Assembly: GCF_013407185.1 (NCBI RefSeq)
Contig: NZ_CP026995.1
Span: forward strand, 1,447,913 to 1,511,912
Origin: Nitrosopumilus ureiphilus
GTDB taxonomy: Archaea > Thermoproteota > Nitrososphaeria > Nitrososphaerales > Nitrosopumilaceae
Direction: 5' to 3'
DNA length: 64,000 bases
The translations under genes and the position numbers were made by a program. Shown here piece after piece: positions 1 through 64,000 of the stretch (its first letter is position 1; every line of letters starts with the position of its first letter). The notes below the pieces were generated by a model. It saw only the letters and a program-made list of their open reading frames with translations. It was not told the DNA's origin and did no database searches.

Positions 1-144
1 TTTAGACTTTCTTTTGAATAATTGTGTTCCAACTGCTGCTATATGATCAGGCTCAAATGCATGTTCGATTCCAACCATCAACCCCAATCCCATAATTAGT
101 GCAGGGGTAAAATCACCAATGGAGGAAATTATTTCTTCAAACAA
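1..144 (-). CDS. N-terminal part of a nickel/cobalt transporter-like membrane protein (cut by window edge)
   Basis: The reverse strand is open from a TTG at 142-144 to the window edge. The 48 visible residues include GLMVGIEHAFEPDHIAAVG, which holds the HX4DH signature (His-Ala-Phe-Glu-Pro-Asp-His) of the first metal-binding helix in NiCoT/UreH/RcnA-type permeases. The family imports or exports Ni2+ or Co2+. Only the N-terminus is present, so subfamily and direction of transport cannot be decided. An upstream in-frame stop limits the start to this TTG or to internal ATG codons. Confidence 0.6.
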   Translation of the reverse strand, partial: MFEEIISSIGDFTPALIMGLGLMVGIEHAFEPDHIAAVGTQLFKRKSK

Positions 145-217
145 TTCTAAACATCATATTGAAAACCAATAATGAATAATTAAGAATTTTAAAAGTAATT
201 TCTAGGAAAAATCAAAA

Positions 218-379
218 TTAATTTTTTTGTTTTTTTTCTCTATCAAGCCATTCAGGAATTATTATTGCTCGGATAAATTCTTGTGTAGTAATGCCTCTTT
301 TTGATGCTAATCTCCTAATTTTTTGATATACAGAATCATCTATTGTCATGAAAAATTTTGTTGTTTTTTTAGTATACAT
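218..379 (-). CDS. Small ribbon-helix-helix-like DNA-binding protein (53 aa)
   Basis: An ATG at 377-379 opens a 53-residue protein. Its Lys/Thr-rich start leads into a predicted strand (FFMTIDDSVY) and two helices (QKIRRLASKRGI, TTQEFIRAIIIPEW), the order seen in CopG/Arc/MetJ regulators. It probably acts as a dimeric repressor or an antitoxin. The gene lies alone, divergent from the secreted-protein gene at 578, with a 16-bp palindrome in the shared upstream region that it could plausibly bind. The family call rests on sequence pattern only. Confidence 0.6.
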   Translation of the reverse strand: MYTKKTTKFFMTIDDSVYQKIRRLASKRGITTQEFIRAIIIPEWLDREKKQKN

Positions 380-465
380 CACAAAGATAATGAGAGAATG
401 GATTTAAAATATTAGTTAATAGAAAAAAATAGTAATAAATATCAAGACAACTATTTTTAGATTTA

Positions 466-481
466 TAGTCGACGTCGACTA
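466..481. promoter_or_regulatory. 16-bp perfect palindrome between divergent genes
   Basis: TAGTCGACGTCGACTA is a perfect dyad in very AT-rich DNA. It lies about 95 bp upstream of the ATG at 578 and 85 bp upstream of the ribbon-helix-helix gene, so it is a candidate operator. A TATA-like stretch follows at about 517-526. Confidence 0.4.
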
Positions 482-577
482 GACTTAAAAAATAATCCAA
501 TTACAACAATTTGTAAATTATATTTAAGATGTAAAACATTGTTCAAACATAACTAACAAGCATTTATTTTCATTTCA

Positions 578-1651
578 ATGACATATGACAAAGTCAAAAT
601 CGGTTTTCTCATGACGATACTTTCTGTTTCTTTAGCATCTATTGTACTCACTCAATCTTTTGCAGAAGAAAGTAATATCAGTCAAGAACAAGAACGTAAA
701 AACGCAATTGAACAACAAACTAGTTTGTTTTCAAATAATCCAATATTTGGAGAAAAAATTGCTATAGAAGGATATGATAGATTAGTTTCAAAAGTAGATC
801 CGGGCATAGGACATGAAAATCATCAGTTAGCAGTGATAATTCCAATTAGCGATAAAGAATATACTGGAATGTTATACTATTCTGCATCTGAACCTGTTCA
901 GCTTGTATCACTTAGAGGCCCACTAGAATCTGGAGAAGAGAAAGGGAAATTCATTTGGACAACAGACGGCAGCGTAAACTACGAAATTACTCTAGTCAAT
1001 GAATATTCAACCTCTGGCGAATGGAATTTTGTCGGAAATGCTCTTGCTGTACACACGTTCAAAAATACACCATTTGTAGTAGACTATAAAGTAGATTATG
1101 AAGAAACAAACGGATCAGCATATCTTCCATCCAACAGTCTAAATGATGTTAACATCATGACAGAGTTCAATTTTGATTCAGGTACTGTAAAAATTGACAG
1201 TTTTGATGTATTCAAACAAGTAAGTGGATTCGGTAAGGTTCAACCTGTTGTCAACTTGCAAGGAATTGTAGGGATTGACAAAAGCATCCTATACAGAGCT
1301 GCAGATTCTGAATTTAATGTAGGAACAGGCCCATATGGATTAGAACATCAATTCTCAGAATTTGGAATGTCAATATATCTAGAACAAGGAGATATCCCAA
1401 TCAGAAAGATGATCTACAGGGAATGTGACATTACAAACTACTCAATAGATACTCTAAATGATAAAGACTACAGTTACAACAGAGCCTCTGTTTTTGTACT
1501 TGTAGATAATTTTGAGATCACTTGTGCTGGAATGCAACCATATCATTATGACTATCAAAAATACATTGACGAATATGGAGTGGATGCAGTCATGAAAATG
1601 AGCAAAATGAAGATGAGTCCAAAAACATACAAAGACTATGGCATAGATTAA
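578..1651 (+). CDS. Secreted protein of unknown function (357 aa)
   Basis: The N-terminus has a basic start, a hydrophobic stretch (FLMTILSVSLASIVLTQ) and a likely signal-peptidase site after QSFA near residue 29, so the protein is exported. The rest is beta-rich with no membrane segment; the last third has two Cys (in YRECDITNY and FEITCAG) that could pair. I recognise no catalytic motif. The C-terminus is Met/Lys-rich (MKMSKMKMSPK), a pattern sometimes seen in metal-binding tails, but this is weak. The gene is monocistronic and ends in a clear terminator. Confidence 0.8.
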   Translation: MTYDKVKIGFLMTILSVSLASIVLTQSFAEESNISQEQERKNAIEQQTSLFSNNPIFGEKIAIEGYDRLVSKVDPGIGHENHQLAVIIPISDKEYTGMLYYSASEPVQLVSLRGPLESGEEKGKFIWTTDGSVNYEITLVNEYSTSGEWNFVGNALAVHTFKNTPFVVDYKVDYEETNGSAYLPSNSLNDVNIMTEFNFDSGTVKIDSFDVFKQVSGFGKVQPVVNLQGIVGIDKSILYRAADSEFNVGTGPYGLEHQFSEFGMSIYLEQGDIPIRKMIYRECDITNYSIDTLNDKDYSYNRASVFVLVDNFEITCAGMQPYHYDYQKYIDEYGVDAVMKMSKMKMSPKTYKDYGID

Positions 1652-1679
1652 TGAATTAATCTAGGTCCGACTTTTTTTT
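1645..1679 (+). terminator. Hairpin plus T-run
   Basis: AGATTAAT-GA-ATTAATCT forms a perfect inverted repeat that overlaps the stop codon of the secreted-protein gene. It is followed ten bases later by eight T, consistent with archaeal transcription termination. Confidence 0.55.
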
Positions 1680-1734
1680 ATTAAATCACTTTACAAGATA
1701 AAATGCTATTTTTCATATTCTTATAATATACATA

Positions 1735-2127
1735 ATGATTCAGATTAAATTTCATATTCAAAGTAACAATTTTACAAAGACAAAAAAAATTCAATTTTGT
1801 AAAAATAGTGAAAAAAATCTTGATACATTATACGGAATTGCCAAAGAAACTATTGAGAGAAAAGAGAAAAGTGATTTGGAACAACTAATGATGGTGTGTT
1901 GTTTTCACATGGTTAAAGAGATTAGAGAAAATACAATTGTTGGCGGCATTCAAGATAAATTGTTAGAAGAATGGTCTAAGCATCAAAGTACTGTTCAAAT
2001 CCTCAAAGAGATCAGGAACATATCCATAGAGGCTAAAATAGATAATATTCCAAAAAAAAGTCTAGACTTTTCATTCAAACACAAAGATTTTGTGCCTAAC
2101 CTAACAGAACTATCGGCTTTGAGGTAA
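1735..2127 (+). CDS. Hypothetical cytosolic protein (130 aa)
   Basis: The protein is soluble, Lys/Glu-rich and mostly helical (NSEKNLDTLYGIAKETIERK, EIRENTIVGG), with no recognised domain, signal or membrane segment. The stop overlaps the 3' end of the convergent symporter gene by 32 bp. TATA-like sequence lies at 1720-1730, close to the ATG. Function unknown; the long open frame with balanced composition argues it is real. Confidence 0.6.
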   Translation: MIQIKFHIQSNNFTKTKKIQFCKNSEKNLDTLYGIAKETIERKEKSDLEQLMMVCCFHMVKEIRENTIVGGIQDKLLEEWSKHQSTVQILKEIRNISIEAKIDNIPKKSLDFSFKHKDFVPNLTELSALR

Positions 2128-4405
2128 GCTTAAGTAATTTTTGAGTAACATGACCCAAGTCTGAAGTAGATTTTCCCATCCCCTTTTTGCCCATAATTAT
2201 CATATCTACTTTGAGATTGTCAGCAAGTTCTGCAATTTTTTTAGCAGGATCTCCCAATTTAACAATACGTTTGTAGTCATTGATCTGTTTTGGTACGACA
2301 ACACTTCTAAGAATCAATTTGCCCTCTTCTTGAATCTGAGATACTAATTCTTCGTCGATATTTTCTTCATTTTCATCAGTCCACTCTATTACATGTAGCA
2401 AATAGATCCTCACTTTGGCAGCTCCCCTGAAAAGATAGCTTGCGTGGTAAAGTGCCTTCAATGATCGTGCAGAACCGTCTATTGGTACTAGAATTTTCAT
2501 CACAGGAGAATAATCTCCGGGTGAAGGAGAATAGTCAGATTGCCTCATCACATCTGAATCCATTGTTGCTTTGTGAAAAATTTCACTGATGCTTTTTCTT
2601 GCCTCAATTAGCGGCAAAAAGATTATGATTCCTGCCGCTCCAAATGCCCAAACTAGTGCAAGCCAAATCCAAAGATGAAATGATTGCTCATCAAAAACAA
2701 ATTTAGTCAGATAAAAAGACGCAGGCCAAACAATTACAAGAAAAACAGATATTGAAAATCCAGCTCTTTTACAGAATTTCAAAGAGCGTTGAAGGAGTTC
2801 TTCATCAGTATCATGCTTTAACATAGAGCGAATCTTATCATCTACAACAAGGATTTTTTGTTTCATTATATGAAAATCAAAGTTTTCAGATTTTATCATA
2901 CTTCCAATGAGTGTGATTCCCAAGCTGATAGTAATTGAAACAACATTTCCAATTAGAAGAGGAATAAGATTTCCTGTTGAAGAAAGAGTGATTTCGCCAA
3001 ACATTGAATTTGCAGACCAGAGCCATGATAAAACACCGCATACAAGTCCAATAATGGCAGCAGAGGTTGCAGCATATTTGTTGGTCTTTTTCCACAAAAT
3101 TGCAAAGGAGATTGGAGCTACTGCAGAGCCTATCAGAACTCCCATCATAAGATAGACATACTGTAAACTAAATCCAGAATGGAACAGCAATGATGCTAAC
3201 AATCCCATACCTATTCCAAACCCAAGAATTGTAAATCGGGAAATTCGTATCAATTCACGACCTGATGAGGAGGGTTTTAGATACGTACGAAATACATCAT
3301 AGGTAACAAGAGATGAAACGCTGACTAGTTGTGATGATCCAGCAGCAGTTACTGCTGTAAAGATGATTGTGAGAAGAAGTATGGCACCAAAATCTCCCAT
3401 CAGATTTGATGCAGCAGTTGGTGCAACCAGCCCCAATCCAATCTCGTTTTCTGTCAAAGTTACTCCAGTAGCTATTGCAGCCAGGCCAAGTGTAGTAGCA
3501 AGAGTAAACGGAATTGCAAACCAGGTCAAACCTCCCAAGATAAATCCTCCAGTTGCAGCCTTGGGTCTTGAAGCAATTGCTCTTTGCCAATAAGATTGAT
3601 CAACAAAGACAGTTCCAAAGTTTCCTACAATGTTGATGATACCAAATATCAGAGCACCCACAGACGCTAGTGTCAAATATGTTCCAAATGCATTTCCTTC
3701 AACGGGATTTAGGATAGATGCTTGAGTTAATTTTTCATACATTCCAGAAATTCCACCAATTTCAGGAGTGGCAAAATAGATGACAGTAACAAAGACTAGC
3801 ACTACAACAAAAATTAAAGTAGCATTAAGATATTCTGCAAAAAATGTTGCTTTTAGACCACCAAAAATTGTATAAAGAATTATTCCGATAGGAATTAGAA
3901 ATGCAGCTAGTGTAGTATCTACTCCAGTAAGAGAATTGATTACTGCTGCTCCACCTAACACAAGCATAGCAGTTACAATGGTATTTGTCATCAGTGCAAA
4001 AAATAAGAAAACTTTGTGAGAATGTTTTCCAAATCTAACATAGATCATTTCAGGAAAAGTGTGAGTCATTGGTGCCTTTCTTTTTAGTTCAAGTGCAAGA
4101 ATTGCAAACAAGATTACCTGAATGCTGGCACCTGCTGCATACCAAAAAGAACCACCTAATCCAAATGCATAGGTCACAGTAGATGATTGCAAAAGAGTTG
4201 CAGCCCATGTCCATGCAGAGACAATAGATGATGCAATTAGTCCAGTTTTGATGGTTCGTCCTGCAGTGTAAAACCATTCAGATGTCTTTCTAGTGCCAAG
4301 CCATTTTGTTTCAGCCTTTACCATTAGTGTGACGGATAATGCCATAATCAGCCCAACTCCGATTAATACGATATATCCTATGTTCTCAGATAGAACAACA
4401 CCCAC
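2096..4405 (-). CDS. DUR3-like sodium/solute symporter fused to a universal stress protein domain (769 aa)
   Basis: Residues 1 to about 600 form a multi-helix permease of the solute:sodium symporter family. Signatures such as SAWTWAATLLQSSTVTY, FWYAAGAS and LELKRKAPMTHTFPE resemble DUR3-type urea/polyamine transporters. After the last membrane helix and a linker, residues about 625-769 are a complete UspA-type domain beginning MKILVPIDGSARS and ending with the nucleotide-binding pattern IIMGKKGMGKSTSDLGHVTQKLL and SKPIVLL. The family imports urea, proline or similar solutes with Na+ or H+; the cytosolic tail may sense ATP. The divergent Lrp-like gene at 4521 is a likely regulator. The substrate is inferred only. 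Confidence 0.85.
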   Translation of the reverse strand: MGVVLSENIGYIVLIGVGLIMALSVTLMVKAETKWLGTRKTSEWFYTAGRTIKTGLIASSIVSAWTWAATLLQSSTVTYAFGLGGSFWYAAGASIQVILFAILALELKRKAPMTHTFPEMIYVRFGKHSHKVFLFFALMTNTIVTAMLVLGGAAVINSLTGVDTTLAAFLIPIGIILYTIFGGLKATFFAEYLNATLIFVVVLVFVTVIYFATPEIGGISGMYEKLTQASILNPVEGNAFGTYLTLASVGALIFGIINIVGNFGTVFVDQSYWQRAIASRPKAATGGFILGGLTWFAIPFTLATTLGLAAIATGVTLTENEIGLGLVAPTAASNLMGDFGAILLLTIIFTAVTAAGSSQLVSVSSLVTYDVFRTYLKPSSSGRELIRISRFTILGFGIGMGLLASLLFHSGFSLQYVYLMMGVLIGSAVAPISFAILWKKTNKYAATSAAIIGLVCGVLSWLWSANSMFGEITLSSTGNLIPLLIGNVVSITISLGITLIGSMIKSENFDFHIMKQKILVVDDKIRSMLKHDTDEELLQRSLKFCKRAGFSISVFLVIVWPASFYLTKFVFDEQSFHLWIWLALVWAFGAAGIIIFLPLIEARKSISEIFHKATMDSDVMRQSDYSPSPGDYSPVMKILVPIDGSARSLKALYHASYLFRGAAKVRIYLLHVIEWTDENEENIDEELVSQIQEEGKLILRSVVVPKQINDYKRIVKLGDPAKKIAELADNLKVDMIIMGKKGMGKSTSDLGHVTQKLLKLTSKPIVLLG

Positions 4406-4520
4406 GTAAAAAAGATCTAAAAACAGGTATTAAAATAGAATTAGCATAGCAAGATGGATTCTAGCCTGGAACAAAAGAATAGGTAAATTTGTTAAATAGA
4501 TGATTTGGAAATAATTATCA

Positions 4521-5060
4521 TTGATAGACAAGGTTGATGAGCTAATAATTTCAGCACTTTCCCAAAATTCAAAACAAGAAGTATTTGAGATTTGGGATTT
4601 TTTAAAGGGATTTAATTATAATTTAACAGAGGAAGAAATTGAATCTAGAATATCAAAACTTGAGGAAGAAGGAATTATCAAAGGATATACAATAACTGTA
4701 GATGTAAAGAAAATTCCACATAGAGTCATTCGTGTAGATCTTGTTACATTTAGAACATCACAAGCACTTCCCAAAAGACTAGAAGGATTGAAAAAATATC
4801 TCAATGATGCGCCATTTGTTTTATTTTCAGGCAGAACACGTGGAGGATACGATTGGATTACAGTCAAATCATTCTTGTCAAATGAGATGGCAGATGAAGA
4901 AAACGATATTTATCGAAATTTGTTTGGAGACATTATTCAGACATATGAGGTCTATGATTTTGTTCCACAGACAGAAGCATCAATTTATGCACTTACATAT
5001 ACTGAAGATGAATACAAGAAGTTTCTCAAAGAATGGGCACCTCCATTTATTGGGTCATAA
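4521..5060 (+). CDS. Lrp/AsnC-family transcriptional regulator (179 aa)
   Basis: An N-terminal helix-turn-helix of the Lrp type (DKVDELIISALSQNSKQEVFEIWDFL, then ESRISKLEEEGIIKGYTITVD) is followed by a ligand-binding RAM-like half of alternating strands and helices (RVDLVTFRTSQALPKRLEGLKKYL, FSGRTRGGYDWITVKSF). At 179 residues it is slightly longer than a typical Lrp. It is divergent from the symporter gene with about 115 bp between starts, the usual arrangement for a local regulator responding to an amino acid or nitrogen compound. The target is inferred. Confidence 0.8.
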   Translation: MIDKVDELIISALSQNSKQEVFEIWDFLKGFNYNLTEEEIESRISKLEEEGIIKGYTITVDVKKIPHRVIRVDLVTFRTSQALPKRLEGLKKYLNDAPFVLFSGRTRGGYDWITVKSFLSNEMADEENDIYRNLFGDIIQTYEVYDFVPQTEASIYALTYTEDEYKKFLKEWAPPFIGS

Positions 5061-5076
5061 GAAAAATAGGACAAAA

Positions 5077-5928
5077 CTATTGCAAATGTTTCTTTTTGAA
5101 GTGGATGGTTTCATCTATCATTGAATGAGTTTTCAATCTTAGACCCATCAAAAATTTAATCATCTCTACTCTTTGTTTTGGATTAATACCATGTGCATCT
5201 TCTATAAGGTCATCAATTCTTGAGAGTGTTATTTTTAGAGACAAATTAGTTTTCTTTATCAAATTAAGCGACTTTGAATTTTTGTTGGGTATTGGTTTGT
5301 ATAGATCAGATTCAGATTTGATCTTCTTTTTCATTACCCTGATTTGTTTTACTGTTAGTTTGTTGTTGACTATTTCATCTACAAATTCACTTTTCAGTGA
5401 AGAATCAACACTAGTTAGTTCCAATGCCTGACTTACGCTCAAATTACTGCAAACTAGCTTTTCTCGAACATCTTCAGGGAGTTTTAAGAGCTGCATTCTA
5501 TGAGATACGTACTCTTCGCTTTTTCCAATTTTTTGGCCAAGGTCACTTATTCCACCCCAGCCATATTCATTCACATATTTTTGATATGCTTCAGCTTCTT
5601 CTATAGGATCCATAGATTTTCTTTGAATATTCTCGGTTAGCTGAATTTCATATGCCTGTTTATCAGATAAATCTCTGATTTTACTTGGGATAAATCTCCA
5701 ACGCATTGATTTACATGCTGTAAATCTTCGATGCCCTGCAACAATCTCAAACCCATGATCAAGGGGCCGGATAACAATAGGTTGCAATAGTCCATGTTCC
5801 TTTATGCTAGATTTTAGGTTTGTAAGTTCGGGGGAATTTAAGGGAAGTTTGTATCTAACTGGGAAATTAGATGGCCTAATCATTCGAATTTCAATAGGTT
5901 CTACTATAGAATTGTCAATTATTTCCAT
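5077..5928 (-). CDS. parB: ParB/Spo0J-type partition protein (283 aa)
   Basis: The protein has the ordered ParB signatures: a box with GHRRFTA (the GERRxRA-like CTPase motif) near residue 65, TENIQRKSMDPIEEAEAY, then a helix-turn-helix with IGKSEEYVSHRMQLLKLPEDV. It therefore probably binds parS-like sites and clamps DNA in chromosome or plasmid segregation. The C-terminal third is Lys/Ser-rich and less conserved. No ParA neighbour is visible in the window. It sits among core genes, so it is more likely chromosomal than carried by the downstream island. The stop is 17 bp from that of the Lrp gene (convergent). Confidence 0.85.
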   Translation of the reverse strand: MEIIDNSIVEPIEIRMIRPSNFPVRYKLPLNSPELTNLKSSIKEHGLLQPIVIRPLDHGFEIVAGHRRFTACKSMRWRFIPSKIRDLSDKQAYEIQLTENIQRKSMDPIEEAEAYQKYVNEYGWGGISDLGQKIGKSEEYVSHRMQLLKLPEDVREKLVCSNLSVSQALELTSVDSSLKSEFVDEIVNNKLTVKQIRVMKKKIKSESDLYKPIPNKNSKSLNLIKKTNLSLKITLSRIDDLIEDAHGINPKQRVEMIKFLMGLRLKTHSMIDETIHFKKKHLQ

Positions 5929-6478
5929 TCACAAACACTCCCATGCCATGTTATTGAAAGAGACATAGTATTTAGCCTTTAATAGAAATTTTATGTGAAA
6001 AATTGAATGGTTTTTGATTATTTTAAAATATTTGATGAAATTTGAAAATAATTTTGAAAAAATTATGTGTCGCTTCAAGTTAGGAGGGGATAATTTGATT
6101 TAATTTACAATTAGAACTGGTTTTTTTTGTTTTATGAAGAACATAATTTGAAACACTTGCACCGGATACAACAAATTTCCTGCTAGAACAGAATGACATC
6201 AAAGTAAAACAATTTTGGAACGATGCCTTTTTGATGAAATTTTTCCTCAGAAAATCCCCCAATTATTCAAAACAGTCTTGTGGGAGGATTGCGTGCCTTT
6301 TGGCCTTTCGTGAGATCTCATCTATAAACCCCTAGATCTCTCTTTTCTGATTAGCAATGAAAGGAATTTGCAATAATATGTTAAAAAGTAAACTATTGAG
6401 TTTGCATATTAGACTATACTAAACATCATAGACGCAATTTTGGAGAAAATATAATAGAAGTTTTCTATAAGGCTCAGT
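5929..6478. other. Intergenic region, no confident gene
   Basis: This 550-bp stretch separates parB from citrate synthase. A 60-codon reverse frame at 6080-6262 has no coding signs. A slightly GC-richer segment near 6275-6340 could hold a small RNA but shows no diagnostic box. TATA-like sequence near 6405-6420 and 6445-6455 could serve the citrate synthase gene. Confidence 0.4.
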
Positions 6479-7642
6479 ATGGAAACTAAAAACATTGGCT
6501 TGCGAGGAATCGAGGTTGCAGATACTAGAATATCAAACATTGATGGAGAAAAAGGCAAGCTGATTTATCGGGGATTTGACATACTAGATCTTACAAAAAA
6601 CTCTACGTTTGAAGAAACAGCATATTTACTACTATACGATAACTTACCAACCAAGAGCCAACTGGATGAATTTAATGCAAAATTAATTGATGCCAGATAC
6701 ATTCCAAAACAAATGCAAAAAAACATGGGAAACTGGAGAAAAGATGCAGACCCCATGGATATGCTGCAGGCATTTGTATCTGCACTTGCAGGATACTATG
6801 ACGAGGAGTTTTCAAACAAGGAGGCCAGTTATGAGAAAGCAATCAATCTCATTGCAAAAGTTCCAACCATCGTTGCAAGTTGGCAAAGAATTAGAAATGG
6901 ATTGGAAATTGTGGATCCTGATTCATCACTTAGTCATGCTGCAAATTTTCTATACATGATGACAGGCGAAAAGCCAGATCCCGAAGTTGAAAAAATATTT
7001 GATGTGTGTTTAATTCTTCATGCCGACCATACTTTTAATGCATCAACATTTACTGCAAGGCAAGTAGCATCAACTAGGGCTCACATGTATTCAGCAGCTA
7101 GCGCTGCAATTGGAGCATTAAGTGGAGAATTGCACGGAGGAGCCAATACTGAAGTTATGAAGATGTTGCTAGAAATTGGAGAAGTGGGAAAAGTTGAATC
7201 ATGTATTAAAGAAAAGATGAACAATAATGAAAGAATAATGGGAATGGGGCATGCAGTTTACAAAACATATGATCCAAGAGCCCAAGTTCTAAAAGAGCTA
7301 TCTAGAAAATTAGCAGAAAAAACTAAAGATCCCTGGTTTGAGATTACAGAAAAGATCGAAATGGTAACGATTTCTGAGATGAAATCACAAAAAGGCAGAG
7401 ACATTTATCCAAATGTGGATTTGTACAGTGCATCAATTTACTATATGTTGAAAATCCCAATGGATCTTAATACACCAATATTTGCAATTTCAAGGGTTGC
7501 AGGATGGGCAGCCCACATCATTGAGGAGAAATTTGCAGAAGCTGCACCAAAGCCTGCATTGTACAGACCAAAAGCAGTCTATGTTGGAAAATACTGTGGT
7601 CCTCAAGGCTGCGAATACAAAACACTTGACTTGAGAAAATAG
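6479..7642 (+). CDS. gltA: Citrate synthase (387 aa)
   Basis: It condenses acetyl-CoA and oxaloacetate to citrate in the cytosolic TCA/anaplerotic pathway. The catalytic triad is visible: His219 (in SGELHGGANTEV), His258 (in MGMGHAVYKTYDPRA) and Asp314 (in YPNVDLYSASIYY). CoA-binding and hinge sequences and the N-terminal GLRGIEVADT...GKLIYRGFDI are typical of archaeal/Gram-positive short citrate synthases, and the 387-residue length fits. The gene is monocistronic with its own promoter. In ammonia-oxidising archaea the cycle mainly supplies 2-oxoglutarate. Confidence 0.95.
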   Translation: METKNIGLRGIEVADTRISNIDGEKGKLIYRGFDILDLTKNSTFEETAYLLLYDNLPTKSQLDEFNAKLIDARYIPKQMQKNMGNWRKDADPMDMLQAFVSALAGYYDEEFSNKEASYEKAINLIAKVPTIVASWQRIRNGLEIVDPDSSLSHAANFLYMMTGEKPDPEVEKIFDVCLILHADHTFNASTFTARQVASTRAHMYSAASAAIGALSGELHGGANTEVMKMLLEIGEVGKVESCIKEKMNNNERIMGMGHAVYKTYDPRAQVLKELSRKLAEKTKDPWFEITEKIEMVTISEMKSQKGRDIYPNVDLYSASIYYMLKIPMDLNTPIFAISRVAGWAAHIIEEKFAEAAPKPALYRPKAVYVGKYCGPQGCEYKTLDLRK

Positions 7643-7644
7643 TC

Positions 7645-7851
7645 CTAGTTTCTTGTGCTAAGCCACTCTTTTGCTTTAGAGTTTACATCATGTTTGTACA
7701 ACACTTCAAAGACCATATCATAAAATGTAATTCCTTTTTTATGAGCCTGATCATCGAGCCATTTTATTCCATCAGCTAATTCGGGATCATATTCTGAGAA
7801 TTCAACTAATTCATCGACCATCTTTGAGAAAAAGGCGTGAGATTCAAGCAT
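7645..7851 (-). CDS. Small conserved-type acidic protein (68 aa)
   Basis: The longer frame could start at 7938, but an ATG at 7849-7851 is preceded by GGTGA and begins MLESHAFFSKMVDELVEFSE, so I use that start. The product is a soluble, mostly helical, acidic protein (PELADGIKWLDDQAHKKGI, FYDMVFEVLYKHDV). No family is recognised. It is convergent with citrate synthase, 2 bp between stops. Confidence 0.6.
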   Translation of the reverse strand: MLESHAFFSKMVDELVEFSEYDPELADGIKWLDDQAHKKGITFYDMVFEVLYKHDVNSKAKEWLSTRN

Positions 7852-8055
7852 ATGTTCACCTTTAAATCTTTGATCATAAGTGACGGATTCAAAATATATA
7901 GACAAAAGAGTCACTTTATTTTTAAATACGTTTAACAATTTTAAAATTTCAAAAATTTATCCGTGAATACAAGCACAAGACACATTACACCAAAGTAATT
8001 TACTGACAAATCTCCCACTGAAATTGATCTTAAATCAAATTCATAATTATTATTC

Positions 8056-8328
8056 ATGGACGAATCCATTCCTTTTGAGGTAAAATACAAGGGAAAGACT
8101 GCAATACTGACAGTATCAAAAGATGCCGTGGAATGCAAAATTGGCAATGCCATAGCATTCTCAATTAATACAAGATCAATTAGAATAGTAGACATTCCAA
8201 AAAGGCAGAATCTGTTGCTGAACTGGCAGCAAGAAGGAAAATCAATCAAGTCAATTTCCGTATTTTCAAAACATGTCAGCAAAATCAAAGATGCGATAGT
8301 TTTGGCCCACAATCAGGCAATTGTCTAA
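8056..8328 (+). CDS. Hypothetical protein (90 aa)
   Basis: A soluble alpha/beta protein beginning MDESIPFEVKYKGKTAILTVSKDAVECKIG, with alternating strands followed by a C-terminal helix (ISVFSKHVSKIKDAIVLAHNQ). The pattern could suit a small PH-like or oligomerisation domain, but no named family is recognised. TATA-like sequence (AATTATTATT) lies just before the ATG, suggesting a leaderless message. It precedes a DNA-binding membrane protein gene on the same strand by 63 bp. Confidence 0.65.
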   Translation: MDESIPFEVKYKGKTAILTVSKDAVECKIGNAIAFSINTRSIRIVDIPKRQNLLLNWQQEGKSIKSISVFSKHVSKIKDAIVLAHNQAIV

Positions 8329-8391
8329 TTTTTAACAAGTTTCCAAAATAATCAGATATAACTAAGGATTGGATATTTGAATTGATAACTA

Positions 8392-8952
8392 TTGTCCCTC
8401 AAAAAAGACAGTGATGAAGAATTTACTACAAAGGTTTTCACAAATGATGATTATTCCTTAAAATTACTTGGTGAACTTTTGGGTAATCAGGTAAGTAGAA
8501 ATATTATTAGATTATTGATTGAAAAAGAAATGTATGCCAACGAGATTGCAAACAATCTGGGCATTCAGTTCAATCTGATATCACACCATCTCAAAAAAAT
8601 GGGGGATCTGGGCCTCTTGTCTGTGAACAAAAAGAGAATCGTCAAAAAAGGCACACTTCACAAACATTACAAAATGGTGCCAGGAATATTTGTTCTGCCA
8701 AATCATACAAAAGACAAAATGGAAGAAAAAGGATTTTTGAAGAAAATTTTCAAAGATTCGATAAAATTTACTGTAATTGGAATTGCAACATTAGTTTCCT
8801 GGGTTGTACAAATTTCTTATCTTAGTGAAGACAAATGGAGTGGAGCATATACTGATTCAGATACAACATTAACAGTTCCACTAATTATAGTAATTATTGG
8901 TTTATCTATAATCTATTTTAGAAAAAAAAGAAAGGGTGTTAGGAACACCTAG
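8392..8952 (+). CDS. ArsR-like helix-turn-helix protein with a C-terminal membrane anchor (186 aa)
   Basis: Starts at a TTG because no ATG is available downstream of the in-frame stop. Residues about 25-95 form a winged helix (LLGNQVSRNIIRLLIEKEMYANEIANNL, FNLISHHLKKMGDLGLLSVNKKR), the DNA-binding unit of ArsR/MarR-like regulators. Two hydrophobic segments follow at about 122-142 and 160-177 (VPLIIVIIGLSIIYF), then a basic tail. Membrane-tethered one-component regulators of this shape are common in archaea. The 3' end overlaps the convergent secreted-protein pseudogene by 14 bp. Confidence 0.7.
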   Translation: MSLKKDSDEEFTTKVFTNDDYSLKLLGELLGNQVSRNIIRLLIEKEMYANEIANNLGIQFNLISHHLKKMGDLGLLSVNKKRIVKKGTLHKHYKMVPGIFVLPNHTKDKMEEKGFLKKIFKDSIKFTVIGIATLVSWVVQISYLSEDKWSGAYTDSDTTLTVPLIIVIIGLSIIYFRKKRKGVRNT

Positions 8953-10091
8953 ACTTTATCTCAGACACATCAAATGTTACATCATGTGGTGAATTTACAA
9001 AAGTTCCACTCATGAGATCTGTTCCAGTCACCGTTCCATCACTACATAGATTAGGTACTTGTGCTTCTCCTGTCCAAAACCACCAAGAAGTGCTTGTTGG
9101 TTTTTGATAATGAGCACTATTGACTACCGGATCTGCTGCAAAATCTGAATGCCAGTTTGGAGTAGCACCTTGTTGATTTTCAAACCAAACACTTGTTTGG
9201 ATATCATCATTTGTCATCAAAGAACTACTTGAAACGCTTATGACTTTTGTAAATGCACTTGCAACATCATCTACGTTATCAATCCAGATAGTCCATTCGT
9301 CATTTGCATCATCAATATAGATTCTGAACTTTAATTCATCACCTGTTGAAAATGCTAATGAAATGAATTGTGGTGCACACCCTTCAAAAGTATCTGTCCA
9401 TCCTAAACTTACATTAGATTCGTCAAATTGCATTCCTGCCTGTGCCCAATAATCTGTAGGAGCACTGGCAACAGTACAAACATTAAATGGATTTGATCCA
9501 ATCTTTTTCTGCATTCAAGACCAAGGCAGTAAAGCCTGTTCCTGTTGTATGACTGTAGTTTGGAATATCTGCTCTCATTTGTAAACCGTTTACATCTTGT
9601 GTAGATTTATCAAAATGATCAATTGCCATTCCTTTTGTGTGCGTCCATTGTACAGTTTTGTATTTGAAGGTATCAATTATGCTTCCATGATCAAATAAAA
9701 CATTAACAATGTTTTCTTTGTTGTCTGCATAGAACGCTAATTCAACATTCCAACCATCAACGATTCCTACATGATGGAAGTTTTTGAATTCATAATTATC
9801 TCCTAAAAGTACTTTAACTTCTGGATTTTGGATTGCTTTTTGTTGGAAACCAATTAACTCAGTATCTGTGAGTTTATCTGGCATTGAACCTCTTGGAGCT
9901 TCAGAAATATCTAATATTTCTATATCTGATTGAACTCTGTTTTTTCTGCTTTCATCTACTTGTTCAGGAAGATCATGAGATGGAACAGCAAAGACTTCAT
10001 CAGAATACATTACTCCTGTGATTAAACCAGTTGAAATTATGGTCACAACTAGAAGCAGTGTTGTTGTTTTTGTTGTCATTAAAAATAACAT
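8939..10091 (-). pseudogene. Secreted protein gene split by one frameshift
   Basis: Two reverse frames, 9483-10091 and 8939-9514, together read as one exported protein of about 380 residues. The first has a signal peptide (TTTLLLVVTIISTGLITGVM, cleavage near VFA) and runs to GTGFTALVLNAEK; the second continues IGSNPFNVCTVASAPTDYWAQAGMQF with a beta-rich, Trp- and Cys-containing domain. Adding one A to the run of five at about 9502-9506 restores the frame. It may be true decay, phase variation or a sequencing indel. The upstream region carries a 16-bp tandem repeat. Function not recognised; the C-terminal part looks like a secreted beta-sandwich. Confidence 0.65.
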
Positions 10092-10118
10092 AAAACAAAT
10101 AGATAATAAAAAAATCTC

Positions 10119-10241
10119 TAATTCAAATTGATACTAATTCAAATTGATACTAATTCAAATTGATACTAATTCAAATTGATACTAATTCAAATTGATACTA
10201 ATTCAAATTGATACTAATTCAAATTGATACTAATTCAAATT
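10119..10241. repeat. 16-bp tandem repeat, seven full copies plus 11 bp
   Basis: The unit TAATTCAAATTGATAC repeats without mismatch at 10119, 10135, 10151, 10167, 10183, 10199 and 10215, and a partial copy ends at 10241. It lies 28 bp upstream of the secreted-protein pseudogene and downstream of a pilin gene, at the apparent left edge of the transfer module. Sixteen-bp spacing is not a helical repeat. It could be iterons, a partition or integration site, or slippage-driven promoter variation. Confidence 0.95.
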
Positions 10242-10287
10242 AGGATATTATGTAAATAATATTATAAGTCTATAATAGGGCATTATC

Positions 10288-10689
10288 CTATAACACAAAT
10301 TCAAACAGTTTTCCAGACTCGGAGATTATCTGAACAGTACTTCCAGATCCTGTGACATCTAGCAGAACAATTTTGTTTAATGAAATGACATCAATTGGAT
10401 TCAGACTTTGATCAGTTAAGGTGTATGATGCTGCAATGCCATCAATTAATACCACATCAACACCTATTTCATAAATTCCAACATTCATCAAGTCCAGTGA
10501 CAGAGATCCTGGTTCCTGCTTCATCGATATCAGATGCAGTATCTGGCCGTTTTGTGTCTGCTGTATCTCCATAAATTCTGCAATGCTGACAGAGTTTGAA
10601 GTTATCTCTTCCCAAGATCCAATGATTATCGGTACAATTACTGCAGTCACTAGTCCAAACAACAGCAATGCTGCAATTATCTGGTTCAT
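10288..10689 (-). CDS. Type IV pilin-like / small membrane-anchored protein (133 aa)
   Basis: A single N-terminal hydrophobic helix (IIAALLLFGLVTAVIVPIIIG) begins almost at the first residue and is followed by a beta-rich extracellular domain, the layout of archaeal type IV pilins and of minor conjugative pilins. There is no classic basic prepilin leader, so it may be inserted without processing. It lies 33 bp downstream of the pilin gene at 10723 on the same strand and probably forms one operon with it and the VirB4 gene. Role in a surface filament or mating channel is inferred from this context. Confidence 0.6.
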   Translation of the reverse strand: MNQIIAALLLFGLVTAVIVPIIIGSWEEITSNSVSIAEFMEIQQTQNGQILHLISMKQEPGSLSLDLMNVGIYEIGVDVVLIDGIAASYTLTDQSLNPIDVISLNKIVLLDVTGSGSTVQIISESGKLFEFVL

Positions 10690-10722
10690 ACAGAAAATAT
10701 GTGAATATAAAATAAGGTCACA

Positions 10723-11391
10723 TTATCTTGCAGTTACTACCTGAATGCAACTTGCTTTGGAACCATCTTCTGCAATGATATTAGCATCTACAATGTAGGA
10801 ATTCCCTTTTGTAATGGTTCCTGCAAAGGTTTGGTTTTTCACAAGACTTGTTCCAGGCAAGAGTGTCAAAGAGTTCTCATAAAATCCGTATTTTGCATTC
10901 AAATCATCAGCAAATGTTATTGAGACATCAGTTACGTAGATGTTGCCTGAGTTCTGAAGGTTTGCTATGAAATATGCTTGGAACGCAGACGTTATCTTGT
11001 ACAGTTTGACATTTACCAAATAGCATGCAGTATTTTGGTTTATTGTATCAGTGGAACTAGTCAAAAGGGGCAGAATTATTGCAGATCCTGCAACTGAAAT
11101 TCCAACCAAAATTATTGTGGCAATAAATGTGGAGAATGCTCTTCTCTGTTTTTTTGGTTTTGTAAGGATTGCAGGGCCATTTCTGATACATTTTTTATTT
11201 ACATCAAATAATTTTAGAACATACATTGTCTCTTGATGAAATTCCTTAATTGATGTCAAGTGCAACGTTAATTTGTTGCAAATAAGCTTGTCTCCTGGAC
11301 TCATCTTTTGTATGTTCTCTTGCAATTCTTTTTCAGACAATCCCATATCCTTGCAAAAGAACTGGAAATAGTACTTGTTTTGCAGATTCAT
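10723..11391 (-). CDS. Type IV prepilin with an unusual cytosolic N-terminal extension (222 aa)
   Basis: Residues about 79-108 carry a prepilin signature: the charged stretch KPKKQRRAF followed by STFIATIILVGISVAGSAII, suited to cleavage by an A24 prepilin peptidase such as the one at 25614. Residues 110-222 are a beta-rich secreted domain with two Cys. Residues 1-78 form a charged helical domain not expected in pilins. The ATG overlaps the VirB4 stop (ATGA at 11388-11391), which supports this start and implies translational coupling. It is probably the major subunit or adaptor of a pilus used by the transfer apparatus. Confidence 0.7.
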   Translation of the reverse strand: MNLQNKYYFQFFCKDMGLSEKELQENIQKMSPGDKLICNKLTLHLTSIKEFHQETMYVLKLFDVNKKCIRNGPAILTKPKKQRRAFSTFIATIILVGISVAGSAIILPLLTSSTDTINQNTACYLVNVKLYKITSAFQAYFIANLQNSGNIYVTDVSITFADDLNAKYGFYENSLTLLPGTSLVKNQTFAGTITKGNSYIVDANIIAEDGSKASCIQVVTAR

Positions 11392-13214
11392 TGCTCTGAT
11401 GGGTTTTCCGTTTCAGGTGCAGTGTTGAAATGAATTTCCTTCTCTTCAGGGGTTGCCTCAAACTTTACATGCAGCCTGTGCTTTTTTGTGATAAAGATTC
11501 CATTGCCCACATCAAAAGAGGTTATTTGATCAACCTCATGTAGGGACAATTGTAAGATTTTTCCAGCCTTTGCAGCGGCATCCTCCTCCATCAGCATCAA
11601 CACCTTTGTTTCAATGTTGTCTATGATTCTGCCATACCCTCCTTTCTCGTTGGCAAGGTCTTCTACTTTCTGGCTTACAAAGATGAATGTGACGTTTAGT
11701 TTTCGTCCCATCCTCACTATCATGTCAATGTATTTTTCAGCCCCTTGCATTTTGAAAAGCATCCAACCCTCATCTATTAGCAGAATCTTTTTCTTGGTTG
11801 GCAGGAGTTCCGTAATTCTCTTCCATGCCTTGCTTAATGCCATTAACAAAATCAAGACGGTGTGCTCTTCGGTTCCAGTTCCTTTCATTGATATGATTAT
11901 TTTATCTGACATCTGGGGCTCTCCTTTCATGATTGTGGAAAGTGGTCCCTTTACAAGGTCAACAAGATATCTTTGCGCGTTTTCATCAGATGATTCGTAT
12001 AGTTCAGAAATGTTTTTGATGTTTTGGGCCAAAAGGCTGCGCCATAGCTTTATCACTTCTGGCGGTGCCTTTGTTGCCTGCCCCAAGATATCCACAGCAT
12101 CAAGGGGTTCTAGCATGTTAAATGGATCAAATCCAAACTCTTTACTCTCAGTAATCTGGATTGCATCCAATCCGAGATATGATGCTATTTTGTAATATTC
12201 ACCCATCGGGTCAATTACAAAACAAAAACAATCAGGATATTTTTCAATCAATCTTTTGAGCAAAATTTTCACAGTAAATGATTTTCCTGAACCGCTTTTG
12301 CCAATTATTGCAAAATTATAGTTTGTCCTTTTTGCAGGATCATAAATTACAGGAGCACCTGTATTGACATTTATTCCAAGCACCACACCATTTGGAACCT
12401 CCAGCATGTCTGCTGAAACAAACGCATAAAGAATTGCAGTGCTTCCAATATCCATTGAAAGTCTTGCACCCCATCCATTAATCATGGCAGCCTGCTTTGA
12501 TGGAGTTGATGTGAATCTTCCACCAGCAATACTTGCATTTTTTCTAAAGTCTTTGACAGCTTTTTTCATCTCCCTCATTGTTGGACCTATGATTGTACAG
12601 TTTACGGCAACATGAAATAATGATGTCTGGCTTTTTTGAAGCGCAGTCTTTATTGCATCAACTTTTTGGCATTCCTCAAGAATTTTTTTGGATCTGGTTG
12701 CAAGTTCATAGAGCATCTTGGATTTTGAATCCATTATCTTGATTGCCTTGTCTTGGGTGATTGGTGTGATGTAGATATCAATTCTACTGCATGCAGAAAA
12801 AATTGAATGAATCCAGGCAGAAGGCAGAGATGATGGAACTGAATACAACGTCATGCATTTACCATATGCATCAGGACCTGTCTTGTTTGGAATCCTGAAA
12901 TGTCTTAGATGCTCTTTTGATATCTCATAGGATGCATGTTCCTCATCAATAGAGTATTCAAATTTTAATCTGTCAAAGATGTCATCAAGTGGCTCTTGGG
13001 ATGACATCTGAATCTGAATGATTGGCATGTCAGTTATCACACCCTCAATTGGAACTGGCAGCATCTTTCTTGAGAAAATGATGTGAATCTCCTTCTCAAT
13101 TACACGCAAGATGTCAAAGAATTCCCCTAGTTTTCGGACTTGTTTTTCCTCAGGAAGTGTAATGAAATTGGTCGCAGTTACAGTGTAAAAATATTTGAAT
13201 CTCTTTAAATTCAC
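11388..13214 (-). CDS. virB4: VirB4/TraC-type conjugation ATPase (608 aa)
   Basis: The N-terminal half is the VirB4/CagE domain. The motor domain has Walker A GKSGSGKS at 305-312, a conserved VIDPMGEY, Walker B ILLIDEGW near 477-484 and a sensor-like FVSQKVEDL. It energises assembly of a type IV secretion or conjugation channel at the inner face of the membrane. At 608 residues it is shorter than many bacterial VirB4 proteins but similar in size to archaeal CedB-like ATPases. It is translationally coupled to the pilin gene. A TraG-like ATPase, a VirB6-like protein and a prepilin peptidase lie on the same strand further downstream in the window. Confidence 0.85.
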   Translation of the reverse strand: MNLKRFKYFYTVTATNFITLPEEKQVRKLGEFFDILRVIEKEIHIIFSRKMLPVPIEGVITDMPIIQIQMSSQEPLDDIFDRLKFEYSIDEEHASYEISKEHLRHFRIPNKTGPDAYGKCMTLYSVPSSLPSAWIHSIFSACSRIDIYITPITQDKAIKIMDSKSKMLYELATRSKKILEECQKVDAIKTALQKSQTSLFHVAVNCTIIGPTMREMKKAVKDFRKNASIAGGRFTSTPSKQAAMINGWGARLSMDIGSTAILYAFVSADMLEVPNGVVLGINVNTGAPVIYDPAKRTNYNFAIIGKSGSGKSFTVKILLKRLIEKYPDCFCFVIDPMGEYYKIASYLGLDAIQITESKEFGFDPFNMLEPLDAVDILGQATKAPPEVIKLWRSLLAQNIKNISELYESSDENAQRYLVDLVKGPLSTIMKGEPQMSDKIIISMKGTGTEEHTVLILLMALSKAWKRITELLPTKKKILLIDEGWMLFKMQGAEKYIDMIVRMGRKLNVTFIFVSQKVEDLANEKGGYGRIIDNIETKVLMLMEEDAAAKAGKILQLSLHEVDQITSFDVGNGIFITKKHRLHVKFEATPEEKEIHFNTAPETENPSEQ

Positions 13215-13260
13215 AAAATTAAACTATGGGTTCCTTTTAAAGTCGACAAAATTTACATGT

Positions 13261-13434
13261 GTGTCTGAAGACAAACTCCAAAAATTTATCATTACACGAA
13301 TTGATTCACAAACATTACCAATTGATGTAATTGATCAATATTGTGTGGGAGAATGTACAATCTACATTACAAAAGATGGGGAGTACATAATCCAGGAGCC
13401 TCATGTGAGCGAAGAAGGATTCAATCTATGGTAG
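13261..13434 (+). CDS. Hypothetical small protein (57 aa)
   Basis: The open frame extends back to 13195, but that overlaps the divergent VirB4 gene. A GTG at 13261 sits 22 bp after a TATA-like TTTTAAAG (13235-13242), fitting a leaderless start. The product (VSEDKLQKFIITRIDSQTL...) is soluble and beta-rich with an acidic C-terminus. No family recognised. It is followed after 3 bp by a second small gene and is divergent to virB4. Confidence 0.5.
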   Translation: MSEDKLQKFIITRIDSQTLPIDVIDQYCVGECTIYITKDGEYIIQEPHVSEEGFNLW

Positions 13435-13437
13435 GAC

Positions 13438-13674
13438 ATGATGCAGTATTTGCATTATTCACTTCCTCCAAACATTGAAGATGTTGAAAAAATAGAATTG
13501 GTTACAAGACACATGCAAAATGAAGCAATTGGTTCTGGAAACACATCTGCATGGGAGAAAGAAAAACCCCAGCTTGAATACTATCTGAAAAGGGATTTGG
13601 TCGGATATGAGTTAATTGATGTCTTGATGAATGATGAAATGATAATTTTAGATTCTAAAGATTCTCAATTATAA
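13438..13674 (+). CDS. Hypothetical small acidic protein (78 aa)
   Basis: It starts with two consecutive ATG codons 3 bp after the preceding stop, so the pair forms an operon. The product is helical and acidic (NIEDVEKIELVTRHMQNEAIG, YYLKRDLVGYELIDVLM) with no membrane segment. Function not recognised; its place beside virB4 suggests an element-encoded accessory protein. Confidence 0.5.
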   Translation: MMQYLHYSLPPNIEDVEKIELVTRHMQNEAIGSGNTSAWEKEKPQLEYYLKRDLVGYELIDVLMNDEMIILDSKDSQL

Positions 13675-13690
13675 TTTTATTCGGTTATGT

Positions 13691-13831
13691 TCAGAGAGTT
13701 TTTCGCAATGCTTCATTTAGAGTTTGAGAATAACTACATGATGTTTGCTCTTTTTGGATTGTTTTTGCTTGACGTGTTCTAAGTTTCTTGTCCAGATCAT
13801 CATCAATCATTATTGTTATACGTTTTCTCAT
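13691..13831 (-). CDS. Ribbon-helix-helix miniprotein (46 aa)
   Basis: An ATG at 13829-13831 opens MRKRITIMIDDDLDKKLRTRQAK, then YSQTLNEALRKTL. This is the beta-strand/helix/helix pattern of Arc/CopG repressors, and the strand RKRITIMIDDDL is especially typical. It is short but complete for this fold, and probably an element-borne repressor or antitoxin. A second such gene lies at 14069 and a zinc-finger gene lies between them, all on the reverse strand. Confidence 0.7.
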   Translation of the reverse strand: MRKRITIMIDDDLDKKLRTRQAKTIQKEQTSCSYSQTLNEALRKTL

Positions 13832-13912
13832 GTAATACAGTATGAACATATGGGATATAAAGTAATAGCAAATGTCCCAATTGTGGAATTCATTTCGTTG
13901 TTTTAAAAATTA

Positions 13913-14044
13913 CTACTTGTAGCTAATGACTTCATTTTTGTGGATTGTCTTGTAGTGATGTCTAAGAAAACCTTTTCCCTGCAATGTCTTGTTGCAGATT
14001 TTGCATTTTACCCTGTTTCCCAAAGTATTATTCTCATAAATCAT
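13913..14044 (-). CDS. C2H2 zinc-finger miniprotein (43 aa)
   Basis: The sequence VKCKICNKTLQGKGFLRHHYKTIH contains Cys-x2-Cys, a 12-residue finger loop and His residues at the expected spacing for a C2H2 finger. Single-finger proteins of this size are frequent in archaeal viruses and plasmids and usually bind DNA. Flanked by two ribbon-helix-helix genes on the same strand. Start ATG at 14042-14044; the stop leaves 81 bp to the next gene. Confidence 0.7.
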   Translation of the reverse strand: MIYENNTLGNRVKCKICNKTLQGKGFLRHHYKTIHKNEVISYK

Positions 14045-14068
14045 TAATTATTAGAATTATTCGCTGAT

Positions 14069-14221
14069 CTATTGTTCTGGGTTTTCTTTTGTATCTCTTA
14101 ATTTTCTCATTGCATACTCTATTGCATGAGAATAATTGGCATATTCGCCCTTCTTAATTTCGCCTTCCATCCAGTCAAAAAGCTCGGACATCATGGTAAT
14201 GCTGAGTTTTCGTTTAGGCAT
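14069..14221 (-). CDS. Ribbon-helix-helix / ParD-like miniprotein (50 aa)
   Basis: Begins MPKRKLSITMMSELFDWMEGEI, then KKGEYANYSHAIEYAMRKLRDT. The strand KRKLSITM and the helix YSHAIEYAMRKL match ParD/CopG antitoxins. No cognate ParE-like toxin is visible adjacent, so it may be a stand-alone regulator. It ends 24 bp before the zinc-finger gene, so the two may be co-transcribed. Divergent from the 62-residue gene at 14278. Confidence 0.7.
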   Translation of the reverse strand: MPKRKLSITMMSELFDWMEGEIKKGEYANYSHAIEYAMRKLRDTKENPEQ

Positions 14222-14277
14222 GAATGGTAGTATGAGAAAATATTATTAAGGACTCATGCGATAGATAAGGATAAGTC

Positions 14278-14466
14278 ATGATTTATACTGCTATTAGAAA
14301 ATCTAAGAAGGCAAGCAATGATAATCCATCACGAGATGAACTAATCATCAAGGCACAACTGGAACAATGGGTTTGCGATGTTAAGAAAAAAGCAGAACTA
14401 GAACAAAGACTGAAAAAAGCATTTGAGAATTCAAAGAGTCATGTTTCATCATTGAGTGAAACCTGA
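14278..14466 (+). CDS. Small coiled-coil protein (62 aa)
   Basis: Lys/Glu-rich and predicted almost entirely helical (RDELIIKAQLEQWVCDVKKK, AELEQRLKKAFENSK). A TATA-like AATATTATTAAGG at 14239-14251 sits at the spacing expected for leaderless transcription from the ATG. No family recognised. It ends at the edge of the GC-rich block. Confidence 0.5.
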   Translation: MIYTAIRKSKKASNDNPSRDELIIKAQLEQWVCDVKKKAELEQRLKKAFENSKSHVSSLSET

Positions 14467-14925
14467 CATACTCCACTAGCTAAAGCATCGCGGGTTCTGC
14501 TTTTCATTCGGTTCCGTCCTCATCTGTTGCCATCAGAGCGGGTTTTGCAGAAACCAGCGGTTGCCGAGTTTTATGGCCACAGTCGTCTGCTGCGTTGCCA
14601 TTCTGGGGGTATCAGTGCTCCCTTTGCATACATCTCTTTCTGCATGCAATCGAGATACACCATGTGGCTCAACATGATACGACGACATGTCAAATACCGG
14701 TGTTCTCAACCTCCCTTTGGAAGTTTCAAGAGGTCCAGAGTGTTCAAGTGATTCCCTAAAGACCGAATCGGTGCGACGTAGGGGATCTCCATACCGGACA
14801 TTATTGGCAGTGGTATGGTTTTGATAGATTTAACAATATTGTTGTGCTTTGCTTTGAGTTGTGGTGTGCTCGCTTTCATCCCGACTCTAAAGAGTTAGGG
14901 CTTTCCCGCTCGCATTTGTAAAAAT
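14467..14925 (-). mobile_element. GC-rich structured block; possible TnpB-type insertion sequence remnant or RNA
   Basis: About 460 bp near 50% GC in a one-third GC background, with no intact gene. Read on the reverse strand it has a hairpin with a TTTA loop (ACTC-TTTA-GAGT, about 14888-14899) at one end and a GC-TTTA-GC element (about 14480-14487) preceding GTGGAGTATGTCAG at the other. These resemble ends of IS200/IS605-type elements. Degenerate reverse frames between them (for example RMATQQTTVAIKLGNRWFLQ and NEKQNPRCFS) look like remains of a coding 3' end. An unrecognised structured RNA is an equally open alternative. Confidence 0.35.
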
Positions 14926-15130
14926 CAAATCTCACATTATTGTAGAATTATCAAAACATTATAACAAAAATTGTATTATATATTGATCCATGTTTTCCGT
15001 AGGATGCATCAGTAATGTTTTATGTGGTCAAAAATGAAAAAAATCTCCCAATATTCATGATCTCATATGATTATCGATTTTGAAAATCATCTCTAGTCTA
15101 AATTTAGATAACCTGTCTAGTTGTTTTGTT

Positions 15131-15571
15131 ATGGGTGATAATTTTAGTTTTGATTCTATTTTGGTTCCATACAATGCTACCTCTGGTGCAAAACGAGGAT
15201 TAATGGCTGCAATGGATCTTGCAGAAAAAATTGATGGACAAATCACATTAATCACATGTATTGAATCTTCGTCACTTGCATCTTTTTTTAGAAAAAACAA
15301 AAAAGATGAATTTGAAAAAGAGAGAAAAATTATCCAAGATGAGTTAGAAAATATTGAATATGACACAAAAAAACTAAAAAAACCGCTAAAACATGTTATT
15401 CTGAAATCTTCTTTTGCTCCAGATACAATTGCTGAATATGCAGAAGAAAATAAGATAGGATTAGTTGTTATAGGACAGACCAAAATATTGCCTACTGAAG
15501 AGAAATATCATGAAAGAATGGCACAGTATCTCTTACGAGGTTTAAGTTGTCCTATTTTAATTGTTAAATAA
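15131..15571 (+). CDS. Universal stress protein (UspA family, 146 aa)
   Basis: A single Usp domain: FDSILVPYNATSGAKRGLMAAMDLAEKI at the N-terminus and KIGLVVIGQTK...QYLLRGLSCPILIVK at the C-terminus. The usual G-2x-G-9x-G(S/T) ATP motif is weak (VVIGQTKILPTEEKYHERMAQ), so ATP binding is doubtful. The frame could begin at 15080, but the ATG at 15131 begins just before the conserved domain. It stands alone between the GC-rich block and a secreted-protein gene. Confidence 0.8.
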   Translation: MGDNFSFDSILVPYNATSGAKRGLMAAMDLAEKIDGQITLITCIESSSLASFFRKNKKDEFEKERKIIQDELENIEYDTKKLKKPLKHVILKSSFAPDTIAEYAEENKIGLVVIGQTKILPTEEKYHERMAQYLLRGLSCPILIVK

Positions 15572-15604
15572 AATATTCTTTACGTGATAAGCAAAACGAT
15601 AAAG

Positions 15605-16600
15605 TTAGTTTTCAAACACCTCATCAATTGAACGTACAAAAATCTCATGGATGATGTCAGATTCAATATCGTCAAGTGACCTACGATGTTCAATCTCTGC
15701 CCATCCTGCATCATCAACAGTAATGGAACCAGTAGAATTTAATTTCACAAACTCATTTGGAATACAAATAAGATCATCATAGTTTGTCAAACTCTCATCA
15801 AAATCTGTTGGGATATCATCATCGATCAAGGCAGGATTATTTGAAATAACTGGGTTTTCCAAATCTAGTTGTATTTCCAGTTTGGTGTTTTCTAAGGATC
15901 CAAAATCATATTCCAAAAGTTCAAATGAAAACAGGAAATCAGGTTCTGGATATATCACCGTAGAACTATACACTTGTCCCCACAATGGAAATGGGAATTG
16001 TTTCGATATGGAGTAGGTGGACCTTTCCTTGATGTCGTATCCCACTGCAAACACTTCAAATGGTTCCTGACCAATTTCAGTAACATCCTCATTTAGAACC
16101 ATCATGTCTGAATCTACTGTAAGATAAGATGGGACAGTGCCCCAAGACTGGCCAACTTGTAATATTTTTGGAAAATTTGAGTTTGCAAATTTCCCAATAT
16201 TGAACAAAGTATTTTCTACAGATTGCGCAAATTCCAAATTAGAATTGTCAGTAGTAATTTCAAACGTGTCTGCATCTATTTGAAAAATACCTGGCTTTGT
16301 AAAGTCATCATAGGAAACAAATGATTGAGCAATCCATGTCTTGCCGTTTGGTCCGTCAAAGATATCGTAAAAATCAAGTTGGATGGCATAACATTTTTCT
16401 GCAAACATTGATTTTGTAAAAGTCTTGTCATCGCAAACTCTATAAACAAATGAATCTCCAGGATTCAGGTTGGAACCCACATACCATTCCTTTTGTTTTT
16501 GATAAACAATGATGTCATCAATTCCAACTGCAAAAGAATTTGAAATTGAGAAAAACAACAAAGAGACAAGAATTATGGCAGGATGCTTTTTTTCCAACAT
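15605..16600 (-). CDS. Secreted protein of unknown function (331 aa)
   Basis: A signal peptide (HPAIILVSLLFFSISNSFA) precedes a large acidic beta-rich domain with four Cys, including VYRVCDDKTF and FAEKCYAIQ, spaced to form a disulphide. There is no C-terminal anchor. No catalytic motif recognised. Convergent with the Usp gene, 33 bp apart. It may be part of the island or a resident gene. Confidence 0.7.
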   Translation of the reverse strand: MLEKKHPAIILVSLLFFSISNSFAVGIDDIIVYQKQKEWYVGSNLNPGDSFVYRVCDDKTFTKSMFAEKCYAIQLDFYDIFDGPNGKTWIAQSFVSYDDFTKPGIFQIDADTFEITTDNSNLEFAQSVENTLFNIGKFANSNFPKILQVGQSWGTVPSYLTVDSDMMVLNEDVTEIGQEPFEVFAVGYDIKERSTYSISKQFPFPLWGQVYSSTVIYPEPDFLFSFELLEYDFGSLENTKLEIQLDLENPVISNNPALIDDDIPTDFDESLTNYDDLICIPNEFVKLNSTGSITVDDAGWAEIEHRRSLDDIESDIIHEIFVRSIDEVFEN

Positions 16601-16639
16601 GTAGCAAATTTGAGTTCAATAAAAGATGGAATGATGTCA

Positions 16640-16876
16640 TCAAATAGATGTTATCGTGGAGGCAGTGGTTTTTTGAAAAATATTTACAATTACACTTACT
16701 CGTTTCACCAGATATTGAGTCAAGAAAACAAATTTTGAAACGGTAAGAACTTTTTGCAAGACTTTCTGCGTTGCAGAATCATCTTGAAAATATGTTTTCA
16801 ACAATTTGGCCCATATCTCACATTTTTTAACAGATAATCCTGTGATCAAAATTCTGATCATAGGATGAATCACCAT
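16640..16876 (-). CDS. Possible small hypothetical protein (78 aa)
   Basis: The reverse frame from the ATG at 16874-16876 reads MVIHPMIRILITGLSVKKCE and continues helical (IWAKLLKTYFQDDSATQKVLQKV). The extension upstream to 16972 looks non-coding. Neighbouring frames are mostly closed. No family or ribosome-binding signal supports it, so it is tentative. Confidence 0.25.
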   Translation of the reverse strand: MVIHPMIRILITGLSVKKCEIWAKLLKTYFQDDSATQKVLQKVLTVSKFVFLTQYLVKRVSVIVNIFQKTTASTITSI

Positions 16877-17066
16877 AAAGTGACCATGAGTTTTGATTTT
16901 AGGTATGGATGCAACACTTGAAGCATTACAGAGCATGCAAGGTGTCATGGGCCTTGAGACATGAAAGAGCAAGGACTCTTAAATTCCGTCTCAAATTTCA
17001 AACATAATCCAGGTTGCCGGATTCACACTAATTTTGTGGCTTAAAACTGAGCCAGAATTATCAAGT

Positions 17067-17426
17067 ATGGCAGAAGATAAGATATTGTTTTCGACGATCA
17101 TTAAAAAAACTAAAAGAAAATCAGAGTATCCCGTAACAATCACAATTCCAAAGACGGTCATACAGGCATCAAACTCTATGTCAGATTTTTTCAAGGTTTA
17201 TGCATACTCAGACAGAATAGAGATCAGGCCACATCAATTCAAATGTGTTATCAAGAAAAGAGAGGATGCAAAAAATCACAGAACAGTAAAACAAAATGAT
17301 ATGCCTGCAGAGCATTCAATTAAAAGTACAGATGCACATATTGAAGAGACAAAACATAGTGAAAATGACAATACAGAAGAAATAACAAACAAGCTAGATG
17401 ATGCAATAAACCAACTAGAAAAATAA
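17067..17426 (+). CDS. AbrB-like (swapped-hairpin) DNA-binding protein with acidic tail (119 aa)
   Basis: Residues about 20-60 read SEYPVTITIPKTVIQ...MSDFFKVYAYSDRIEIRP, close to the SpoVT/AbrB pattern (strand, TIPK, helix, strand, IxIRP). The remaining half is a charged, low-complexity tail. The open frame starts at a TTG at 17034, but ATG 17067 lies about 25 bp after a TTAAAA box, so I prefer it. The gene is convergent with the TraG-like ATPase (5 bp between stops). A regulator of the element is the likely role. Confidence 0.55.
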   Translation: MAEDKILFSTIIKKTKRKSEYPVTITIPKTVIQASNSMSDFFKVYAYSDRIEIRPHQFKCVIKKREDAKNHRTVKQNDMPAEHSIKSTDAHIEETKHSENDNTEEITNKLDDAINQLEK

Positions 17427-17431
17427 AAAAA

Positions 17432-20400
17432 TCATTTCATAGGTTTGTAGACTAGTGCTGTAACTAACTTTTTTTCTTTATCACTTAGTTTGGCATCATA
17501 GATTCTTTGAAGTTTCGGATTTCTAGACCATATGTGGCAACGCTTGAAACCAAGATCGGGCCATTTTTTCATGTTTAGCAACACATGTTCAGGATGACTC
17601 TCAACCTCGCTGTATGATTCAATTTCAACTGAGATTGGAGTGTCAGACTCATAGTGATATGCTACGAGGTCAGTGCGTAGCTTGCCTTTTTTCACCTTTT
17701 GATTTGCTACAGCTACAAAATGTTTTTTCTTTAGATACATCTCTGCAATATCAGAGGCCAATAGTTCAATGTCGTTGGCAGTTCCAATATCCTCAAAGGA
17801 GTAATCAAAATATGTAGAGTAAGCTTGCTTTGAAATTGTGTAGAGTGTTTTTCTTGAATCAGTGCAGATGACAAGCTTCTTTCTCATCAACGAACGAAGT
17901 ATCTTCTTTACTTGATCACGTGCAGTTGTTCCATCAAGATATTGCTCTGTAATGGACTTGAGGTTCAGTGCATCGTGTCTTAGAATCAACAGGACATACC
18001 ACTCAGGCTTTTCTCGAAACTCTACTGACAGATTCCTATACCACCTAATATTTTGAGAGAGTGCCTTGTTCAAAAATGAGCCCTCAACTATACCATATCC
18101 ATATTTTTGCCTCTGATCTTCGATGAACTCATCTCTTTGTTTATCATCCATGTTTAGTTTTGGCGGGTAATGCAACCAAAATTGTGCAGGTGCTGGCTGC
18201 TCTATGCCAGGTTCTGCGCGCATCTTAATAGTCCAGTGAAAGTCTTCTTGGGATGCCAATTGTTGCTGAATTTCTTTTGAGAACTGAGGGTCCCATATCT
18301 GAGCGATTCTTCTAGCATCACGACCTGAGACTTTTCCTGCAAACTGGGTTCCACAGTTACCTGTAATCTCTTCTAATAATTTGTCATTGATTTGTGCTGT
18401 TGTCTGATGTGCAAGAATCAATCCAAGACGATAAGACCTAGCATGAGACAGAATTAGCGGCAATACCTGCAAGTTTTTTACAATCTGAAATTCATCCAAA
18501 GCTAATACTACTTGGGTTCGGTCTTTTTCATCAGGTACTTTTGCAGCTCTTTCTTGAATCGTAAACCACAATTTTATGATAAATGCCTGTATTGCCAATG
18601 GCTGTACATGGTGAGGTATGTTCAATGCAGAGACCCTTACAACGGTATAATGGCCAGGAGAAATCAAGTCTGTAAAATTCACAGTTCCGTGAGGCACACA
18701 AAAAATCTGCTTTAGTATCGGATCTGTCGCAAATTGTTCAACCCTGTTAAGTAATGGTGTAAATGAATCTCCCCTCATAGAAGCTATTGATTCAAGGGCC
18801 TGCTTCATTTCAGAATCTGGTTTTCCAATCGAGTGAAATATCTCTTGTAGTATATCCTCACCGTCTTCTTGTATTCGAGTTACAATGTTGTGGATATCAA
18901 GGAATGTAGGCGCATCATTTCCAGTATAAAGATAATACAGTAGGGCCCGAAATATTCTCTCCATCTGAACAAAGACTTGGTTTTGTCCGTACCATTCCTT
19001 TACAATTTCCATAAAATAACCCACATATCTTGATACTACTTGCTCTCTTTCTTGAGGAATGTGTAAAGGCAACTCCAATGGATTGATTGAAAATTTAGTA
19101 AGACTAGGATCAAGAAAATGTACATGTTTTGCATCAATGGATTCTTTTTGGCACTGCTGGAAAAACTTGAATGAGTCATCGCCTTTAGGATCCAGATAGA
19201 TAAAGGAATTCGGAAATGTACCATCAAGGTTCAGCATTTCAAGATGCTTTGAGATGAGTCTAATCAGAGAGGTCTTTCCAGTGCCTGTTGCACCTACGGC
19301 ATACATGTGTCTTGAAAAATCATCAGTGGAAACTACTGAAGCATGTGCATCACTTGATTTCACTAGTTGGCCAAAAATATCCCCTAGTTTTCTGCCCAAT
19401 GCTGTAGCATCGCCTCTTTTGAATAATCCTAGTGAAATTCCCATCTTTCCAGACCATTGTTGCGGCACCATTACACTTCTCGTGGTCTTTATGTTTGGAA
19501 TTGTAGGAGTTGGTAAGTGAATGAATAGCGGAATCTCTGACGGATTCAAAATCAAAAAGGGCAGTGGTTTTCTGTCACGGTAACCAAAAATTCCCTTCTC
19601 AAAGTACACATCAAGAGCATTGTAGATGCAAGGGGCAGGGTCAGGCAATAGTCTTGATGGAAAAATATCAATTCTTTGTTTTTTTGTTTTGTTTTTTCCA
19701 ATCTTGATATGTTTTTGTTTTTTTGGATTTGATGTGAAAAAATCACCGTGTCTGTATTTGTATTTCGTAAGACGTTCATGGTTTGAGATGATGCTCTCAA
19801 CTGGCATTGATTCTATTTCATCAAAATTCAAGTCCAATTCATGATCACTTTGAATCAATCCCCTAATACTCATCAGTGCATGAGAACCCTGCATCTTTGT
19901 TGTTGAATGTTTTAGCAATGTATTGTAGTTGTTGTAAAAATCGCTTTGAAGTTCTGGGTGATTGCCAGGTACCTTGTATGGATTGAATATCAAATCCTTT
20001 GTACTGACATACTTTTTGCTTGAGATTTCTGCAAATTTTTTATTTAATCGTGCAACATGCCTTAAGAAAAATTTGGTAAAGTTGTGGTATTTGAAAGTGA
20101 ATTGAATCCATGCAAATTTTGAAATCTGGATTGTGTTTGAGATTTGAGTGATTATTTCGTGTGCCCTGGCTTGATCAAAGACTGCAGCATAGTGACCGTG
20201 ATATGTCCCAATGTCAAAAATTTGGTAGTTCTCATTTTTATCAAACCAGTTAGGAGTGACAACTCCAAGATCTGCAAAACCAGCATTAGGATACATGTTG
20301 GAAAATGATTGCTTGAAACTATCAAGATCATATTTTTCTGCAACCAGAACCAAGCTGAGTTCTCTTTTTTGTCCATCCCACCACAATTCAAAGGAGCGAA

Positions 20401-20575
20401 TTCCAGTACCAACAATCCCACCAGCTGCAATTATTGCAGTTTTCTCATTAATGGAGACAGGCACAGTTACCAGAGAACATCGGAGTTTATTTGCGGTATC
20501 CAGGAATTCTTTTGTCTGGTCCAGCTGGCCGTTTTGTTTTTTGGAATTGCCTAGTCGCCATTTATCTGAACCCAT
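17432..20575 (-). CDS. VirD4/TraG-like ATPase with C-terminal winged helix and possible nuclease domain (1047 aa)
   Basis: Domains in order: a non-membrane N-terminal region (1-370); a RecA-like motor with Walker A GATGTGKTS (428-436), IYLDPKGDD (459-467) and Walker B VVLALDEFQI (689-698); a winged helix (about 858-917, SITEQYLDGTTARDQVKKIL); and a domain at about 938-1030 with LRTDLVAYH and PISVEIESYSE, where Asp969, Glu984 and Glu986 suit a PD-(D/E)XK-like core. It resembles coupling-type conjugation ATPases that feed DNA to a VirB4 channel. No N-terminal membrane helices are evident, unlike bacterial VirD4. The nuclease-like tail might process DNA in the absence of a visible relaxase; that is inference. 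Confidence 0.75.
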   Translation of the reverse strand: MGSDKWRLGNSKKQNGQLDQTKEFLDTANKLRCSLVTVPVSINEKTAIIAAGGIVGTGIRSFELWWDGQKRELSLVLVAEKYDLDSFKQSFSNMYPNAGFADLGVVTPNWFDKNENYQIFDIGTYHGHYAAVFDQARAHEIITQISNTIQISKFAWIQFTFKYHNFTKFFLRHVARLNKKFAEISSKKYVSTKDLIFNPYKVPGNHPELQSDFYNNYNTLLKHSTTKMQGSHALMSIRGLIQSDHELDLNFDEIESMPVESIISNHERLTKYKYRHGDFFTSNPKKQKHIKIGKNKTKKQRIDIFPSRLLPDPAPCIYNALDVYFEKGIFGYRDRKPLPFLILNPSEIPLFIHLPTPTIPNIKTTRSVMVPQQWSGKMGISLGLFKRGDATALGRKLGDIFGQLVKSSDAHASVVSTDDFSRHMYAVGATGTGKTSLIRLISKHLEMLNLDGTFPNSFIYLDPKGDDSFKFFQQCQKESIDAKHVHFLDPSLTKFSINPLELPLHIPQEREQVVSRYVGYFMEIVKEWYGQNQVFVQMERIFRALLYYLYTGNDAPTFLDIHNIVTRIQEDGEDILQEIFHSIGKPDSEMKQALESIASMRGDSFTPLLNRVEQFATDPILKQIFCVPHGTVNFTDLISPGHYTVVRVSALNIPHHVQPLAIQAFIIKLWFTIQERAAKVPDEKDRTQVVLALDEFQIVKNLQVLPLILSHARSYRLGLILAHQTTAQINDKLLEEITGNCGTQFAGKVSGRDARRIAQIWDPQFSKEIQQQLASQEDFHWTIKMRAEPGIEQPAPAQFWLHYPPKLNMDDKQRDEFIEDQRQKYGYGIVEGSFLNKALSQNIRWYRNLSVEFREKPEWYVLLILRHDALNLKSITEQYLDGTTARDQVKKILRSLMRKKLVICTDSRKTLYTISKQAYSTYFDYSFEDIGTANDIELLASDIAEMYLKKKHFVAVANQKVKKGKLRTDLVAYHYESDTPISVEIESYSEVESHPEHVLLNMKKWPDLGFKRCHIWSRNPKLQRIYDAKLSDKEKKLVTALVYKPMK

Positions 20576-20723
20576 GCTGAAAAATCACAAACAAATTTGG
20601 GATTTGATTTAAGAGGAACTACATGGTATGTAATTGCACATACTGTTGACAGATATATCAGAGAACAAGAAAAGTAGACGATTCATCTGTCGGACAAATA
20701 CGGGAGGTCATTTTGCATCAAAA

Positions 20724-20731
20724 TTATAAAT
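20724..20731 (+). promoter_or_regulatory. TATA box of the hicBA locus
   Basis: TTATAAAT sits 24 bp (centre) upstream of ATG 20752, the spacing expected for a leaderless archaeal mRNA beginning at hicB. This decides the start in favour of 20752 over the upstream codon at 20713. Confidence 0.5.
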
Positions 20732-20751
20732 ACACAAAAGAGACACAGAAA

Positions 20752-20970
20752 ATGAATAACATGGAAACACGAAAATTCACCATACAAGTAATCAAATCAT
20801 CAGAGGGAGGATACACAGGACGATGCCTTGAATTGCCTGCAGCAATTAGTGAAGGAGACACATTAGAGGAATTAGAAGCAAACATGAAAGAAGTAGTTTC
20901 ACTAATCCTAGAATCCATTGAGGAAAAAACCAAACCAGATCAAAAAATCATCATTGAGATTACAAATTGA
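20752..20970 (+). CDS. hicB: HicB-family antitoxin (72 aa)
   Basis: After MNNMETRKFTIQVIKSSEGG the protein shows the HicB partial RNase H-like fold: GYTGRCLELPAAISEGDTLEELEANMKEVVSLILESI. This is the short HicB form without an added DNA-binding domain. It normally binds and neutralises HicA, an mRNA interferase. The stop overlaps the TTG start of hicA. The antitoxin frame is intact while its toxin is frameshifted. ATG 20761 is an alternative start. Confidence 0.85.
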   Translation: MNNMETRKFTIQVIKSSEGGYTGRCLELPAAISEGDTLEELEANMKEVVSLILESIEEKTKPDQKIIIEITN

Positions 20971-21181
20971 GTCTAAAAAACCACAATTGGCTAGATGTCA
21001 TAAAGGCATTAAGCAAATTCGGTATTCTGTAAACAGGCAAAGAGGAAGTCACATAATATTACAAAACAAAAATGGGAACATAGTTCCAGTACCAAGACAT
21101 TCTCCAATCAAAGAATCAACACTAAAACTCATACTAGAACAAGCTGAAATCTCAAAAGATGATTTTCTAAAATACATCTAA
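20967..21181 (+). pseudogene. hicA: hicA toxin, inactivated by a one-base frameshift
   Basis: From TTG 20967 (overlapping hicB as TTGA) the frame reads SLKNHNWLDVIKALSKFGIL then TAA at 21030-21032. The next frame continues NRQRGSHIILQNKNGNIVPVP and ends DDFLKYI, carrying the HicA catalytic QRGSH histidine and the conserved VPVPRHSPIKESTLKLIL. One added base near 21029 would restore a normal toxin of about 71 residues. Loss of the toxin with retention of the antitoxin is selectively plausible, but a sequencing indel is possible. Confidence 0.75.
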
Positions 21182-21214
21182 TTTGTCCAATAATGAAAGA
21201 CCATTTTGTGTAAA

Positions 21215-21349
21215 ATGCCAAACAATGAATCAAGCAGAGAGATTGCAAATACCTGTAGAAAATGCCACGTTTATATGGCAATTTTCTCAAATAGGTTATT
21301 TCATAATTACCCAATCTTAAACGGGATCGACTTTCCTGTTTGTGCATGA
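21215..21349 (+). CDS. Tentative small Cys-containing ORF (44 aa)
   Basis: Reads MPNNESSREIANTCRKCHVY..., with a Cys-x2-Cys-His. The overlapping +1 frame (TTG at about 21184) reads NNERPFCVKCQTMNQAERL with another Cys-x2-Cys. Joined by a frameshift they would make one zinc-ribbon miniprotein, so this may be a decayed gene. There is no other support. Confidence 0.25.
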   Translation: MPNNESSREIANTCRKCHVYMAIFSNRLFHNYPILNGIDFPVCA

Positions 21350-21363
21350 ACATAAAGGAGAAT

Positions 21364-21468
21364 ATGAATAATATCTTACAAGGTAAATTTGAAATTTTAG
21401 ATACAAATCCACACATCAAAAACAGTCAAACTCTGGGGCACATTATATTTGAGGGCATGATACCATGA
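21364..21468 (+). CDS. Short leader-like ORF with strong ribosome-binding site (34 aa)
   Basis: A good Shine-Dalgarno match (AAAGGAG, 21354-21360) precedes ATG 21364, and the stop overlaps the ATG of the next gene (ATGA at 21465-21468). The peptide (MNNILQGKFEILDTNPHIKN...) has no recognised family. The overlap suggests it couples translation of the 353-residue protein downstream. Confidence 0.5.
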   Translation: MNNILQGKFEILDTNPHIKNSQTLGHIIFEGMIP

Positions 21469-22526
21469 CGCTTTTGACAAGATCTGGGGAAAAACAAGAA
21501 CAAGCAGTAATTGTTGAATCCCCTGCTGGAAGAGGGGTTTTGTATGTTACAACAATTGGATTAATTTTAGAGATTCACGGAAGAGGAATCTATATGGACC
21601 TAAGACATGAATTTATCACATCTGTAATTAACACAAACAGAAACAAAGTTGTCGTATCCTGGATAGAAAACAAGAAGGATAGTTTTTCATTTGAGTTTAG
21701 AACAGACAAGGCAGGCGAGTTTGCAAAAGCAGTATCTGAAAAACACAATTATTCTGCAAATTTTTCTGATGATCATGAAGGTCATCCCGTAGACTTGACT
21801 GGAGATGTAAAGGAAATGATAAGGCAATGTAGATTAGAGCCATACAATCACAAACTAGAACCATTAGAGCAAAAACTCTCTGAGATACAATCACAGCTTG
21901 ACAATCTGAGTGGAAGAGAGTATGTTGAAATCGGAGAGCAAAAAGTTGCGCTTGATTATCAAAAGGAGCCATTGATAAAAGAGATTGATGCAATAAAACA
22001 ACAGCGAAAGACCATTGAAGAGATGCCAATCATTAGATCAAGTGTAATTCCAAAAGAAGTTGACTCTGTAAATGTATGGAATGATTGCTATTACGATACA
22101 TCAAGAAAGGCATACATTACTTTCAATAAAAGATTTGAGCAAATGAAAGAAGCTAGAACAAGAGACATTCAAGTTCAATTTGACAAAGAAATGGGAAAAG
22201 AATCAGGAATCATTATTGAGGAATCTAAAATTACAATCAAATACGGAATTTCTGCAATAATTGCTAAAGATCAAGATGGAAATCCAGTATGGCATCTTCT
22301 ACCCATAATGACTGATGAAATGCTAACTGATGAAATTGTTACAAACAGGTTATGGTCAAAATCTGATGATGAATCTGTGTTATATGAAACAGTTTCAGAA
22401 GCTTGGTTAAGTATGGGAACAAAAGGTTTGATGTTGACTGAAAGAGAAAGAGAAGTGGGTGTAAAAAGAGGAACATATGCAGATGTTCCAATGGAACAAC
22501 TGAAATTAATTAATCATAGAAAATAA
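21465..22526 (+). CDS. Hypothetical protein with N-terminal beta domain and central coiled coil (353 aa)
   Basis: Residues 1-95 form a strand-rich domain (AVIVESPAGRGVLYVTTIGLILEIHGRGIYM, VVVSWIENKKDSFSFEFRTDKAGEFAKAV) reminiscent of PH-like/GRAM folds. Residues about 115-190 are a charged coiled coil (LEPLEQKLSEIQSQLDNL, EIDAIKQQRKTIEEM). The rest is alpha/beta. No catalytic motif or membrane segment. Translationally coupled to the short ORF upstream and convergent with the HTH gene at 22569. Function unknown; its location suggests an element-encoded structural or adaptor protein. Confidence 0.65.
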   Translation: MTLLTRSGEKQEQAVIVESPAGRGVLYVTTIGLILEIHGRGIYMDLRHEFITSVINTNRNKVVVSWIENKKDSFSFEFRTDKAGEFAKAVSEKHNYSANFSDDHEGHPVDLTGDVKEMIRQCRLEPYNHKLEPLEQKLSEIQSQLDNLSGREYVEIGEQKVALDYQKEPLIKEIDAIKQQRKTIEEMPIIRSSVIPKEVDSVNVWNDCYYDTSRKAYITFNKRFEQMKEARTRDIQVQFDKEMGKESGIIIEESKITIKYGISAIIAKDQDGNPVWHLLPIMTDEMLTDEIVTNRLWSKSDDESVLYETVSEAWLSMGTKGLMLTEREREVGVKRGTYADVPMEQLKLINHRK

Positions 22527-22568
22527 CAATAAAATTAATTATTTTTAATCAGTAATATCCTGTATTTG

Positions 22569-23063
22569 TTATATCAATTCAGGATAAAGAGACATTGCAC
22601 CTTTTGCAGTGATTGCCCCCATATCTGACAAGTAGTATTTTTTTCCTTTTTTGATTACATGTTCTGCTGTAACCAATTCATCTAAGATCGGACTAGAATT
22701 CATTTGAATTGCTGATGTATTTTTTGTTGCACCATTTTGTAACAAATATACGAGTATCTCTTCATTCCGGTCAGGCGTAGGATAGTAAGACGTACGGATT
22801 AACATTTTCTGTATATGCATAGGCATTGAGGTTATTCCACTTTTTGATTTCATCTGAATATGGGTTGCGTGTCCCAAGTGTGTTATGTTGATCTTTTTCG
22901 ATTCTAATTGTTTTTGGCATGCCTCTATCAAATTGAGTGCTTTTTGTACAGTTCTGAAATTTAATTCTGTCTTTTTACTTATCTTGTTTAATGTGTATGC
23001 CTCCCCATTTTGAATGGCTTTCATTATTTGTAGAGTTGCACTAACAAGATCTGTTCTTGACAT
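22569..23063 (-). CDS. Winged-helix transcriptional regulator (164 aa)
   Basis: The N-terminal half has a helix-turn-helix (ATLQIMKAIQNGEAYTLNKI, SKKTELNFRTVQKALNLIEA). A second winged-helix-like unit follows near the C-terminus (NEEILVYLLQNGATKNTSAIQ, VTAEHVIKKGKKYYLSDMGA). It is divergent from the gene at 23117 across two copies of a 14-bp palindrome, which it probably binds to control both genes. Start ATG at 23061-23063. Confidence 0.7.
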   Translation of the reverse strand: MSRTDLVSATLQIMKAIQNGEAYTLNKISKKTELNFRTVQKALNLIEACQKQLESKKINITHLGHATHIQMKSKSGITSMPMHIQKMLIRTSYYPTPDRNEEILVYLLQNGATKNTSAIQMNSSPILDELVTAEHVIKKGKKYYLSDMGAITAKGAMSLYPELI

Positions 23064-23065
23064 TA

Positions 23066-23116
23066 TGTATAATTATACAATATTGTTATATAATACTTAC
23101 TGTATAATTATACAGT
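23066..23116. promoter_or_regulatory. Twin palindromic operators in a divergent promoter
   Basis: TGTATAATTATACA occurs at 23066-23079 and again at 23101-23114; the second copy extends to an 18-bp perfect palindrome, 23099-23116. The two start positions are 35 bp apart. One abuts the ATG of each divergent gene, a layout that would let one dimeric regulator block both. Confidence 0.7.
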
Positions 23117-23419
23117 ATGGATGACTATGAGATCGCAATAATATTGCAGGCCTACAACAAAGGGATAATCGGAATGAAAAACTATGTTGCTATTGAAAAG
23201 TTTTCAAAAATGATCAACTGGCAAAAAATTTCAACAGTATACAGAATAAAGAAAGGATTCAAATCTGTTGCCCAAAAACTTGTGAAACGTAAACTGCTTT
23301 CTGATGATGGAAAAAGTATGGCAGTATTATACCTTGATAAAATTGGCGCATCATATATTATTGGAATGAATGAGAATGAACCTAAACGTATCTCCAAAAT
23401 TTTATCTAAGATTGAGTAA
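23117..23419 (+). CDS. Small basic protein, possible winged-helix (100 aa)
   Basis: Basic and helical: DDYEIAIILQAYNKGIIGMK, KISTVYRIKKGFKSVAQKLVKRKLLSDDG, then a hydrophobic strand (MAVLYLDKIGASYIIGM). The order helix-helix-wing suits a small wHTH protein but is not diagnostic. The ATG follows the operator directly, so translation is probably leaderless and the gene is repressed by the divergent regulator. Confidence 0.55.
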   Translation: MDDYEIAIILQAYNKGIIGMKNYVAIEKFSKMINWQKISTVYRIKKGFKSVAQKLVKRKLLSDDGKSMAVLYLDKIGASYIIGMNENEPKRISKILSKIE

Positions 23420-23846
23420 AAACGAAACAAAATAATTAGATTTTAAAAAATACAACATTATAAAAAATTGGACTTGACAATTAATTCTTTCTGATTAATT
23501 TTGATATGTCTTTCAAAAATAAAATTTTTGATTTTTATTTTAAATGAAAGATCTTTGATTGTTGAATAGATTCTGTCAAGATAGGGGAAAAACCTCAATT
23601 CAAAATACTAGTAATAAGTAAATCAAATATGTCAAATGAAGATATAAAAAAACATCAAAAGAATTTTCATTCAGTGTTGTTACATATTCTATTCAATTGG
23701 AAGATGTTATGACTACAATAATTTGTCTGGAATTATCAAATGGTTGGTTGAAAACAGAATTTTTTGTTAATTATTATGATAAGGTCAGTTTTGATAGTAA
23801 AATCAATTTGGCTTAACTAATCATTAAAAACAACCATCCTACAATC
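23420..23846 (+). other. Intergenic region with two tiny overlapping ORFs
   Basis: Frames 23629-23712 (27 aa, MSNEDIKKHQKNFHS...) and 23709-23816 (35 aa, MTTIICLELSNGWLKTEFF...) overlap as ATGA. They could be a coupled pair or one small gene broken by a frameshift. Nothing recognisable is seen in the rest of this AT-rich gap, which separates the regulator pair from the VirB6-like gene. Confidence 0.3.
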
Positions 23847-25562
23847 TTAAAATATATCTGTATTTTTTCCACTAGAACCCGATTTAACATCATTAAGCAT
23901 ACGACTTGCAGACTGTGGGTGTTGTTTTATTTGCTCTGCCAGTTTAACAGTAATCTGTTCTTGAACCTTTGGAGACATGTGATCAAATCCATCAATGCTT
24001 TGCTGTTGATGTGCAAGCAATTCTTGCTGTGTTTGAGGTAGATTCAACAAAGAAGGAGTTTCCATACTATGAATCATCCCACCGGGGTTTGAAACCATTA
24101 GTGCCGAGACACATGATGAACCAAATGATGAAGATACAATCTCGGGATTTACTAGAGTCTCCATGGATATCATGTTGTGATTGACATTTCTCACGACAGA
24201 GTTTGCCATTCCCATTTGCCCAATTTCAAATGCCTTTGTCTGCCCTGCACTCATGACTGAGCGTGCAGTGTACCTTGACATCTCAGGATTGCCAGCAATA
24301 CTGCCTGCAGAATGTATTGCACCGGCTGCAGTTCCAGCAGCAGCACCAGTCAATGCGCCTTTTGCTAATGTCTTGAATTTCTCAAATCCCCCCATTCCTG
24401 ATGTTGCTTGTCCAAGACCCAATGATGAGACTGAATTGCCAGCTATTGCGCCTATTCCGGCACCTGCCGCATGACCCATCACGTTTACTCCAGCTCCCTC
24501 CATTGCAGATGATGCAGAGGCCATTCCCTGTGCCATTCCCTGTATCCCAGTTCCGCTAATAATTGCAGCACTTTGCATAGCAGTCTGCATGGCCTGTCCC
24601 ACATGTGTTGCCATCTGGCCCAGCATGGGTGACAAAAAGATAGGAAAAAATACTGCCAGGAATCCTACTGCCAAAGTCGAAAACCAGTCCTGCATTGCAG
24701 GAAGATTAGTCGAATCAAGATATGCAAGTCCCGCAGTTAGCACCATGGCAGAAAATATTGGCGCAATGGAGAGACCTATCAAATTGTCAGTAAGAAGAGT
24801 TGTTGCCTTTTTGAAAAATGGCACCAAGGACAAAACAAGGATTAACGGCAATGCAATTATCAGAACAGATGTCAGCACAAGACGAACGGCAGATAATACA
24901 AACATCATTGCAGTCATCATCATTACAGCAATTCCCCTAAACAATGCCAAGAAGACATTTTTGAGCAATGCCTGTCCTGCGGTTCCAGGGTCTGCAAGTG
25001 CTGCGCCCCATGCACTGACATCAAATGCATCAGGTGGGAGTACAGATCCCATGCCTTGCCACAACGTCTGGGATCTGGTGGAAGGATCACTTGAATCAAA
25101 GGGATCCATCAAAAACAATGATGTATTCTCAATTGAGACAGCATACAGATCCCACACATAAGGAAATATCATAAAGAAAGGTAGGAAGACAATTACTTTG
25201 GTAATGATTTTAAATGCAGTTCCTGGCTGCATCAGATTGAAATCTTCGGCAAACCAGGCAATCCCTGCAACCATGCCAAGAATTATCAGCATTATTGTTG
25301 CAACCAATACCAGAAGATAGTAAAGTTGCAGACGCTCATTTGGGGAACCATCATGGGTATCAGCCATTTCTGTGTCAGAAGAATAGTCAAAGAAAGTAGG
25401 CATCTCAGAGAGCAGTTCGGGTGCTAAAGGACCACCAACCTCAACAAAAGTCTGTGAAATAGCAATGACTGCACCAAACATTATCATGCCAATTCCAAGC
25501 ATAAGGGGAATGGTAAATACAAAGCCGTGTCTCTTGTGGAATGAAATTCCGTATGCCAACAA
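23847..25562 (-). CDS. VirB6/TrbL-like polytopic membrane protein of the transfer channel (571 aa)
   Basis: The N-terminal 330 residues contain about six or seven membrane segments (for example YLLVLVATIMLIILGMVAGIAWF, GIAVMMMTAMMFVLSAVRLVLTSVLIIALPLILVLS, LAVGFLAVFFPIFLSPML). A long Gly/Ala/Met-rich soluble tail follows (GTGIQGMAQGMASASSAMEG onwards). This architecture is that of VirB6/TrbL and of archaeal CedA-like proteins, the membrane core through which DNA passes. Family assignment rests on topology and composition. It lies 51 bp downstream of the prepilin peptidase gene on the same strand, so the two probably share an operon. Confidence 0.7.
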   Translation of the reverse strand: MLAYGISFHKRHGFVFTIPLMLGIGMIMFGAVIAISQTFVEVGGPLAPELLSEMPTFFDYSSDTEMADTHDGSPNERLQLYYLLVLVATIMLIILGMVAGIAWFAEDFNLMQPGTAFKIITKVIVFLPFFMIFPYVWDLYAVSIENTSLFLMDPFDSSDPSTRSQTLWQGMGSVLPPDAFDVSAWGAALADPGTAGQALLKNVFLALFRGIAVMMMTAMMFVLSAVRLVLTSVLIIALPLILVLSLVPFFKKATTLLTDNLIGLSIAPIFSAMVLTAGLAYLDSTNLPAMQDWFSTLAVGFLAVFFPIFLSPMLGQMATHVGQAMQTAMQSAAIISGTGIQGMAQGMASASSAMEGAGVNVMGHAAGAGIGAIAGNSVSSLGLGQATSGMGGFEKFKTLAKGALTGAAAGTAAGAIHSAGSIAGNPEMSRYTARSVMSAGQTKAFEIGQMGMANSVVRNVNHNMISMETLVNPEIVSSSFGSSCVSALMVSNPGGMIHSMETPSLLNLPQTQQELLAHQQQSIDGFDHMSPKVQEQITVKLAEQIKQHPQSASRMLNDVKSGSSGKNTDIF

Positions 25563-25613
25563 GAAGAAATTTTGAGTTTCTATTAAAGGAGAACCAAAAA
25601 ATAAAAAATTTGA

Positions 25614-26258
25614 TCACAGGATTGCAAGAACTAGCAAAACACACACTGCAAGCATATATGGCAACAAAGGGACACCACACTCCACAAAGACACCATCTTT
25701 TGTAAATTCAGATTTTGGGTTCTTAATTCCTAGACAAAATTTCTTTTTTCCGTCAATGAATTGTTCTGCACATATTGAAAATTTTTCTCTGTCTCTTTTT
25801 TTATGAATCATAAGAAAAGCAAGTAATTTTCGGATAATTGATTCATCAAATGCAAAAAATGGACTGCGTCTCATAGCAATTCCGTCTTTGGTGTTAAGAA
25901 CTACATTGTAAGAAACTGTCGATATTCCTGCAATAACTGCACTTCCTGCAAGGAGTACAATTGGAACCATTATAAATCCGCCCAGAGTAGGCAGCAATAC
26001 CCCAATACAGACAAATGCAAGAATGTCTGCCTTGCCAATTGGAAAAAATTTCCACATCAAAGATGCAACAACCAGCGTGATAATGATTGTCAATATATCG
26101 TATGAGAAATGTTCCTTCCAATCAAAAAAATAAATTCCGATTCCTGCAATTCCAAAAACTAGCCACCAATAATCTGATACCTCTCTTTGTTTGATATCAA
26201 AATATGACACAATTCCAAGCAGAATTAACAACAAGACAATTCTAACTGTTTCAAACAC
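25614..26258 (-). CDS. A24-family prepilin peptidase (PibD/FlaK-like, 214 aa)
   Basis: A membrane aspartic protease that removes leader peptides from prepilins at the cytosolic face. The first catalytic Asp is Asp21 in the loop after helix 1 (SYFDIKQREVSDYWW); the second is Asp78 in GKADILAF, the GxxD form used by archaeal enzymes. Five to six membrane segments are visible, with an inserted charged loop at about 125-190. It is the first gene of the operon containing the VirB6-like protein. The pilin at 10723 has a matching processing site. Confidence 0.85.
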   Translation of the reverse strand: MFETVRIVLLLILLGIVSYFDIKQREVSDYWWLVFGIAGIGIYFFDWKEHFSYDILTIIITLVVASLMWKFFPIGKADILAFVCIGVLLPTLGGFIMVPIVLLAGSAVIAGISTVSYNVVLNTKDGIAMRRSPFFAFDESIIRKLLAFLMIHKKRDREKFSICAEQFIDGKKKFCLGIKNPKSEFTKDGVFVECGVPLLPYMLAVCVLLVLAIL

Positions 26259-26390
26259 GGATTCAAAATTTGAGATAAATAAAAATGGTTTAATCTACGA
26301 TGTTTGTCATTTTGTTTACCAAAACAAATTCATTTCATGCCTGATTTCACCATCACATCAAATAACCATATACAATCTTGGCTGTCATAG

Positions 26391-27173
26391 TTATATCCAA
26401 TCATCGCAGGTGCAGTAGAGGTATCAAAGAACATCTGGAACTTCATTGCCAAGTTGGGACCCAAGATGTTTTTCTTGAGAGTTCGTCTGGGTCTGACATA
26501 CGATGAGGAGCAACAGAAGATCGTGGAAAACATGATGTGTATGAAGAAAAGATTGACGAAGTCAAGAAAAAGCTTGCTGAATACTGGAATGCAGTAATGT
26601 CATTTCCATTACAAGATGGGAATGGAAAAATCATATGGGACAAGTCAAAGGAGTCACCTGACGTCATGTTAAAGATTGTGAAACATGCACAACTCTTGGC
26701 AAGACTAAAGAGATATGTCCCTACAGATAAGACGGAGGGAACTGGAGGATCTAGTTATGGATTCCAAGAGCCGATTATTGAGGATCCGGAAAGGGCTGCA
26801 AGATACCGGTACAACCTTGTAAAGGGGCTTTGCACTTTGCCAGGGTCGCAACTACATCATTGAAGATGACATTTCCATCATAAAGCCGATAGTCATGTCA
26901 AGTGCTGCAAAGGAAAGAATAGAACTTCTCAAGTTGCTGATTGCAAGTAACAGGGAAGTAACTGTTACGCAGTTGACGGATAGAAGAAGCGTTACAAGGA
27001 CGACTGCGCTGAAGACTATGAAACTTCGGGAGATCCTGAGACTTGTAGATGAGATCAAGGTATCAGGAAGTACCAAGCATGTCTCTGCGATACAACTGAA
27101 GGATCACTTTAGGTGGATCTTTAGAGGACCAGTAGTCCTTCCCCCTCTTGGGGGTATTTTTTTAGATAATTAA
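26391..27173 (+). pseudogene. Decayed AAA+ replicative helicase-type gene with C-terminal winged helix
   Basis: Three frames in succession read as one protein: VSKNIWNFIAKLGPKMFFLR (26421 on), EEKIDEVKKKLAEYWNAVMS... IIEDPERAARYRYNLVKG (26537-26830), then GRNYIIEDDISIIKPIVMSS... VTVTQLTDRRSVTRTTALK (about 26848-27115). The order resembles the C-terminal half of mobile-element AAA+ helicase/primase-type ATPases with a winged-helix tail. At least two frameshifts (near 26530 and 26825) and loss of the Walker half make it inactive. Presumably the former replication helicase of the element. Confidence 0.6.
27125..27163 (+). terminator. Double hairpin with T-run
   Basis: AGGAC-CAGTA-GTCCT (27125-27139) is followed by CCCCC-TCTT-GGGGG (27141-27154) and a T-rich run to 27163. 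It closes the helicase pseudogene region and is unusually strong for this AT-rich sequence. Confidence 0.7.
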
Positions 27174-27284
27174 ATAATCTAAAATTTTACCCCCTGAGAG
27201 ATTTTTTTGTTTCATAACTTTCCAACCTTATTTTCTTAACTTATGAAATACAGAAAACTCTATTAACATTCAATTCTATGAATC

Positions 27285-27974
27285 TTGTTGAAAAGTCAAA
27301 TTTCACAGTACTGTGTTCTTTTTGCAATCGTCAGTGTAATAATATTACAACCAGCCTATGCTCAAGAAAATTATCCAAGCAAGACTACAGAGTTGCAAAA
27401 TAACAACAATGGAACTCAACTGTGTTTTACTGATGTTAGTGAAGCAGTGAATTTTGTGAAAGATTCTACCGATATCATAGATAATTCTATCAAGATTGCA
27501 AAGGATTTGGAACAATGCAAGGAAGAATTTGCTAAAACAAAATCAAGTAATGATCCTTCTGATATTAGTTCGTCTGTAGGTCGCGCTGGCTCTTCATTTT
27601 CTGATATTGGTGGTTCTGCGGCTGCAATACTTGGATTGACTTCAATTGTTGTTGCTCTTGGTTTGTCGGGAGTCGCTATGAGCAAGTCTAATAAAAAAGG
27701 AGATGGCTCGCATGTGCCGGATGAAGATAAAAAGCCTGACGATGCAACGGATTCATTATCTGCGGAAACAAGGATAGAGAAAATTACGGAAGAGATTGGT
27801 GAATTGAATGAAAAAATTAGATTAGAATACATGAAACGATTCAAGGATGGAGAAAGATACGGATATAGAAAAGGATACAGAGATGGGGCAAGAGATAGAA
27901 ATGAAAAAAGATACAGGAACAGAGAACGATTTGGACGAAATAACTTCAGAATGCAAGGAGAAGATGAATTTTAA
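27285..27974 (+). CDS. Membrane protein with signal peptide and Arg/Gly/Tyr-rich tail (229 aa)
   Basis: Start is TTG 27285 or 27288; no in-frame ATG fits. A signal peptide (CVLFAIVSVIILQPAYAQ) is followed by an extracellular helical region with two Cys, a membrane segment at about 110-132 (GGSAAAILGLTSIVVALGLSGV), a Lys/Asp-rich linker, a coiled coil (RIEKITEEIGELNEKIRLEY) and a repetitive tail (YGYRKGYRDGARDRNEKRYR). This could be a surface-to-cytosol linker of the transfer apparatus, but no family is recognised. Confidence 0.6.
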   Translation: MLKSQISQYCVLFAIVSVIILQPAYAQENYPSKTTELQNNNNGTQLCFTDVSEAVNFVKDSTDIIDNSIKIAKDLEQCKEEFAKTKSSNDPSDISSSVGRAGSSFSDIGGSAAAILGLTSIVVALGLSGVAMSKSNKKGDGSHVPDEDKKPDDATDSLSAETRIEKITEEIGELNEKIRLEYMKRFKDGERYGYRKGYRDGARDRNEKRYRNRERFGRNNFRMQGEDEF

Positions 27975-28179
27975 TCATGGGGAATCTTGTGACATGCCAA
28001 ATTTTGGGAAACCCTTATTGACCATATTCGCAAATCATCACCAAAAACATACTACACCCAAACAATGTAATAAAACATGCTTTTCGCTTATAATTGTTAA
28101 GAAATTAACATGCATATTGCAATATTTTTGTAATTTTTGAATTGTAAATATTAAATTCAAGATAAACTCATTTCATTTT

Positions 28180-28522
28180 ATGAATGCTTATGCTACTCCA
28201 GAACTTGTTTCAAATGTTTATTCAAAATTAAAAGAAAAAACTTTTTGCATTAGGGGTTATAGATGTTAGTGATTTTAAATTCATAGATATTCCAAATTCA
28301 ATTGTAGAAATAAGAAACACAATACTAGAAATCAGATTTCAACCTATCAAAGAAAGGGATTTTTTATTAAAACAAAATGAACAATATGAGAAGATGAAAT
28401 CAAAAAGCAAACATGTTGATGTAATTAATGATAGTATAGATTCAAATATTAAAAGGATCAGGAAGTTGAATCAGAAAATATCACTTCCAGAAAAGAAACA
28501 CAGGACTTTCTTTTTCTTTTAA
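28180..28522 (+). pseudogene. Small hypothetical gene with one frameshift
   Basis: ATG 28180 reads MNAYATPELVSNVYSKLKEK to a stop at 28267-28269. The +1 frame continues ALGVIDVSDFKFIDIPNSIV... and ends HRTFFFF at 28522. The break falls in AAAAAACTTTTT (28235-28246), a slippery-looking run, so decay, programmed frameshifting or a sequencing error are all possible. The joined product (about 114 aa) is charged and helical at the C-terminus. No family recognised. Confidence 0.5.
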
Positions 28523-28587
28523 CAATAATTTAAAAATTTGGAACTTAAATCCTGTTTGTCTAATGTATCTTAGACGAAGTTTTGCGT

Positions 28588-28992
28588 TTAATTCTCTAGA
28601 ATTTTCCTGATAAGCCTATCGATGCACATGCCTGTTCTTTTTTCTATGTCGTGCTCCCAGAACCGCAAAACAGACCAACCATCCCTTCGTAGTTTTCTAG
28701 TGATCTTAGCATCACGTCTCATGTTTCTCTCAATCTTGTCTTTCCAGAATTTTTGTCGCGGTTTTTTCTTGTTGTTGTAATTGTATCCGTGCCAAAAATC
28801 CCCGTCACAGAAGATGGCTATTCTTTTCTCTTCTAGGACAAAGTCAGGGTTGCCAAACATCTTTGGATACATTTGAAACGGAAATCCAAGCCCTTTGAGA
28901 ATCTCGTTCATCTGAAGATCAATCTTTGTGTTGGTTCCTCTGATCCTTGACATTATCCAGGATCTTTTTTCCGGAGTAAAGATGTCAGTCAC
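28588..28992 (-). CDS. vsr: Very short patch repair (Vsr) endonuclease (134 aa)
   Basis: Nicks beside T:G mismatches that arise when 5-methylcytosine deaminates. Visible signatures are RSWIMSRIRGTNTK near the N-terminus, catalytic Asp50 in GNPDFVLEEKRIAIFCDGDFWHG, and the C-terminal GWSVLRFWEHDIEK. Length fits the family (about 130-155 aa). It lies divergent from the cytosine methyltransferase gene, the usual partnership, 155 bp away. GC content is higher than in flanking DNA, consistent with acquisition. Confidence 0.9.
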   Translation of the reverse strand: MTDIFTPEKRSWIMSRIRGTNTKIDLQMNEILKGLGFPFQMYPKMFGNPDFVLEEKRIAIFCDGDFWHGYNYNNKKKPRQKFWKDKIERNMRRDAKITRKLRRDGWSVLRFWEHDIEKRTGMCIDRLIRKILEN

Positions 28993-29147
28993 GGTTTTCT
29001 TTGGGAATGCTCTTCTAGATACTTTGTCCTTCTTTAGAACTATTGTAAAGGCGCGGGGAGGCTAAAAAAATAAATGCCGAACTAGAAAAGGAATTAAGTG
29101 AAGTAATTGATAGTTAAAATTTAACTACCGAGATACGGATCATAATT

Positions 29148-31334
29148 ATGAAAATAATCTCTTTGTTCAGTGGAGCTGGTGGGCTAGATCTAGGTTTCAA
29201 AGAGGCTGGTTTCGATTGTGTTCTCGCATCTGACATTATGCCCCATGCTGAATCAACCTACAAAAAGAATTTCCCTGAAGCAAAATTCATAAAAAAAGAC
29301 ATAAGATTGCTTAGGGTAGACGAAATTAAAAAGGCTATTGGGAATCAGAAGATCGATGTGATAATTGGAGGTCCACCCTGCCAGGGATTCTCCAATATGG
29401 GAAATAAGAATTCTGCCGACCCAAAAAATTATCTTTTTGAAAAGTATGTTGATATCGTCAACGCTGTTCAACCGAAATGTTTTGTGTTTGAAAATGTAAA
29501 GGGTCTGTTTACAATGTTTGAAGGCAGGTTCTTCGATAAAATAGTTAATTCATTTCTAGAAATAGGATATGACATTTTCTATAGTATGATTGACTCTTCT
29601 GATTACGGTGTGCCACAAAAGAGAGAACGCATAATAATTGTGGGGTCTAAAATTGACCGCCCATTTAAATTTCCGCAGCCTAATGCCAATCCATTTGGAA
29701 AAATAACATCGTACAAAAATGTAGGCAAAGCGATAAATGACTTAATCAAGAGGAAGAAAATTCCAAATCACATTCCTCTGAACCATAGTGAAGTTGTGGT
29801 AAAAAGGTATAATCTTATACCCGAAGGTGGCAAATTGCCCAAGCCCGAAAATCTGCCTAAAGAAATAAGGCGGAAGAATTTCGGAAACACCTACACAAGG
29901 CTGAGCAGAAATGATGTTTCATCCACTATTGTCCCAGGAAATAATGCTCTTCCAGTTCACCCTACCTTGAATAGGAGTCTAACCCCAAGAGAAGCTGCGA
30001 GAATCCAAACATTCCCGGATGACTTCATATTCGATGGGGACAGGCGCTCCCAATGCATATTAGTTGGCAATGCCGTGCCTCCTCTCTTGTCAGCAAAGAT
30101 AGCAGAGTCCGTATCTAATTTCATGATGGGGACAAAATACGAGGGTACCGAACCTGATGGTGAAGCTCATGTAGGAACAACATTCTCACGTGCAAAAAAC
30201 AATCCGACAAAATCAGGTAGAGCAACCTTGAAATTTGCAGATCTATTTTGCGGTGCTGGTGGTTTTACACAGGGGTTGGAATCTGCCGGTCTTCAGTGTG
30301 TACTTGGAGTTGACAATGACGAGCATGCTGTTGCTGCATACCGATTAAATCACAAACACCATGAATGTTTGAATTTGGACCTGTCATCTTTGGAAAATCA
30401 GAAGATAGTATCTAGACAGTTGAAAAAGGAAGGAGTTGACCTAATAGTAGGAGGTCCGCCCTGTCAGGGATTCTCGATATTCGGAAAAAGAAGATTCGTT
30501 AACACAAGAAAACATGATGTTAAATCAGACAAGAGGAACGACTTAGTTTTCGCCTACGCCAACATAATAAAAAATGTTAAACCAAATTGGTTCATAATGG
30601 AAAATGTTCCTGGCATTATGTCTGCACGCAATGGGGCCTACATAGATGCCATAAGAAAGTTTTTCACCAAAAACAAGTATAGAACCGAAATCAAAATCAT
30701 CAATACCGCGGATTACGGCGTGCCACAAAAAAGAAAACGTTTCATCCTTTTTGGAACTAAAACCGATTTGATGATTCCGTGGCCGAAACCAAAGTTTTTT
30801 GAAAACCCAGAATCATGGCAACTTCCACATAGGACGGTCGGCGAAGTTCTGAATGACTTGTCCAACAAATCAACCGTTGGAAGATACAAGAATCATTTCG
30901 TTCCAAGCCACTCAAAAGTTGTTTCCAAGAGATTCTCATACATTGAGGAGGGGGAAAAACTAAATGTCGAGTCTTTACCAGATAATCTCAAAATAGGAAC
31001 AAAAACTGGAAAGCCGATTTCCAACTATAGTGGTGTTTACAGGCGGCTTCACAGGGACAAACCAGCTAACACAATCGTCCCAGGCCACAATGCTCTTCCA
31101 GTTCACCCCACCCTTAATAGAACTCTTACAATAAGGGAAGCTGCGAGAATCCAAACATTCCCGGACAATTTCGAATTTGTGGGTCCAATAGTACAACAAG
31201 GACTCCAGGTTGGGAACGCATTTCCATGTTTAGTTGCACAAATAGTTGGTGAGAGATTACGAACCGTAGTAAATAAAAACTGGAATACAGACAGAGCAAC
31301 CAACTTGGCTAAATATTCCATGTTGGAGAAATAG
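29148..31334 (+). CDS. Tandem double DNA cytosine-C5 methyltransferase (728 aa)
   Basis: Two complete C5-methyltransferase modules lie in one chain. Module 1 (1-330): motif I FSGAGGLDLGF, motif IV PPCQGFS with Cys78, ENV at 115-117, QKRER, motif IX REAARIQTFPDD, motif X VGNAVPP. Module 2 (about 360-715): FCGAGGFTQGL, PPCQGFS with Cys439, ENVPG, QKRKR, REAARIQTFPDN, VGNAFP. Both catalytic cysteines are present. The two probably modify the two strands of an asymmetric site or two sites, protecting against the nuclease encoded 5 bp downstream. The target-recognition/motif IX stretches of the modules are nearly identical. Confidence 0.9.
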   Translation: MKIISLFSGAGGLDLGFKEAGFDCVLASDIMPHAESTYKKNFPEAKFIKKDIRLLRVDEIKKAIGNQKIDVIIGGPPCQGFSNMGNKNSADPKNYLFEKYVDIVNAVQPKCFVFENVKGLFTMFEGRFFDKIVNSFLEIGYDIFYSMIDSSDYGVPQKRERIIIVGSKIDRPFKFPQPNANPFGKITSYKNVGKAINDLIKRKKIPNHIPLNHSEVVVKRYNLIPEGGKLPKPENLPKEIRRKNFGNTYTRLSRNDVSSTIVPGNNALPVHPTLNRSLTPREAARIQTFPDDFIFDGDRRSQCILVGNAVPPLLSAKIAESVSNFMMGTKYEGTEPDGEAHVGTTFSRAKNNPTKSGRATLKFADLFCGAGGFTQGLESAGLQCVLGVDNDEHAVAAYRLNHKHHECLNLDLSSLENQKIVSRQLKKEGVDLIVGGPPCQGFSIFGKRRFVNTRKHDVKSDKRNDLVFAYANIIKNVKPNWFIMENVPGIMSARNGAYIDAIRKFFTKNKYRTEIKIINTADYGVPQKRKRFILFGTKTDLMIPWPKPKFFENPESWQLPHRTVGEVLNDLSNKSTVGRYKNHFVPSHSKVVSKRFSYIEEGEKLNVESLPDNLKIGTKTGKPISNYSGVYRRLHRDKPANTIVPGHNALPVHPTLNRTLTIREAARIQTFPDNFEFVGPIVQQGLQVGNAFPCLVAQIVGERLRTVVNKNWNTDRATNLAKYSMLEK

Positions 31335-31338
31335 AATA

Positions 31339-32595
31339 ATGTCAGTAAATCATCATCTTTTAGCCAAGACTGCAACAGATTCCATATTGAAAAAGTTCAA
31401 GGAAGGTAATTGGAAATGTTGCGGCAATATTGGAACAAACTTCTATCGAACTGGTGTAGATGCTTCCTTTCCATCCCCGGATGCAGCATTTTATGATAAT
31501 GGCAACAAGATCATGGTATCATTCGAATTCAAACCCCCAACAGAGAATAAGAGAGGGATTCTCACTGGCCTGGGGCAATCAATAGCTTATTTGAAAACCA
31601 GTAGCATTTCATATTTAATCATCCCTAAAAAACTGGAAGACTTCGACTTACAAGACTATATGAAGAATTTATTTTCAAATTTGGTCGGAGGCAAGCTCCC
31701 CATAGGCCTGATTGCTTATGATAATGATCACCCATCAGAAGTTTCCGTGATCCACAATGTAGATAGTCTGTTAGAAGTAAAGAAGTTTAACCAGATATCT
31801 GAAGGCCGTTTCTGGGCGAAACACCAAGATCTGCCAATCCCATTGTTCCATTTGATACTTCATTGTTATTATCTCAAGAAGATAGGTAAAGTACCAGGTG
31901 ATGCGTTTGCAGATTGTTGGAAAAATTACCTATTCAAATCAAATTCGTTAAAAACCTTAGAACCTACTGATGTCAAGGACATAAGAGACGAAGTAATCAA
32001 GACTTTAGCTGGAAGCAAAAACATTAGGTTTCTAGAGAAAAACCTGAAAAAAGCAAAAAAGTTGTCAGGGGAAAAACAAAAAGAAGCAATATCAAAATTG
32101 AAAAAAGATTCCAATACAGAATTCGTTGGCGACAATTATTATAATTCTCTAAAAAAGAACTTCGTAACATTTTTGAAGCATGTTGGATTAGTTGAGTCAA
32201 CTGGAAATCTAACTGAATACGGTGTTAAGCTTTATCATTTGGGATTGATGAACGGCCCTAACAGCAAAATATTTCAAGATTATTTCTTGAAATGTGTACT
32301 GGAAACAGGACGTCATTTGGACTTAATTTTTGACATCGATGGATTATGCAACGAGTACAGAGGTAAAATGACTACAAAAGAAATCACATCAAAAATGAAT
32401 GATGATTATGAAAAAGGGGGCATGATAAAGCGAAATCCAAATAGAAATGCCGGCAAGACTAGTAGGGTAGGATTTCTCAAATATGAGTTCATATTATGGA
32501 GATCTTTGTCTTTAATAGAAAAAACTAAAGGAAAGCCGGATATTTCTTTTAACTGGAAAAAAATAACTGAGGTTTGTTCTTTACCAGAATTATGA
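31339..32595 (+). CDS. Type II restriction endonuclease, PD-(D/E)XK fold (418 aa)
   Basis: Starts 5 bp after the methyltransferase stop. Residues 47-66 (PDAAFYDNGNKIMVSFEFKP) supply the catalytic Asp48...Glu63-x-Lys65 core. The remainder is mixed alpha/beta with a Lys-rich helical segment (KNLKKAKKLSGEKQKEAISK) and a possible DNA-binding helical domain toward the C-terminus (VGLVESTGNLTEYGVKLYHLG). Context with Vsr and the double methyltransferase makes restriction the clear role; specificity cannot be read from sequence. Confidence 0.8.
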   Translation: MSVNHHLLAKTATDSILKKFKEGNWKCCGNIGTNFYRTGVDASFPSPDAAFYDNGNKIMVSFEFKPPTENKRGILTGLGQSIAYLKTSSISYLIIPKKLEDFDLQDYMKNLFSNLVGGKLPIGLIAYDNDHPSEVSVIHNVDSLLEVKKFNQISEGRFWAKHQDLPIPLFHLILHCYYLKKIGKVPGDAFADCWKNYLFKSNSLKTLEPTDVKDIRDEVIKTLAGSKNIRFLEKNLKKAKKLSGEKQKEAISKLKKDSNTEFVGDNYYNSLKKNFVTFLKHVGLVESTGNLTEYGVKLYHLGLMNGPNSKIFQDYFLKCVLETGRHLDLIFDIDGLCNEYRGKMTTKEITSKMNDDYEKGGMIKRNPNRNAGKTSRVGFLKYEFILWRSLSLIEKTKGKPDISFNWKKITEVCSLPEL

Positions 32596-32672
32596 CTAAA
32601 GTTCCACAGAAATTATTGATGGAAATACAGTCGAGGCAAGAGCAGAACGTTCTGGAAAAGTTGAAGGGTTAA
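32592..32672 (+). CDS. Tentative 26-residue ORF after the nuclease gene
   Basis: ATG overlaps the nuclease stop (ATGA). The peptide MTKVPQKLLMEIQSRQEQNV... is helical and unrecognised. It might be a coupled accessory peptide or the truncated start of a lost gene at the island edge. Confidence 0.3.
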   Translation: MTKVPQKLLMEIQSRQEQNVLEKLKG

Positions 32673-32730
32673 AAGAGAATAATACGTTTTAACATTTGTA
32701 TTAAATTAGGATTGTTTTTTTAATTATCTG

Positions 32731-32805
32731 GGGCTCGTAGCTCAGCTTGGCTGGAGCGTTCGACTGATAATCGAAAGGTCATGTGTTCGAATCACATCGG
32801 GCCCA
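32731..32805 (+). tRNA. tRNA-Ile (anticodon GAU)
   Basis: A 75-nt cloverleaf: acceptor GGGCTCG pairs with CGGGCCC (one G-U), D-arm AGCTCAGC...GGAGC, anticodon stem around CTGATAA giving GAU, T-arm GTGTTCGAATCAC. CCA is not encoded. A decayed tyrosine integrase starts 20 bp after its 3' end and points toward it, marking the tRNA as an integration site. Confidence 0.95.
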
Positions 32806-32825
32806 TTAGTTTTTTCTTTATTATT

Positions 32826-33250
32826 TTAGAAGATAGGAATTTCAATACTATTAGTTCTCAAATATTGTAACAATTCATTGAATTTTTCTTCCAACTGAGT
32901 ATCTTTTCAGAAAGTTTCTTGATGTTCTTCTCCACTGTCTCAAAGTCAGATATTGTAAGGTGGGGCTCAGCATCAAGATACATCTCCCTCTTCTTGCCCT
33001 CAGGTAATTGGTAATACGTATCAAGATAGAAACTGTGGCCCATTAATGCCTCGGCATAGTCTCTACCGCAGACGTTTCCAACTATAGTCCTGAAGTATTT
33101 CCTGAACGCATGAAAGTGGATTACCCTCTTTCCGTTCTACATCCTTGCGTCAAATTCTGGCACCTTCTTGATTGCTAATTCTAGGCTATTCTGAAGCAGA
33201 GTCTCTGCTGCAAAGAACGGCCCCACAACGCAATCTTGTGTGGTATTATT
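32826..33250 (-). pseudogene. C-terminal part of a tyrosine recombinase (integrase)
   Basis: The reverse strand reads VVGPFFAAETLLQNSLELAI, a stop (TAG after DARM), NGKRVIHFHAFRKYFRTIVG, GRDYAEALMGHSFYLDTYYQ and LPEGKKREMYLDAEPHLTIS, then shifts frame near 32900 and ends QLEEKFNELLQYLRTNSIEI. HAFRK supplies the His-x-x-Arg motif, MGHSF the second His box, and the Tyr in LDTYYQ is the likely nucleophile. The N-terminal half is absent. One stop and one frameshift show it is inactive. Its position next to tRNA-Ile identifies the integration point of a former element. Confidence 0.8.
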
Positions 33251-33396
33251 TTTTCAAAATATGATTTTTCAATTTTGTGATGTCATAATGGATCTAGAAA
33301 TCAGTCACTAGTTAAAAGCCCTGATCATCTGAGAACTCTTTTTGACCAGACGGGAATTTTTGCAATTAGCAGTCACGATACTAAATGTACTACAAC

Positions 33397-34005
33397 TCAG
33401 ATAATATTTTTTTCAATGTTTGCCATGATGTTTGGATCACAATTTACAAGCTCATCGATTTTCTCACAAGTCTCTACAAACCATTTCTGCAGTTCTCGCA
33501 AAATCAGATCATGCTGTTTGATCCTCAAATATGCAGAATGTGGGATGTAGACTTTTTTTGATGATTTCCTGCAAACGTAGCCTCTCTTTCTTAATTGTAC
33601 AGTTGATGCCATTCTAAGCCGAGCTTGGGAGTAAACAGCATCCAGTTTTTCTAAAAATCTCGGTATTGGATAACTTCCGTTTTTTGGGTTTGGAAAGTTT
33701 GATTGCATTACATAAATTTCAGATAATGCACATAATGACAAAAAAGGAATGCCAAATTTTCCAGCAACAACGACATATCTTCCATAATCAGTCAGGGCAC
33801 ATGTAGAACCATCAACGGTTATCAATCCACGTTTGATTAATAATTTGAGAGGGCGCAGATCAAAATTATTTGGAAAGGAGGTAACCGGGCCCTTGAAAAC
33901 ATATTTCAAAATTTTCTCAGTTGAGCTGTCTTTGAAAACACAGGAGCCTCTATGAATGATGCAGTCAATCTCATTTATGGTTTTTTGCGTGAGTGTGTAT
34001 CTCAA
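33397..34005 (-). CDS. Hypothetical winged-helix-like protein of the TFB/ParB operon (202 aa)
   Basis: Third gene of a tight operon (1 bp after the preceding stop). Residues about 50-80 (FDLRPLKLLIKRGLITVDGSTCALTDYGRYVVV) look like a wing and recognition helix. A hydrophobic stretch (IPFLSLCALSEIYVM) and a basic region with Cys (RKRGYVCRKSSKKVYIP) follow, and the C-terminus is helical. Probably a DNA-binding component of the replicon. No named family recognised. Confidence 0.55.
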   Translation of the reverse strand: MRYTLTQKTINEIDCIIHRGSCVFKDSSTEKILKYVFKGPVTSFPNNFDLRPLKLLIKRGLITVDGSTCALTDYGRYVVVAGKFGIPFLSLCALSEIYVMQSNFPNPKNGSYPIPRFLEKLDAVYSQARLRMASTVQLRKRGYVCRKSSKKVYIPHSAYLRIKQHDLILRELQKWFVETCEKIDELVNCDPNIMANIEKNII

Positions 34006-34006
34006 T

Positions 34007-35107
34007 TTACAGCTTGCTGTTTGTAAATATCACGCCGCTTAGATTGATTTTTTTCTTTTTTGCGTTGTTTAGAATGGTTTGAAGCTGATCTGTATTAGAA
34101 AATTTTTTCATAAAGGCGTTTCCATCATTTCCCAAGTCAAGATGTTTTGCTGCCGCATTTGGAAACACAAATGCCTGGGATCCAAGATCACCTACCAGAG
34201 TAATAACTTTATTTTTGTTTTTAATTTCTGCGACTCTGCCAGTTTTTGTATTTACAATCATTGGTTTGCGGCGTGTCTCCCTGTCTCCTTCAATGTACAA
34301 AATATTTGAGAATGTCTTAGTAAGGCTTGCTGCTGTTTGCGCAGTTTTTTTGGAAGGTTTGGTTGCTGGTTGTTTGAGATGGTTTTCAGATATCTCTGCA
34401 ACATTCACAACATCTGCAATTTTTACCTCTTGGTTTTTTTCTGTCTTTTCTGCAAATTCACTTAACGTTACATCTATAACATCAGGATTAGGCCATGCAA
34501 ATTTTGCATCAGATATGGTCTCCATCATAATTAGGGCTATGATTGCTTCAGATGCAATACTTTGTTTTGAGATTGGTATTTTTGCAATCTTGGCAGGAAT
34601 GTAAGAAGGCATGAAAACAGACGTCAATCTCTCTGAAAGATACTCGTTGAGTTGTCTTAGTTTTTTGATTGTTTTTTCATCCAATGGAAGTCGCAGAATC
34701 TTTTCAGTTTCAGTATTATTTAGCAAGAACATACGTATTGCCTTGCTTTCATCAATTCCTCGCTCACCAAGAAAGTCAATGGCATCACGCACCAAAAGTG
34801 GATCAAATGAACTGGGGTCCTTGTTTTTGCGAACATGCTGAACTACAGCATCAGTTAATGTATCATATTCAGTAATGTTTACCTGAACGTCATCTAGACC
34901 TATCTGCTTGCATGCACGATAGACTTCGTCACGAGTAATGATGTAGTGTTTTCCGTTAACCTTTCCAACCTCAATTACAGGCAAATCTTGAGGGAAGGTT
35001 GATGCAATGTTTGCATACTGATCAATGATTTTCTTTGTAGGGCTTGTCACATTTGCAGGAAGTGTATACAATGATGACACCGTGATTGTTTGAACTGTTT
35101 CTTGCAT
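34007..35107 (-). CDS. ParB-like protein of a mobile replicon (366 aa)
   Basis: The N-terminus resembles a ParB/Srx domain: FPQDLPVIEVGKVNGKHYII, followed by a helical part (DAIDFLGERGIDESKAIRMF, ETEKILRLPLDEKTIKKLRQ). The canonical GERR box is degenerate (IITRDEVYRACKQIGL). A Lys/Ala-rich linker and a C-terminal alpha/beta domain (VITLVGDLGSQAFVFPNAA) complete it. The ATG shares one base with the TFB stop (TAATG), so translation is coupled. It is probably the partition or copy-control protein of the integrated element, distinct from the chromosomal-type ParB at 5077. Confidence 0.6.
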   Translation of the reverse strand: MQETVQTITVSSLYTLPANVTSPTKKIIDQYANIASTFPQDLPVIEVGKVNGKHYIITRDEVYRACKQIGLDDVQVNITEYDTLTDAVVQHVRKNKDPSSFDPLLVRDAIDFLGERGIDESKAIRMFLLNNTETEKILRLPLDEKTIKKLRQLNEYLSERLTSVFMPSYIPAKIAKIPISKQSIASEAIIALIMMETISDAKFAWPNPDVIDVTLSEFAEKTEKNQEVKIADVVNVAEISENHLKQPATKPSKKTAQTAASLTKTFSNILYIEGDRETRRKPMIVNTKTGRVAEIKNKNKVITLVGDLGSQAFVFPNAAAKHLDLGNDGNAFMKKFSNTDQLQTILNNAKKKKINLSGVIFTNSKL

Positions 35108-35847
35108 TAAAGACCAATCCTCTTTTTTGCAATCAATATTGCTTTTTTGGCATTTGTATCAGAATTTCCAGTAAGTCTAGGAAATACCTTGATAGCAAAC
35201 GTCCTAATAATTTGAAACTGTTCAGCAGTGAAATCATTTTTTATTGCAATCAATGCAGAGTTTAGATAGTATTCTGCTGAATGGTCTCTGCTAGTGTTGA
35301 TTCCAATCTTCTGCAATACTGGAATCCCTTCAATTATGATTGAGTTTGCCTCAGATACTACGCTAAGAAAGTTTGGGACGTTTTTCACATTGAAGTTTAG
35401 TTTGATTAATTGAATCACTTGTTTTTCAATAAGAGGGAATTTATTTTTTCGACACGTATGAAATATTGCAAGACATGATGCTTTTGCTTTTGTTAGGTTT
35501 GTCTCTTTTTTCAGAACCTGGTATGTTTTCCAGATATCTTTTCTGATAAACTGCGGGATTGTAAGCTTGTCACATATGTTTGAAAGTGGTGAAACATCTG
35601 AGGAATGGATGTGAATTTTGGGGTTCAATATATTCAGCTCATTTGATGGACCGCCAAGCTCTGTCTCAAGATACAGATTCAGTTGTGATGAATTTTGTGT
35701 TTCTTGAAGAATTTCTCTTCCTTGAACTGTACCGCATTTACTGCAGAAAATCTCACCGGTCTCATCAGTTATCAGGCTTGAAGGTAAACAGTAACAGGAT
35801 CTTTCTATAAACCATTGTTCAGGTGCACATCTAGAAACATTTTTCAT
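35107..35847 (-). CDS. Divergent transcription factor B (TFIIB-like, 246 aa)
   Basis: A zinc-ribbon-like start (CYC...ITDETGEIFCSKCGTVQGRE) is followed by two cyclin-like helical repeats (LTIPQFIRKDIWKTYQVLKK, TKAKASCLAIFHTCRK; then the VPNFLSVVSEANSIIIEG region). At 246 residues it is shorter than chromosomal TFB (about 300). It leads an operon with the ParB-like and winged-helix genes and faces an operator array. Element-encoded TFBs could redirect RNA polymerase to element promoters; that role is inferred. Confidence 0.65.
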   Translation of the reverse strand: MKNVSRCAPEQWFIERSCYCLPSSLITDETGEIFCSKCGTVQGREILQETQNSSQLNLYLETELGGPSNELNILNPKIHIHSSDVSPLSNICDKLTIPQFIRKDIWKTYQVLKKETNLTKAKASCLAIFHTCRKNKFPLIEKQVIQLIKLNFNVKNVPNFLSVVSEANSIIIEGIPVLQKIGINTSRDHSAEYYLNSALIAIKNDFTAEQFQIIRTFAIKVFPRLTGNSDTNAKKAILIAKKRIGL

Positions 35848-35880
35848 AATTTACAGAATGACTCCAAATATATTATCTTT

Positions 35881-35949
35881 ATGGAATTATTCCATAAAAT
35901 TCCATAAAATATTTATTAATTTATATGGAAGTTTTCCATAATATTCCAT
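35881..35949. promoter_or_regulatory. Operator array of ATGGAA/TTCCAT half-sites
   Basis: Palindromes ATGGAA-TTA-TTCCAT (35881-35895) and ATGGAA-GTT-TTCCAT (35925-35939) plus single TTCCAT at 35900-35905 and 35944-35949 fill the gap between the divergent TFB operon and the gene at 35950. The last copy abuts that ATG. A ribbon-helix-helix product of the 35950 gene is the likely ligand. Confidence 0.7.
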
Positions 35950-36291
35950 ATGCCTGAGGGATGGAAGACTATCACCATACGAGAAGAAGTCTTTGACAGG
36001 ATATCAAAAAAACACAGCGAGTCAAAAACATCATTGAAGATAAGTCCCTGGGTGTCAGATTATCTTGCAATGAATCTTGAGAAAGATGATCTTGTACACA
36101 GATATGCCCCATTTTTGGAAGTGATAGGAGAACCCAGTAATGTGTTGTATATCAAAGATCACAAAAAGGGGAAGATAATAGAAGTACGGATGAACAAAAC
36201 AGGAGAGTTGAAGAGTACTGATGAGAATCCAATATATCTCCAATTTGCGTGGGCATTACCAGAACTTGCAAAATTAAAACAGAAGATATAA
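35950..36291 (+). CDS. Ribbon-helix-helix-type regulator (113 aa)
   Basis: Residues 1-45 (WKTITIREEVFDRISKKHSE, SKTSLKISPWVSDYLAMNLE) match a CopG-like strand-helix-helix. The remaining 65 residues form a small alpha/beta domain (FLEVIGEPSNVLYIKDHKKG, KIIEVRMNKTGEL). It is divergent to the TFB operon across an operator array, so it probably represses that operon and itself. Start ATG follows the last operator half-site directly. Confidence 0.65.
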   Translation: MPEGWKTITIREEVFDRISKKHSESKTSLKISPWVSDYLAMNLEKDDLVHRYAPFLEVIGEPSNVLYIKDHKKGKIIEVRMNKTGELKSTDENPIYLQFAWALPELAKLKQKI

Positions 36292-36692
36292 TTCTTCAAG
36301 TATGAAATAACTTTTTGTATTTAGCAAAAAATATTTTCAATTTGAAATATTTTAGTTTCATGATCACCCCTAGTGAAAAACTCTTCGGATAACTCTGTTT
36401 TGTAAATCTGTTACAATCACAATCTGCCACTAGATATGTTTCTGGCGTCATACATCGATTCCAATTTTTGACACTGTTCATTCTTGAGTAGATTTGCCTG
36501 GCTTTTTCCTGTTGTTAATTTAAGGGCAGGAAGAAAGCCACAGGAACCAGATATCGATGAGTACTATCGACACATGCACATGCGGATTATATTTCATTTC
36601 TAGTTAGTATACATCAAGATCTATAAAAATATTACCCAGTGTTTTAATAGATTTTATATAAGAATTAAATAATACACTGGTTATATTATGTT
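36292..36692. other. Intergenic region with Fic promoter dyad
   Basis: No confident gene. A forward frame at about 36484-36602 starting at TTG (SRFAWLFPVVNLRAGRKPQE...) might be a gene remnant. CCAGTGT (36636-36642) and ACACTGG (36674-36680) form an inverted repeat flanking a TATA-like TTTTATATAAG (36654-36664), a likely regulated promoter for the Fic gene. Confidence 0.4.
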
Positions 36693-37553
36693 ATGGTGTC
36701 AGTGATTCAAAGAAAAAAAGGAAAAAGAACATTTCACTATCTCATACACAATACTGGAAAAAAACAATATGAAAAGTATCTTGGTAAGACGATACCGGAT
36801 AATATCGAGATTCTGAAAAGAGATTTTGAGATGGATGTTTTGAAAAAAACATACGAACCAGAATTAATTTCCATTAAAGAAGGGTATGATAGCCAGCATG
36901 ACACACTAAAACAGAAATTTCTTGACGAGTTCTCAATTGGGTTTACACATGACACTCAAAAAATTGAGGGCTCTACATTAACGAAAAGGGAGACTTATGA
37001 TTTGTTAAAATTCTCACTTACCCCTAACCGAAAATCCGAGCCAGATATGATAGAGGCAAAACTACATCATGCGATTTTCCTAAAAATGATTAAAAATATT
37101 CCCGAGTTTAATGGAAAGATTGTTTTGAACTGGCATAAAGAAATGTTTGAAAAAACTATGAAAGAATTTGCTGGAATAATAAGAACATATAATGTGTTTG
37201 TCACAAACAGTGAATCCAAATTTACTCACTGGAAATTTGTTCCAAACTTCCTAAAGGAATTTTATTCATGGTATAAAAAATCAGAAAAAACAACAAATCC
37301 AGTAATTTTATCTGCATTGGCTCATTTTCGTTTTGGAAACATACATCCGTTTGGAGATGGAAACGGAAGAATTTCCAGGCTGATAATGAATTATGTGCTG
37401 ATCAAACACAACTATCCTCCACTTAACATAAAGTTCTCAGACAGGACATCATACTATGACGCACTTGAAAGAGGCAATCTAAGAAATGATGAGATCTATT
37501 TTCTAAAATGGTTTGTAAAATTCTACATCAAAAATAACAAAAAATATCTGTGA
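36693..37553 (+). CDS. Fic-domain protein, class II type with N-terminal inhibitory motif (286 aa)
   Basis: Fic enzymes transfer AMP or another phosphate-linked group to protein hydroxyls. The catalytic motif HPFGDGNGR is at 218-226 with His218. A T-x-x-x-E-G inhibitory motif (TQKIEG, 88-93) precedes the Fic core, as in self-inhibited class II proteins. The first 60 residues are basic with a beta pattern (RTFHYLIHNTGKKQYEKYLG). Length is normal. It is the last gene before core genes, with its own dyad-flanked promoter; it may be a toxin-like or regulatory cargo gene. Confidence 0.85.
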   Translation: MVSVIQRKKGKRTFHYLIHNTGKKQYEKYLGKTIPDNIEILKRDFEMDVLKKTYEPELISIKEGYDSQHDTLKQKFLDEFSIGFTHDTQKIEGSTLTKRETYDLLKFSLTPNRKSEPDMIEAKLHHAIFLKMIKNIPEFNGKIVLNWHKEMFEKTMKEFAGIIRTYNVFVTNSESKFTHWKFVPNFLKEFYSWYKKSEKTTNPVILSALAHFRFGNIHPFGDGNGRISRLIMNYVLIKHNYPPLNIKFSDRTSYYDALERGNLRNDEIYFLKWFVKFYIKNNKKYL

Positions 37554-37988
37554 CTCAAATTATCTTTTCAATCTCATTTATTTTTTATAATCTATTTGTG
37601 ATGGATTATCTTGGAATGGATTGAAGAATAGAACTTTGTAGTTGTTCTGAATTAGTAAGATTCTTCTGAATTACTTCTTTCAAAGAACCTACAAGTAAAT
37701 GATCCACTCAGGACAGTATTTTTACAGTATACCAATCGGATTTATTAATTTTTTTGGAACAGCACCATTTTTTGCCTCATAATTCTCAAATTTGGGAATA
37801 AATCAGATATCTATCCTATACGGCCAATATTCAGACAGGTTACTCTAAAATTCAATAATCCTAAATTAACGATATTTTCTTGTTTTCATCATGACATCCA
37901 AAGTAAAAGATGTGAGGTACTGGGCGTGGAAAGAGATCCTACAGATATAATTAGATTTATTTACTATACGTAAAATAACGGATTAATT
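37554..37988. other. Intergenic region, likely right edge of the island
   Basis: I see no gene or RNA. A 19-codon frame at 37892 is not convincing. ATTTATTTACTATACG near 37950-37965 may be the promoter of the blue copper gene. No copy of the tRNA-Ile 3' end was found by eye, so an attachment site was not located. Confidence 0.4.
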
Positions 37989-38603
37989 ATGGCAGATATA
38001 GATAAAGCTGCAATTGCATTTTCAATTGCAATCGTAGCTATAGGCGTAGGTGCTGCATTCTCTTTGGGTGCGGCTCAAGATGCCGCACCTGTAGTCTCCA
38101 CTCCAAGTGTTTCAACTAAAACAATAGAGCCAAAAATACAAGCAGACCCATTTGCAGATATTGCAGATAAAGTAAGGCAAGAAGCTCCAAAAGTTGAAGA
38201 GAAGAAGATGGAAAAACCAGCAGAAAAATCTGTAAAAGTTGAAGAGAAAGCAGCCATGGAAAAAACTAAAGAAAAATCCACTATGGAAAAACCAGCAGGA
38301 CCAAAAACATATTCTGTTAATATTCCAGCAGGTACTTCAGTTCCAGGATGTGAAGAATCTAATGCATGTTACATACCAGCAGACATCACAATTAATGCTG
38401 GAGATACAGTAAATTGGATTAATGCAGACTCAGCAGCTCATACAGTGACTGGTGGAAATCCAGTAGATGGCCCATCTGGCGTATTTGATAGCAGTCTAGT
38501 CATGGCAGGTGCAGAATTTGCATTTACCTTTAGTGATTCAGGCAACTATGATTACTTTTGTATGGTACATCCTTGGATGGTTGGCAGTGTTACAGTGAAC
38601 TAA
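37989..38603 (+). CDS. Membrane-anchored blue copper protein (plastocyanin-like, 204 aa)
   Basis: A membrane helix (AAIAFSIAIVAIGVGAAFSL) anchors the protein outside the cell. A Lys/Glu-rich spacer (about 55-105) leads to a cupredoxin domain with type 1 copper ligands His151 (SAAHTV), Cys191, His194 and Met197 (CMVHPWM). Such proteins replace cytochrome c as electron carriers in ammonia-oxidising archaea. A further Cys pair (GCEESNAC) may form a disulphide. Convergent with uvrC. Confidence 0.9.
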   Translation: MADIDKAAIAFSIAIVAIGVGAAFSLGAAQDAAPVVSTPSVSTKTIEPKIQADPFADIADKVRQEAPKVEEKKMEKPAEKSVKVEEKAAMEKTKEKSTMEKPAGPKTYSVNIPAGTSVPGCEESNACYIPADITINAGDTVNWINADSAAHTVTGGNPVDGPSGVFDSSLVMAGAEFAFTFSDSGNYDYFCMVHPWMVGSVTVN

Positions 38604-38623
38604 CCAAAAACTTTCCTTTTTTC

Positions 38624-40210
38624 TTATTTTATTTTGTTTTTTCTAATTGTTCTATTATATGCCACACCAAACCTATGAGTTTCATCTCTAGCATGCTGTA
38701 AAATTTTCAGAGAGGGTTTCTCTCTAGAAATAACAATTGGATTTTTATTTTTTGGGACATAAACTTCTTCATTTTCTTTTGCCAAAGAAATACACGGTAG
38801 TTTCAATCCCAAAGACTCTAAAGAATTAATTGCAGAATTAAGTTGACCTTTTCCACCATCAACAACTACCAAATCAGGTAATTCAGAATTTTCTTCCAGT
38901 AATCGATAGTATCTTCTTTTGATTATTTCGCCAATCATTGCAAAATCATCTCTTCCATAGACAGTTTTAATTTTGAATTTTCGGTATCCAGATTTGTTTG
39001 GTTTTCCATCTACAAATCTAGACATCGAGCCCACTGCAAAATCCACTCCATGGTTAGAAATATCAAAGCATTCAATTATTTTAGGGATTTCAGGCAAATT
39101 TAGAATTTCTTTTAATTCAACTAATCCAGGATCGCCACCCTTTGAATGAATTAATTGAATATTTTTCAAAATCAGATTAATAATATCCCTTCTTTTTCCT
39201 TTGGTAGGAGTGGAAATTTGTACATTAAATCCTGCTTGCTCTGAAAGTAAAGATTCCAATAACGCCTTATTTTCAGGAATCTCGCTGACTAGAATGAATT
39301 TAGGAATTTTGTGAGTAGAGTAATACTGGAAAAGGAAATTTGAAAAAGAATTATCAGCCACCAGATCAAAAAAGAATTTATCACTGTCTCGAATCACACC
39401 ATTAATCATTCTAAAATTCATCACAGTTGCAGATTGTTCTTGAATACCAATTCCAAAATATTCCTCATCAGATTTGTCAACATACTCCATTTTTTGCTTA
39501 GTCTGAAGGCTTCCAAGTCTAACCAGAGTATCACGAATGTCTTTTGCCCGCTCAAATTGCTGTAGTTCTGCGGCTTGATGCATCTCCTCTTCTAGTTTTT
39601 TTGTAAAAATTTTTGTTTGATTTTTACCCTTTAGAACATCCTCCAAGGCAGAAACATGTTTTACGTATCTTTTCTGAGCATCATTGAATTCACAAGGCCC
39701 CTCACAATTTCCCAAGTGGTATTCAAGACACACTTTTTTTGGTAAAGTTTTGCAGATTCTAATTTGGAATGCTTTTCGCAGAGTTCCAATAGTGAGTAAC
39801 TTTGAGCTACCCTGGGTAAAGGGGCCAAAAGTTTTTCCTTTACCCAAAAATTTTCCATCTCTAGTTCTTCTTGCAACTAGTAATCGAGGGTATTTTTCAT
39901 CAGAAATTCTAAGATATGTGTACCTTTGTTGATCTTTTAGTTCAATATTGAATCTGGGGCGATATTTTTTAATCATATTTGATTCTAAGAGAAAAGCCTC
40001 ACTTTCATTATCTGTTAAAACAAATTCAATGTCTGAAATTTTTTCCACGAGTTTTTGTGTCTTGTAGTTTTGATTTTTTGTAAAATATGATTTAACTCTG
40101 TTTTTCAAATTTTTTGCTTTGCCAATATAGATAATTTTTTCATCAGAATCTTTCATCAGATAGATTCCAGGATTGGTGGGAATGTTAATTGTGGAAAGAT
40201 CAAAAGTCAT
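38624..40210 (-). CDS. uvrC: Excinuclease ABC subunit C, short form (528 aa)
   Basis: Incises DNA on both sides of a lesion. An N-terminal GIY-YIG nuclease (GIYLMKDSDEKIIYIGKAKN), a Cys-rich region (CLEYHLGNCEGPC), a UVR motif (LEEEMHQAAELQQFERAKDI) and an RNase H-like domain (ECFDISNHGVDFAVGSMSRF, DLVVVDGGKGQL) are in the normal order. The protein stops after ETHRFGVAYNRTIRKNK, so the C-terminal helix-hairpin-helix domain of bacterial UvrC is missing. Overlaps uvrA by 4 bp. Confidence 0.95.
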   Translation of the reverse strand: MTFDLSTINIPTNPGIYLMKDSDEKIIYIGKAKNLKNRVKSYFTKNQNYKTQKLVEKISDIEFVLTDNESEAFLLESNMIKKYRPRFNIELKDQQRYTYLRISDEKYPRLLVARRTRDGKFLGKGKTFGPFTQGSSKLLTIGTLRKAFQIRICKTLPKKVCLEYHLGNCEGPCEFNDAQKRYVKHVSALEDVLKGKNQTKIFTKKLEEEMHQAAELQQFERAKDIRDTLVRLGSLQTKQKMEYVDKSDEEYFGIGIQEQSATVMNFRMINGVIRDSDKFFFDLVADNSFSNFLFQYYSTHKIPKFILVSEIPENKALLESLLSEQAGFNVQISTPTKGKRRDIINLILKNIQLIHSKGGDPGLVELKEILNLPEIPKIIECFDISNHGVDFAVGSMSRFVDGKPNKSGYRKFKIKTVYGRDDFAMIGEIIKRRYYRLLEENSELPDLVVVDGGKGQLNSAINSLESLGLKLPCISLAKENEEVYVPKNKNPIVISREKPSLKILQHARDETHRFGVAYNRTIRKNKIK

Positions 40211-43026
40211 TTTTTAATAATTTTTTTCAAAAACTTTCCAGTATAACTCCCTGGCGCCTTTGATACATCCAGAGGCGTACCCGTAGCCACAATTTTACCA
40301 CCCTCATCTCCTCCTTCAGGTCCAAGATCAATTAGCCAGTCAGAATTTTTGATTACATCCATGTTATGCTCAATTACTACAACAGTATTTCCCAAGTTTG
40401 CCAATCGATTAAGAACCTCAAGTAATTTTTGAACATCTGCAAAATGCAATCCTGTTGTTGGCTCATCTAAGATATAGAGAGTTTTTCCAGTACCACGTTT
40501 AGATAGTTCTGATGCAAGTTTAACTCTTTGTGCTTCGCCACCAGAAAGTGTAGTTGAGGATTGCCCAAGTTTGATATAACCCAATCCAACATCATATACT
40601 GTTTGCAGTTTTCGTTTAATTGAAGGAATATTTTCAAAGAAATTTAATGCCTCATAAACTGTCATATCTAAAATATCTGAGATGTTTTTACCCTTGTACA
40701 ACACAGATAATGTTTCAGTGTTGTATCTTTTTCCTTTACATTCATCACATTTTACATAAACATCAGATAAAAACTGCATTTCAATTTGTTTAACGCCATC
40801 TCCATCACATGCAAAACATCTACCATCAGCTACATTAAATGAAAATTGTCCTGGAGCATAACCACGCTCTTTTGATAATGCCGTGTTTGCATATAGTTCT
40901 CTAATGGGAGTAAAAGCCCCAATATAGGTTGCAGGATTTGAACGGGGCGTTCTTCCAATTGGTGATTGATCAATTGCTATGACTTTATCAATATTTTCTA
41001 AACCAACAATCTCTTTGTGATTACCTGGCCTGACATTTGTTTTGTAAAAATGGCTTTCCAAGGTTTTAAGCAATACATCGTTAATCAAAGTGGATTTTCC
41101 AGAACCCGAAACTCCAGTTACAGATACGAAAAGCCCCAATGGAATCTCCACATCGATATCTTTAAGATTATTTTCTGATGCTTTTTTAATTATTAATGAG
41201 CCAGACCTGTTGCGAATTTTATTTTGTAATGATATCAGAGAGTTATCCTTTAGATATGCGCCGGTAATAGAGTCACTCCCATTAAGAATTTTATTCACAG
41301 TTCCTTCAAAAACCACGTTTCCTCCATGAACGCCTGCACCAGGCCCCAAATCAACTATCCAGTCTGAATTTCGTATAACTTCTTCGTCATGCTCTACTAC
41401 AATAACAGAATTTCCTAGATTTCGTAGCTTGTTTAGCGTTTTAATTAATCTAGCATTATCACGTTGATGCAATCCAATTGTTGGCTCATCAAGAACATAC
41501 AAAACACCAGTCAAGTTAGAGCCAATCTGGGTTGCCAATCGAATTCTTTGAGATTCCCCTCCAGACAATGTGGAGCTTAACCTATTTAATGACAAATAAT
41601 TTAATCCCACATTCATTAAAAATTCTAGACGTTCTTTGATTTCTTTTAGAACATCTTTTGCAATGTATTGTTCGTTTTCAGTTAATTTTAGAGTGGAGAA
41701 AAAATCATAACAATGATCAATGGACATATTGCAGACATCCATTATTCCTTGCTCATTGATTTTTACTGCAAGAGATTCAGGTTTTAATTTTTTACCATCA
41801 CATGTGGTACATGGAGTATCGCGCATGAATTGTTTTAGCCATTCTCGTTTTGATTCAGAATCAGTCTCCATAAAGACTCGTTGAAGATTTACTAGTACGC
41901 CTTCAAATGCATCAGTATACTGCCAAGATGAATCTCCAGATTTTGACCGATACTTGAAATCAATTAAATCAGATGTACCATGTAAAATAATATCAAAATG
42001 TTTTGGTTTAATTTTCTCCAAAGGAGTCATTAAATCAAAACCAAATTTCATTCCAACCGCTCTTAATGCTTGTCTTCTAAATGATGAGAATCGTCCACTC
42101 CATGGAACTATTGCTCCATCTAAAATCGATTTTGATTTATCAGGAATTACTAAATCAGCATCAAATTCCATCTTTACCCCCAAACCATTACAGGTTTTAC
42201 ACATTCCAAATGGTGAATTAAAAGAAAATGAACGCGGCTCTAATTCACCAACCGTCAATCCACAATAGGGACACGCATTATTTTGGGAGAAAATTTTTTC
42301 AGTCTTGTCAGTTGCAATCATTACGTCCCCCTTTGATGCTTTTATTGCAGTCTGAATTGCCTCAAAGATTCTAGATCTCTCAGATTTTTCAGTGGTAATT
42401 CGATCAACGATTATCTCGATATTGTGCCATTTTTGACGATCAAGTGGCGGAATCTCATCATCTAGGCTCAAAATTTCGCCATTTAGGCGTATTCTAGAAT
42501 AGCCATCCTTTTTGATTTGCTCAAATAATTTCTCATATGTCCCTTTTTTTCTTTGAATGATAGGGGCCAAAACAAGGATCTTTTTTCCTGAGAAATCTTT
42601 CAGTACAGAATCACATATTCTCTCAACTGATTGTGTGGATACCTTTCTACCACAATTAGTACAATATGGAATTCCAATTCTTGCATAAAGTAATCTCATG
42701 TAATCATAAATTTCAGTGGTGGTACCAACAGTAGAGCGAGGATTTTTACTAGTGGTTTTTTGTTGAATGGAAATTGCAGGAGACAGTCCTTCAATAGAAT
42801 CAACATCAGGCTTGTCCATCATTTCTAGGAATTGCCGCGCATATGCAGAAAGTGATTCAACATATCGTCTTTGTCCTTCTGCATAAATTGTGTCAAAGGC
42901 CAATGTGGATTTACCAGATCCTGACAAACCACTAATTACAACTAGTTTATTTTTTGGAATATCAATATCTAAATTCTTTAGATTGTGATGTCGAGCTCCA
43001 CGAATTTTTAATTTATTTTCTGCCAT
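40207..43026 (-). CDS. uvrA: Excinuclease ABC subunit A (939 aa)
   Basis: Damage-sensing ABC ATPase of nucleotide excision repair. Two ATP-binding modules carry Walker A GLSGSGKST and GVSGSGKST and signatures LSGGESQRIRLA and LSGGEAQRVKLA. Zinc modules are visible (CPYCG...CKTC and CFACDGDG...CDEC). Length is standard. Middle gene of a uvrB-uvrA-uvrC operon, overlapping uvrB by 14 bp and uvrC by 4 bp. Confidence 0.97.
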   Translation of the reverse strand: MAENKLKIRGARHHNLKNLDIDIPKNKLVVISGLSGSGKSTLAFDTIYAEGQRRYVESLSAYARQFLEMMDKPDVDSIEGLSPAISIQQKTTSKNPRSTVGTTTEIYDYMRLLYARIGIPYCTNCGRKVSTQSVERICDSVLKDFSGKKILVLAPIIQRKKGTYEKLFEQIKKDGYSRIRLNGEILSLDDEIPPLDRQKWHNIEIIVDRITTEKSERSRIFEAIQTAIKASKGDVMIATDKTEKIFSQNNACPYCGLTVGELEPRSFSFNSPFGMCKTCNGLGVKMEFDADLVIPDKSKSILDGAIVPWSGRFSSFRRQALRAVGMKFGFDLMTPLEKIKPKHFDIILHGTSDLIDFKYRSKSGDSSWQYTDAFEGVLVNLQRVFMETDSESKREWLKQFMRDTPCTTCDGKKLKPESLAVKINEQGIMDVCNMSIDHCYDFFSTLKLTENEQYIAKDVLKEIKERLEFLMNVGLNYLSLNRLSSTLSGGESQRIRLATQIGSNLTGVLYVLDEPTIGLHQRDNARLIKTLNKLRNLGNSVIVVEHDEEVIRNSDWIVDLGPGAGVHGGNVVFEGTVNKILNGSDSITGAYLKDNSLISLQNKIRNRSGSLIIKKASENNLKDIDVEIPLGLFVSVTGVSGSGKSTLINDVLLKTLESHFYKTNVRPGNHKEIVGLENIDKVIAIDQSPIGRTPRSNPATYIGAFTPIRELYANTALSKERGYAPGQFSFNVADGRCFACDGDGVKQIEMQFLSDVYVKCDECKGKRYNTETLSVLYKGKNISDILDMTVYEALNFFENIPSIKRKLQTVYDVGLGYIKLGQSSTTLSGGEAQRVKLASELSKRGTGKTLYILDEPTTGLHFADVQKLLEVLNRLANLGNTVVVIEHNMDVIKNSDWLIDLGPEGGDEGGKIVATGTPLDVSKAPGSYTGKFLKKIIKK

Positions 43027-44968
43027 CTTTGAATTGAATCTCCTTTTCTAGTCTTTTTATTCTATCTCTGCATTCAATTGCACGCTCAAAGTCCAATTCT
43101 TCAGAATATTTTTTCATTTGAGCTTCCAAATCAATAATGTCGTTATTTAGATCATGTGTGGATTTTAATTTAGATTCATCTAAGGTAGTTTCTTGTTCTG
43201 GTACTGATTTTATGATAGTTTTAGGCGTGATATTGTGTTTAAGATTATATTGAATTTGTTTTTCTCTTCGACGTTTTGTTTCATTCATTGTATTTATCAT
43301 AGATTGTGTATTGTTATCAGCATACATTATCACAGTCCCATTTTCATTTCTTGCTGCACGACCACAGGTCTGAATTAGACTGGTAAAGTTTCTTAAGAAT
43401 CCTTCTTTATCTGCATCTAAAATTGCTACTAGTGATACTTCAGGAATATCCAATCCCTCTCGAAGCAGATTGATTCCAACAAGAACATCAAATTCTCCAA
43501 GGCGTAACTGCCTGATTAATTCAGTTCTTTGCAACCCTTCAATTTCTGAATGCATGTATCTGACCCGGACTTGTTTTTTGGAGAGATATTCTGCCAAATC
43601 TTCTGCCATTCTTTTAGTAAGAGTAGTCACCAAAACACGCTCAGATTTGGCTGCCCTTTTGTTGATTTCATTAATCAAATCATCCATTTGGCCCCTGGTG
43701 GGCCTAATTTCCACTATTGGATCAAGTAGACCAGTAGGTCTTACAAGCTGCTCGACGATTTTCGATGAGATTTTTTTCTCGTAATCAGATGGAGTTGCAG
43801 AGACAAATATTGTGTTTTTGATGTATTCTTCAAACTCCTCAAATTTTAGGGGCCTATTGTCATATGCACTTGGCAGTCTAAATCCATAAGTTACAAGTTC
43901 TTTTTTTCTTGAGTGATCCCCTTTGTACATCCCATGAAGTTGAGGCAATGTTACATGAGATTCATCAATTACCAAAAGATAATCATCTCCAAAAAAATCC
44001 ATCAAACAGAATGCTTTTTCCCCAGATGATCTTCCATCAAAATGTCGAGAATAATTTTCAATTCCAGAACAATATCCTAATTCCTCAATCATTTCCAAAT
44101 CATATTTTGTTCGCATTTCAAGCCTTTGTTTTTCTAATTCATTTAATTCCGGCAATCGTTTTTGCAATTCTTTTTTAATTGAATTAACAGCTTTTTGACG
44201 GACATCTTTTGCAATAAGATAGTGTTTTGCAGGGAAAATCTTCATTTGAGATACTTTCTTTTTTTCTTGTAAAGAAACATGATCAAGTAATGCAATTTTT
44301 TCTATTTCATCACCAAACAGAGAAATTCTCACTAGGTCTTCAGAATATGCAGGAGTTACATCAATGGTGTCACCTTTTACTCTAAAGTTTCCTGGTGCTA
44401 CTTCAGTATCATTTCTTTCATATCTTGCATCAATGAATTTTCTAATTATCTCTGTTCGTTTAATTTCTTCTCCAGTCTTCAATGTTATTGCCAAGTCCTC
44501 CCAGTCCTTTGGATTTCCCAGAGAGTAAATACATGAAACAGTAGAGACAATTATGGTAGGCTCTCCTGATAGAAGCATTGCAGTTGCTTCTAGTCTTAAT
44601 TTTTCAATTTTTTCATTAATTTGAGTATCTTTTTCAATATAGGTATCAGTTTGAGGAAGATAACTTTCTGGCTGGTAATAATCATAATATGAAACAAAAT
44701 AACCCACGTTGTTTTTTGGAAAGAACTGCTTGAGTTCCGAATAAAGTTGAGCAGCCAAAGTTTTGTTATGAGAAATTACAAGGGTGTTCTTTCCTGTTAT
44801 TGCAATTACATTTGCAATAGAGAATGTCTTTCCACTTCCTGTAACTCCAAGTAATGTTTGAACGGATTTTTTCTTTACACCGTCAACTAGAATACCAATT
44901 GCTTGAGGCTGATCCCCTGTAGGAGAATAGTCAGACACCAATTCAAATCTAGATGTTTGCTCCAACAT
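43013..44968 (-). CDS. uvrB: Excinuclease ABC subunit B (651 aa)
   Basis: Helicase-like subunit that verifies damage and recruits UvrC. Walker A GVTGSGKTF, the beta-hairpin region FVSYYDYYQPESYLPQTDTY, DEAD-like DESH, helicase motif VI CGRAARN and a C-terminal UVR domain (LEAQMKKYSEELDFERAIEC) are all present. First gene of the repair operon; promoter in the 227-bp gap to 45196, which holds nothing else recognisable. The set is of bacterial origin, as in other mesophilic archaea. Confidence 0.97.
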   Translation of the reverse strand: MLEQTSRFELVSDYSPTGDQPQAIGILVDGVKKKSVQTLLGVTGSGKTFSIANVIAITGKNTLVISHNKTLAAQLYSELKQFFPKNNVGYFVSYYDYYQPESYLPQTDTYIEKDTQINEKIEKLRLEATAMLLSGEPTIIVSTVSCIYSLGNPKDWEDLAITLKTGEEIKRTEIIRKFIDARYERNDTEVAPGNFRVKGDTIDVTPAYSEDLVRISLFGDEIEKIALLDHVSLQEKKKVSQMKIFPAKHYLIAKDVRQKAVNSIKKELQKRLPELNELEKQRLEMRTKYDLEMIEELGYCSGIENYSRHFDGRSSGEKAFCLMDFFGDDYLLVIDESHVTLPQLHGMYKGDHSRKKELVTYGFRLPSAYDNRPLKFEEFEEYIKNTIFVSATPSDYEKKISSKIVEQLVRPTGLLDPIVEIRPTRGQMDDLINEINKRAAKSERVLVTTLTKRMAEDLAEYLSKKQVRVRYMHSEIEGLQRTELIRQLRLGEFDVLVGINLLREGLDIPEVSLVAILDADKEGFLRNFTSLIQTCGRAARNENGTVIMYADNNTQSMINTMNETKRRREKQIQYNLKHNITPKTIIKSVPEQETTLDESKLKSTHDLNNDIIDLEAQMKKYSEELDFERAIECRDRIKRLEKEIQFKDGRK

Positions 44969-45195
44969 CTACAATCTTTGAAAACTGAACTTATAGCTAA
45001 CGTTTCTTAATTCAAAACCAAAGGTAAACAAAAAACAATTCACAGTCACAAAGTTAAAAAAAATATTTGGAAAAAAATTAGATGGTTTAATGGCTCTTAA
45101 TCGAGGATTGAATTTTTATTTTGTCCCTGTTGATATCTGAGTAACAATGTTCTATTTGGACAAACTGAGATAAAGCATGAAAAACAGCATCCAAA

Positions 45196-45828
45196 TTACC
45201 AAATGGGCTCATCAATCATTCTTAAACCATCAGTTGTTTCCTCAAAACCCATAATTTTTAGAGTTTGTGTAGATGTTGGAGAGTTTTTTTTCAAAATATT
45301 TTTTGCAAGATCCAGTCTATCTTTGGGCTTCAAGTGTTGCCCTATTTTGTACTTGCCATGAATAGTTTTGGGAATAACTTTGATTATGCTAACAGCATCT
45401 AAAACTCGCATATCAGATTCAATTGGATCATATTGTCCTTCGGGCTGGTATTTTTTCATCAGTCCATTGAGTGCAAGTGTTTTTTCGTCTCTATCAGACA
45501 CAAATATTCCAATTCCCTTTATTACAACACTGATGTATAGAGTATCTGCAAGCGACGCATTATGAGGATCCTCAAAATATGAGGGTAAAAATTCTAGTTC
45601 TCTGTCTGCTTCAAATCCAACCTTGTTATTTCTAGAAATATTATCTAATTTTTCACCCTTTACATGAGAATGCATGTAAACTGCATCATTTAGAAATACA
45701 AAATTCATTGGGATGATTTGAGGAAATCCATTTACATCGATACTGGATAGACGTCCCACATGTTCTTCATGTAAAAATTCTTTTATTTTCTCATATGATC
45801 TAATCTGAAGGATTCCAACTAGTCGCAT
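45196..45828 (-). CDS. Pyridoxamine 5'-phosphate oxidase-like FMN-binding protein (210 aa)
   Basis: The split-barrel FMN-binding fold is indicated by IKEFLHEEHVGRLSSIDVNG, FPQIIPMNFVFLNDAVYMHS, VKGEKLDNISRNNKVGFEAD and ISVVIKGIGIFV. Such proteins bind FMN, F420 or heme. The C-terminal 60 residues are charged. No neighbour clarifies the substrate. The ATG is a clear start, with a TATA-like AATAATATTATAAAT upstream. Confidence 0.8.
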   Translation of the reverse strand: MRLVGILQIRSYEKIKEFLHEEHVGRLSSIDVNGFPQIIPMNFVFLNDAVYMHSHVKGEKLDNISRNNKVGFEADRELEFLPSYFEDPHNASLADTLYISVVIKGIGIFVSDRDEKTLALNGLMKKYQPEGQYDPIESDMRVLDAVSIIKVIPKTIHGKYKIGQHLKPKDRLDLAKNILKKNSPTSTQTLKIMGFEETTDGLRMIDEPIW

Positions 45829-45905
45829 AAATTAATTAAAATAAATAATATTATAAATCCAGATCATAAAAAATGCCTAAAATACAAGATAGATGAAAAA
45901 TCATT

Positions 45906-46130
45906 ATGGATGATCCGTATCTTGATGAATTAAAAAATGATTTTAAGAATTATTCGGACCAATTAAAAAAATTAAAAAAGAAACTACTAAAGGCAAATTC
46001 CACAGAATCACAATCAAAAATTATCAGGCAAATTGATTCGATTGCAAACAAAATGGAAAATAATCAAAAACAATCAGTCAAAGTAACCAAATCTAGATTA
46101 AAGGAAATGAAGAGAAAATCAAAAAAGTAA
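45906..46130 (+). CDS. Small coiled-coil protein (74 aa)
   Basis: Lys-rich and helical throughout (NDFKNYSDQLKKLKKKLLKA, SKIIRQIDSIANKMENNQKQ), ending in a basic tail. No domain recognised. Its ATG lies about 75 bp from the divergent FMN-protein start. Confidence 0.6.
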   Translation: MDDPYLDELKNDFKNYSDQLKKLKKKLLKANSTESQSKIIRQIDSIANKMENNQKQSVKVTKSRLKEMKRKSKK

Positions 46131-46132
46131 TT

Positions 46133-46225
46133 CTACTCTTCTTTATCAAATTCTTTGGCCATTTTCTTAATTTCTAAAATTTTGCATTCCAGATTTGTGC
46201 ACTCATTTTTTGATTCAGCGCCCAT
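46133..46225 (-). CDS. Tentative small acidic protein (30 aa)
   Basis: MGAESKNECTNLECKILEIK continues KMAKEFDKEE. It contains a Cys-x4-Cys and a heptad-like helix. Stop is 2 bp from the convergent coiled-coil gene. The only support is a clean frame with reasonable composition. Confidence 0.4.
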   Translation of the reverse strand: MGAESKNECTNLECKILEIKKMAKEFDKEE

Positions 46226-46339
46226 AATACACCATTTAAAAAATAATCAAAAACAAGAAACATTCTAAAAATTGACTTTTTCCATTCATACTTTTCATTA
46301 ATGTAAATTGCTAAATTTAGGAGAAGGACACCAAAGTAG

Positions 46340-46759
46340 ATGAATGAAATTAATGAAGAGCATGAAAATGCTACTCAAAAAGTACTAAAACTCTTAGAAG
46401 AATGGGGTTCAGAGTCAAAATTCATCTGGTTTAGAGAAATACATAGAATTACAGATATTGACAAGGGTTTACTTCGAAATGTTCTCAACGAATTAAAAAA
46501 ATCAAAAGAAGTCAAAGACATGCATGGAACAAATAATAGAATATTTTTCTGCCTCAAAAAATACCATGTCAAATGCCGAGATGTGGAATTTAGATTCAAA
46601 GGAAAGGAGATCATGTTAAGGGACGGAAGCAAAACGAAAATTATTCAGGGTTCAACAAATGCAACAGAGCGTACACGAAAAAGATTGGAAAAACAGAAAA
46701 ACAAACGTAGAGCAAAGGCCTTTACAAAAGCCAAAAACAAAAGACCTCACAAATCATAA
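46340..46759 (+). CDS. Winged-helix protein with basic tail (139 aa)
   Basis: The N-terminal 75 residues form a winged helix (ATQKVLKLLEEWGSESKFIW, FREIHRITDIDKGLLRNVLN, ELKKSKEVKDMHGTNNRIFF). The last 40 residues are Lys/Arg-rich (ERTRKRLEKQKNKRRAKAFT), suited to nucleic-acid binding. Overlaps the convergent gene at 46754 by 6 bp. Confidence 0.6.
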   Translation: MNEINEEHENATQKVLKLLEEWGSESKFIWFREIHRITDIDKGLLRNVLNELKKSKEVKDMHGTNNRIFFCLKKYHVKCRDVEFRFKGKEIMLRDGSKTKIIQGSTNATERTRKRLEKQKNKRRAKAFTKAKNKRPHKS

Positions 46760-46984
46760 AGAATCTTCAGACTGTCTTCGTGAAAAATTAAATTCTGCAC
46801 GCTTGAGTTTTGCGGATTCAGCAACATCTTCAGTCATATCATACAAATTATAAAGTTCCATGTTTGGGATCAACTCGTCTTCCTGTTCATCATCCAAATC
46901 AAATTCTAGATTTGCCAAGATTTCGATATTTTCATCTAAAATATCAAGACATTTTTTAACTGATTCAGAAAGTTCGTCATCCAT
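46754..46984 (-). CDS. Small acidic protein (76 aa)
   Basis: Starts at ATG 46984 rather than the GTG one codon earlier. Strongly acidic helical sequence (ELSESVKKCLDILDENIEIL, EFDLDDEQEDELIPNMELYN), then a more basic end. No family recognised. Confidence 0.6.
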   Translation of the reverse strand: MDDELSESVKKCLDILDENIEILANLEFDLDDEQEDELIPNMELYNLYDMTEDVAESAKLKRAEFNFSRRQSEDSL

Positions 46985-47043
46985 CACACATCATTAAAAC
47001 AAGTAAAGTAAATTATTTTCTATATGTTATGGTATAGAATGCC

Positions 47044-48150
47044 TTATTGTTTGGCTTTTTCTCGAAGTGCAGGCATCACATGGCTTGCAAATTTATCAAT
47101 TGAGCCAAAGTAGTTCTTACCCCAGAATCTAATTACAAAGTGGTTAACACCAGCATCCATGAATCGCTCAAATGTCGGAATGATGTCTTCTGGAGTTCCA
47201 ACTGCAGTAGATGAACGTGCTACCTTGTCTGGGATTTTGGTAGCCGCTTCCCTCATTTTTACAATCCAGCTTTGATCAGACATTGAATATTCTGTAAAGT
47301 ATTTTACAAAATCAAAGCCTTCAATTTCTTTTAATCCGTGAACTCTCAAAACTTCTGGCTTGAATAAACTAACTTTTACTGCTTCTTTCATTTTTGCCCA
47401 AGATTCCTCTGCATCTTCAGAAAAGTATACATCAATATCTAAAGCCATTTGGAAGTTGTCTTTTTCTTCCTGAGTTCTGTCATGTTTATCCATTGACACT
47501 TCAATTTGTTTTTTATGATCCTCAAATAATTCAGGAGTGTAACCGATTGGCAACCATCCGTCACCGAGTTTTCCTGTCAATTCTAATGTTCTCTTACCAC
47601 CTGATGCCATGTAAGTTGGAGGACGTGGTTTTCTAATTGGTGGGGCTTGCAAACACGCACCTTTTAATTGATAATATTTTCCAGCATAATCAACAGTATT
47701 GTCCGGTGTAGAGTTATACAAAGTATGAATAACTTCAATTTGTTCTTCCCATTTTGAAACTGGTTTTTCAAATGGAATGCAAAACTCTTTTAAATTTTGA
47801 GCCTCACCTGCACCTATTCCAAGTATTGCCCTACCTTTTGAAACTCTATCAAGAGTAATTGCAGCTAGTGCTATATTAGATGGATGTCTTCTAATTGCAT
47901 CGGTAACACAAGTTCCCAACTCAACATTATTTGTAACAGCAGCTATTGCAGATAACATAACCCATGGATCTAACACAGTGGCATTTTTCCATTGTGGGAC
48001 ATTGGTATGATCCATGTAGAAAATAGAGTCATATCCAGTTTTATCAGCAAGCATACAAGCCGTTAAAATTTGGTCTTCAGTGTAACCAGCTCTTGCGACA
48101 TTTAATCCGTTTTGAATGCCAAATTTGAGTTTCTTTGAAGCCAAGTACAA
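47044..48150 (-). CDS. Luciferase-like F420/FMN-dependent oxidoreductase (368 aa)
   Basis: A TIM-barrel of the bacterial luciferase superfamily. Visible segments are KLKFGIQNGLNVARAGYTED, the GLGTCVTDAIRRHP-like stretch ELGTCVTDAIRRHPSNIALA, RVSKGRAILGIGAGEAQNLK and PPTYMASGGKRTLELTGKLG. It resembles methylene-tetrahydromethanopterin reductase and F420-dependent dehydrogenases, so F420 is the likely cofactor; substrate unknown. It starts with TTG (48148-48150); a second TTG two codons on is possible. It is followed in the same direction by nothing coupled. Confidence 0.85.
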   Translation of the reverse strand: MYLASKKLKFGIQNGLNVARAGYTEDQILTACMLADKTGYDSIFYMDHTNVPQWKNATVLDPWVMLSAIAAVTNNVELGTCVTDAIRRHPSNIALAAITLDRVSKGRAILGIGAGEAQNLKEFCIPFEKPVSKWEEQIEVIHTLYNSTPDNTVDYAGKYYQLKGACLQAPPIRKPRPPTYMASGGKRTLELTGKLGDGWLPIGYTPELFEDHKKQIEVSMDKHDRTQEEKDNFQMALDIDVYFSEDAEESWAKMKEAVKVSLFKPEVLRVHGLKEIEGFDFVKYFTEYSMSDQSWIVKMREAATKIPDKVARSSTAVGTPEDIIPTFERFMDAGVNHFVIRFWGKNYFGSIDKFASHVMPALREKAKQ

Positions 48151-48241
48151 TTACCTTAGAGTATTAGCATAAAAAGTTTCATCAAGCTGCCAATTTCGCA
48201 GTTTATCAAGAAAATAGAAAAAAGGTAAAAAAAGGAATTTT

Positions 48242-49186
48242 TTACAAATTACCTGCTTTGATGTCTTCAAGACATTTAATGACGTCGTCTTTAGATATTG
48301 GGACAGGGTTTGGATCCAAATGTCCTTTATCAGTCATTACAACATCTGCAGCTTCAGAAACATCGGCTTTGAGTTCTAATTTGTCAAAACCAAGTTTTTC
48401 CATAGCTTCTTTGAATCTATCATAGAAGATTGACTTGTTATGCTTGTGTGCAACTGTAGTACAAGATGACAAGGAATAACCATGTGGCACACCTTCATTT
48501 GAGAATACATAGGACAAAGCATGTCCAAGGGTTGTAGAGCAATTACCAAATCCCATTCCAGATAACATTGAACCGTATGGATAGTTTTCAGGTTTGTCAT
48601 TCATTATTGCATCATAGAGAATCTCAAATGCTTGTTTACACAGAGTTCTAGTCAAGTCATTACCGAGTTTGCTGTCATAGCCTTCAGTAGCTTGAGCACA
48701 TGCATCACAGACAGAATTTTTGATGACTTGCTCTGGAGTGCCATCCATAAAATATGAATCGACTACAGCCATGTCAGCTAAAAATCTATCTTCGTGTAAC
48801 AATTTCTTTTTTCCATCAAATTTTAGAACACAATAAGTTGTCATTTCAGCTCCAGTTCCAAAGGTTGTTGGAATTAAGATTTTTTCTTTTTTCATCTCAG
48901 GTGCAGCATATTTTACGACATCCATTGAACTTCCACCACCTAGTCCGATTAGGACAGATGGATCTTTGTCTTTGAATTGTGAAATCACAGTATTGACATC
49001 ATCAATTGATGGTTCAGGTTTCACTTGATCATACAAGAGGTAATCCTTGATTCCCATTTTTGCCAACCATTTATCAGAAAGTTCTGGTGGAACGGTTGTT
49101 ACAACTAGGGCATTTTTTGGATACTCTGTTTCACCAAGTGCGTTTTCTCCAAAGTTGATAACTTTTGGAATATGTACTGTGTGCAT
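48242..49186 (-). CDS. Iron-containing alcohol dehydrogenase, probable semialdehyde reductase (314 aa)
   Basis: Group III dehydrogenase: nucleotide-binding GGGSSMDVVKY, a metal-binding region with DACAQATEGYDSKLG (Asp), TTLGHALSYVFS (His) and GVPHGYSLSSCTTVAHKHN (His). In Nitrosopumilus, enzymes of this class reduce malonic or succinic semialdehyde in the 3-hydroxypropionate/4-hydroxybutyrate cycle. Which of the two, if either, cannot be told here. Slightly shorter than the usual 380 residues, as in thaumarchaeal forms. Monocistronic. Confidence 0.8.
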   Translation of the reverse strand: MHTVHIPKVINFGENALGETEYPKNALVVTTVPPELSDKWLAKMGIKDYLLYDQVKPEPSIDDVNTVISQFKDKDPSVLIGLGGGSSMDVVKYAAPEMKKEKILIPTTFGTGAEMTTYCVLKFDGKKKLLHEDRFLADMAVVDSYFMDGTPEQVIKNSVCDACAQATEGYDSKLGNDLTRTLCKQAFEILYDAIMNDKPENYPYGSMLSGMGFGNCSTTLGHALSYVFSNEGVPHGYSLSSCTTVAHKHNKSIFYDRFKEAMEKLGFDKLELKADVSEAADVVMTDKGHLDPNPVPISKDDVIKCLEDIKAGNL

Positions 49187-49424
49187 GAATCAAAGGTATC
49201 ATTGATTATTATTATATCTTGCAATCAAAAACATGCATTATACTTTGAAATTTCTCTGAAAAGATGACAAAGTAACTAAAATTCATGACAAATAGTCAGA
49301 TCAAAAAAAGGTTCGAATATTTTTTTCTGCCAAATATACCATTAAAATACCATACTTCGCACACCTAAAATGCATTTTATGTATCACAAAGTAATTGAAT
49401 TAACTATTTTTGTAGATATTGAGT

Positions 49425-49444
49425 GAATCCCAATAGATTTGAAC
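49425..49444 (-). promoter_or_regulatory. Copy 1 of the GTTCAAAC/GGATT inverted-repeat motif
   Basis: Reverse strand GTTCAAATCTATTGGGATTC, an imperfect dyad AATC-n4-GGATT. It lies just past the stop of the gene at 49460. No expressed gene clearly follows downstream. Confidence 0.5.
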
Positions 49445-49459
49445 TCTAGTTTTCATATT

Positions 49460-49907
49460 CTAATCCTCTATCGATATAAGATTGCCTTTAAAACACCAAT
49501 CAGACTGTATTTGATCCATCATGTCATCTATTCCTGCAACACCTGCATTATTCCCACTACAGCCAATCACATATGGTGATGGAATCCCCAATACGTTAAA
49601 CTGGATTTGTAGGTAAAATCTCCTATCCTCATCACCATATCTTGTCTTGACTGTTTTTTCTTCAACATACTTTACTTGACCACGTTCATGATCTAGGCTG
49701 ATTTCTGCATTGGGGTATTTTTCTAAAAATAATTGAACCTCGGGCAATTGTTCTGATCTAGAGGGGATTTCAAACGAATCAAGATCCTCCAAGATTTTGG
49801 ATTCATCCCACAATCCAAAGATGGATAATACAAAAAACCATAGAAGAAATCATGACAATTCCTGCAGTAATTATTGAAATTTTAAATAGCAAAATATTGT
49901 TTTTCAT
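49460..49907 (-). pseudogene. Small anchored protein gene with homopolymer frameshift
   Basis: ATG 49907 reads a signal-anchor MKNNILLFKISIITAGIVMI, then leaves frame in a run of six T (reverse strand, about 49836-49841). Removing one T joins VLSIFGLWDESKILEDLDSF and the rest (ends GNLISIED). The mature part is acidic with two Cys (VIGCSGN, SDWCFKG). One base from intact: decay, phase variation or sequencing error. Preceded by a motif copy 50 bp upstream and member of the local secreted-protein cluster. Confidence 0.6.
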
Positions 49908-49956
49908 TTTCTTTTTCTCAGATTCAGGCATTCATAAAACATTATATCTTATGTAC

Positions 49957-50007
49957 AAATCCCATACAGGTTTGAACTATGATATATGAATCCTAATAGG
50001 TTTGAAC
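49957..50007 (-). promoter_or_regulatory. Copies 2 and 3 of the GTTCAAAC/GGATT motif in tandem
   Basis: Reverse strand GTTCAAACCTATTAGGATTC (49988-50007) and GTTCAAACCTGTATGGGATT (49957-49977), 31 bp apart. The second is followed by an AT-rich stretch and TTTATGAATG, then ATG 49907, the same spacing as at the forward copies. Confidence 0.6.
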
Positions 50008-50429
50008 TTTACTTTTCATTTTCAAATCTAGTTTATTGTGAATTCCTTTTCTGCTAAAATTTGTCTCTTTAAAATAATTAGCACTTATGACAAATTTGTA
50101 TTTTCCACTCTCAAAAACTCTTATCTTTTCAGAAGTGTTAAACTTGAAATCATCCTCATATTCATAAACGTTAGTATTGGGATCATGATAACAATTTGTT
50201 CTTATTACCATCTCATCTATTTTCTTGTTTTCTTTTATTGGACCCTGTACACTGTGTACTAAAGTTACACAATCCATCCCCTCTGCTCTCAGATATGTTG
50301 AAAATATGTTGGTTCTTTTTCGGAATAATAGTCTTCAAGCCCAATTATTTCAGCATTATATATGTTGGAAGGTTCAGACAAGTTTTGTTCTCTGAAAAAA
50401 ATTTCCTTTCTTCTAATCCTTACTTGCAT
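49993..50429 (-). pseudogene. Hypothetical gene with one frameshift
   Basis: ATG 50429 reads MQVRIRRKEIFFREQNLSEP...LEDYYSEKEPTYFQHI and stops. The adjacent frame continues STYLRAEGMDCVTLVHSVQG... to 49993. Adding one T to the TTTT near 50305 joins them into about 145 residues. The start overlaps the upstream gene's stop by 10 bp. Product is beta-rich with two Cys. No signal peptide seen and no family recognised. Confidence 0.5.
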
Positions 50430-51220
50430 TTTTCAGAATCCACTACTTTTGCACAGGTAAATTTACTCTGTTGGATTAATTCTTTTTGAGATTTTGTTAG
50501 ACCATAAAATTCAGATGATTCTCCCCACCCCCTCTCAATTAATTTCTGTTTTGTTTCAGGTTTTACGCATGCAGGAGAGCCATCATGTTTTTGGATTAAA
50601 ACCAAGTTGTCTTGGCATTGTATTTCATTAATTGCAATTCCTGATTTGTATTGTTTTAATGGGGAATTGACATTGTTGGATTCAAACATATTATTCATGG
50701 AGTTTGTTTTATCATGTATCACTATTGTTTTTCCAGGACCCAAAAAACTCGGTCCTGATTCTTTCCACTGACGAGGATCTATGGAACTGGGATTTGTGGA
50801 GCTATGAATGTGATATGTCCCAGATTGTAAGGGGGTAAGTGTAATCTTAAAATTTACAATCTCATTTGGGCGTATAATGGTGCTGTTTGAAAAAGTTGAA
50901 TTCACGTTAAAATAAAGCGGGTTGGAAAGTAATTCAGAATAACCAGAAGATGAGCTGTCAGTATCATCATGTACATAGACATCAGGGAATATGTATATGT
51001 CATATGCAAAACGGTTTTGGATTTTACCAGTTATTGTAATGTTTTCTCCCACATGTGCCTCATCTGTTGAAAATGACTCAGATTGTATAAATGACGGGTA
51101 ATTAAGATTAGATATTGGGTGCCCATACACTTCAATAGATTGCTGTAATGGTAATACTGCAAGAATCAGAAATGCAACACATACAAGAAAAACAATATCA
51201 ATATTCACTTTGTAAACCAT
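50420..51220 (-). CDS. Secreted/anchored protein with C-terminal Cys-Pro...RGW domain (266 aa)
   Basis: The first ATG is at 51250, but ATG 51220 (MVYKVNIDIVFLVCVAFLIL) directly precedes the signal peptide and lies about 45 bp after a TATATAATATA box. A beta-sandwich-like domain follows (HVGENITITGKIQNRFAYDI, TLTPLQSGTYHIHSS). Residues near the C-terminus (LKQYKSGIAINEIQCQDNLV, LIQKHDGSPACVKPETKQKL, IERGWGE) form a small Cys-paired domain also present at 53161 and 54873. Function unknown; surface location inferred. Confidence 0.7.
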   Translation of the reverse strand: MVYKVNIDIVFLVCVAFLILAVLPLQQSIEVYGHPISNLNYPSFIQSESFSTDEAHVGENITITGKIQNRFAYDIYIFPDVYVHDDTDSSSSGYSELLSNPLYFNVNSTFSNSTIIRPNEIVNFKITLTPLQSGTYHIHSSTNPSSIDPRQWKESGPSFLGPGKTIVIHDKTNSMNNMFESNNVNSPLKQYKSGIAINEIQCQDNLVLIQKHDGSPACVKPETKQKLIERGWGESSEFYGLTKSQKELIQQSKFTCAKVVDSEKCK

Positions 51221-51318
51221 AATTGTTCTGATAATTGAGGATAACTGCAATGTATATTATATATTCTATATGTAGTGACAAATAAAAAAAGAGGAGATCA
51301 TCACATTACTGTATTTGG

Positions 51319-51731
51319 CTATACAATTGGAAATTGTGATGTAATGTATGTTTCAGCGTTTTCATGAATTGTTTTTGCGTTGTCAAATGATGTTCCTTTA
51401 CTGCCATCAGAATACTCAAATGAGTGACCGGTTCCTATTTCAGGAATTGTAGCCATTATGGTGTATCTCCGTTAGACAGTCCTTGTGCATCATGTATTGC
51501 GCCAAAGTTGTGTCCAATCTCATGGGCAAACAAGGTGTTACGAAAGTAACTTGAGTGATTAGGATCCTGTTCAGATAAGCCATATCCATTCTGTTTAGGA
51601 TTTGCTATTCCTAACTGGGCAGCTACACCAGATTCACCACTCAGAGATTTGCCACTAGCTAAATGTACAAGATGTCGTTGTCTTGTATCATCAACCCATC
51701 TGTTATACAGATCATTATACAACAAACCCAT
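51319..51731 (-). pseudogene. Truncated, frameshifted zinc metalloprotease (metzincin-type)
   Basis: The frame 51456-51731 contains HEIGHNFGAIHD, the HExxHxxGxxH zinc site of metzincins, preceded by NTLFA. After NGDTP the frame shifts near 51467 and continues YTIMATIPEIGTGHSFEYSD to 51321, supplying the downstream Met-turn (TIMA). The N-terminal prodomain and signal are missing. So this is a dead fragment of a secreted protease. It abuts the divergent HTH gene, which probably marks the deletion point. Confidence 0.7.
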
Positions 51732-51737
51732 CCAAAA

Positions 51738-52073
51738 ATGACAGAAATTATTCTTGAGATGCTAGGTGACAATGATTACAGAAAAATGTTAGACATGCTA
51801 ATTGACAAGTCAATGAAACCGCAAGAGATACTAAATGAAATCGACATCCCGCAAGCATCGGGGTATAGAAAGATTGAGGCACTAGTCAATGCAGGGTTGT
51901 TGGTAGAAGATGAAAAAATACAAGGAACCAGTGGAAGGCCTGCAGTGAAATTGACCACACTTTACCGCGGGCTGAATATGAATGTTGTAAAAAACAGAGT
52001 CACAATGCAAGTAAAGATTAGCAGAAGCATGCTGGAGAAGAGTACGATTTTAAGTACGTTGTATTCTGTGTGA
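51738..52073 (+). CDS. Helix-turn-helix transcriptional regulator (111 aa)
   Basis: The frame opens at 51663, but ATG 51738 starts the conserved part and avoids the protease fragment. The winged helix is LGDNDYRKMLDMLIDKSMKP, QEILNEIDIPQASGYRKIEA, LVNAGLLVEDEKIQGTSGRP: an ArsR/TrmB-like unit ending in a wing. The C-terminal helices may dimerise. Possible regulator of the local secreted-protein cluster. Confidence 0.7.
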   Translation: MTEIILEMLGDNDYRKMLDMLIDKSMKPQEILNEIDIPQASGYRKIEALVNAGLLVEDEKIQGTSGRPAVKLTTLYRGLNMNVVKNRVTMQVKISRSMLEKSTILSTLYSV

Positions 52074-52450
52074 TAAAATAAACTCGAGTCAAGTTGGCTT
52101 ATCTTATGGATCAGAGCAACCGCGTATCATCTTTGCCAATTTTATCTGCTCATCAGTAGGCTTTTGTGGAGTAAACACATCCTGATCAATTAGAGTGGAT
52201 TCCCATTCATCTGCAGGTTTTGTCTGCTGATCAAAAAAGACAGGCTCATACAACAGCTTGCAAGGCCGATAAGGGCTTTGTTGGATCTTGTAAAGGCAAA
52301 AGACGAACTTCTCAAGAAACTGTTGGAGTTAATCCAGAAGATAATGAAACTGTTAAAAGAAAAGCAAGAGTATGTTCCAAAACCAAACTGACCTCAAAAA
52401 AACATCCCACAACTAGATGATTTTGGATTTGTCAATTATACTATCAATTA
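52074..52450. other. Remnant region with three overlapping open frames
   Basis: A reverse frame ending at 52104 reads KPADEWESTLIDQDVFTPQK, PTDEQIKLAKMIRGCSDP. A forward frame ending near 52393 reads LIKKDRLIQQLARPIRALLD, LVKAKDELLKKLLELIQKIM. A second forward frame is 52220-52420 (66 aa, basic). None has a good start. They look like the 3' ends of two lost genes rather than one intact gene. Confidence 0.35.
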
Positions 52451-53038
52451 CTAGATAGTTTCAGACAACTTTTTGATGTGAGTGGTGTTATTTTTGAATG
52501 CCAAGTCCAGTGCTTTTTGCATTTCATTTTTGTATGCTTCAATGTTCTTTTGGTTTTTCCTCAGCACTATGCATTCTTTAATAATTGGTAGTTCTGTAAT
52601 ATGTTTTGTACCTAGTTCATAATTCACATGCATTCCATGCGGAGTACATGTTTTGTAGCCTCCGTTTTCTATTTTGCACATGAAATGAGTATCGTTATCT
52701 AGATCAAATAATTTGTTTGGATTTTGTTTGTTTTCGGTTATTTCATAACTATATGTGACTGATGCATTATTTCCGGCATTCATGTAATAATGCTGTTCTT
52801 GGTTTATCTGACATTTATTTATGCCATCTGTTTTCAAAATTGAAAATTCGGTTTGTGGTGGATTTGCTCCACAAGATGTTATGCGTCGTGATGCATAAAT
52901 AAAATCTATTCCTTCAGGACAACTATCCGATTGTGCTTGAGGTTCTGGTTCAGCATTATTTGTAAAACCAAATACGATGACTGTAAGAATTACAAAAAAT
53001 AGGATTATTGGGATTATGATTAGTAGTAAAGTTTTCAA
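52451..53038 (-). CDS. Membrane-anchored extracellular protein (195 aa)
   Basis: An N-terminal signal-anchor (LLLIIIPIILFFVILTVIVFGF) precedes an Asn/Cys-rich extracellular region with six Cys (DSCPEGID, TSCGANPP, NKCQINQ, FMCKIEN, KTCTPHG, IKECIVL), suggesting disulphide bonds. No family recognised. Divergent from 53161; the motif copy at 53090 lies between them. Confidence 0.65.
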   Translation of the reverse strand: MKTLLLIIIPIILFFVILTVIVFGFTNNAEPEPQAQSDSCPEGIDFIYASRRITSCGANPPQTEFSILKTDGINKCQINQEQHYYMNAGNNASVTYSYEITENKQNPNKLFDLDNDTHFMCKIENGGYKTCTPHGMHVNYELGTKHITELPIIKECIVLRKNQKNIEAYKNEMQKALDLAFKNNTTHIKKLSETI

Positions 53039-53089
53039 TTTACAATTTTTTCTATTGATATGTCTTCATAAATAATACTATTTTATCAA

Positions 53090-53110
53090 GTTCAAACCTG
53101 TATGGATTTG
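53090..53110 (+). promoter_or_regulatory. Copy 4 of the GTTCAAAC/GGATT motif
   Basis: GTTCAAACCTGTATGGATTT, followed 15-20 bp later by TAGAACACTTTATGAAC and then ATG 53161 about 50 bp downstream of the motif. The same arrangement appears at 54812 and 55895. Confidence 0.65.
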
Positions 53111-53160
53111 CTACAATAGATTAGAACACTTTATGAACTTCCCATTACTCGATTAGTTGT

Positions 53161-53709
53161 ATGATGAAGTTTTCTGTGGTTTTCTTGTTTCTAATGGGGT
53201 TCCTGACATCAACTGCATTTGCAGAAATATCGCCTAGAGAACAAATTGACAATAACGTTAAGCCTTTTGCTGTAGTCTGCAATGATGAATTAGTCCAAAT
53301 TTTCAAAGTCACAAGTGGTTTTGCAGTGTGTGTATTTCCAAATTCTGCTGAGAAGTTAATTGAAAGGGGGTGGGCTACATACTATGCAACAAGAGCTTAT
53401 ATGGATGATGGAAAAATTGTATCAAATTCAATACATCATTGGCAACAGATAATAAAATTTGAATTGCAAAGACAAAACATTGAATATGCAGAACCTAAAG
53501 GTTATGAAAATCACAGGATAACAGATGATCAGTCATTAACTCCATTCAAATTATGTGCTACATTAATTGATAAAGACGGCAACAGGTTTTATCCAAACTT
53601 TGTTGTAACTGATTATGATCCAATAATAACTGAAAAAGTAGTATTTAGCAAAATACATCCTAATGATTGTACGAAGGAATTTTATTCTTTAGGAGAAAAA
53701 GAAAATTAA
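53161..53709 (+). CDS. Secreted small protein with Cys...RGW domain (182 aa)
   Basis: A signal peptide (KFSVVFLFLMGFLTSTAFA) is followed by a domain (AVVCNDELVQIFKVTSGFAV, CVFPNSAEKLIERGWATYYA) homologous in pattern to the C-terminal domains at 50420 and 54873. Two further Cys lie near the C-terminus. Preceded by motif copy 4 and followed by copy 5. Function unknown; likely cell-surface. Confidence 0.7.
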   Translation: MMKFSVVFLFLMGFLTSTAFAEISPREQIDNNVKPFAVVCNDELVQIFKVTSGFAVCVFPNSAEKLIERGWATYYATRAYMDDGKIVSNSIHHWQQIIKFELQRQNIEYAEPKGYENHRITDDQSLTPFKLCATLIDKDGNRFYPNFVVTDYDPIITEKVVFSKIHPNDCTKEFYSLGEKEN

Positions 53710-53716
53710 AACTAGA

Positions 53717-53764
53717 GTTCAAACCCATCACGGTCCACTAAACCAATCCTATTGGGATTTGAAC
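53717..53764 (+). promoter_or_regulatory. Copy 5 (rearranged) of the GTTCAAAC/GGATT motif
   Basis: GTTCAAACCC at 53717 is followed by CCAATCCTATTGGGATTTGA at 53742-53761, the dyad AATCC-n4-GGATT with GAAC at its end. It lies upstream of the zinc-ribbon gene at 53813. Confidence 0.5.
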
Positions 53765-53812
53765 CATTAGCGGAATTATTTATGAATGTGGTAGGCGGCT
53801 GATAATTAGATA

Positions 53813-53935
53813 ATGAAATGCAAAGTTTGCAGTTCAGAAGACTTTGAATTTATCTCCGAAGAAAGAATAGAAGAGCCAGGCGAATATACTTCAGACACAG
53901 GATATTACAAATGCAAAAGATGTGGCACAAAATGA
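53813..53935 (+). CDS. Zinc-ribbon miniprotein (40 aa)
   Basis: MKCKVCSSEDFEFISEERIE... ends GYYKCKRCGTK. Two Cys-x2-Cys pairs 34 residues apart form a complete zinc ribbon. Stop is 3 bp from the convergent gene at 53939. Probably binds nucleic acid or acts as an adaptor. Confidence 0.75.
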   Translation: MKCKVCSSEDFEFISEERIEEPGEYTSDTGYYKCKRCGTK

Positions 53936-53938
53936 GAA

Positions 53939-54220
53939 CTAGACTTCGATACCTAGATGGTCCTTTATCATTTGTTTTATTGTGTTTTTTGCATATGGGT
54001 TTAATGCTATTGCATCCCAGTTTTTTCTAGGTAATACTAGTCTTAGATTCACTAATTTTTTTACTTGTTTGTGTGTATTTTTTCCATTATTTTTTACAAC
54101 AACACTGAGTCTTTTTTTGAATTTATCATAGTTTGTGTATATTTCTGACCATTTACCATGACCATACAATGACCAAAGTATTTGAGCCTGTAATTCTTGA
54201 TCAGTAAATTCTTTTTTCAT
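53939..54220 (-). CDS. Hypothetical helical protein, possible winged helix (93 aa)
   Basis: The frame opens at 54286, but ATG 54220 begins MKKEFTDQELQAQILWSLYG. Basic helical sequence follows (KRLSVVVKNNGKNTHKQVKK, LVNLRLVLPRKNWDAIALNP). Divergent from the regulator at 54285 across a palindrome. Possibly a wHTH protein; not diagnostic. Confidence 0.5.
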   Translation of the reverse strand: MKKEFTDQELQAQILWSLYGHGKWSEIYTNYDKFKKRLSVVVKNNGKNTHKQVKKLVNLRLVLPRKNWDAIALNPYAKNTIKQMIKDHLGIEV

Positions 54221-54270
54221 TAAAGTACTCCAAGGATACGTTTCTTTGTAATATATTAAATACCATATGT

Positions 54271-54287
54271 CATGTATTTCATACATG
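54271..54287. promoter_or_regulatory. Palindrome overlapping the regulator start codon
   Basis: CATGTAT-TTC-ATACATG, a perfect 7-bp-arm inverted repeat. It includes ATG 54285 and follows a TATA-like AATATATTAAAT (54250-54261), a good autoregulatory operator. Confidence 0.5.
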
Positions 54288-54716
54288 AGTGAGGATTCAA
54301 TAATAATTCAGGTATTTGGTGCATCTCCACAAATGAGAATTGTTGATTTTTTCTTGGAATTTCCTACAAATGAGTTTACGATTAATGAAATAGTAGAAAA
54401 TGTAGGTATGAGTAAGACAACTGCAACCAAATATGTTGAGGCATTAAATCAACAAGAACTCATCAAAACCACAAAGAAAATAGGTAAAACACAACCATAC
54501 ACGATAAACATGAAAAACCCCGTTATTCAAATGATAAAAAATGCCGTAGGAATTATGAGTGACAAGGTGGCAGACAATCAATTATCCGATGAGAAACTAT
54601 TGATGAAGATAAGAAAAAGTGCAGTAACGTCAGAATCTTTAATGAGTAGAAAAAAATTACTGCAAACAGAACTAAAATATACAAACGAACATCTAAAAAC
54701 CATTCCAGCACAATAA
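54285..54716 (+). CDS. Winged-helix transcriptional regulator (143 aa)
   Basis: The frame could start at 54267, but ATG 54285 is the first codon after the operator spacing and begins MSEDSIIIQVFGASPQMRIV. The helix-turn-helix is FFLEFPTNEFTINEIVENVG, MSKTTATKYVEALNQQELIK, followed by a wing. A C-terminal helical tail (KLLMKIRKSAVTSESLMSRK) may oligomerise. Another candidate regulator of the neighbouring secreted-protein genes. Confidence 0.7.
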   Translation: MSEDSIIIQVFGASPQMRIVDFFLEFPTNEFTINEIVENVGMSKTTATKYVEALNQQELIKTTKKIGKTQPYTINMKNPVIQMIKNAVGIMSDKVADNQLSDEKLLMKIRKSAVTSESLMSRKKLLQTELKYTNEHLKTIPAQ

Positions 54717-54811
54717 CGATACATAAATTTCCACATGTTATTGATAGTGTAATTAGATATTCTACTTTAATGAATTAAACCTGATTTTGTTACAAATAAC
54801 ATCTAAAATTG

Positions 54812-54831
54812 GTTCGAATCTGTATGGATTC
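54812..54831 (+). promoter_or_regulatory. Copy 6 of the GTTCAAAC/GGATT motif
   Basis: GTTCGAATCTGTATGGATTC with perfect GAATC/GATTC arms, followed by TTAGAACACTTTATGAC and ATG 54873 about 40 bp after the motif. Its downstream leader closely matches that before ATG 49907 on the reverse strand. Confidence 0.65.
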
Positions 54832-54872
54832 ATTAGAACACTTTATGACTGTCTGATTTAGAGAAAAAGAAA

Positions 54873-55874
54873 ATGAAAAGTAGACTGTTGGTAATTATTG
54901 GAATTGTTTTTCTATTTTTATTGATTCCATCTTTTTCATATGGGACGTGGAGAGAACAACCTCTTGAAGAATTATGGGCCCAAAGTCAGACAATATTTGT
55001 TGGTAATGTGATCTCTGTCCAAGTAGTAGATGTTGAAAAGACAATACAATACTCAGAAGAAACAGATGGTGTTGAAAAAAACATAGTTAAAAATTATACC
55101 ATGCATTTAGATGAATACACAATTGAGATCAACAGTTTTTTGAAGAATCCTCAAAATTTTGACACTATAACTGTGAGGGAACCAACAGTAAGTGCTGGAA
55201 TTTATCAGAGTACCATAAGAGGATTTGAAATTGGAGATCATGTTTTATTTTACATTAAAAATCTCAATGATATAAACACATACTCTCCAGAATCCCAAAT
55301 TTTAGAAACAGAAAATAATTTATTTTATTTTCAAGATGAATTTAAAAAATTCTTGTCTATTACATCGCCATTAAAACAATTCAGGTCAGGAATTTCGTAT
55401 GATGATATACAGTGCAAAGATGGTCTTGAACTAGTTGGAAAGATGCCTTATGCCCATCCAAAATGTGTCAAACCAGAATCTGTAGAAAAACTAACCATAC
55501 GTGGATGGGCAACTACTAACAAAACCCTTGAACTTGCAAATCCTACAAAACATACTATTGAAAAAGACAACACTTTGTTTGAAATTCAATATTCATTAAA
55601 TGGTGCAACTTTGCAAAGTATTGCGCATGATGCTAATGCCAACTCCATTCATGTTACACTAGGGGACTCTGTAGGTGGACAGATGGTAATATCAATTCCA
55701 CGAGTTTTGTTAGATGCAAAAATGGGACATAACATTGATGACGTATTTTTTCTCTTAATTGACGGAGAAGAAAATATGTATGGAGAGAAAACTACCGATG
55801 ATGCTAGAATTATCACTGTGTGGTTTCCAAAAGGTACACATGACATTGAGATCATTGGGACATATTGGATTTGA
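54873..55874 (+). CDS. Secreted protein with Cys-Pro...RGW domain (333 aa)
   Basis: Signal peptide LLVIIGIVFLFLLIPSFSYG. The N-terminal domain (about 30-165) is strand-rich and starts LEELWAQSQTIFVGNVISVQ, a pattern of OB/TIMP-like secreted modules. It is followed by PLKQFRSGISYDDIQCKDGL, ELVGKMPYAHPKCVKPESVE, the shared small domain. A third beta domain (TLFEIQYSLNGATLQSIAHD...) ends the protein. Likely cell-surface; no enzymatic motif. Confidence 0.7.
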   Translation: MKSRLLVIIGIVFLFLLIPSFSYGTWREQPLEELWAQSQTIFVGNVISVQVVDVEKTIQYSEETDGVEKNIVKNYTMHLDEYTIEINSFLKNPQNFDTITVREPTVSAGIYQSTIRGFEIGDHVLFYIKNLNDINTYSPESQILETENNLFYFQDEFKKFLSITSPLKQFRSGISYDDIQCKDGLELVGKMPYAHPKCVKPESVEKLTIRGWATTNKTLELANPTKHTIEKDNTLFEIQYSLNGATLQSIAHDANANSIHVTLGDSVGGQMVISIPRVLLDAKMGHNIDDVFFLLIDGEENMYGEKTTDDARIITVWFPKGTHDIEIIGTYWI

Positions 55875-55894
55875 TTTTAAAAATGAAAATTAGA

Positions 55895-55914
55895 GTGCAA
55901 ACCTGTATGGATTC
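55895..55914 (+). promoter_or_regulatory. Copy 7 of the GTTCAAAC/GGATT motif
   Basis: GTGCAAACCTGTATGGATTC, followed by AAAACTCTTTATGACC and ATG 55968 about 53 bp downstream. It lies immediately after the stop of the upstream gene and leads the next group of co-directional genes. Confidence 0.65.
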
Positions 55915-55967
55915 GCTATTGATCATTAAAACTCTTTATGACCATCTTAATTTTAGTTTGAATAATT

Positions 55968-56636
55968 ATGAATGCCGTAAACACATTATTTGTTATTAGT
56001 GCAATTATAGTGCCACTAATGCTACTTTCATTAAATTATTCTGCGATTTCTGATTTTTACGAGTTTTCAGTTCCTTTGAACAGTCTAGTTGTTGGGCCAA
56101 ATTTTTTTGGAGACATGAAAGAATTTAAAAAAATATTTCAAGATCAAGAATCTATATGTTTTATCACTCTTAACAAGAATTTCTATTGCTATGGAAAACC
56201 CAGAATGCATGGAGATTATCCATTGTCAACGGTGATTGGTCCAAACGGAATTGATGGCGAACTTCATTTCAATCCAATTGATCAAGGAGTAGGTTATTTT
56301 ACAATGAAAAACATGACTAGAATTTCAGGTGACACTGCACTTGTGACCTTTGCAGACAAGAACTATCGTGTTGGAAACAAGGATAGAACAGATTACGAGA
56401 TTACTGACAAGTTTGAATTCTCATCTGTAATTAAAAAATATGATTCATTTATTGCTAAATGTAATAACTATGAGGGAACAAGCGTGACCATAGTGCAATA
56501 TCTTGGAGTTAAAAGAATTGGCAGTGTTGATTATTTTCTTACATGGCACATGCTGGCAGATTCTGAGACGGGAATAAAATGCAAGTATCCTGAAATCATT
56601 AAACACAGCCTAAATCATAATTTTGGAGAACTATGA
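55968..56636 (+). CDS. Membrane-anchored extracellular protein (222 aa)
   Basis: N-terminal anchor NTLFVISAIIVPLMLLSLNY, then a beta-rich domain with Cys pairs (ESICFITLNKNFYCYGKPRM, AKCNNYEG, IKCKYPEI). No family recognised. First gene of a run in which the next ATG overlaps its stop (ATGA at 56633-56636). Confidence 0.7.
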   Translation: MNAVNTLFVISAIIVPLMLLSLNYSAISDFYEFSVPLNSLVVGPNFFGDMKEFKKIFQDQESICFITLNKNFYCYGKPRMHGDYPLSTVIGPNGIDGELHFNPIDQGVGYFTMKNMTRISGDTALVTFADKNYRVGNKDRTDYEITDKFEFSSVIKKYDSFIAKCNNYEGTSVTIVQYLGVKRIGSVDYFLTWHMLADSETGIKCKYPEIIKHSLNHNFGEL

Positions 56637-57709
56637 ATTCTAAATTTGTGATAATTCCTGCAATTATCATTGGAGTATCAATACTTGCAGTATTTGCAAT
56701 TGATTCTGTAAACTTGGACAAGTTATGTGCCGAGAAGGGAGGAACACGAAATGGCGATGTCTGTCTGATTGAACTTCCTTTGGCAACACCAGATGTTGAA
56801 ACTGGTTTTGACCTATCTGGAATTACCGTGATAAAACCAAACACCATGAAATATTTCTATTATCCAAATCCTGAAGACACTGAAAATCGAGACGTGTTTC
56901 AAAAATTTATTCTGATTCGTCTTCCTGAAGAATTAGGCGGTGGTGCTGATGATATTTCGGCATTTAGAGCGTACAGTGCATTATCTGTGGGTGATCATTG
57001 CCTGATAAAATATTGGCCCCATGAGGGACGAAAAAGAATTGAGGACCCATGTTGGGGAAGCATGTATAGAGCAATTGATGGATTGTTGACAGGCGGGCCA
57101 AAACCTGTCATCAATACAACTCCTGTTGCTTTGCCTCAACTTGATTTGTCTCTTGATGAGAATGGTTCTTTGTATGTGGAGCCACCAACATGGACTCTGG
57201 ATGAAAACGGTGTAATTGGTGTAGGTCGCCAAATATCACTTGATGAAATTAGTACAGGATCTCAAATTCTAATGGATTCATTTGAAAAATCACATCCACA
57301 TTACCCCTTGATTCCTTTGAATTTTGCAGGGCATACACTGTCTGAAATTCAGTCTGATGGGAATCGAGTTGTACTTCGATATTTTGATTTTACATCCATG
57401 TACGGATACCTCACATTTGATATTGGATTGGCAACTGCCCAAGACCAGCAGTACTTGTTAAATCTGGTAAAATCAAATTCAGAGTTTTGGCAAATAGGTG
57501 ACACTGTAATTAGAATAGGCGGAAATGCTTTTGAGAAAAATAACGAGCCAGACAAATTTAAGGAATATGAAATTCAATTCATCAAGGACGGATATAATTT
57601 CAGAGTAGGTGGTAAGAATCTTGAATTTATGAAAAAGGAAATTATTGCAAATTATTTCCCAGATTTTGAATATAGTGACCTATTCTTAGTTTCAATCACG
57701 GTGAAATAG
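56633..57709 (+). CDS. Membrane-anchored extracellular protein (358 aa)
   Basis: Signal-anchor FVIIPAIIIGVSILAVFAID, followed by a short Cys-bearing segment (LDKLCAEKGGTRNGDVCLIE), a central domain with further Cys (GDHCLIKYWP, DPCWGSMY) and a C-terminal alpha/beta domain (LGLATAQ-like stretch DIGLATAQDQQYLLNLVKSN). Translationally coupled to the preceding gene and 3 bp from the next. Function unknown. Confidence 0.7.
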   Translation: MNSKFVIIPAIIIGVSILAVFAIDSVNLDKLCAEKGGTRNGDVCLIELPLATPDVETGFDLSGITVIKPNTMKYFYYPNPEDTENRDVFQKFILIRLPEELGGGADDISAFRAYSALSVGDHCLIKYWPHEGRKRIEDPCWGSMYRAIDGLLTGGPKPVINTTPVALPQLDLSLDENGSLYVEPPTWTLDENGVIGVGRQISLDEISTGSQILMDSFEKSHPHYPLIPLNFAGHTLSEIQSDGNRVVLRYFDFTSMYGYLTFDIGLATAQDQQYLLNLVKSNSEFWQIGDTVIRIGGNAFEKNNEPDKFKEYEIQFIKDGYNFRVGGKNLEFMKKEIIANYFPDFEYSDLFLVSITVK

Positions 57710-57712
57710 AAA

Positions 57713-58288
57713 ATGAAAAATAGGTACAAAATTCTAATTATTGGCATACTGTTTATTGCGGTATTATTTTTGGCACTTTTAGTCTTGGCCATTAGTTATG
57801 AACCATCATCTAGATGTTCTTCAATATGGCCTTCTGCATATGATGATGGGATATCAAATTGTATGGATTCAGGGGATATATTTTCTAACTTTTTTGCTAA
57901 AGCGTATTATGGATGGGACAAATTATGGAATCCAGCAGAAAATGATAGAAGAGGGATGGCGTATCCTGAAACTGGCAGTATGTTAAAATCACTTGAAGGT
58001 GATCTATGTCGATCATTAAACGGCACTGCAACTAATTGGACATGTCTAGGTGTAAATGATATTTGTGAAAAAGTAAAGGGAGATCTTTATTATAATGAGG
58101 AACTGGCTCAAGTGAGTTGTAGCTTCAGCGATAGAGTTGATATGAATTGCACAAAAGAGCAATTAGATAATGGATGGGTTACAATTGACGGTTACTTGTG
58201 TTATGAGCCTTTTCATGAATCCATATTAAAGTCAAGGGTTAAACCAGATTTTAGTAAATGGACTTTAGCTGATAAAAATGAAAACTAG
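57713..58288 (+). CDS. Membrane-anchored Cys-rich protein (191 aa)
   Basis: Anchor ILIIGILFIAVLFLALLVLA, then an extracellular region with ten Cys (SSRCSSIW, ISNCMDS, GDLCRSLN, WTCLGVNDICEKV, QVSCSF, DMNCTKEQ, GYLCYEP), probably disulphide-bonded. The piece CTKEQLDNGWVTIDGYLCYE may be a variant of the RGW domain. Third gene of the coupled run; its stop overlaps the following pseudogene start. Confidence 0.7.
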   Translation: MKNRYKILIIGILFIAVLFLALLVLAISYEPSSRCSSIWPSAYDDGISNCMDSGDIFSNFFAKAYYGWDKLWNPAENDRRGMAYPETGSMLKSLEGDLCRSLNGTATNWTCLGVNDICEKVKGDLYYNEELAQVSCSFSDRVDMNCTKEQLDNGWVTIDGYLCYEPFHESILKSRVKPDFSKWTLADKNEN

Positions 58289-58591
58289 ACTTTTAATAAT
58301 ACTTGGAATTGTTGTTGCAACTGGAATGATTTTAGTTTCATCTTTTCTTTTTATGGCATATGATGATGACTATATCCTGAACCACTGGCTCTAACTTGGG
58401 ATGATGAGAAAATGATCCAAGATGCAGACGTGATTGCGTTGGGGGAATGAGAATATGAAAACAATCAATGGGTGATAAACACCCACAATTTAGTTGCAAA
58501 AGGAAACATCAAAGAGCCAGTTATTCAAGTAAATTCAATATTCTCTGAAATCATTCTTAAAGATGGAACCAGAATATACCCAAGATTGTAG
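58278..58591 (+). pseudogene. Degenerate small anchored-protein gene
   Basis: ATG 58278 gives an anchor KTRLLIILGIVVATGMILVS then stops at a frameshift near 58380. The adjacent frame continues PLALTWDDEKMIQDADVIAL, meets a TGA, then reads QWVINTHNLVAKGNIKEPVI to 58591. One frameshift plus one stop indicate decay. Homologous in layout to the upstream genes. Confidence 0.6.
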
Positions 58592-58684
58592 TTATTTTTT
58601 CACAATACAAGCTAGGCATAAAATACCAGAATGTAATCAGCATTGATACTTTTGTTAATATTATATCTTGCATTGAGTTTCAGC

Positions 58685-59962
58685 ATGATTATACAAAATT
58701 TCAAAGAGTTGTCAACTACAGATAAGAAAAAAGACTGCCTTGAAATTTTAGAGGCAGGTCTCGAAGCTGCAGATCCTCAAAATATCATTCCAAAGTATGT
58801 CACACCTAATGAAATTAAGATAAATGGCAAAGTGTTCAATATTGGAAAATATTCAAACATCTATTCTGTGGCATTTGGAAAAGCAGGAGATTCAATGACA
58901 AGGGCGCTAAACGCAATAGTTCCCATAAAAAATGGAATTGTCGTAATTCCCAAAGGTTCCAAATCACTAATCAAAGGAAAGAAATTCCAGATTTTCAATT
59001 CCAGACATCCCCAACCTGATAAAACAAGCGTAAAAGCTGCAAAAGAAGTAATGAAATTTGTCCAAAATAAGCGAAGTGATGAATTAATAATTTTTCTTGT
59101 CTCAGGTGGAGGATCCTCGCTTCTTGCAATGCCTGATGAAATTACTTTAGATGACAAAGTCCATGTTACAAAATTACTTTTAAAAACTGGCGTAACAATT
59201 CAAGAGTTCAATTGCATTAGGAAACACCTATCAAAAATCAAAGGTGGAAAATTAATTGAGAATATGAAATGTCATGGAGTAAGTCTGGTAATGTCAGATG
59301 TTGAAGGAGATGATCTTTCATCTATTGCATCAGGTACAACATACATGGATGATACAACATATGCAGACGCATTAGAAATAATTGACAAATACAAAATTCG
59401 ATGGAAGATGCCAACTGAAGTTTTACAGATTCTAGAAAAGGGATTAAATGAAAAAACTAATGAAACACCAAAAAAAGCCCAAATTGAAAATTACATTGTT
59501 GCAACTAACAAGGATTGTTTAGAAGCAATGCAAAAAAAAGCTGAAGATATCGGATACAAAGTATCTACAATGCAAATTTTTGGAGATATTAAAGATGCAG
59601 TACCAAAAATTCTTGAAAATATTTCAGATAATCAAAATACATGTCTGATTTTTGGGGGCGAGACAACAGTGAAAGTTTTAGGAAAAGGAGTGGGCGGCAG
59701 AAATCAAGAATTAGTTTTAAGAGTTTTAAAAAACACTCAAAAATCAAAAAAAATGGTTATTGCATCAATGGGGACAGATGGAATAGATGGGAATTCTCGA
59801 TTTGCAGGTGCAGTTATAGAAAATATCAAAGTGGATTTGAGCGTGATGAAAGAATTTCTTAAAAATAGCGATTCAGGCAGATTCTTTCAAAAGCAAAAAG
59901 GAAATATTGTCACAGATTTTACACATACAAATCTAATGGACATTGGTGTGATTTTAAGATGA
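58685..59962 (+). CDS. Glycerate 2-kinase (MOFRL/DUF4147 family, 425 aa)
   Basis: Phosphorylates D-glycerate to 2-phosphoglycerate. Family signatures are FGKAGDSMTRAL, NSRHPQPDKTSVKAAKEVM, LVSGGGSSLLAMPDEI, NCIRKHLSKIKGGKL, LVMSDVEGDDLSSIASGTTY, and the MOFRL part with GGETTVKVLGKGVGGRNQEL and ASMGTDGIDGNS. The frame opens at 58643 but ATG 58685 starts the conserved domain. Monocistronic core gene. Confidence 0.92.
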   Translation: MIIQNFKELSTTDKKKDCLEILEAGLEAADPQNIIPKYVTPNEIKINGKVFNIGKYSNIYSVAFGKAGDSMTRALNAIVPIKNGIVVIPKGSKSLIKGKKFQIFNSRHPQPDKTSVKAAKEVMKFVQNKRSDELIIFLVSGGGSSLLAMPDEITLDDKVHVTKLLLKTGVTIQEFNCIRKHLSKIKGGKLIENMKCHGVSLVMSDVEGDDLSSIASGTTYMDDTTYADALEIIDKYKIRWKMPTEVLQILEKGLNEKTNETPKKAQIENYIVATNKDCLEAMQKKAEDIGYKVSTMQIFGDIKDAVPKILENISDNQNTCLIFGGETTVKVLGKGVGGRNQELVLRVLKNTQKSKKMVIASMGTDGIDGNSRFAGAVIENIKVDLSVMKEFLKNSDSGRFFQKQKGNIVTDFTHTNLMDIGVILR

Positions 59963-59972
59963 ATAGTAGATT

Positions 59973-60080
59973 TCATTTATGACAATCACAGCTACAGCTG
60001 TTTGGCACGCATCTATGAGTAATGCAGTCTTTGCAACCTTTGCTTCTTCCGCTTTTTACTCGTAACCACTCTTTATCCAA
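59973..60080 (-). CDS. Cysteine-rich zinc-type miniprotein (35 aa)
   Basis: From TTG 60080 the frame reads DKEWLRVKSGRSKGCKDCIT, then HRCVPNSCSCDCHK. Six Cys and two His in 20 residues suggest a structural metal site. There is an in-frame stop just before the TTG, so the start is fixed. The same bases are open on the other strand (28 codons), but the Cys/His pattern favours this reading. Confidence 0.5.
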   Translation of the reverse strand: MDKEWLRVKSGRSKGCKDCITHRCVPNSCSCDCHK

Positions 60081-60143
60081 CTATATCACTGAAGACTTGT
60101 GATTTTGATTCAAGATAAACTATCGTAAATTAAAGTTCAAGAA

Positions 60144-60443
60144 TTATCGTAGTATTTCATAATACTCTACAGGATGAGAGAATTGTCTATTATAGTCAAC
60201 TTCCTGCCAGAATTTTTCTTCATCAATCTCTTTTCCCGCCTCAATCCAAACATTTAGAATTTTTTGCATAAACATTTGTGTGGTGTCATCAATTTGTGGT
60301 CTTACACCAGTCTCTTTTTCTATTCTATCTCTTTCCTCTTTGAATTTTTTCAGCAATTCCTTGAGATTTTTTCCATTAATTTGGGCTGCTTTTTTTCTTT
60401 TTTCAGTTTGTAAATCTTTTCTGAAATTAGATAAAAATCCCAT
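60144..60443 (-). CDS. Hypothetical helical protein (99 aa)
   Basis: Charged and helical (LQTEKRKKAAQINGKNLKEL, LKKFKEERDRIEKETGVRPQ), then a Trp/Phe-rich acidic end (GKEIDEEKFWQEVDYNRQFS). No membrane segment; no family recognised. Composition and length support a real gene. Confidence 0.6.
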   Translation of the reverse strand: MGFLSNFRKDLQTEKRKKAAQINGKNLKELLKKFKEERDRIEKETGVRPQIDDTTQMFMQKILNVWIEAGKEIDEEKFWQEVDYNRQFSHPVEYYEILR

Positions 60444-60483
60444 TATGAGATTTACTTGTTTGGTTTAAAAAAGAGTTTAGAAT

Positions 60484-60618
60484 TTAGTCCTCAGAATCAT
60501 CATATTTTTCATCCTGAATATAATTATCTTGTAGTTCAAGTTGATGATCTTCTTCTTTCATTTCTTCCTGCTCTAGTTTCTTCCACTCTTTTGCTATTTC
60601 ATCGTCTTTATCACTCAT
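60484..60618 (-). CDS. Small highly acidic protein (44 aa)
   Basis: MSDKDDEIAKEWKKLEQEEM... ends QDNYIQDEKYDDSED. Nearly half of the residues are Asp or Glu. Clean ATG frame; function unknown. Confidence 0.5.
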   Translation of the reverse strand: MSDKDDEIAKEWKKLEQEEMKEEDHQLELQDNYIQDEKYDDSED

Positions 60619-60717
60619 AAAATAAATTACAAATCACCACATATTAGCAGAGTTATAATGTTCAAGTTTGATATTATTAATTCTAACTGGACAAATTATC
60701 AAATTTTCCGAATGAAA

Positions 60718-61429
60718 TCAGATGGATTCAGATCTAATTTTTGGCAGTTTAATTGTAAATGCAGTGGGATTATTATTTACTGCAATTGAGCCATTATGCA
60801 TTTCTAAAAATTGTTTACAGGATGCCAAACCCAAACCCGTTCCTTCATCTTTTGTGGTAAACATTGGCTCAAAAATCTGTTCAATATTTTCATCTGGAAT
60901 TCCCGGTCCTGAATCAGTGATTTTAATTATTGCGTAATCTGTATCTTCTTCAAGACTAATGTTTATTTCACCTTTAAGACCAATTGCTTGAACAGCATTT
61001 TGTAGAATATTTGTAATAATTCCCCTAATTTTCATCACATCACATTGAAGTACACAAGATTCAAGTGATGAATACAATTTAATGTCACTTGGGAATCGTA
61101 CCTCATTTATTGAACTTTTTATAATTTCTTTCAAATCACAAGTAATCATTCTAAGTTCAGAAGTTCTGATGAAAACCAATACATCATTGATTGGATTTGT
61201 AATGTGAGAAAGGGTTCCTCATACTTAAAATGGAATTTGTTAACACTTGATCTTCATGATTTTTTTGTTTTACCTTCATTAATTCAATTTGAGATTGTAA
61301 AATGATTAATGGATTTCTCAGATCATGTGCCATTTTTGAAGAAAGATTACCAATCATTTCCAGTTTATTGTTTTCAAATTTATTAAATTCTGTTGTTAAA
61401 TTTAATCTAAATCTAGAGATTTTGTTAAA
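60718..61429 (-). pseudogene. Truncated, frameshifted sensor histidine kinase
   Basis: The H-box region reads LEMIGNLSSKMAHDLRNPLI with phospho-acceptor His. The frame shifts near 61212, and the ATPase domain follows in frame 60718-61179: N-box NILQNAVQAI, G1 DSGPGIPDE, F-box IFEPMFTTK, G2 GTGLGLA. No sensor domain or start codon is visible upstream. All catalytic boxes remain, so it decayed recently or contains a sequencing indel. Confidence 0.7.
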
Positions 61430-61585
61430 TCATATGTGTTTATTTTAACCTTCAAAATGACAGGTGATTCCATAATTCGAATCAATACATAGTGGAATCT
61501 AATTTCTCAAACATCAGCCATTAAAAGAAACAGTCAAATGTTCTATGTTAGGTTATAGTCTTTAGAATATTATTTGTGTTTATTT

Positions 61586-62260
61586 TTATGATTTTTTTCT
61601 ATTGACTTTGTAGAACTGATAATCATGTTTCAAACCAAGTGATGTGTTTCCTGTTTTTTCAAATTTGTACTCAGGTATTGCTTTTATCTGCTCATATAGA
61701 TCACTGCCTATAATCATACTATTGATTTCACATGAATGGTTAATTTTTGCACATATGTTTATAGTAGGACCTAGAAGATCAAGTATCCATTCCGAAGTCT
61801 TCATCATAGTTACTTGTCCATAATCAAGACTAACTCTAAAATTAATTGATGGAAGTGAATCTACAATTAATAATTGATTTAATTTTTCATGTGACTCGAT
61901 CATGGAAAAACCAGATTCAATGCAATCCAAAAAACCAAATATTCTTTCAGAATTAACAGTTTCAGGGAAATAAAATAAAATTCCATCACCCAAGGTTTTG
62001 AGGATTTTTCCGTTGAAATGGTAAATTATCTTGCCCATATGATTTAAAAATATTTCATAGTAAATGGAATACTTGTTTTGGGGTAACCTGGCTACGGTTT
62101 TTGTAGAATTTACAATGTCAATAATTCCAACACATAATTGCTTTTGACTTCCCAAAACTGAGACATGAAATTCCTCATGTTCATCATCTGAAACTATATT
62201 TTGTTTTAGAATATTCTCTGAATTTTTCAACATCAAATTTGTTAATGATTCTTTTGACAT
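61586..62260 (-). CDS. Class III adenylate/guanylate cyclase-like protein (224 aa)
   Basis: The cyclase homology domain has metal-binding Asp48 (GIIDIVNST) and Asp92 (KTLGDGILFYFPE), then RVSLDYGQVTMMKT and LLGPTINICAKINH. Such enzymes form cAMP or cGMP, though archaeal members may bind other nucleotides. No sensor or membrane domain. The adjacent kinase remnant suggests a former signalling pair. Cytosolic; own promoter. Confidence 0.75.
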   Translation of the reverse strand: MSKESLTNLMLKNSENILKQNIVSDDEHEEFHVSVLGSQKQLCVGIIDIVNSTKTVARLPQNKYSIYYEIFLNHMGKIIYHFNGKILKTLGDGILFYFPETVNSERIFGFLDCIESGFSMIESHEKLNQLLIVDSLPSINFRVSLDYGQVTMMKTSEWILDLLGPTINICAKINHSCEINSMIIGSDLYEQIKAIPEYKFEKTGNTSLGLKHDYQFYKVNRKKS

Positions 62261-62395
62261 TAATCATTTTGATATAATTATGATACATAATGTACAGGGA
62301 TATCATTTTAAACGAACATGATCATAATTTTTCTAATTATATAACACAACACCCTTTTCAAAAAAACAAAAATAAAAAATTAGTAGATAAAAGTC

Positions 62396-62710
62396 TTAAT
62401 CTCTTCTTTTTTCATGAATGTTGTCTACTGAAGATTCACCATCAGAAATTCCTAGTTGTCCATATGAGAAATGGTTTTTCAAATTAGATCTCTCTTCTAA
62501 TGCAATTCTATTTGAATCATCATACATGACTTGATTGGAATGAACTGGACTGCCTACTTTGAAATGATTTCTTACCAAAGACATTTCACCAGATAATTTG
62601 TCCTCAATTCCTTCGGTTCCATAGACGTACGTGTTTTCTATTCCAGATGGAATATTTAGCATTAAAATGGTCAATGCAGACAACATTCCAAATAAGACTG
62701 TCTTTTTCAT
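62396..62710 (-). CDS. Small secreted protein (104 aa)
   Basis: ATG 62710 starts a signal peptide (KKTVLFGMLSALTILMLNIP, possible cleavage near YVYG). The mature part is polar (GEMSLVRNHFKVGSPVHSNQ, NLKNHFSYGQLGISDGESSV) and carries two NHF motifs. The open frame extends to 62815, but that part lacks a signal. No family recognised. Confidence 0.55.
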   Translation of the reverse strand: MKKTVLFGMLSALTILMLNIPSGIENTYVYGTEGIEDKLSGEMSLVRNHFKVGSPVHSNQVMYDDSNRIALEERSNLKNHFSYGQLGISDGESSVDNIHEKRRD

Positions 62711-62993
62711 TGAGAAGAGTCTCGGTGTTTCAACTTTGTATTCTACACCAAAACATCCTATGTGTTTTTTTGTTTTGCTTTGTGTTGTATTGAGTATAAA
62801 CATTATTTCATCCAATAGAATTATCCAATTAAGATTCTGTTTGTTTTTTGATTACAAACAAGTATTGGAGTTATTGTAGAAACAAAAAAATCCAAGTTTA
62901 TTAAAAAAAATATGTAAAACAGTTATCAATGATCATATTTTTTACATTTTTTACTACATATCAGAACAAAACAAATAATAATTATATTTCATA

Positions 62994-63289
62994 TCAAATA
63001 TTCTTTATCATATTGAAGTGTATTGTATGACATCTCAATTCTACATCATTGCAATCTAAAAATGCCTTTATTGCTGCAATTGGTAAATTGATAGTATTTG
63101 CAGATATGGTTTTTTTGAGATGCATTAGTCTTCCATCATAATTTGTAATTTTTCTTGAGAAATAGAAGTCAGTGTATCATATCTTTTACATCAAAAAAGG
63201 TCAGGAATTTATCCAAATGTTGGATGTGTGTTTTCCTTGTTGCGGGGGATTTTATCGTATTTTCAAAAATCAACATACTTCTTTGCATG
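62994..63289 (-). pseudogene. N-terminal part of a tyrosine recombinase (integrase)
   Basis: ATG 63289 reads MQRSMLIFENTIKSPATRKT, HIQHLDKFLTFFDVKD, then frameshifts: TSISQEKLQIMMED in a second frame and LMHLKKTISANTINLPIAAI, KAFLDCNDVELR in a third. This is the SAM-like arm domain of thaumarchaeal integrases. No catalytic half follows. It is not contiguous in sequence with the C-terminal remnant at 32826, so it is a separate relic. Confidence 0.65.
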
Positions 63290-63331
63290 GTGTTTTTATA
63301 GAATAAAGTGGTATTTTAACCAGAATATCCC

Positions 63332-63571
63332 ATGTTAGAAAAACAATTCAAACCAGATTTACTCTACAACAGTATTGTTCATTTTTACATGGATAAGAAA
63401 GGTTATTCAAAAGATAGGGCAAATGCAATTGCCCAATCAGTGGTACAAAAGGAAGCTCAAAGAAGGATATGTAAAAATGAAAAATGCAAGCATTTTTCAC
63501 ATGATCACATCAGAAATGCTGAAACATGTCTAGTTGAGAATTGTGAGTGCAGTAAATTTTCAACTAAGTAA
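63332..63571 (+). CDS. Small Cys/His zinc-binding protein (79 aa)
   Basis: A helical start (SIVHFYMDKKGYSKDRANAI, AQSVVQKEAQRR) leads to a metal-site pattern: ICKNEKCKHFSHDHIRNAET, CLVENCECSKF. Five Cys and three His in 35 residues suggest one or two zinc sites. Overlaps the convergent exonuclease gene by 8 bp. Confidence 0.65.
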   Translation: MLEKQFKPDLLYNSIVHFYMDKKGYSKDRANAIAQSVVQKEAQRRICKNEKCKHFSHDHIRNAETCLVENCECSKFSTK

Positions 63572-64000
63572 AGTCATCTAAAGAATTCTCTATTAGTGGT
63601 TGAGCATTAATGCCAATTTTTCGTAATTGTTGGGCAAACTCATCTACAAAACCATGAATTGTGTAAACTTGTTCTGCTCCTGATTGTACTACCATTTCTA
63701 CAAGTTCATTATAATCACAGTGATCACTCATTGGAATTGAATAATCAGTTCTTCGTCCAAAAGAGAATCTAGAAGATTGAGCCCATCCACTAAACCCAAT
63801 TGTTACTGCACCATATTTTGATTTCATGTCCTGAATGAATTTATTTTTACTTGACATCATTGGCGCTACCATCACCCATGGTTTTTTCTCAAGCAATCCA
63901 TTTTTTTCAGCATCTGAGTGACCAATCCCATCCTTTAATGAAACTCCAAATTTTTGATGAAGTAAATTCATATCTTTAACAGAATCATGAAAGTAAAGTG
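63564..64000 (-). CDS. C-terminal part of a beta-lactamase/beta-CASP-fold exonuclease-like protein (cut by window edge)
   Basis: Open to the window end (LYFHDSVKDMNLLHQKFGVS...). Segments VMVAPMMSSKNKFI, TIGFSGWAQSSRF, YSIPMSDHCDYNELVEMVVQ and YTIHGFVDEFAQQLRKIGIN match the C-terminal end of the mRNA 3'-end-processing-factor-like or ligase-associated exonuclease family, with the conserved Asp-His near the end. The N-terminal metal-binding half lies outside. Confidence 0.75.
   Translation of the reverse strand, partial: LYFHDSVKDMNLLHQKFGVSLKDGIGHSDAEKNGLLEKKPWVMVAPMMSSKNKFIQDMKSKYGAVTIGFSGWAQSSRFSFGRRTDYSIPMSDHCDYNELVEMVVQSGAEQVYTIHGFVDEFAQQLRKIGINAQPLIENSLDDFT

Follow-up and report, generated by a model that had tools for sequence, protein, structure and literature searches.

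The thaumarchaeal integrated conjugative elements (ICEs) have been known since 2019. The available part of their description (Krupovic et al. 2019; PMC6563490) gives them a VirB4 and VirD4 pair, VirB6, a prepilin peptidase, pilins and a TFIIB gene beside a ParB-like gene, with no recognisable relaxase and a shuffled gene order; NCAV2-E1/E2 and NitEve-E6 are among the examples. A late-2025 review reports that no archaeal conjugation relaxase has been found by sequence similarity (PMC12857230). In S. islandicus, deletion of traG blocks the transfer of the conjugative plasmid pM164, and the available part of that report discusses only the ATPase motifs of the protein. The Ced and Ted systems, which also have VirB4- and VirB6-like parts, are published as DNA importers encoded on the host chromosome, non-mobile and equipped with VirB2-like pilins.

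We analysed a 64,000-nt stretch (the window; 1447913-1511912) of the single-contig, 2.17-Mb genome of the ammonia-oxidising archaeon Nitrosopumilus ureiphilus. DNA comparison with at least 10 relatives revealed about 30 kb of extra DNA, at about 7.94-37.95 kb of the window, in the interval between the citrate synthase and uvrC genes. In these relatives, the match with the window stops at 7.91-7.94 kb and resumes at 37.95 kb, the two matching stretches being ∼0.6 kb apart; their citrate synthase-uvrC spacing is ∼1.5 kb compared with 31 kb in the window. A search for flanking direct repeats (att) at the island ends found none. The features of the island and its neighbours are collected in Table 1.

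Table 1. Features of the island and of the genes bordering it (window positions).
Feature	Position	Strand	Basis or remark
Native left neighbour, 97-aa gene	7645-7938		shared with relatives
Island, putative ICE	7943..37949		empty site in relatives (DNA comparison)
Minor-pilin-like protein, 133 aa	10288..10689	-	N-terminal hydrophobic helix; 10-member alignment
222-aa protein: ∼84-aa N-terminal extension plus class III-type pilin	10723..11391	-	KKQRRAFSTFIATIILV motif
VirB4 ATPase	11388..13214	-	Pfam TraG P-loop, 1.1e-14
Two small conserved proteins, 79 and 78 aa	13195..13674	+	divergent from virB4
Predicted secreted protein, 331 aa	15605..16600	-	conserved VirB4 companion
TraG/VirD4 coupling protein, 1047 aa	17432..20575	-	Pfam TraG-D_C 1.4e-7, TrwB_AAD 9e-6
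TraG PD-(D/E)xK-like domain, about residues 934-1042	17450..17776	-	AF2 model; D969, E984, E986
TraG winged helix, about residues 856-914	17834..18010	-	profile match to AdcR, 3e-5
TraG ATPase domain, about residues 402-752	18320..19372	-	Pfam
353-aa protein, conserved VirB6 neighbour	21465..22526	+	homologues adjoin VirB6 in several loci
VirB6/TrbL-like membrane protein, 571 aa	23847..25562	-	predicted fold
A24 prepilin peptidase	25614..26258	-	Pfam Peptidase_A24, 5.8e-6
Type II restriction-modification cargo	28588..32595		Pfam, PADLOC
Second tRNA-Ile(GAT), identical copy	32731..32805	+	other copy at chromosomal position 1898533
Tyrosine integrase remnant	32894..33205	-	in-frame stop
Operon: TFIIB-like (246 aa), ParB-like (366 aa), HTH-like (202 aa)	33397..35847	-	
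Native right neighbour, cupredoxin gene	37989-38603		shared with relatives

The preliminary description had placed six transfer genes on the reverse strand. All six are present at about the positions it gave, VirB4, TraG and the A24 peptidase being identified by Pfam, the last barely above the cut-off (27.1 versus 26.5 bits). The genes do not form a single operon; they lie in three reverse-strand blocks with forward genes between. A VirB4 profile built from 10 relatives retrieved the solved VirB4 structure 4ag5 at 5e-36, with HerA entries far behind, and a search of viral contigs for VirB4 gave one weak match only. The 571-aa protein has no Pfam match, and its AF2 model, built on a 17-sequence alignment, is of modest confidence (pLDDT 62). 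Searching the PDB with this model by Foldseek, we observed that the top five matches were all R388 TrwI/VirB6 chains (prob 0.96-1.00, E 0.03-0.25), which, by predicted fold, confirms the protein as VirB6-like.

Two proteins look like type IV pilins. In the 222-aa protein, a class III-type motif (KKQRRA|F) followed by a hydrophobic stretch is preceded by the ∼84-aa extension; there is no start codon close to the motif, and in relatives the two halves occur in different frames directly after VirB4. The 133-aa protein lies close to VirB4 in about 15 loci; it has no charged leader here, and one relative has the prepilin leader MKKRKAVG|E. Other companions are conserved as well: the 79- and 78-aa genes are kept near virB4 in 10-11 loci, and homologues of the 331-aa protein occur in 13 VirB4 loci, two of them on the same contig. 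No FlaI/PilT or TadC gene was recognised among the island ORFs scanned.

The transfer genes are found together in other genomes. Among 61 genomes, VirB4, VirB6 and TraG co-occur (Fisher 3e-9, 2e-5 and 8e-6, genomes being treated as independent). The first value belongs to VirB6, present in 9/9 VirB4-positive genomes, and the second to the pairing of VirB4 with TraG; the counts omit weak VirB4 matches in five genomes (G047, G050, G052, G059 and G060) that are likely HerA. A transfer module with VirB4, VirB6, VirD4 and pilin parts and without a recognisable relaxase, as originally proposed, is supported.

The element reaches beyond these genes. On the reverse strand, a TFIIB-like gene, whose zinc ribbon is a weak Pfam match, stands just upstream of a 366-aa gene (pair at 35847-34007) that appears ParB-like from its context and sequence, and an HTH-like gene completes the operon. 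The same order adjoins A24-TraG in three other loci (L107-L109; (TFIIB-)ParB-HTH-A24-TraG, with VirB6 and the 353-aa gene alongside in L108 and L109) and precedes A24-VirB4 in a fourth (L090; TFIIB-ParB-HTH-A24-VirB4-pilin). As the window holds the same genes, the element extends to at least 35.85 kb. Here, between HTH and A24, sit the restriction-modification genes (a Vsr-like nuclease (-), a double C5 methyltransferase (+) and a restriction-enzyme-like protein of 418 aa (+)), the extra tRNA-Ile and the integrase remnant. Most relatives have one copy of tRNA-Ile(GAT). We rejected the idea that the whole island is attached at this tRNA: it is an additional copy, and the element continues to its left and to its right.

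Compared with the available description of thaumarchaeal ICEs (PMC6563490), the island has the VirB4 and VirD4 pair, a VirB6 by predicted fold, a prepilin peptidase, pilins, TFIIB just upstream of a ParB-like gene and an insertion absent in relatives, and shares with them the shuffled gene order and the lack of a recognisable relaxase. It differs in its citrate synthase-uvrC site, in the full extra tRNA-Ile inside it, in that its scanned ORFs yielded neither FlaI/PilT nor TadC, and in having an integrase remnant and no flanking repeats in place of the integrase and att direct repeats of those elements. A described ICE, N. cavascurensis ICE-2, is also without integrase, and we therefore keep the island in the class as a new, probably immobilised member. 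We conclude that the island is very probably an integrated conjugative element of this class and that the locus itself is an ordinary member of it.

The broken integrase and the lack of detected att repeats make the mobility of the island doubtful, and the ICE is possibly no longer able to excise alone. Together with the cargo and the tRNA copy that the element contains, these observations would also fit a decayed island, a fossil ICE in which the transfer genes remain but no longer work. However, none of the transfer ORFs is broken, the TraG motifs are conserved, and the remnant shares 86% identity over 78 aa with an integrase that is still intact at another site of the genome (L024; 2.03 Mb), so that a fossil appears unlikely.

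The preliminary description had suggested a relative of the Ced/Ted systems, either conjugative or for the exchange of chromosomal DNA. VirB4- and VirB6-like parts and the absence of a recognised relaxase agree with a host system for chromosomal exchange; yet 9 of the 61 genomes have the transfer system, which lies on islands that vary and is accompanied by VirD4, TFIIB-ParB and restriction-modification cargo. By the published descriptions, Ced/Ted differ from the island in their VirB2-like pilins, where the pilin candidates here look type IV and come with an A24 peptidase, and in being fixed in the host chromosome, where the island has an empty site in relatives and an integrase remnant. The patchy, island-borne distribution refutes the Ced/Ted-like host system, which we consider highly improbable, and we rejected this identity.

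An ICE of this kind needs an explanation for the start of transfer, and TraG offers a candidate. Its relatives are 44-57% identical. The last ∼230 residues, modelled by AF2 with both the winged helix and the terminal domain, gave a pLDDT of 84 and a pTM of 0.80. Foldseek matched the winged helix to MarR-family regulators, and this helix dominated the matches when the TraG C-terminus was searched against PDB folds. In the model, the terminal domain has the topology alpha-beta3-alpha-beta, which is the core order of PD-(D/E)xK nucleases; D969, at the second strand, and E984-x-E986, within the third, occupy the sites of the D and ExK. The motif is thus ExE, with glutamate replacing the canonical lysine. 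In a viral library, an MmcB-like viral nuclease was among the Foldseek matches (TMt 0.49, E 1.8e-3), and a sequence search of the domain against solved nucleases gave no significant match.

From the model and the motif, the C-terminal domain is likely a PD-(D/E)xK nuclease. The missing lysine and the lack of a significant match to a solved nuclease would also suit a docking domain for the substrate that is catalytically dead or no nuclease at all. Against this, the D, E and E behave as an active site would: they stay unchanged among thaumarchaeal, Sulfolobus and Thermococcus proteins, which span two archaeal phyla and fall to 24% identity. Of the 27 domains extracted, 26 keep D..E[IV]E and the remaining one is a fragment; the VirD4 of one genome (G045) gave no motif match. 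In addition, BamHI has the same ExE, with glutamate for lysine, and is catalytically competent. A dead or non-nuclease docking domain is quite improbable.

The domain is not confined to this island. We found it in 23/300 genomes of the class and, in a phylum search, in 16/398 genomes, where an ATPase match precedes the domain in every long-enough locus except a membrane-anchored, ATPase-less variant. A profile made only of thaumarchaeal sequences finds the domain in the VirD4 of pNOB8 and pKEF9 and, at 4.5e-11, in that of the Thermococcus 33-3 plasmid. By tblastn, the pNOB8 domain matched 17 plasmid records, all 17 archaeal and named conjugative plasmids among them, from Sulfolobus, Saccharolobus, Acidianus and Thermococcus nautili 33-3; the last plasmid (103,230 bp) was identified as pT33-3 by strain name and size. 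The Sulfolobus conjugative plasmids pNOB8, pKEF9, pING1 and pM164, as well as pT33-3, have VirB4 and VirD4 homologues as the island does, and in pNOB8, pKEF9, pING1 and pT33-3 the VirD4 likewise ends in a winged helix and PD...ExE. Unlike the island, pNOB8 and pKEF9 yielded no VirB6 homologue in a profile search, and the five plasmids are free or integrating ones whereas the window element is a chromosomal island. The available part of the thaumarchaeal ICE description (PMC6563490) does not mention the domain, and we found no earlier description of a TraG-fused nuclease-like domain in the open-access literature. Within that literature, the new part here is the predicted winged helix and nuclease-like domain ending VirD4/TraG.

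The locus had first been called relaxase-less. This holds for the known relaxase families, as no relaxase profile matched any of the island ORFs covered by the Pfam scan; it does not take account of the nuclease-like domain fused to the coupling protein. MOBC relaxases (CloDF13 MobC, pAD1 TraX; PF13814), which are related to restriction endonucleases, also have a winged helix followed by PD...ExE. Their gene lies beside that of the coupling protein, directly following it in a CloDF13-type plasmid and in 3 of 4 other plasmids compared (the CloDF13 mob region appears frameshifted and other MobC records were used). In contrast to the TraG domain, MOBC is a separate protein. The PF13814/MOBC profile did not match the TraG domain, and hhalign paired the same D/ExE at a probability of only ∼2%. 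Since this comparison is not significant, we do not claim homology with MOBC; the two share a signature.

Nuclease-aided transfer is known from Thermus. In the available part of the report on the TdtA ICE (PMC5365140), transfer depends on a HerA-like ATPase together with a NurA-like nuclease and a restriction enzyme, which indicates that such systems can function without a classical relaxase. Translocase ATPase, nuclease, restriction enzyme and tRNA association liken this element to the island, but its ATPase is HerA-like, its nuclease is a separate protein, and in that account it is not a VirB4/VirB6 system. The island could be an ordinary thaumarchaeal ICE whose TraG nuclease trims ends or aids dsDNA transport in a HerA-NurA-like manner and does not act as the initiator at an origin of transfer. 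The requirement for NurA in Thermus transjugation (PMC5365140) and the dsDNA transfer suggested for archaeal plasmids (PMC6563490) are in its favour, as far as the available parts of both reports go, and HerA-NurA has been proposed in the literature to make ssDNA for Ced/Ted. However, the TraG domain follows a winged helix of the sequence-reading type, as in MOBC relaxases, and a trimming or transport role seems somewhat unlikely.

On balance, we favour, as the somewhat more probable explanation overall, a thaumarchaeal ICE whose TraG-fused nuclease-like domain makes the transfer cut. In such an element VirB4 would power assembly and VirB6 would line the membrane channel, while the A24 peptidase would process the type IV pilin-like subunits into a putative mating filament or adhesin. 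By homology, a VirD4/TraG hexamer would pump the element DNA into the channel. The winged helix would recognise the transfer start in place of a separate relaxase and the PD-(D/E)xK-like domain would nick or cut it, so that a single protein both cuts and pumps. The Sulfolobus and Thermococcus conjugative plasmids would use the same arrangement. Taken singly, the transfer-initiating cut by this domain is a candidate activity that we put forward with a little less than even confidence. More tentatively still, archaeal conjugative elements may have an initiator after all, a VirD4-fused winged helix and PD-(D/E)xK nuclease that would act as a MOBC-like relaxase and be conserved from ammonia oxidisers to the Sulfolobus and Thermococcus plasmids.

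How archaeal conjugative transfer starts without a relaxase is a long-standing question, and the cutting enzyme now has a testable candidate in the TraG domain. As this conserved nuclease-like domain lies on the one transfer protein so far shown to be essential in Sulfolobus, defined residues of it can be mutated and examined in a mating assay that already exists.

We observed that the source genome (G000) carries a second element, close to tRNA-Arg, which has Vsr (90% identity) and two small genes in common with the island. The integrase of this second element is intact and is related to the integrase remnant of the island.

Inside the island, the broken integrase adjoins a complete duplicate of tRNA-Ile(GAT) that does not differ from the chromosomal copy; most relatives have this tRNA only once. 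Another stretch of the island, 85% identical to a chromosomal site ~2 kb from the chromosomal tRNA-Ile, is possibly an insertion-sequence remnant.

Two other genomes, G155 and G017, encode proteins in which predicted N-terminal membrane segments and a coiled coil are followed by the same winged helix and PD...ExE domain as in TraG, the VirD4-type coupling protein, and which lack an ATPase. In the island, a HicB/HicA toxin-antitoxin-like pair lies between TraG and the VirB6 block.

Beside virB4, an ~84-aa N-terminal part is fused onto a pilin; in Nitrosotalea-type relatives, this part and the pilin occupy separate frames directly after virB4. Immediately downstream of both pilin genes lies an array of a 16-bp direct repeat. 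On the other side, divergent from virB4, are genes for two very small proteins of 79 and 78 aa, which are retained in 10–11 VirB4 loci. A 331-aa predicted secreted protein recurs close to VirB4 in about a dozen loci and may be an adhesin or other surface component of the transfer system that has so far escaped recognition.

Locations of the features described
Feature	Sequence	Position
16-bp repeat array	window	10118-10241
Fused pilin	window	10723-11391
79-aa and 78-aa proteins	window	13195-13674
Possible insertion-sequence remnant	window	14842-14916
331-aa protein	window	15605-16600
HicB/HicA-like pair	window	20713-21181
tRNA-Ile(GAT), second copy	window	32731-32805
Second element	L178 (G000:C1)	2016000-2035999
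ATPase-less protein	L144 (G155)	427-1854
ATPase-less protein	L146 (G017)	1474-2922
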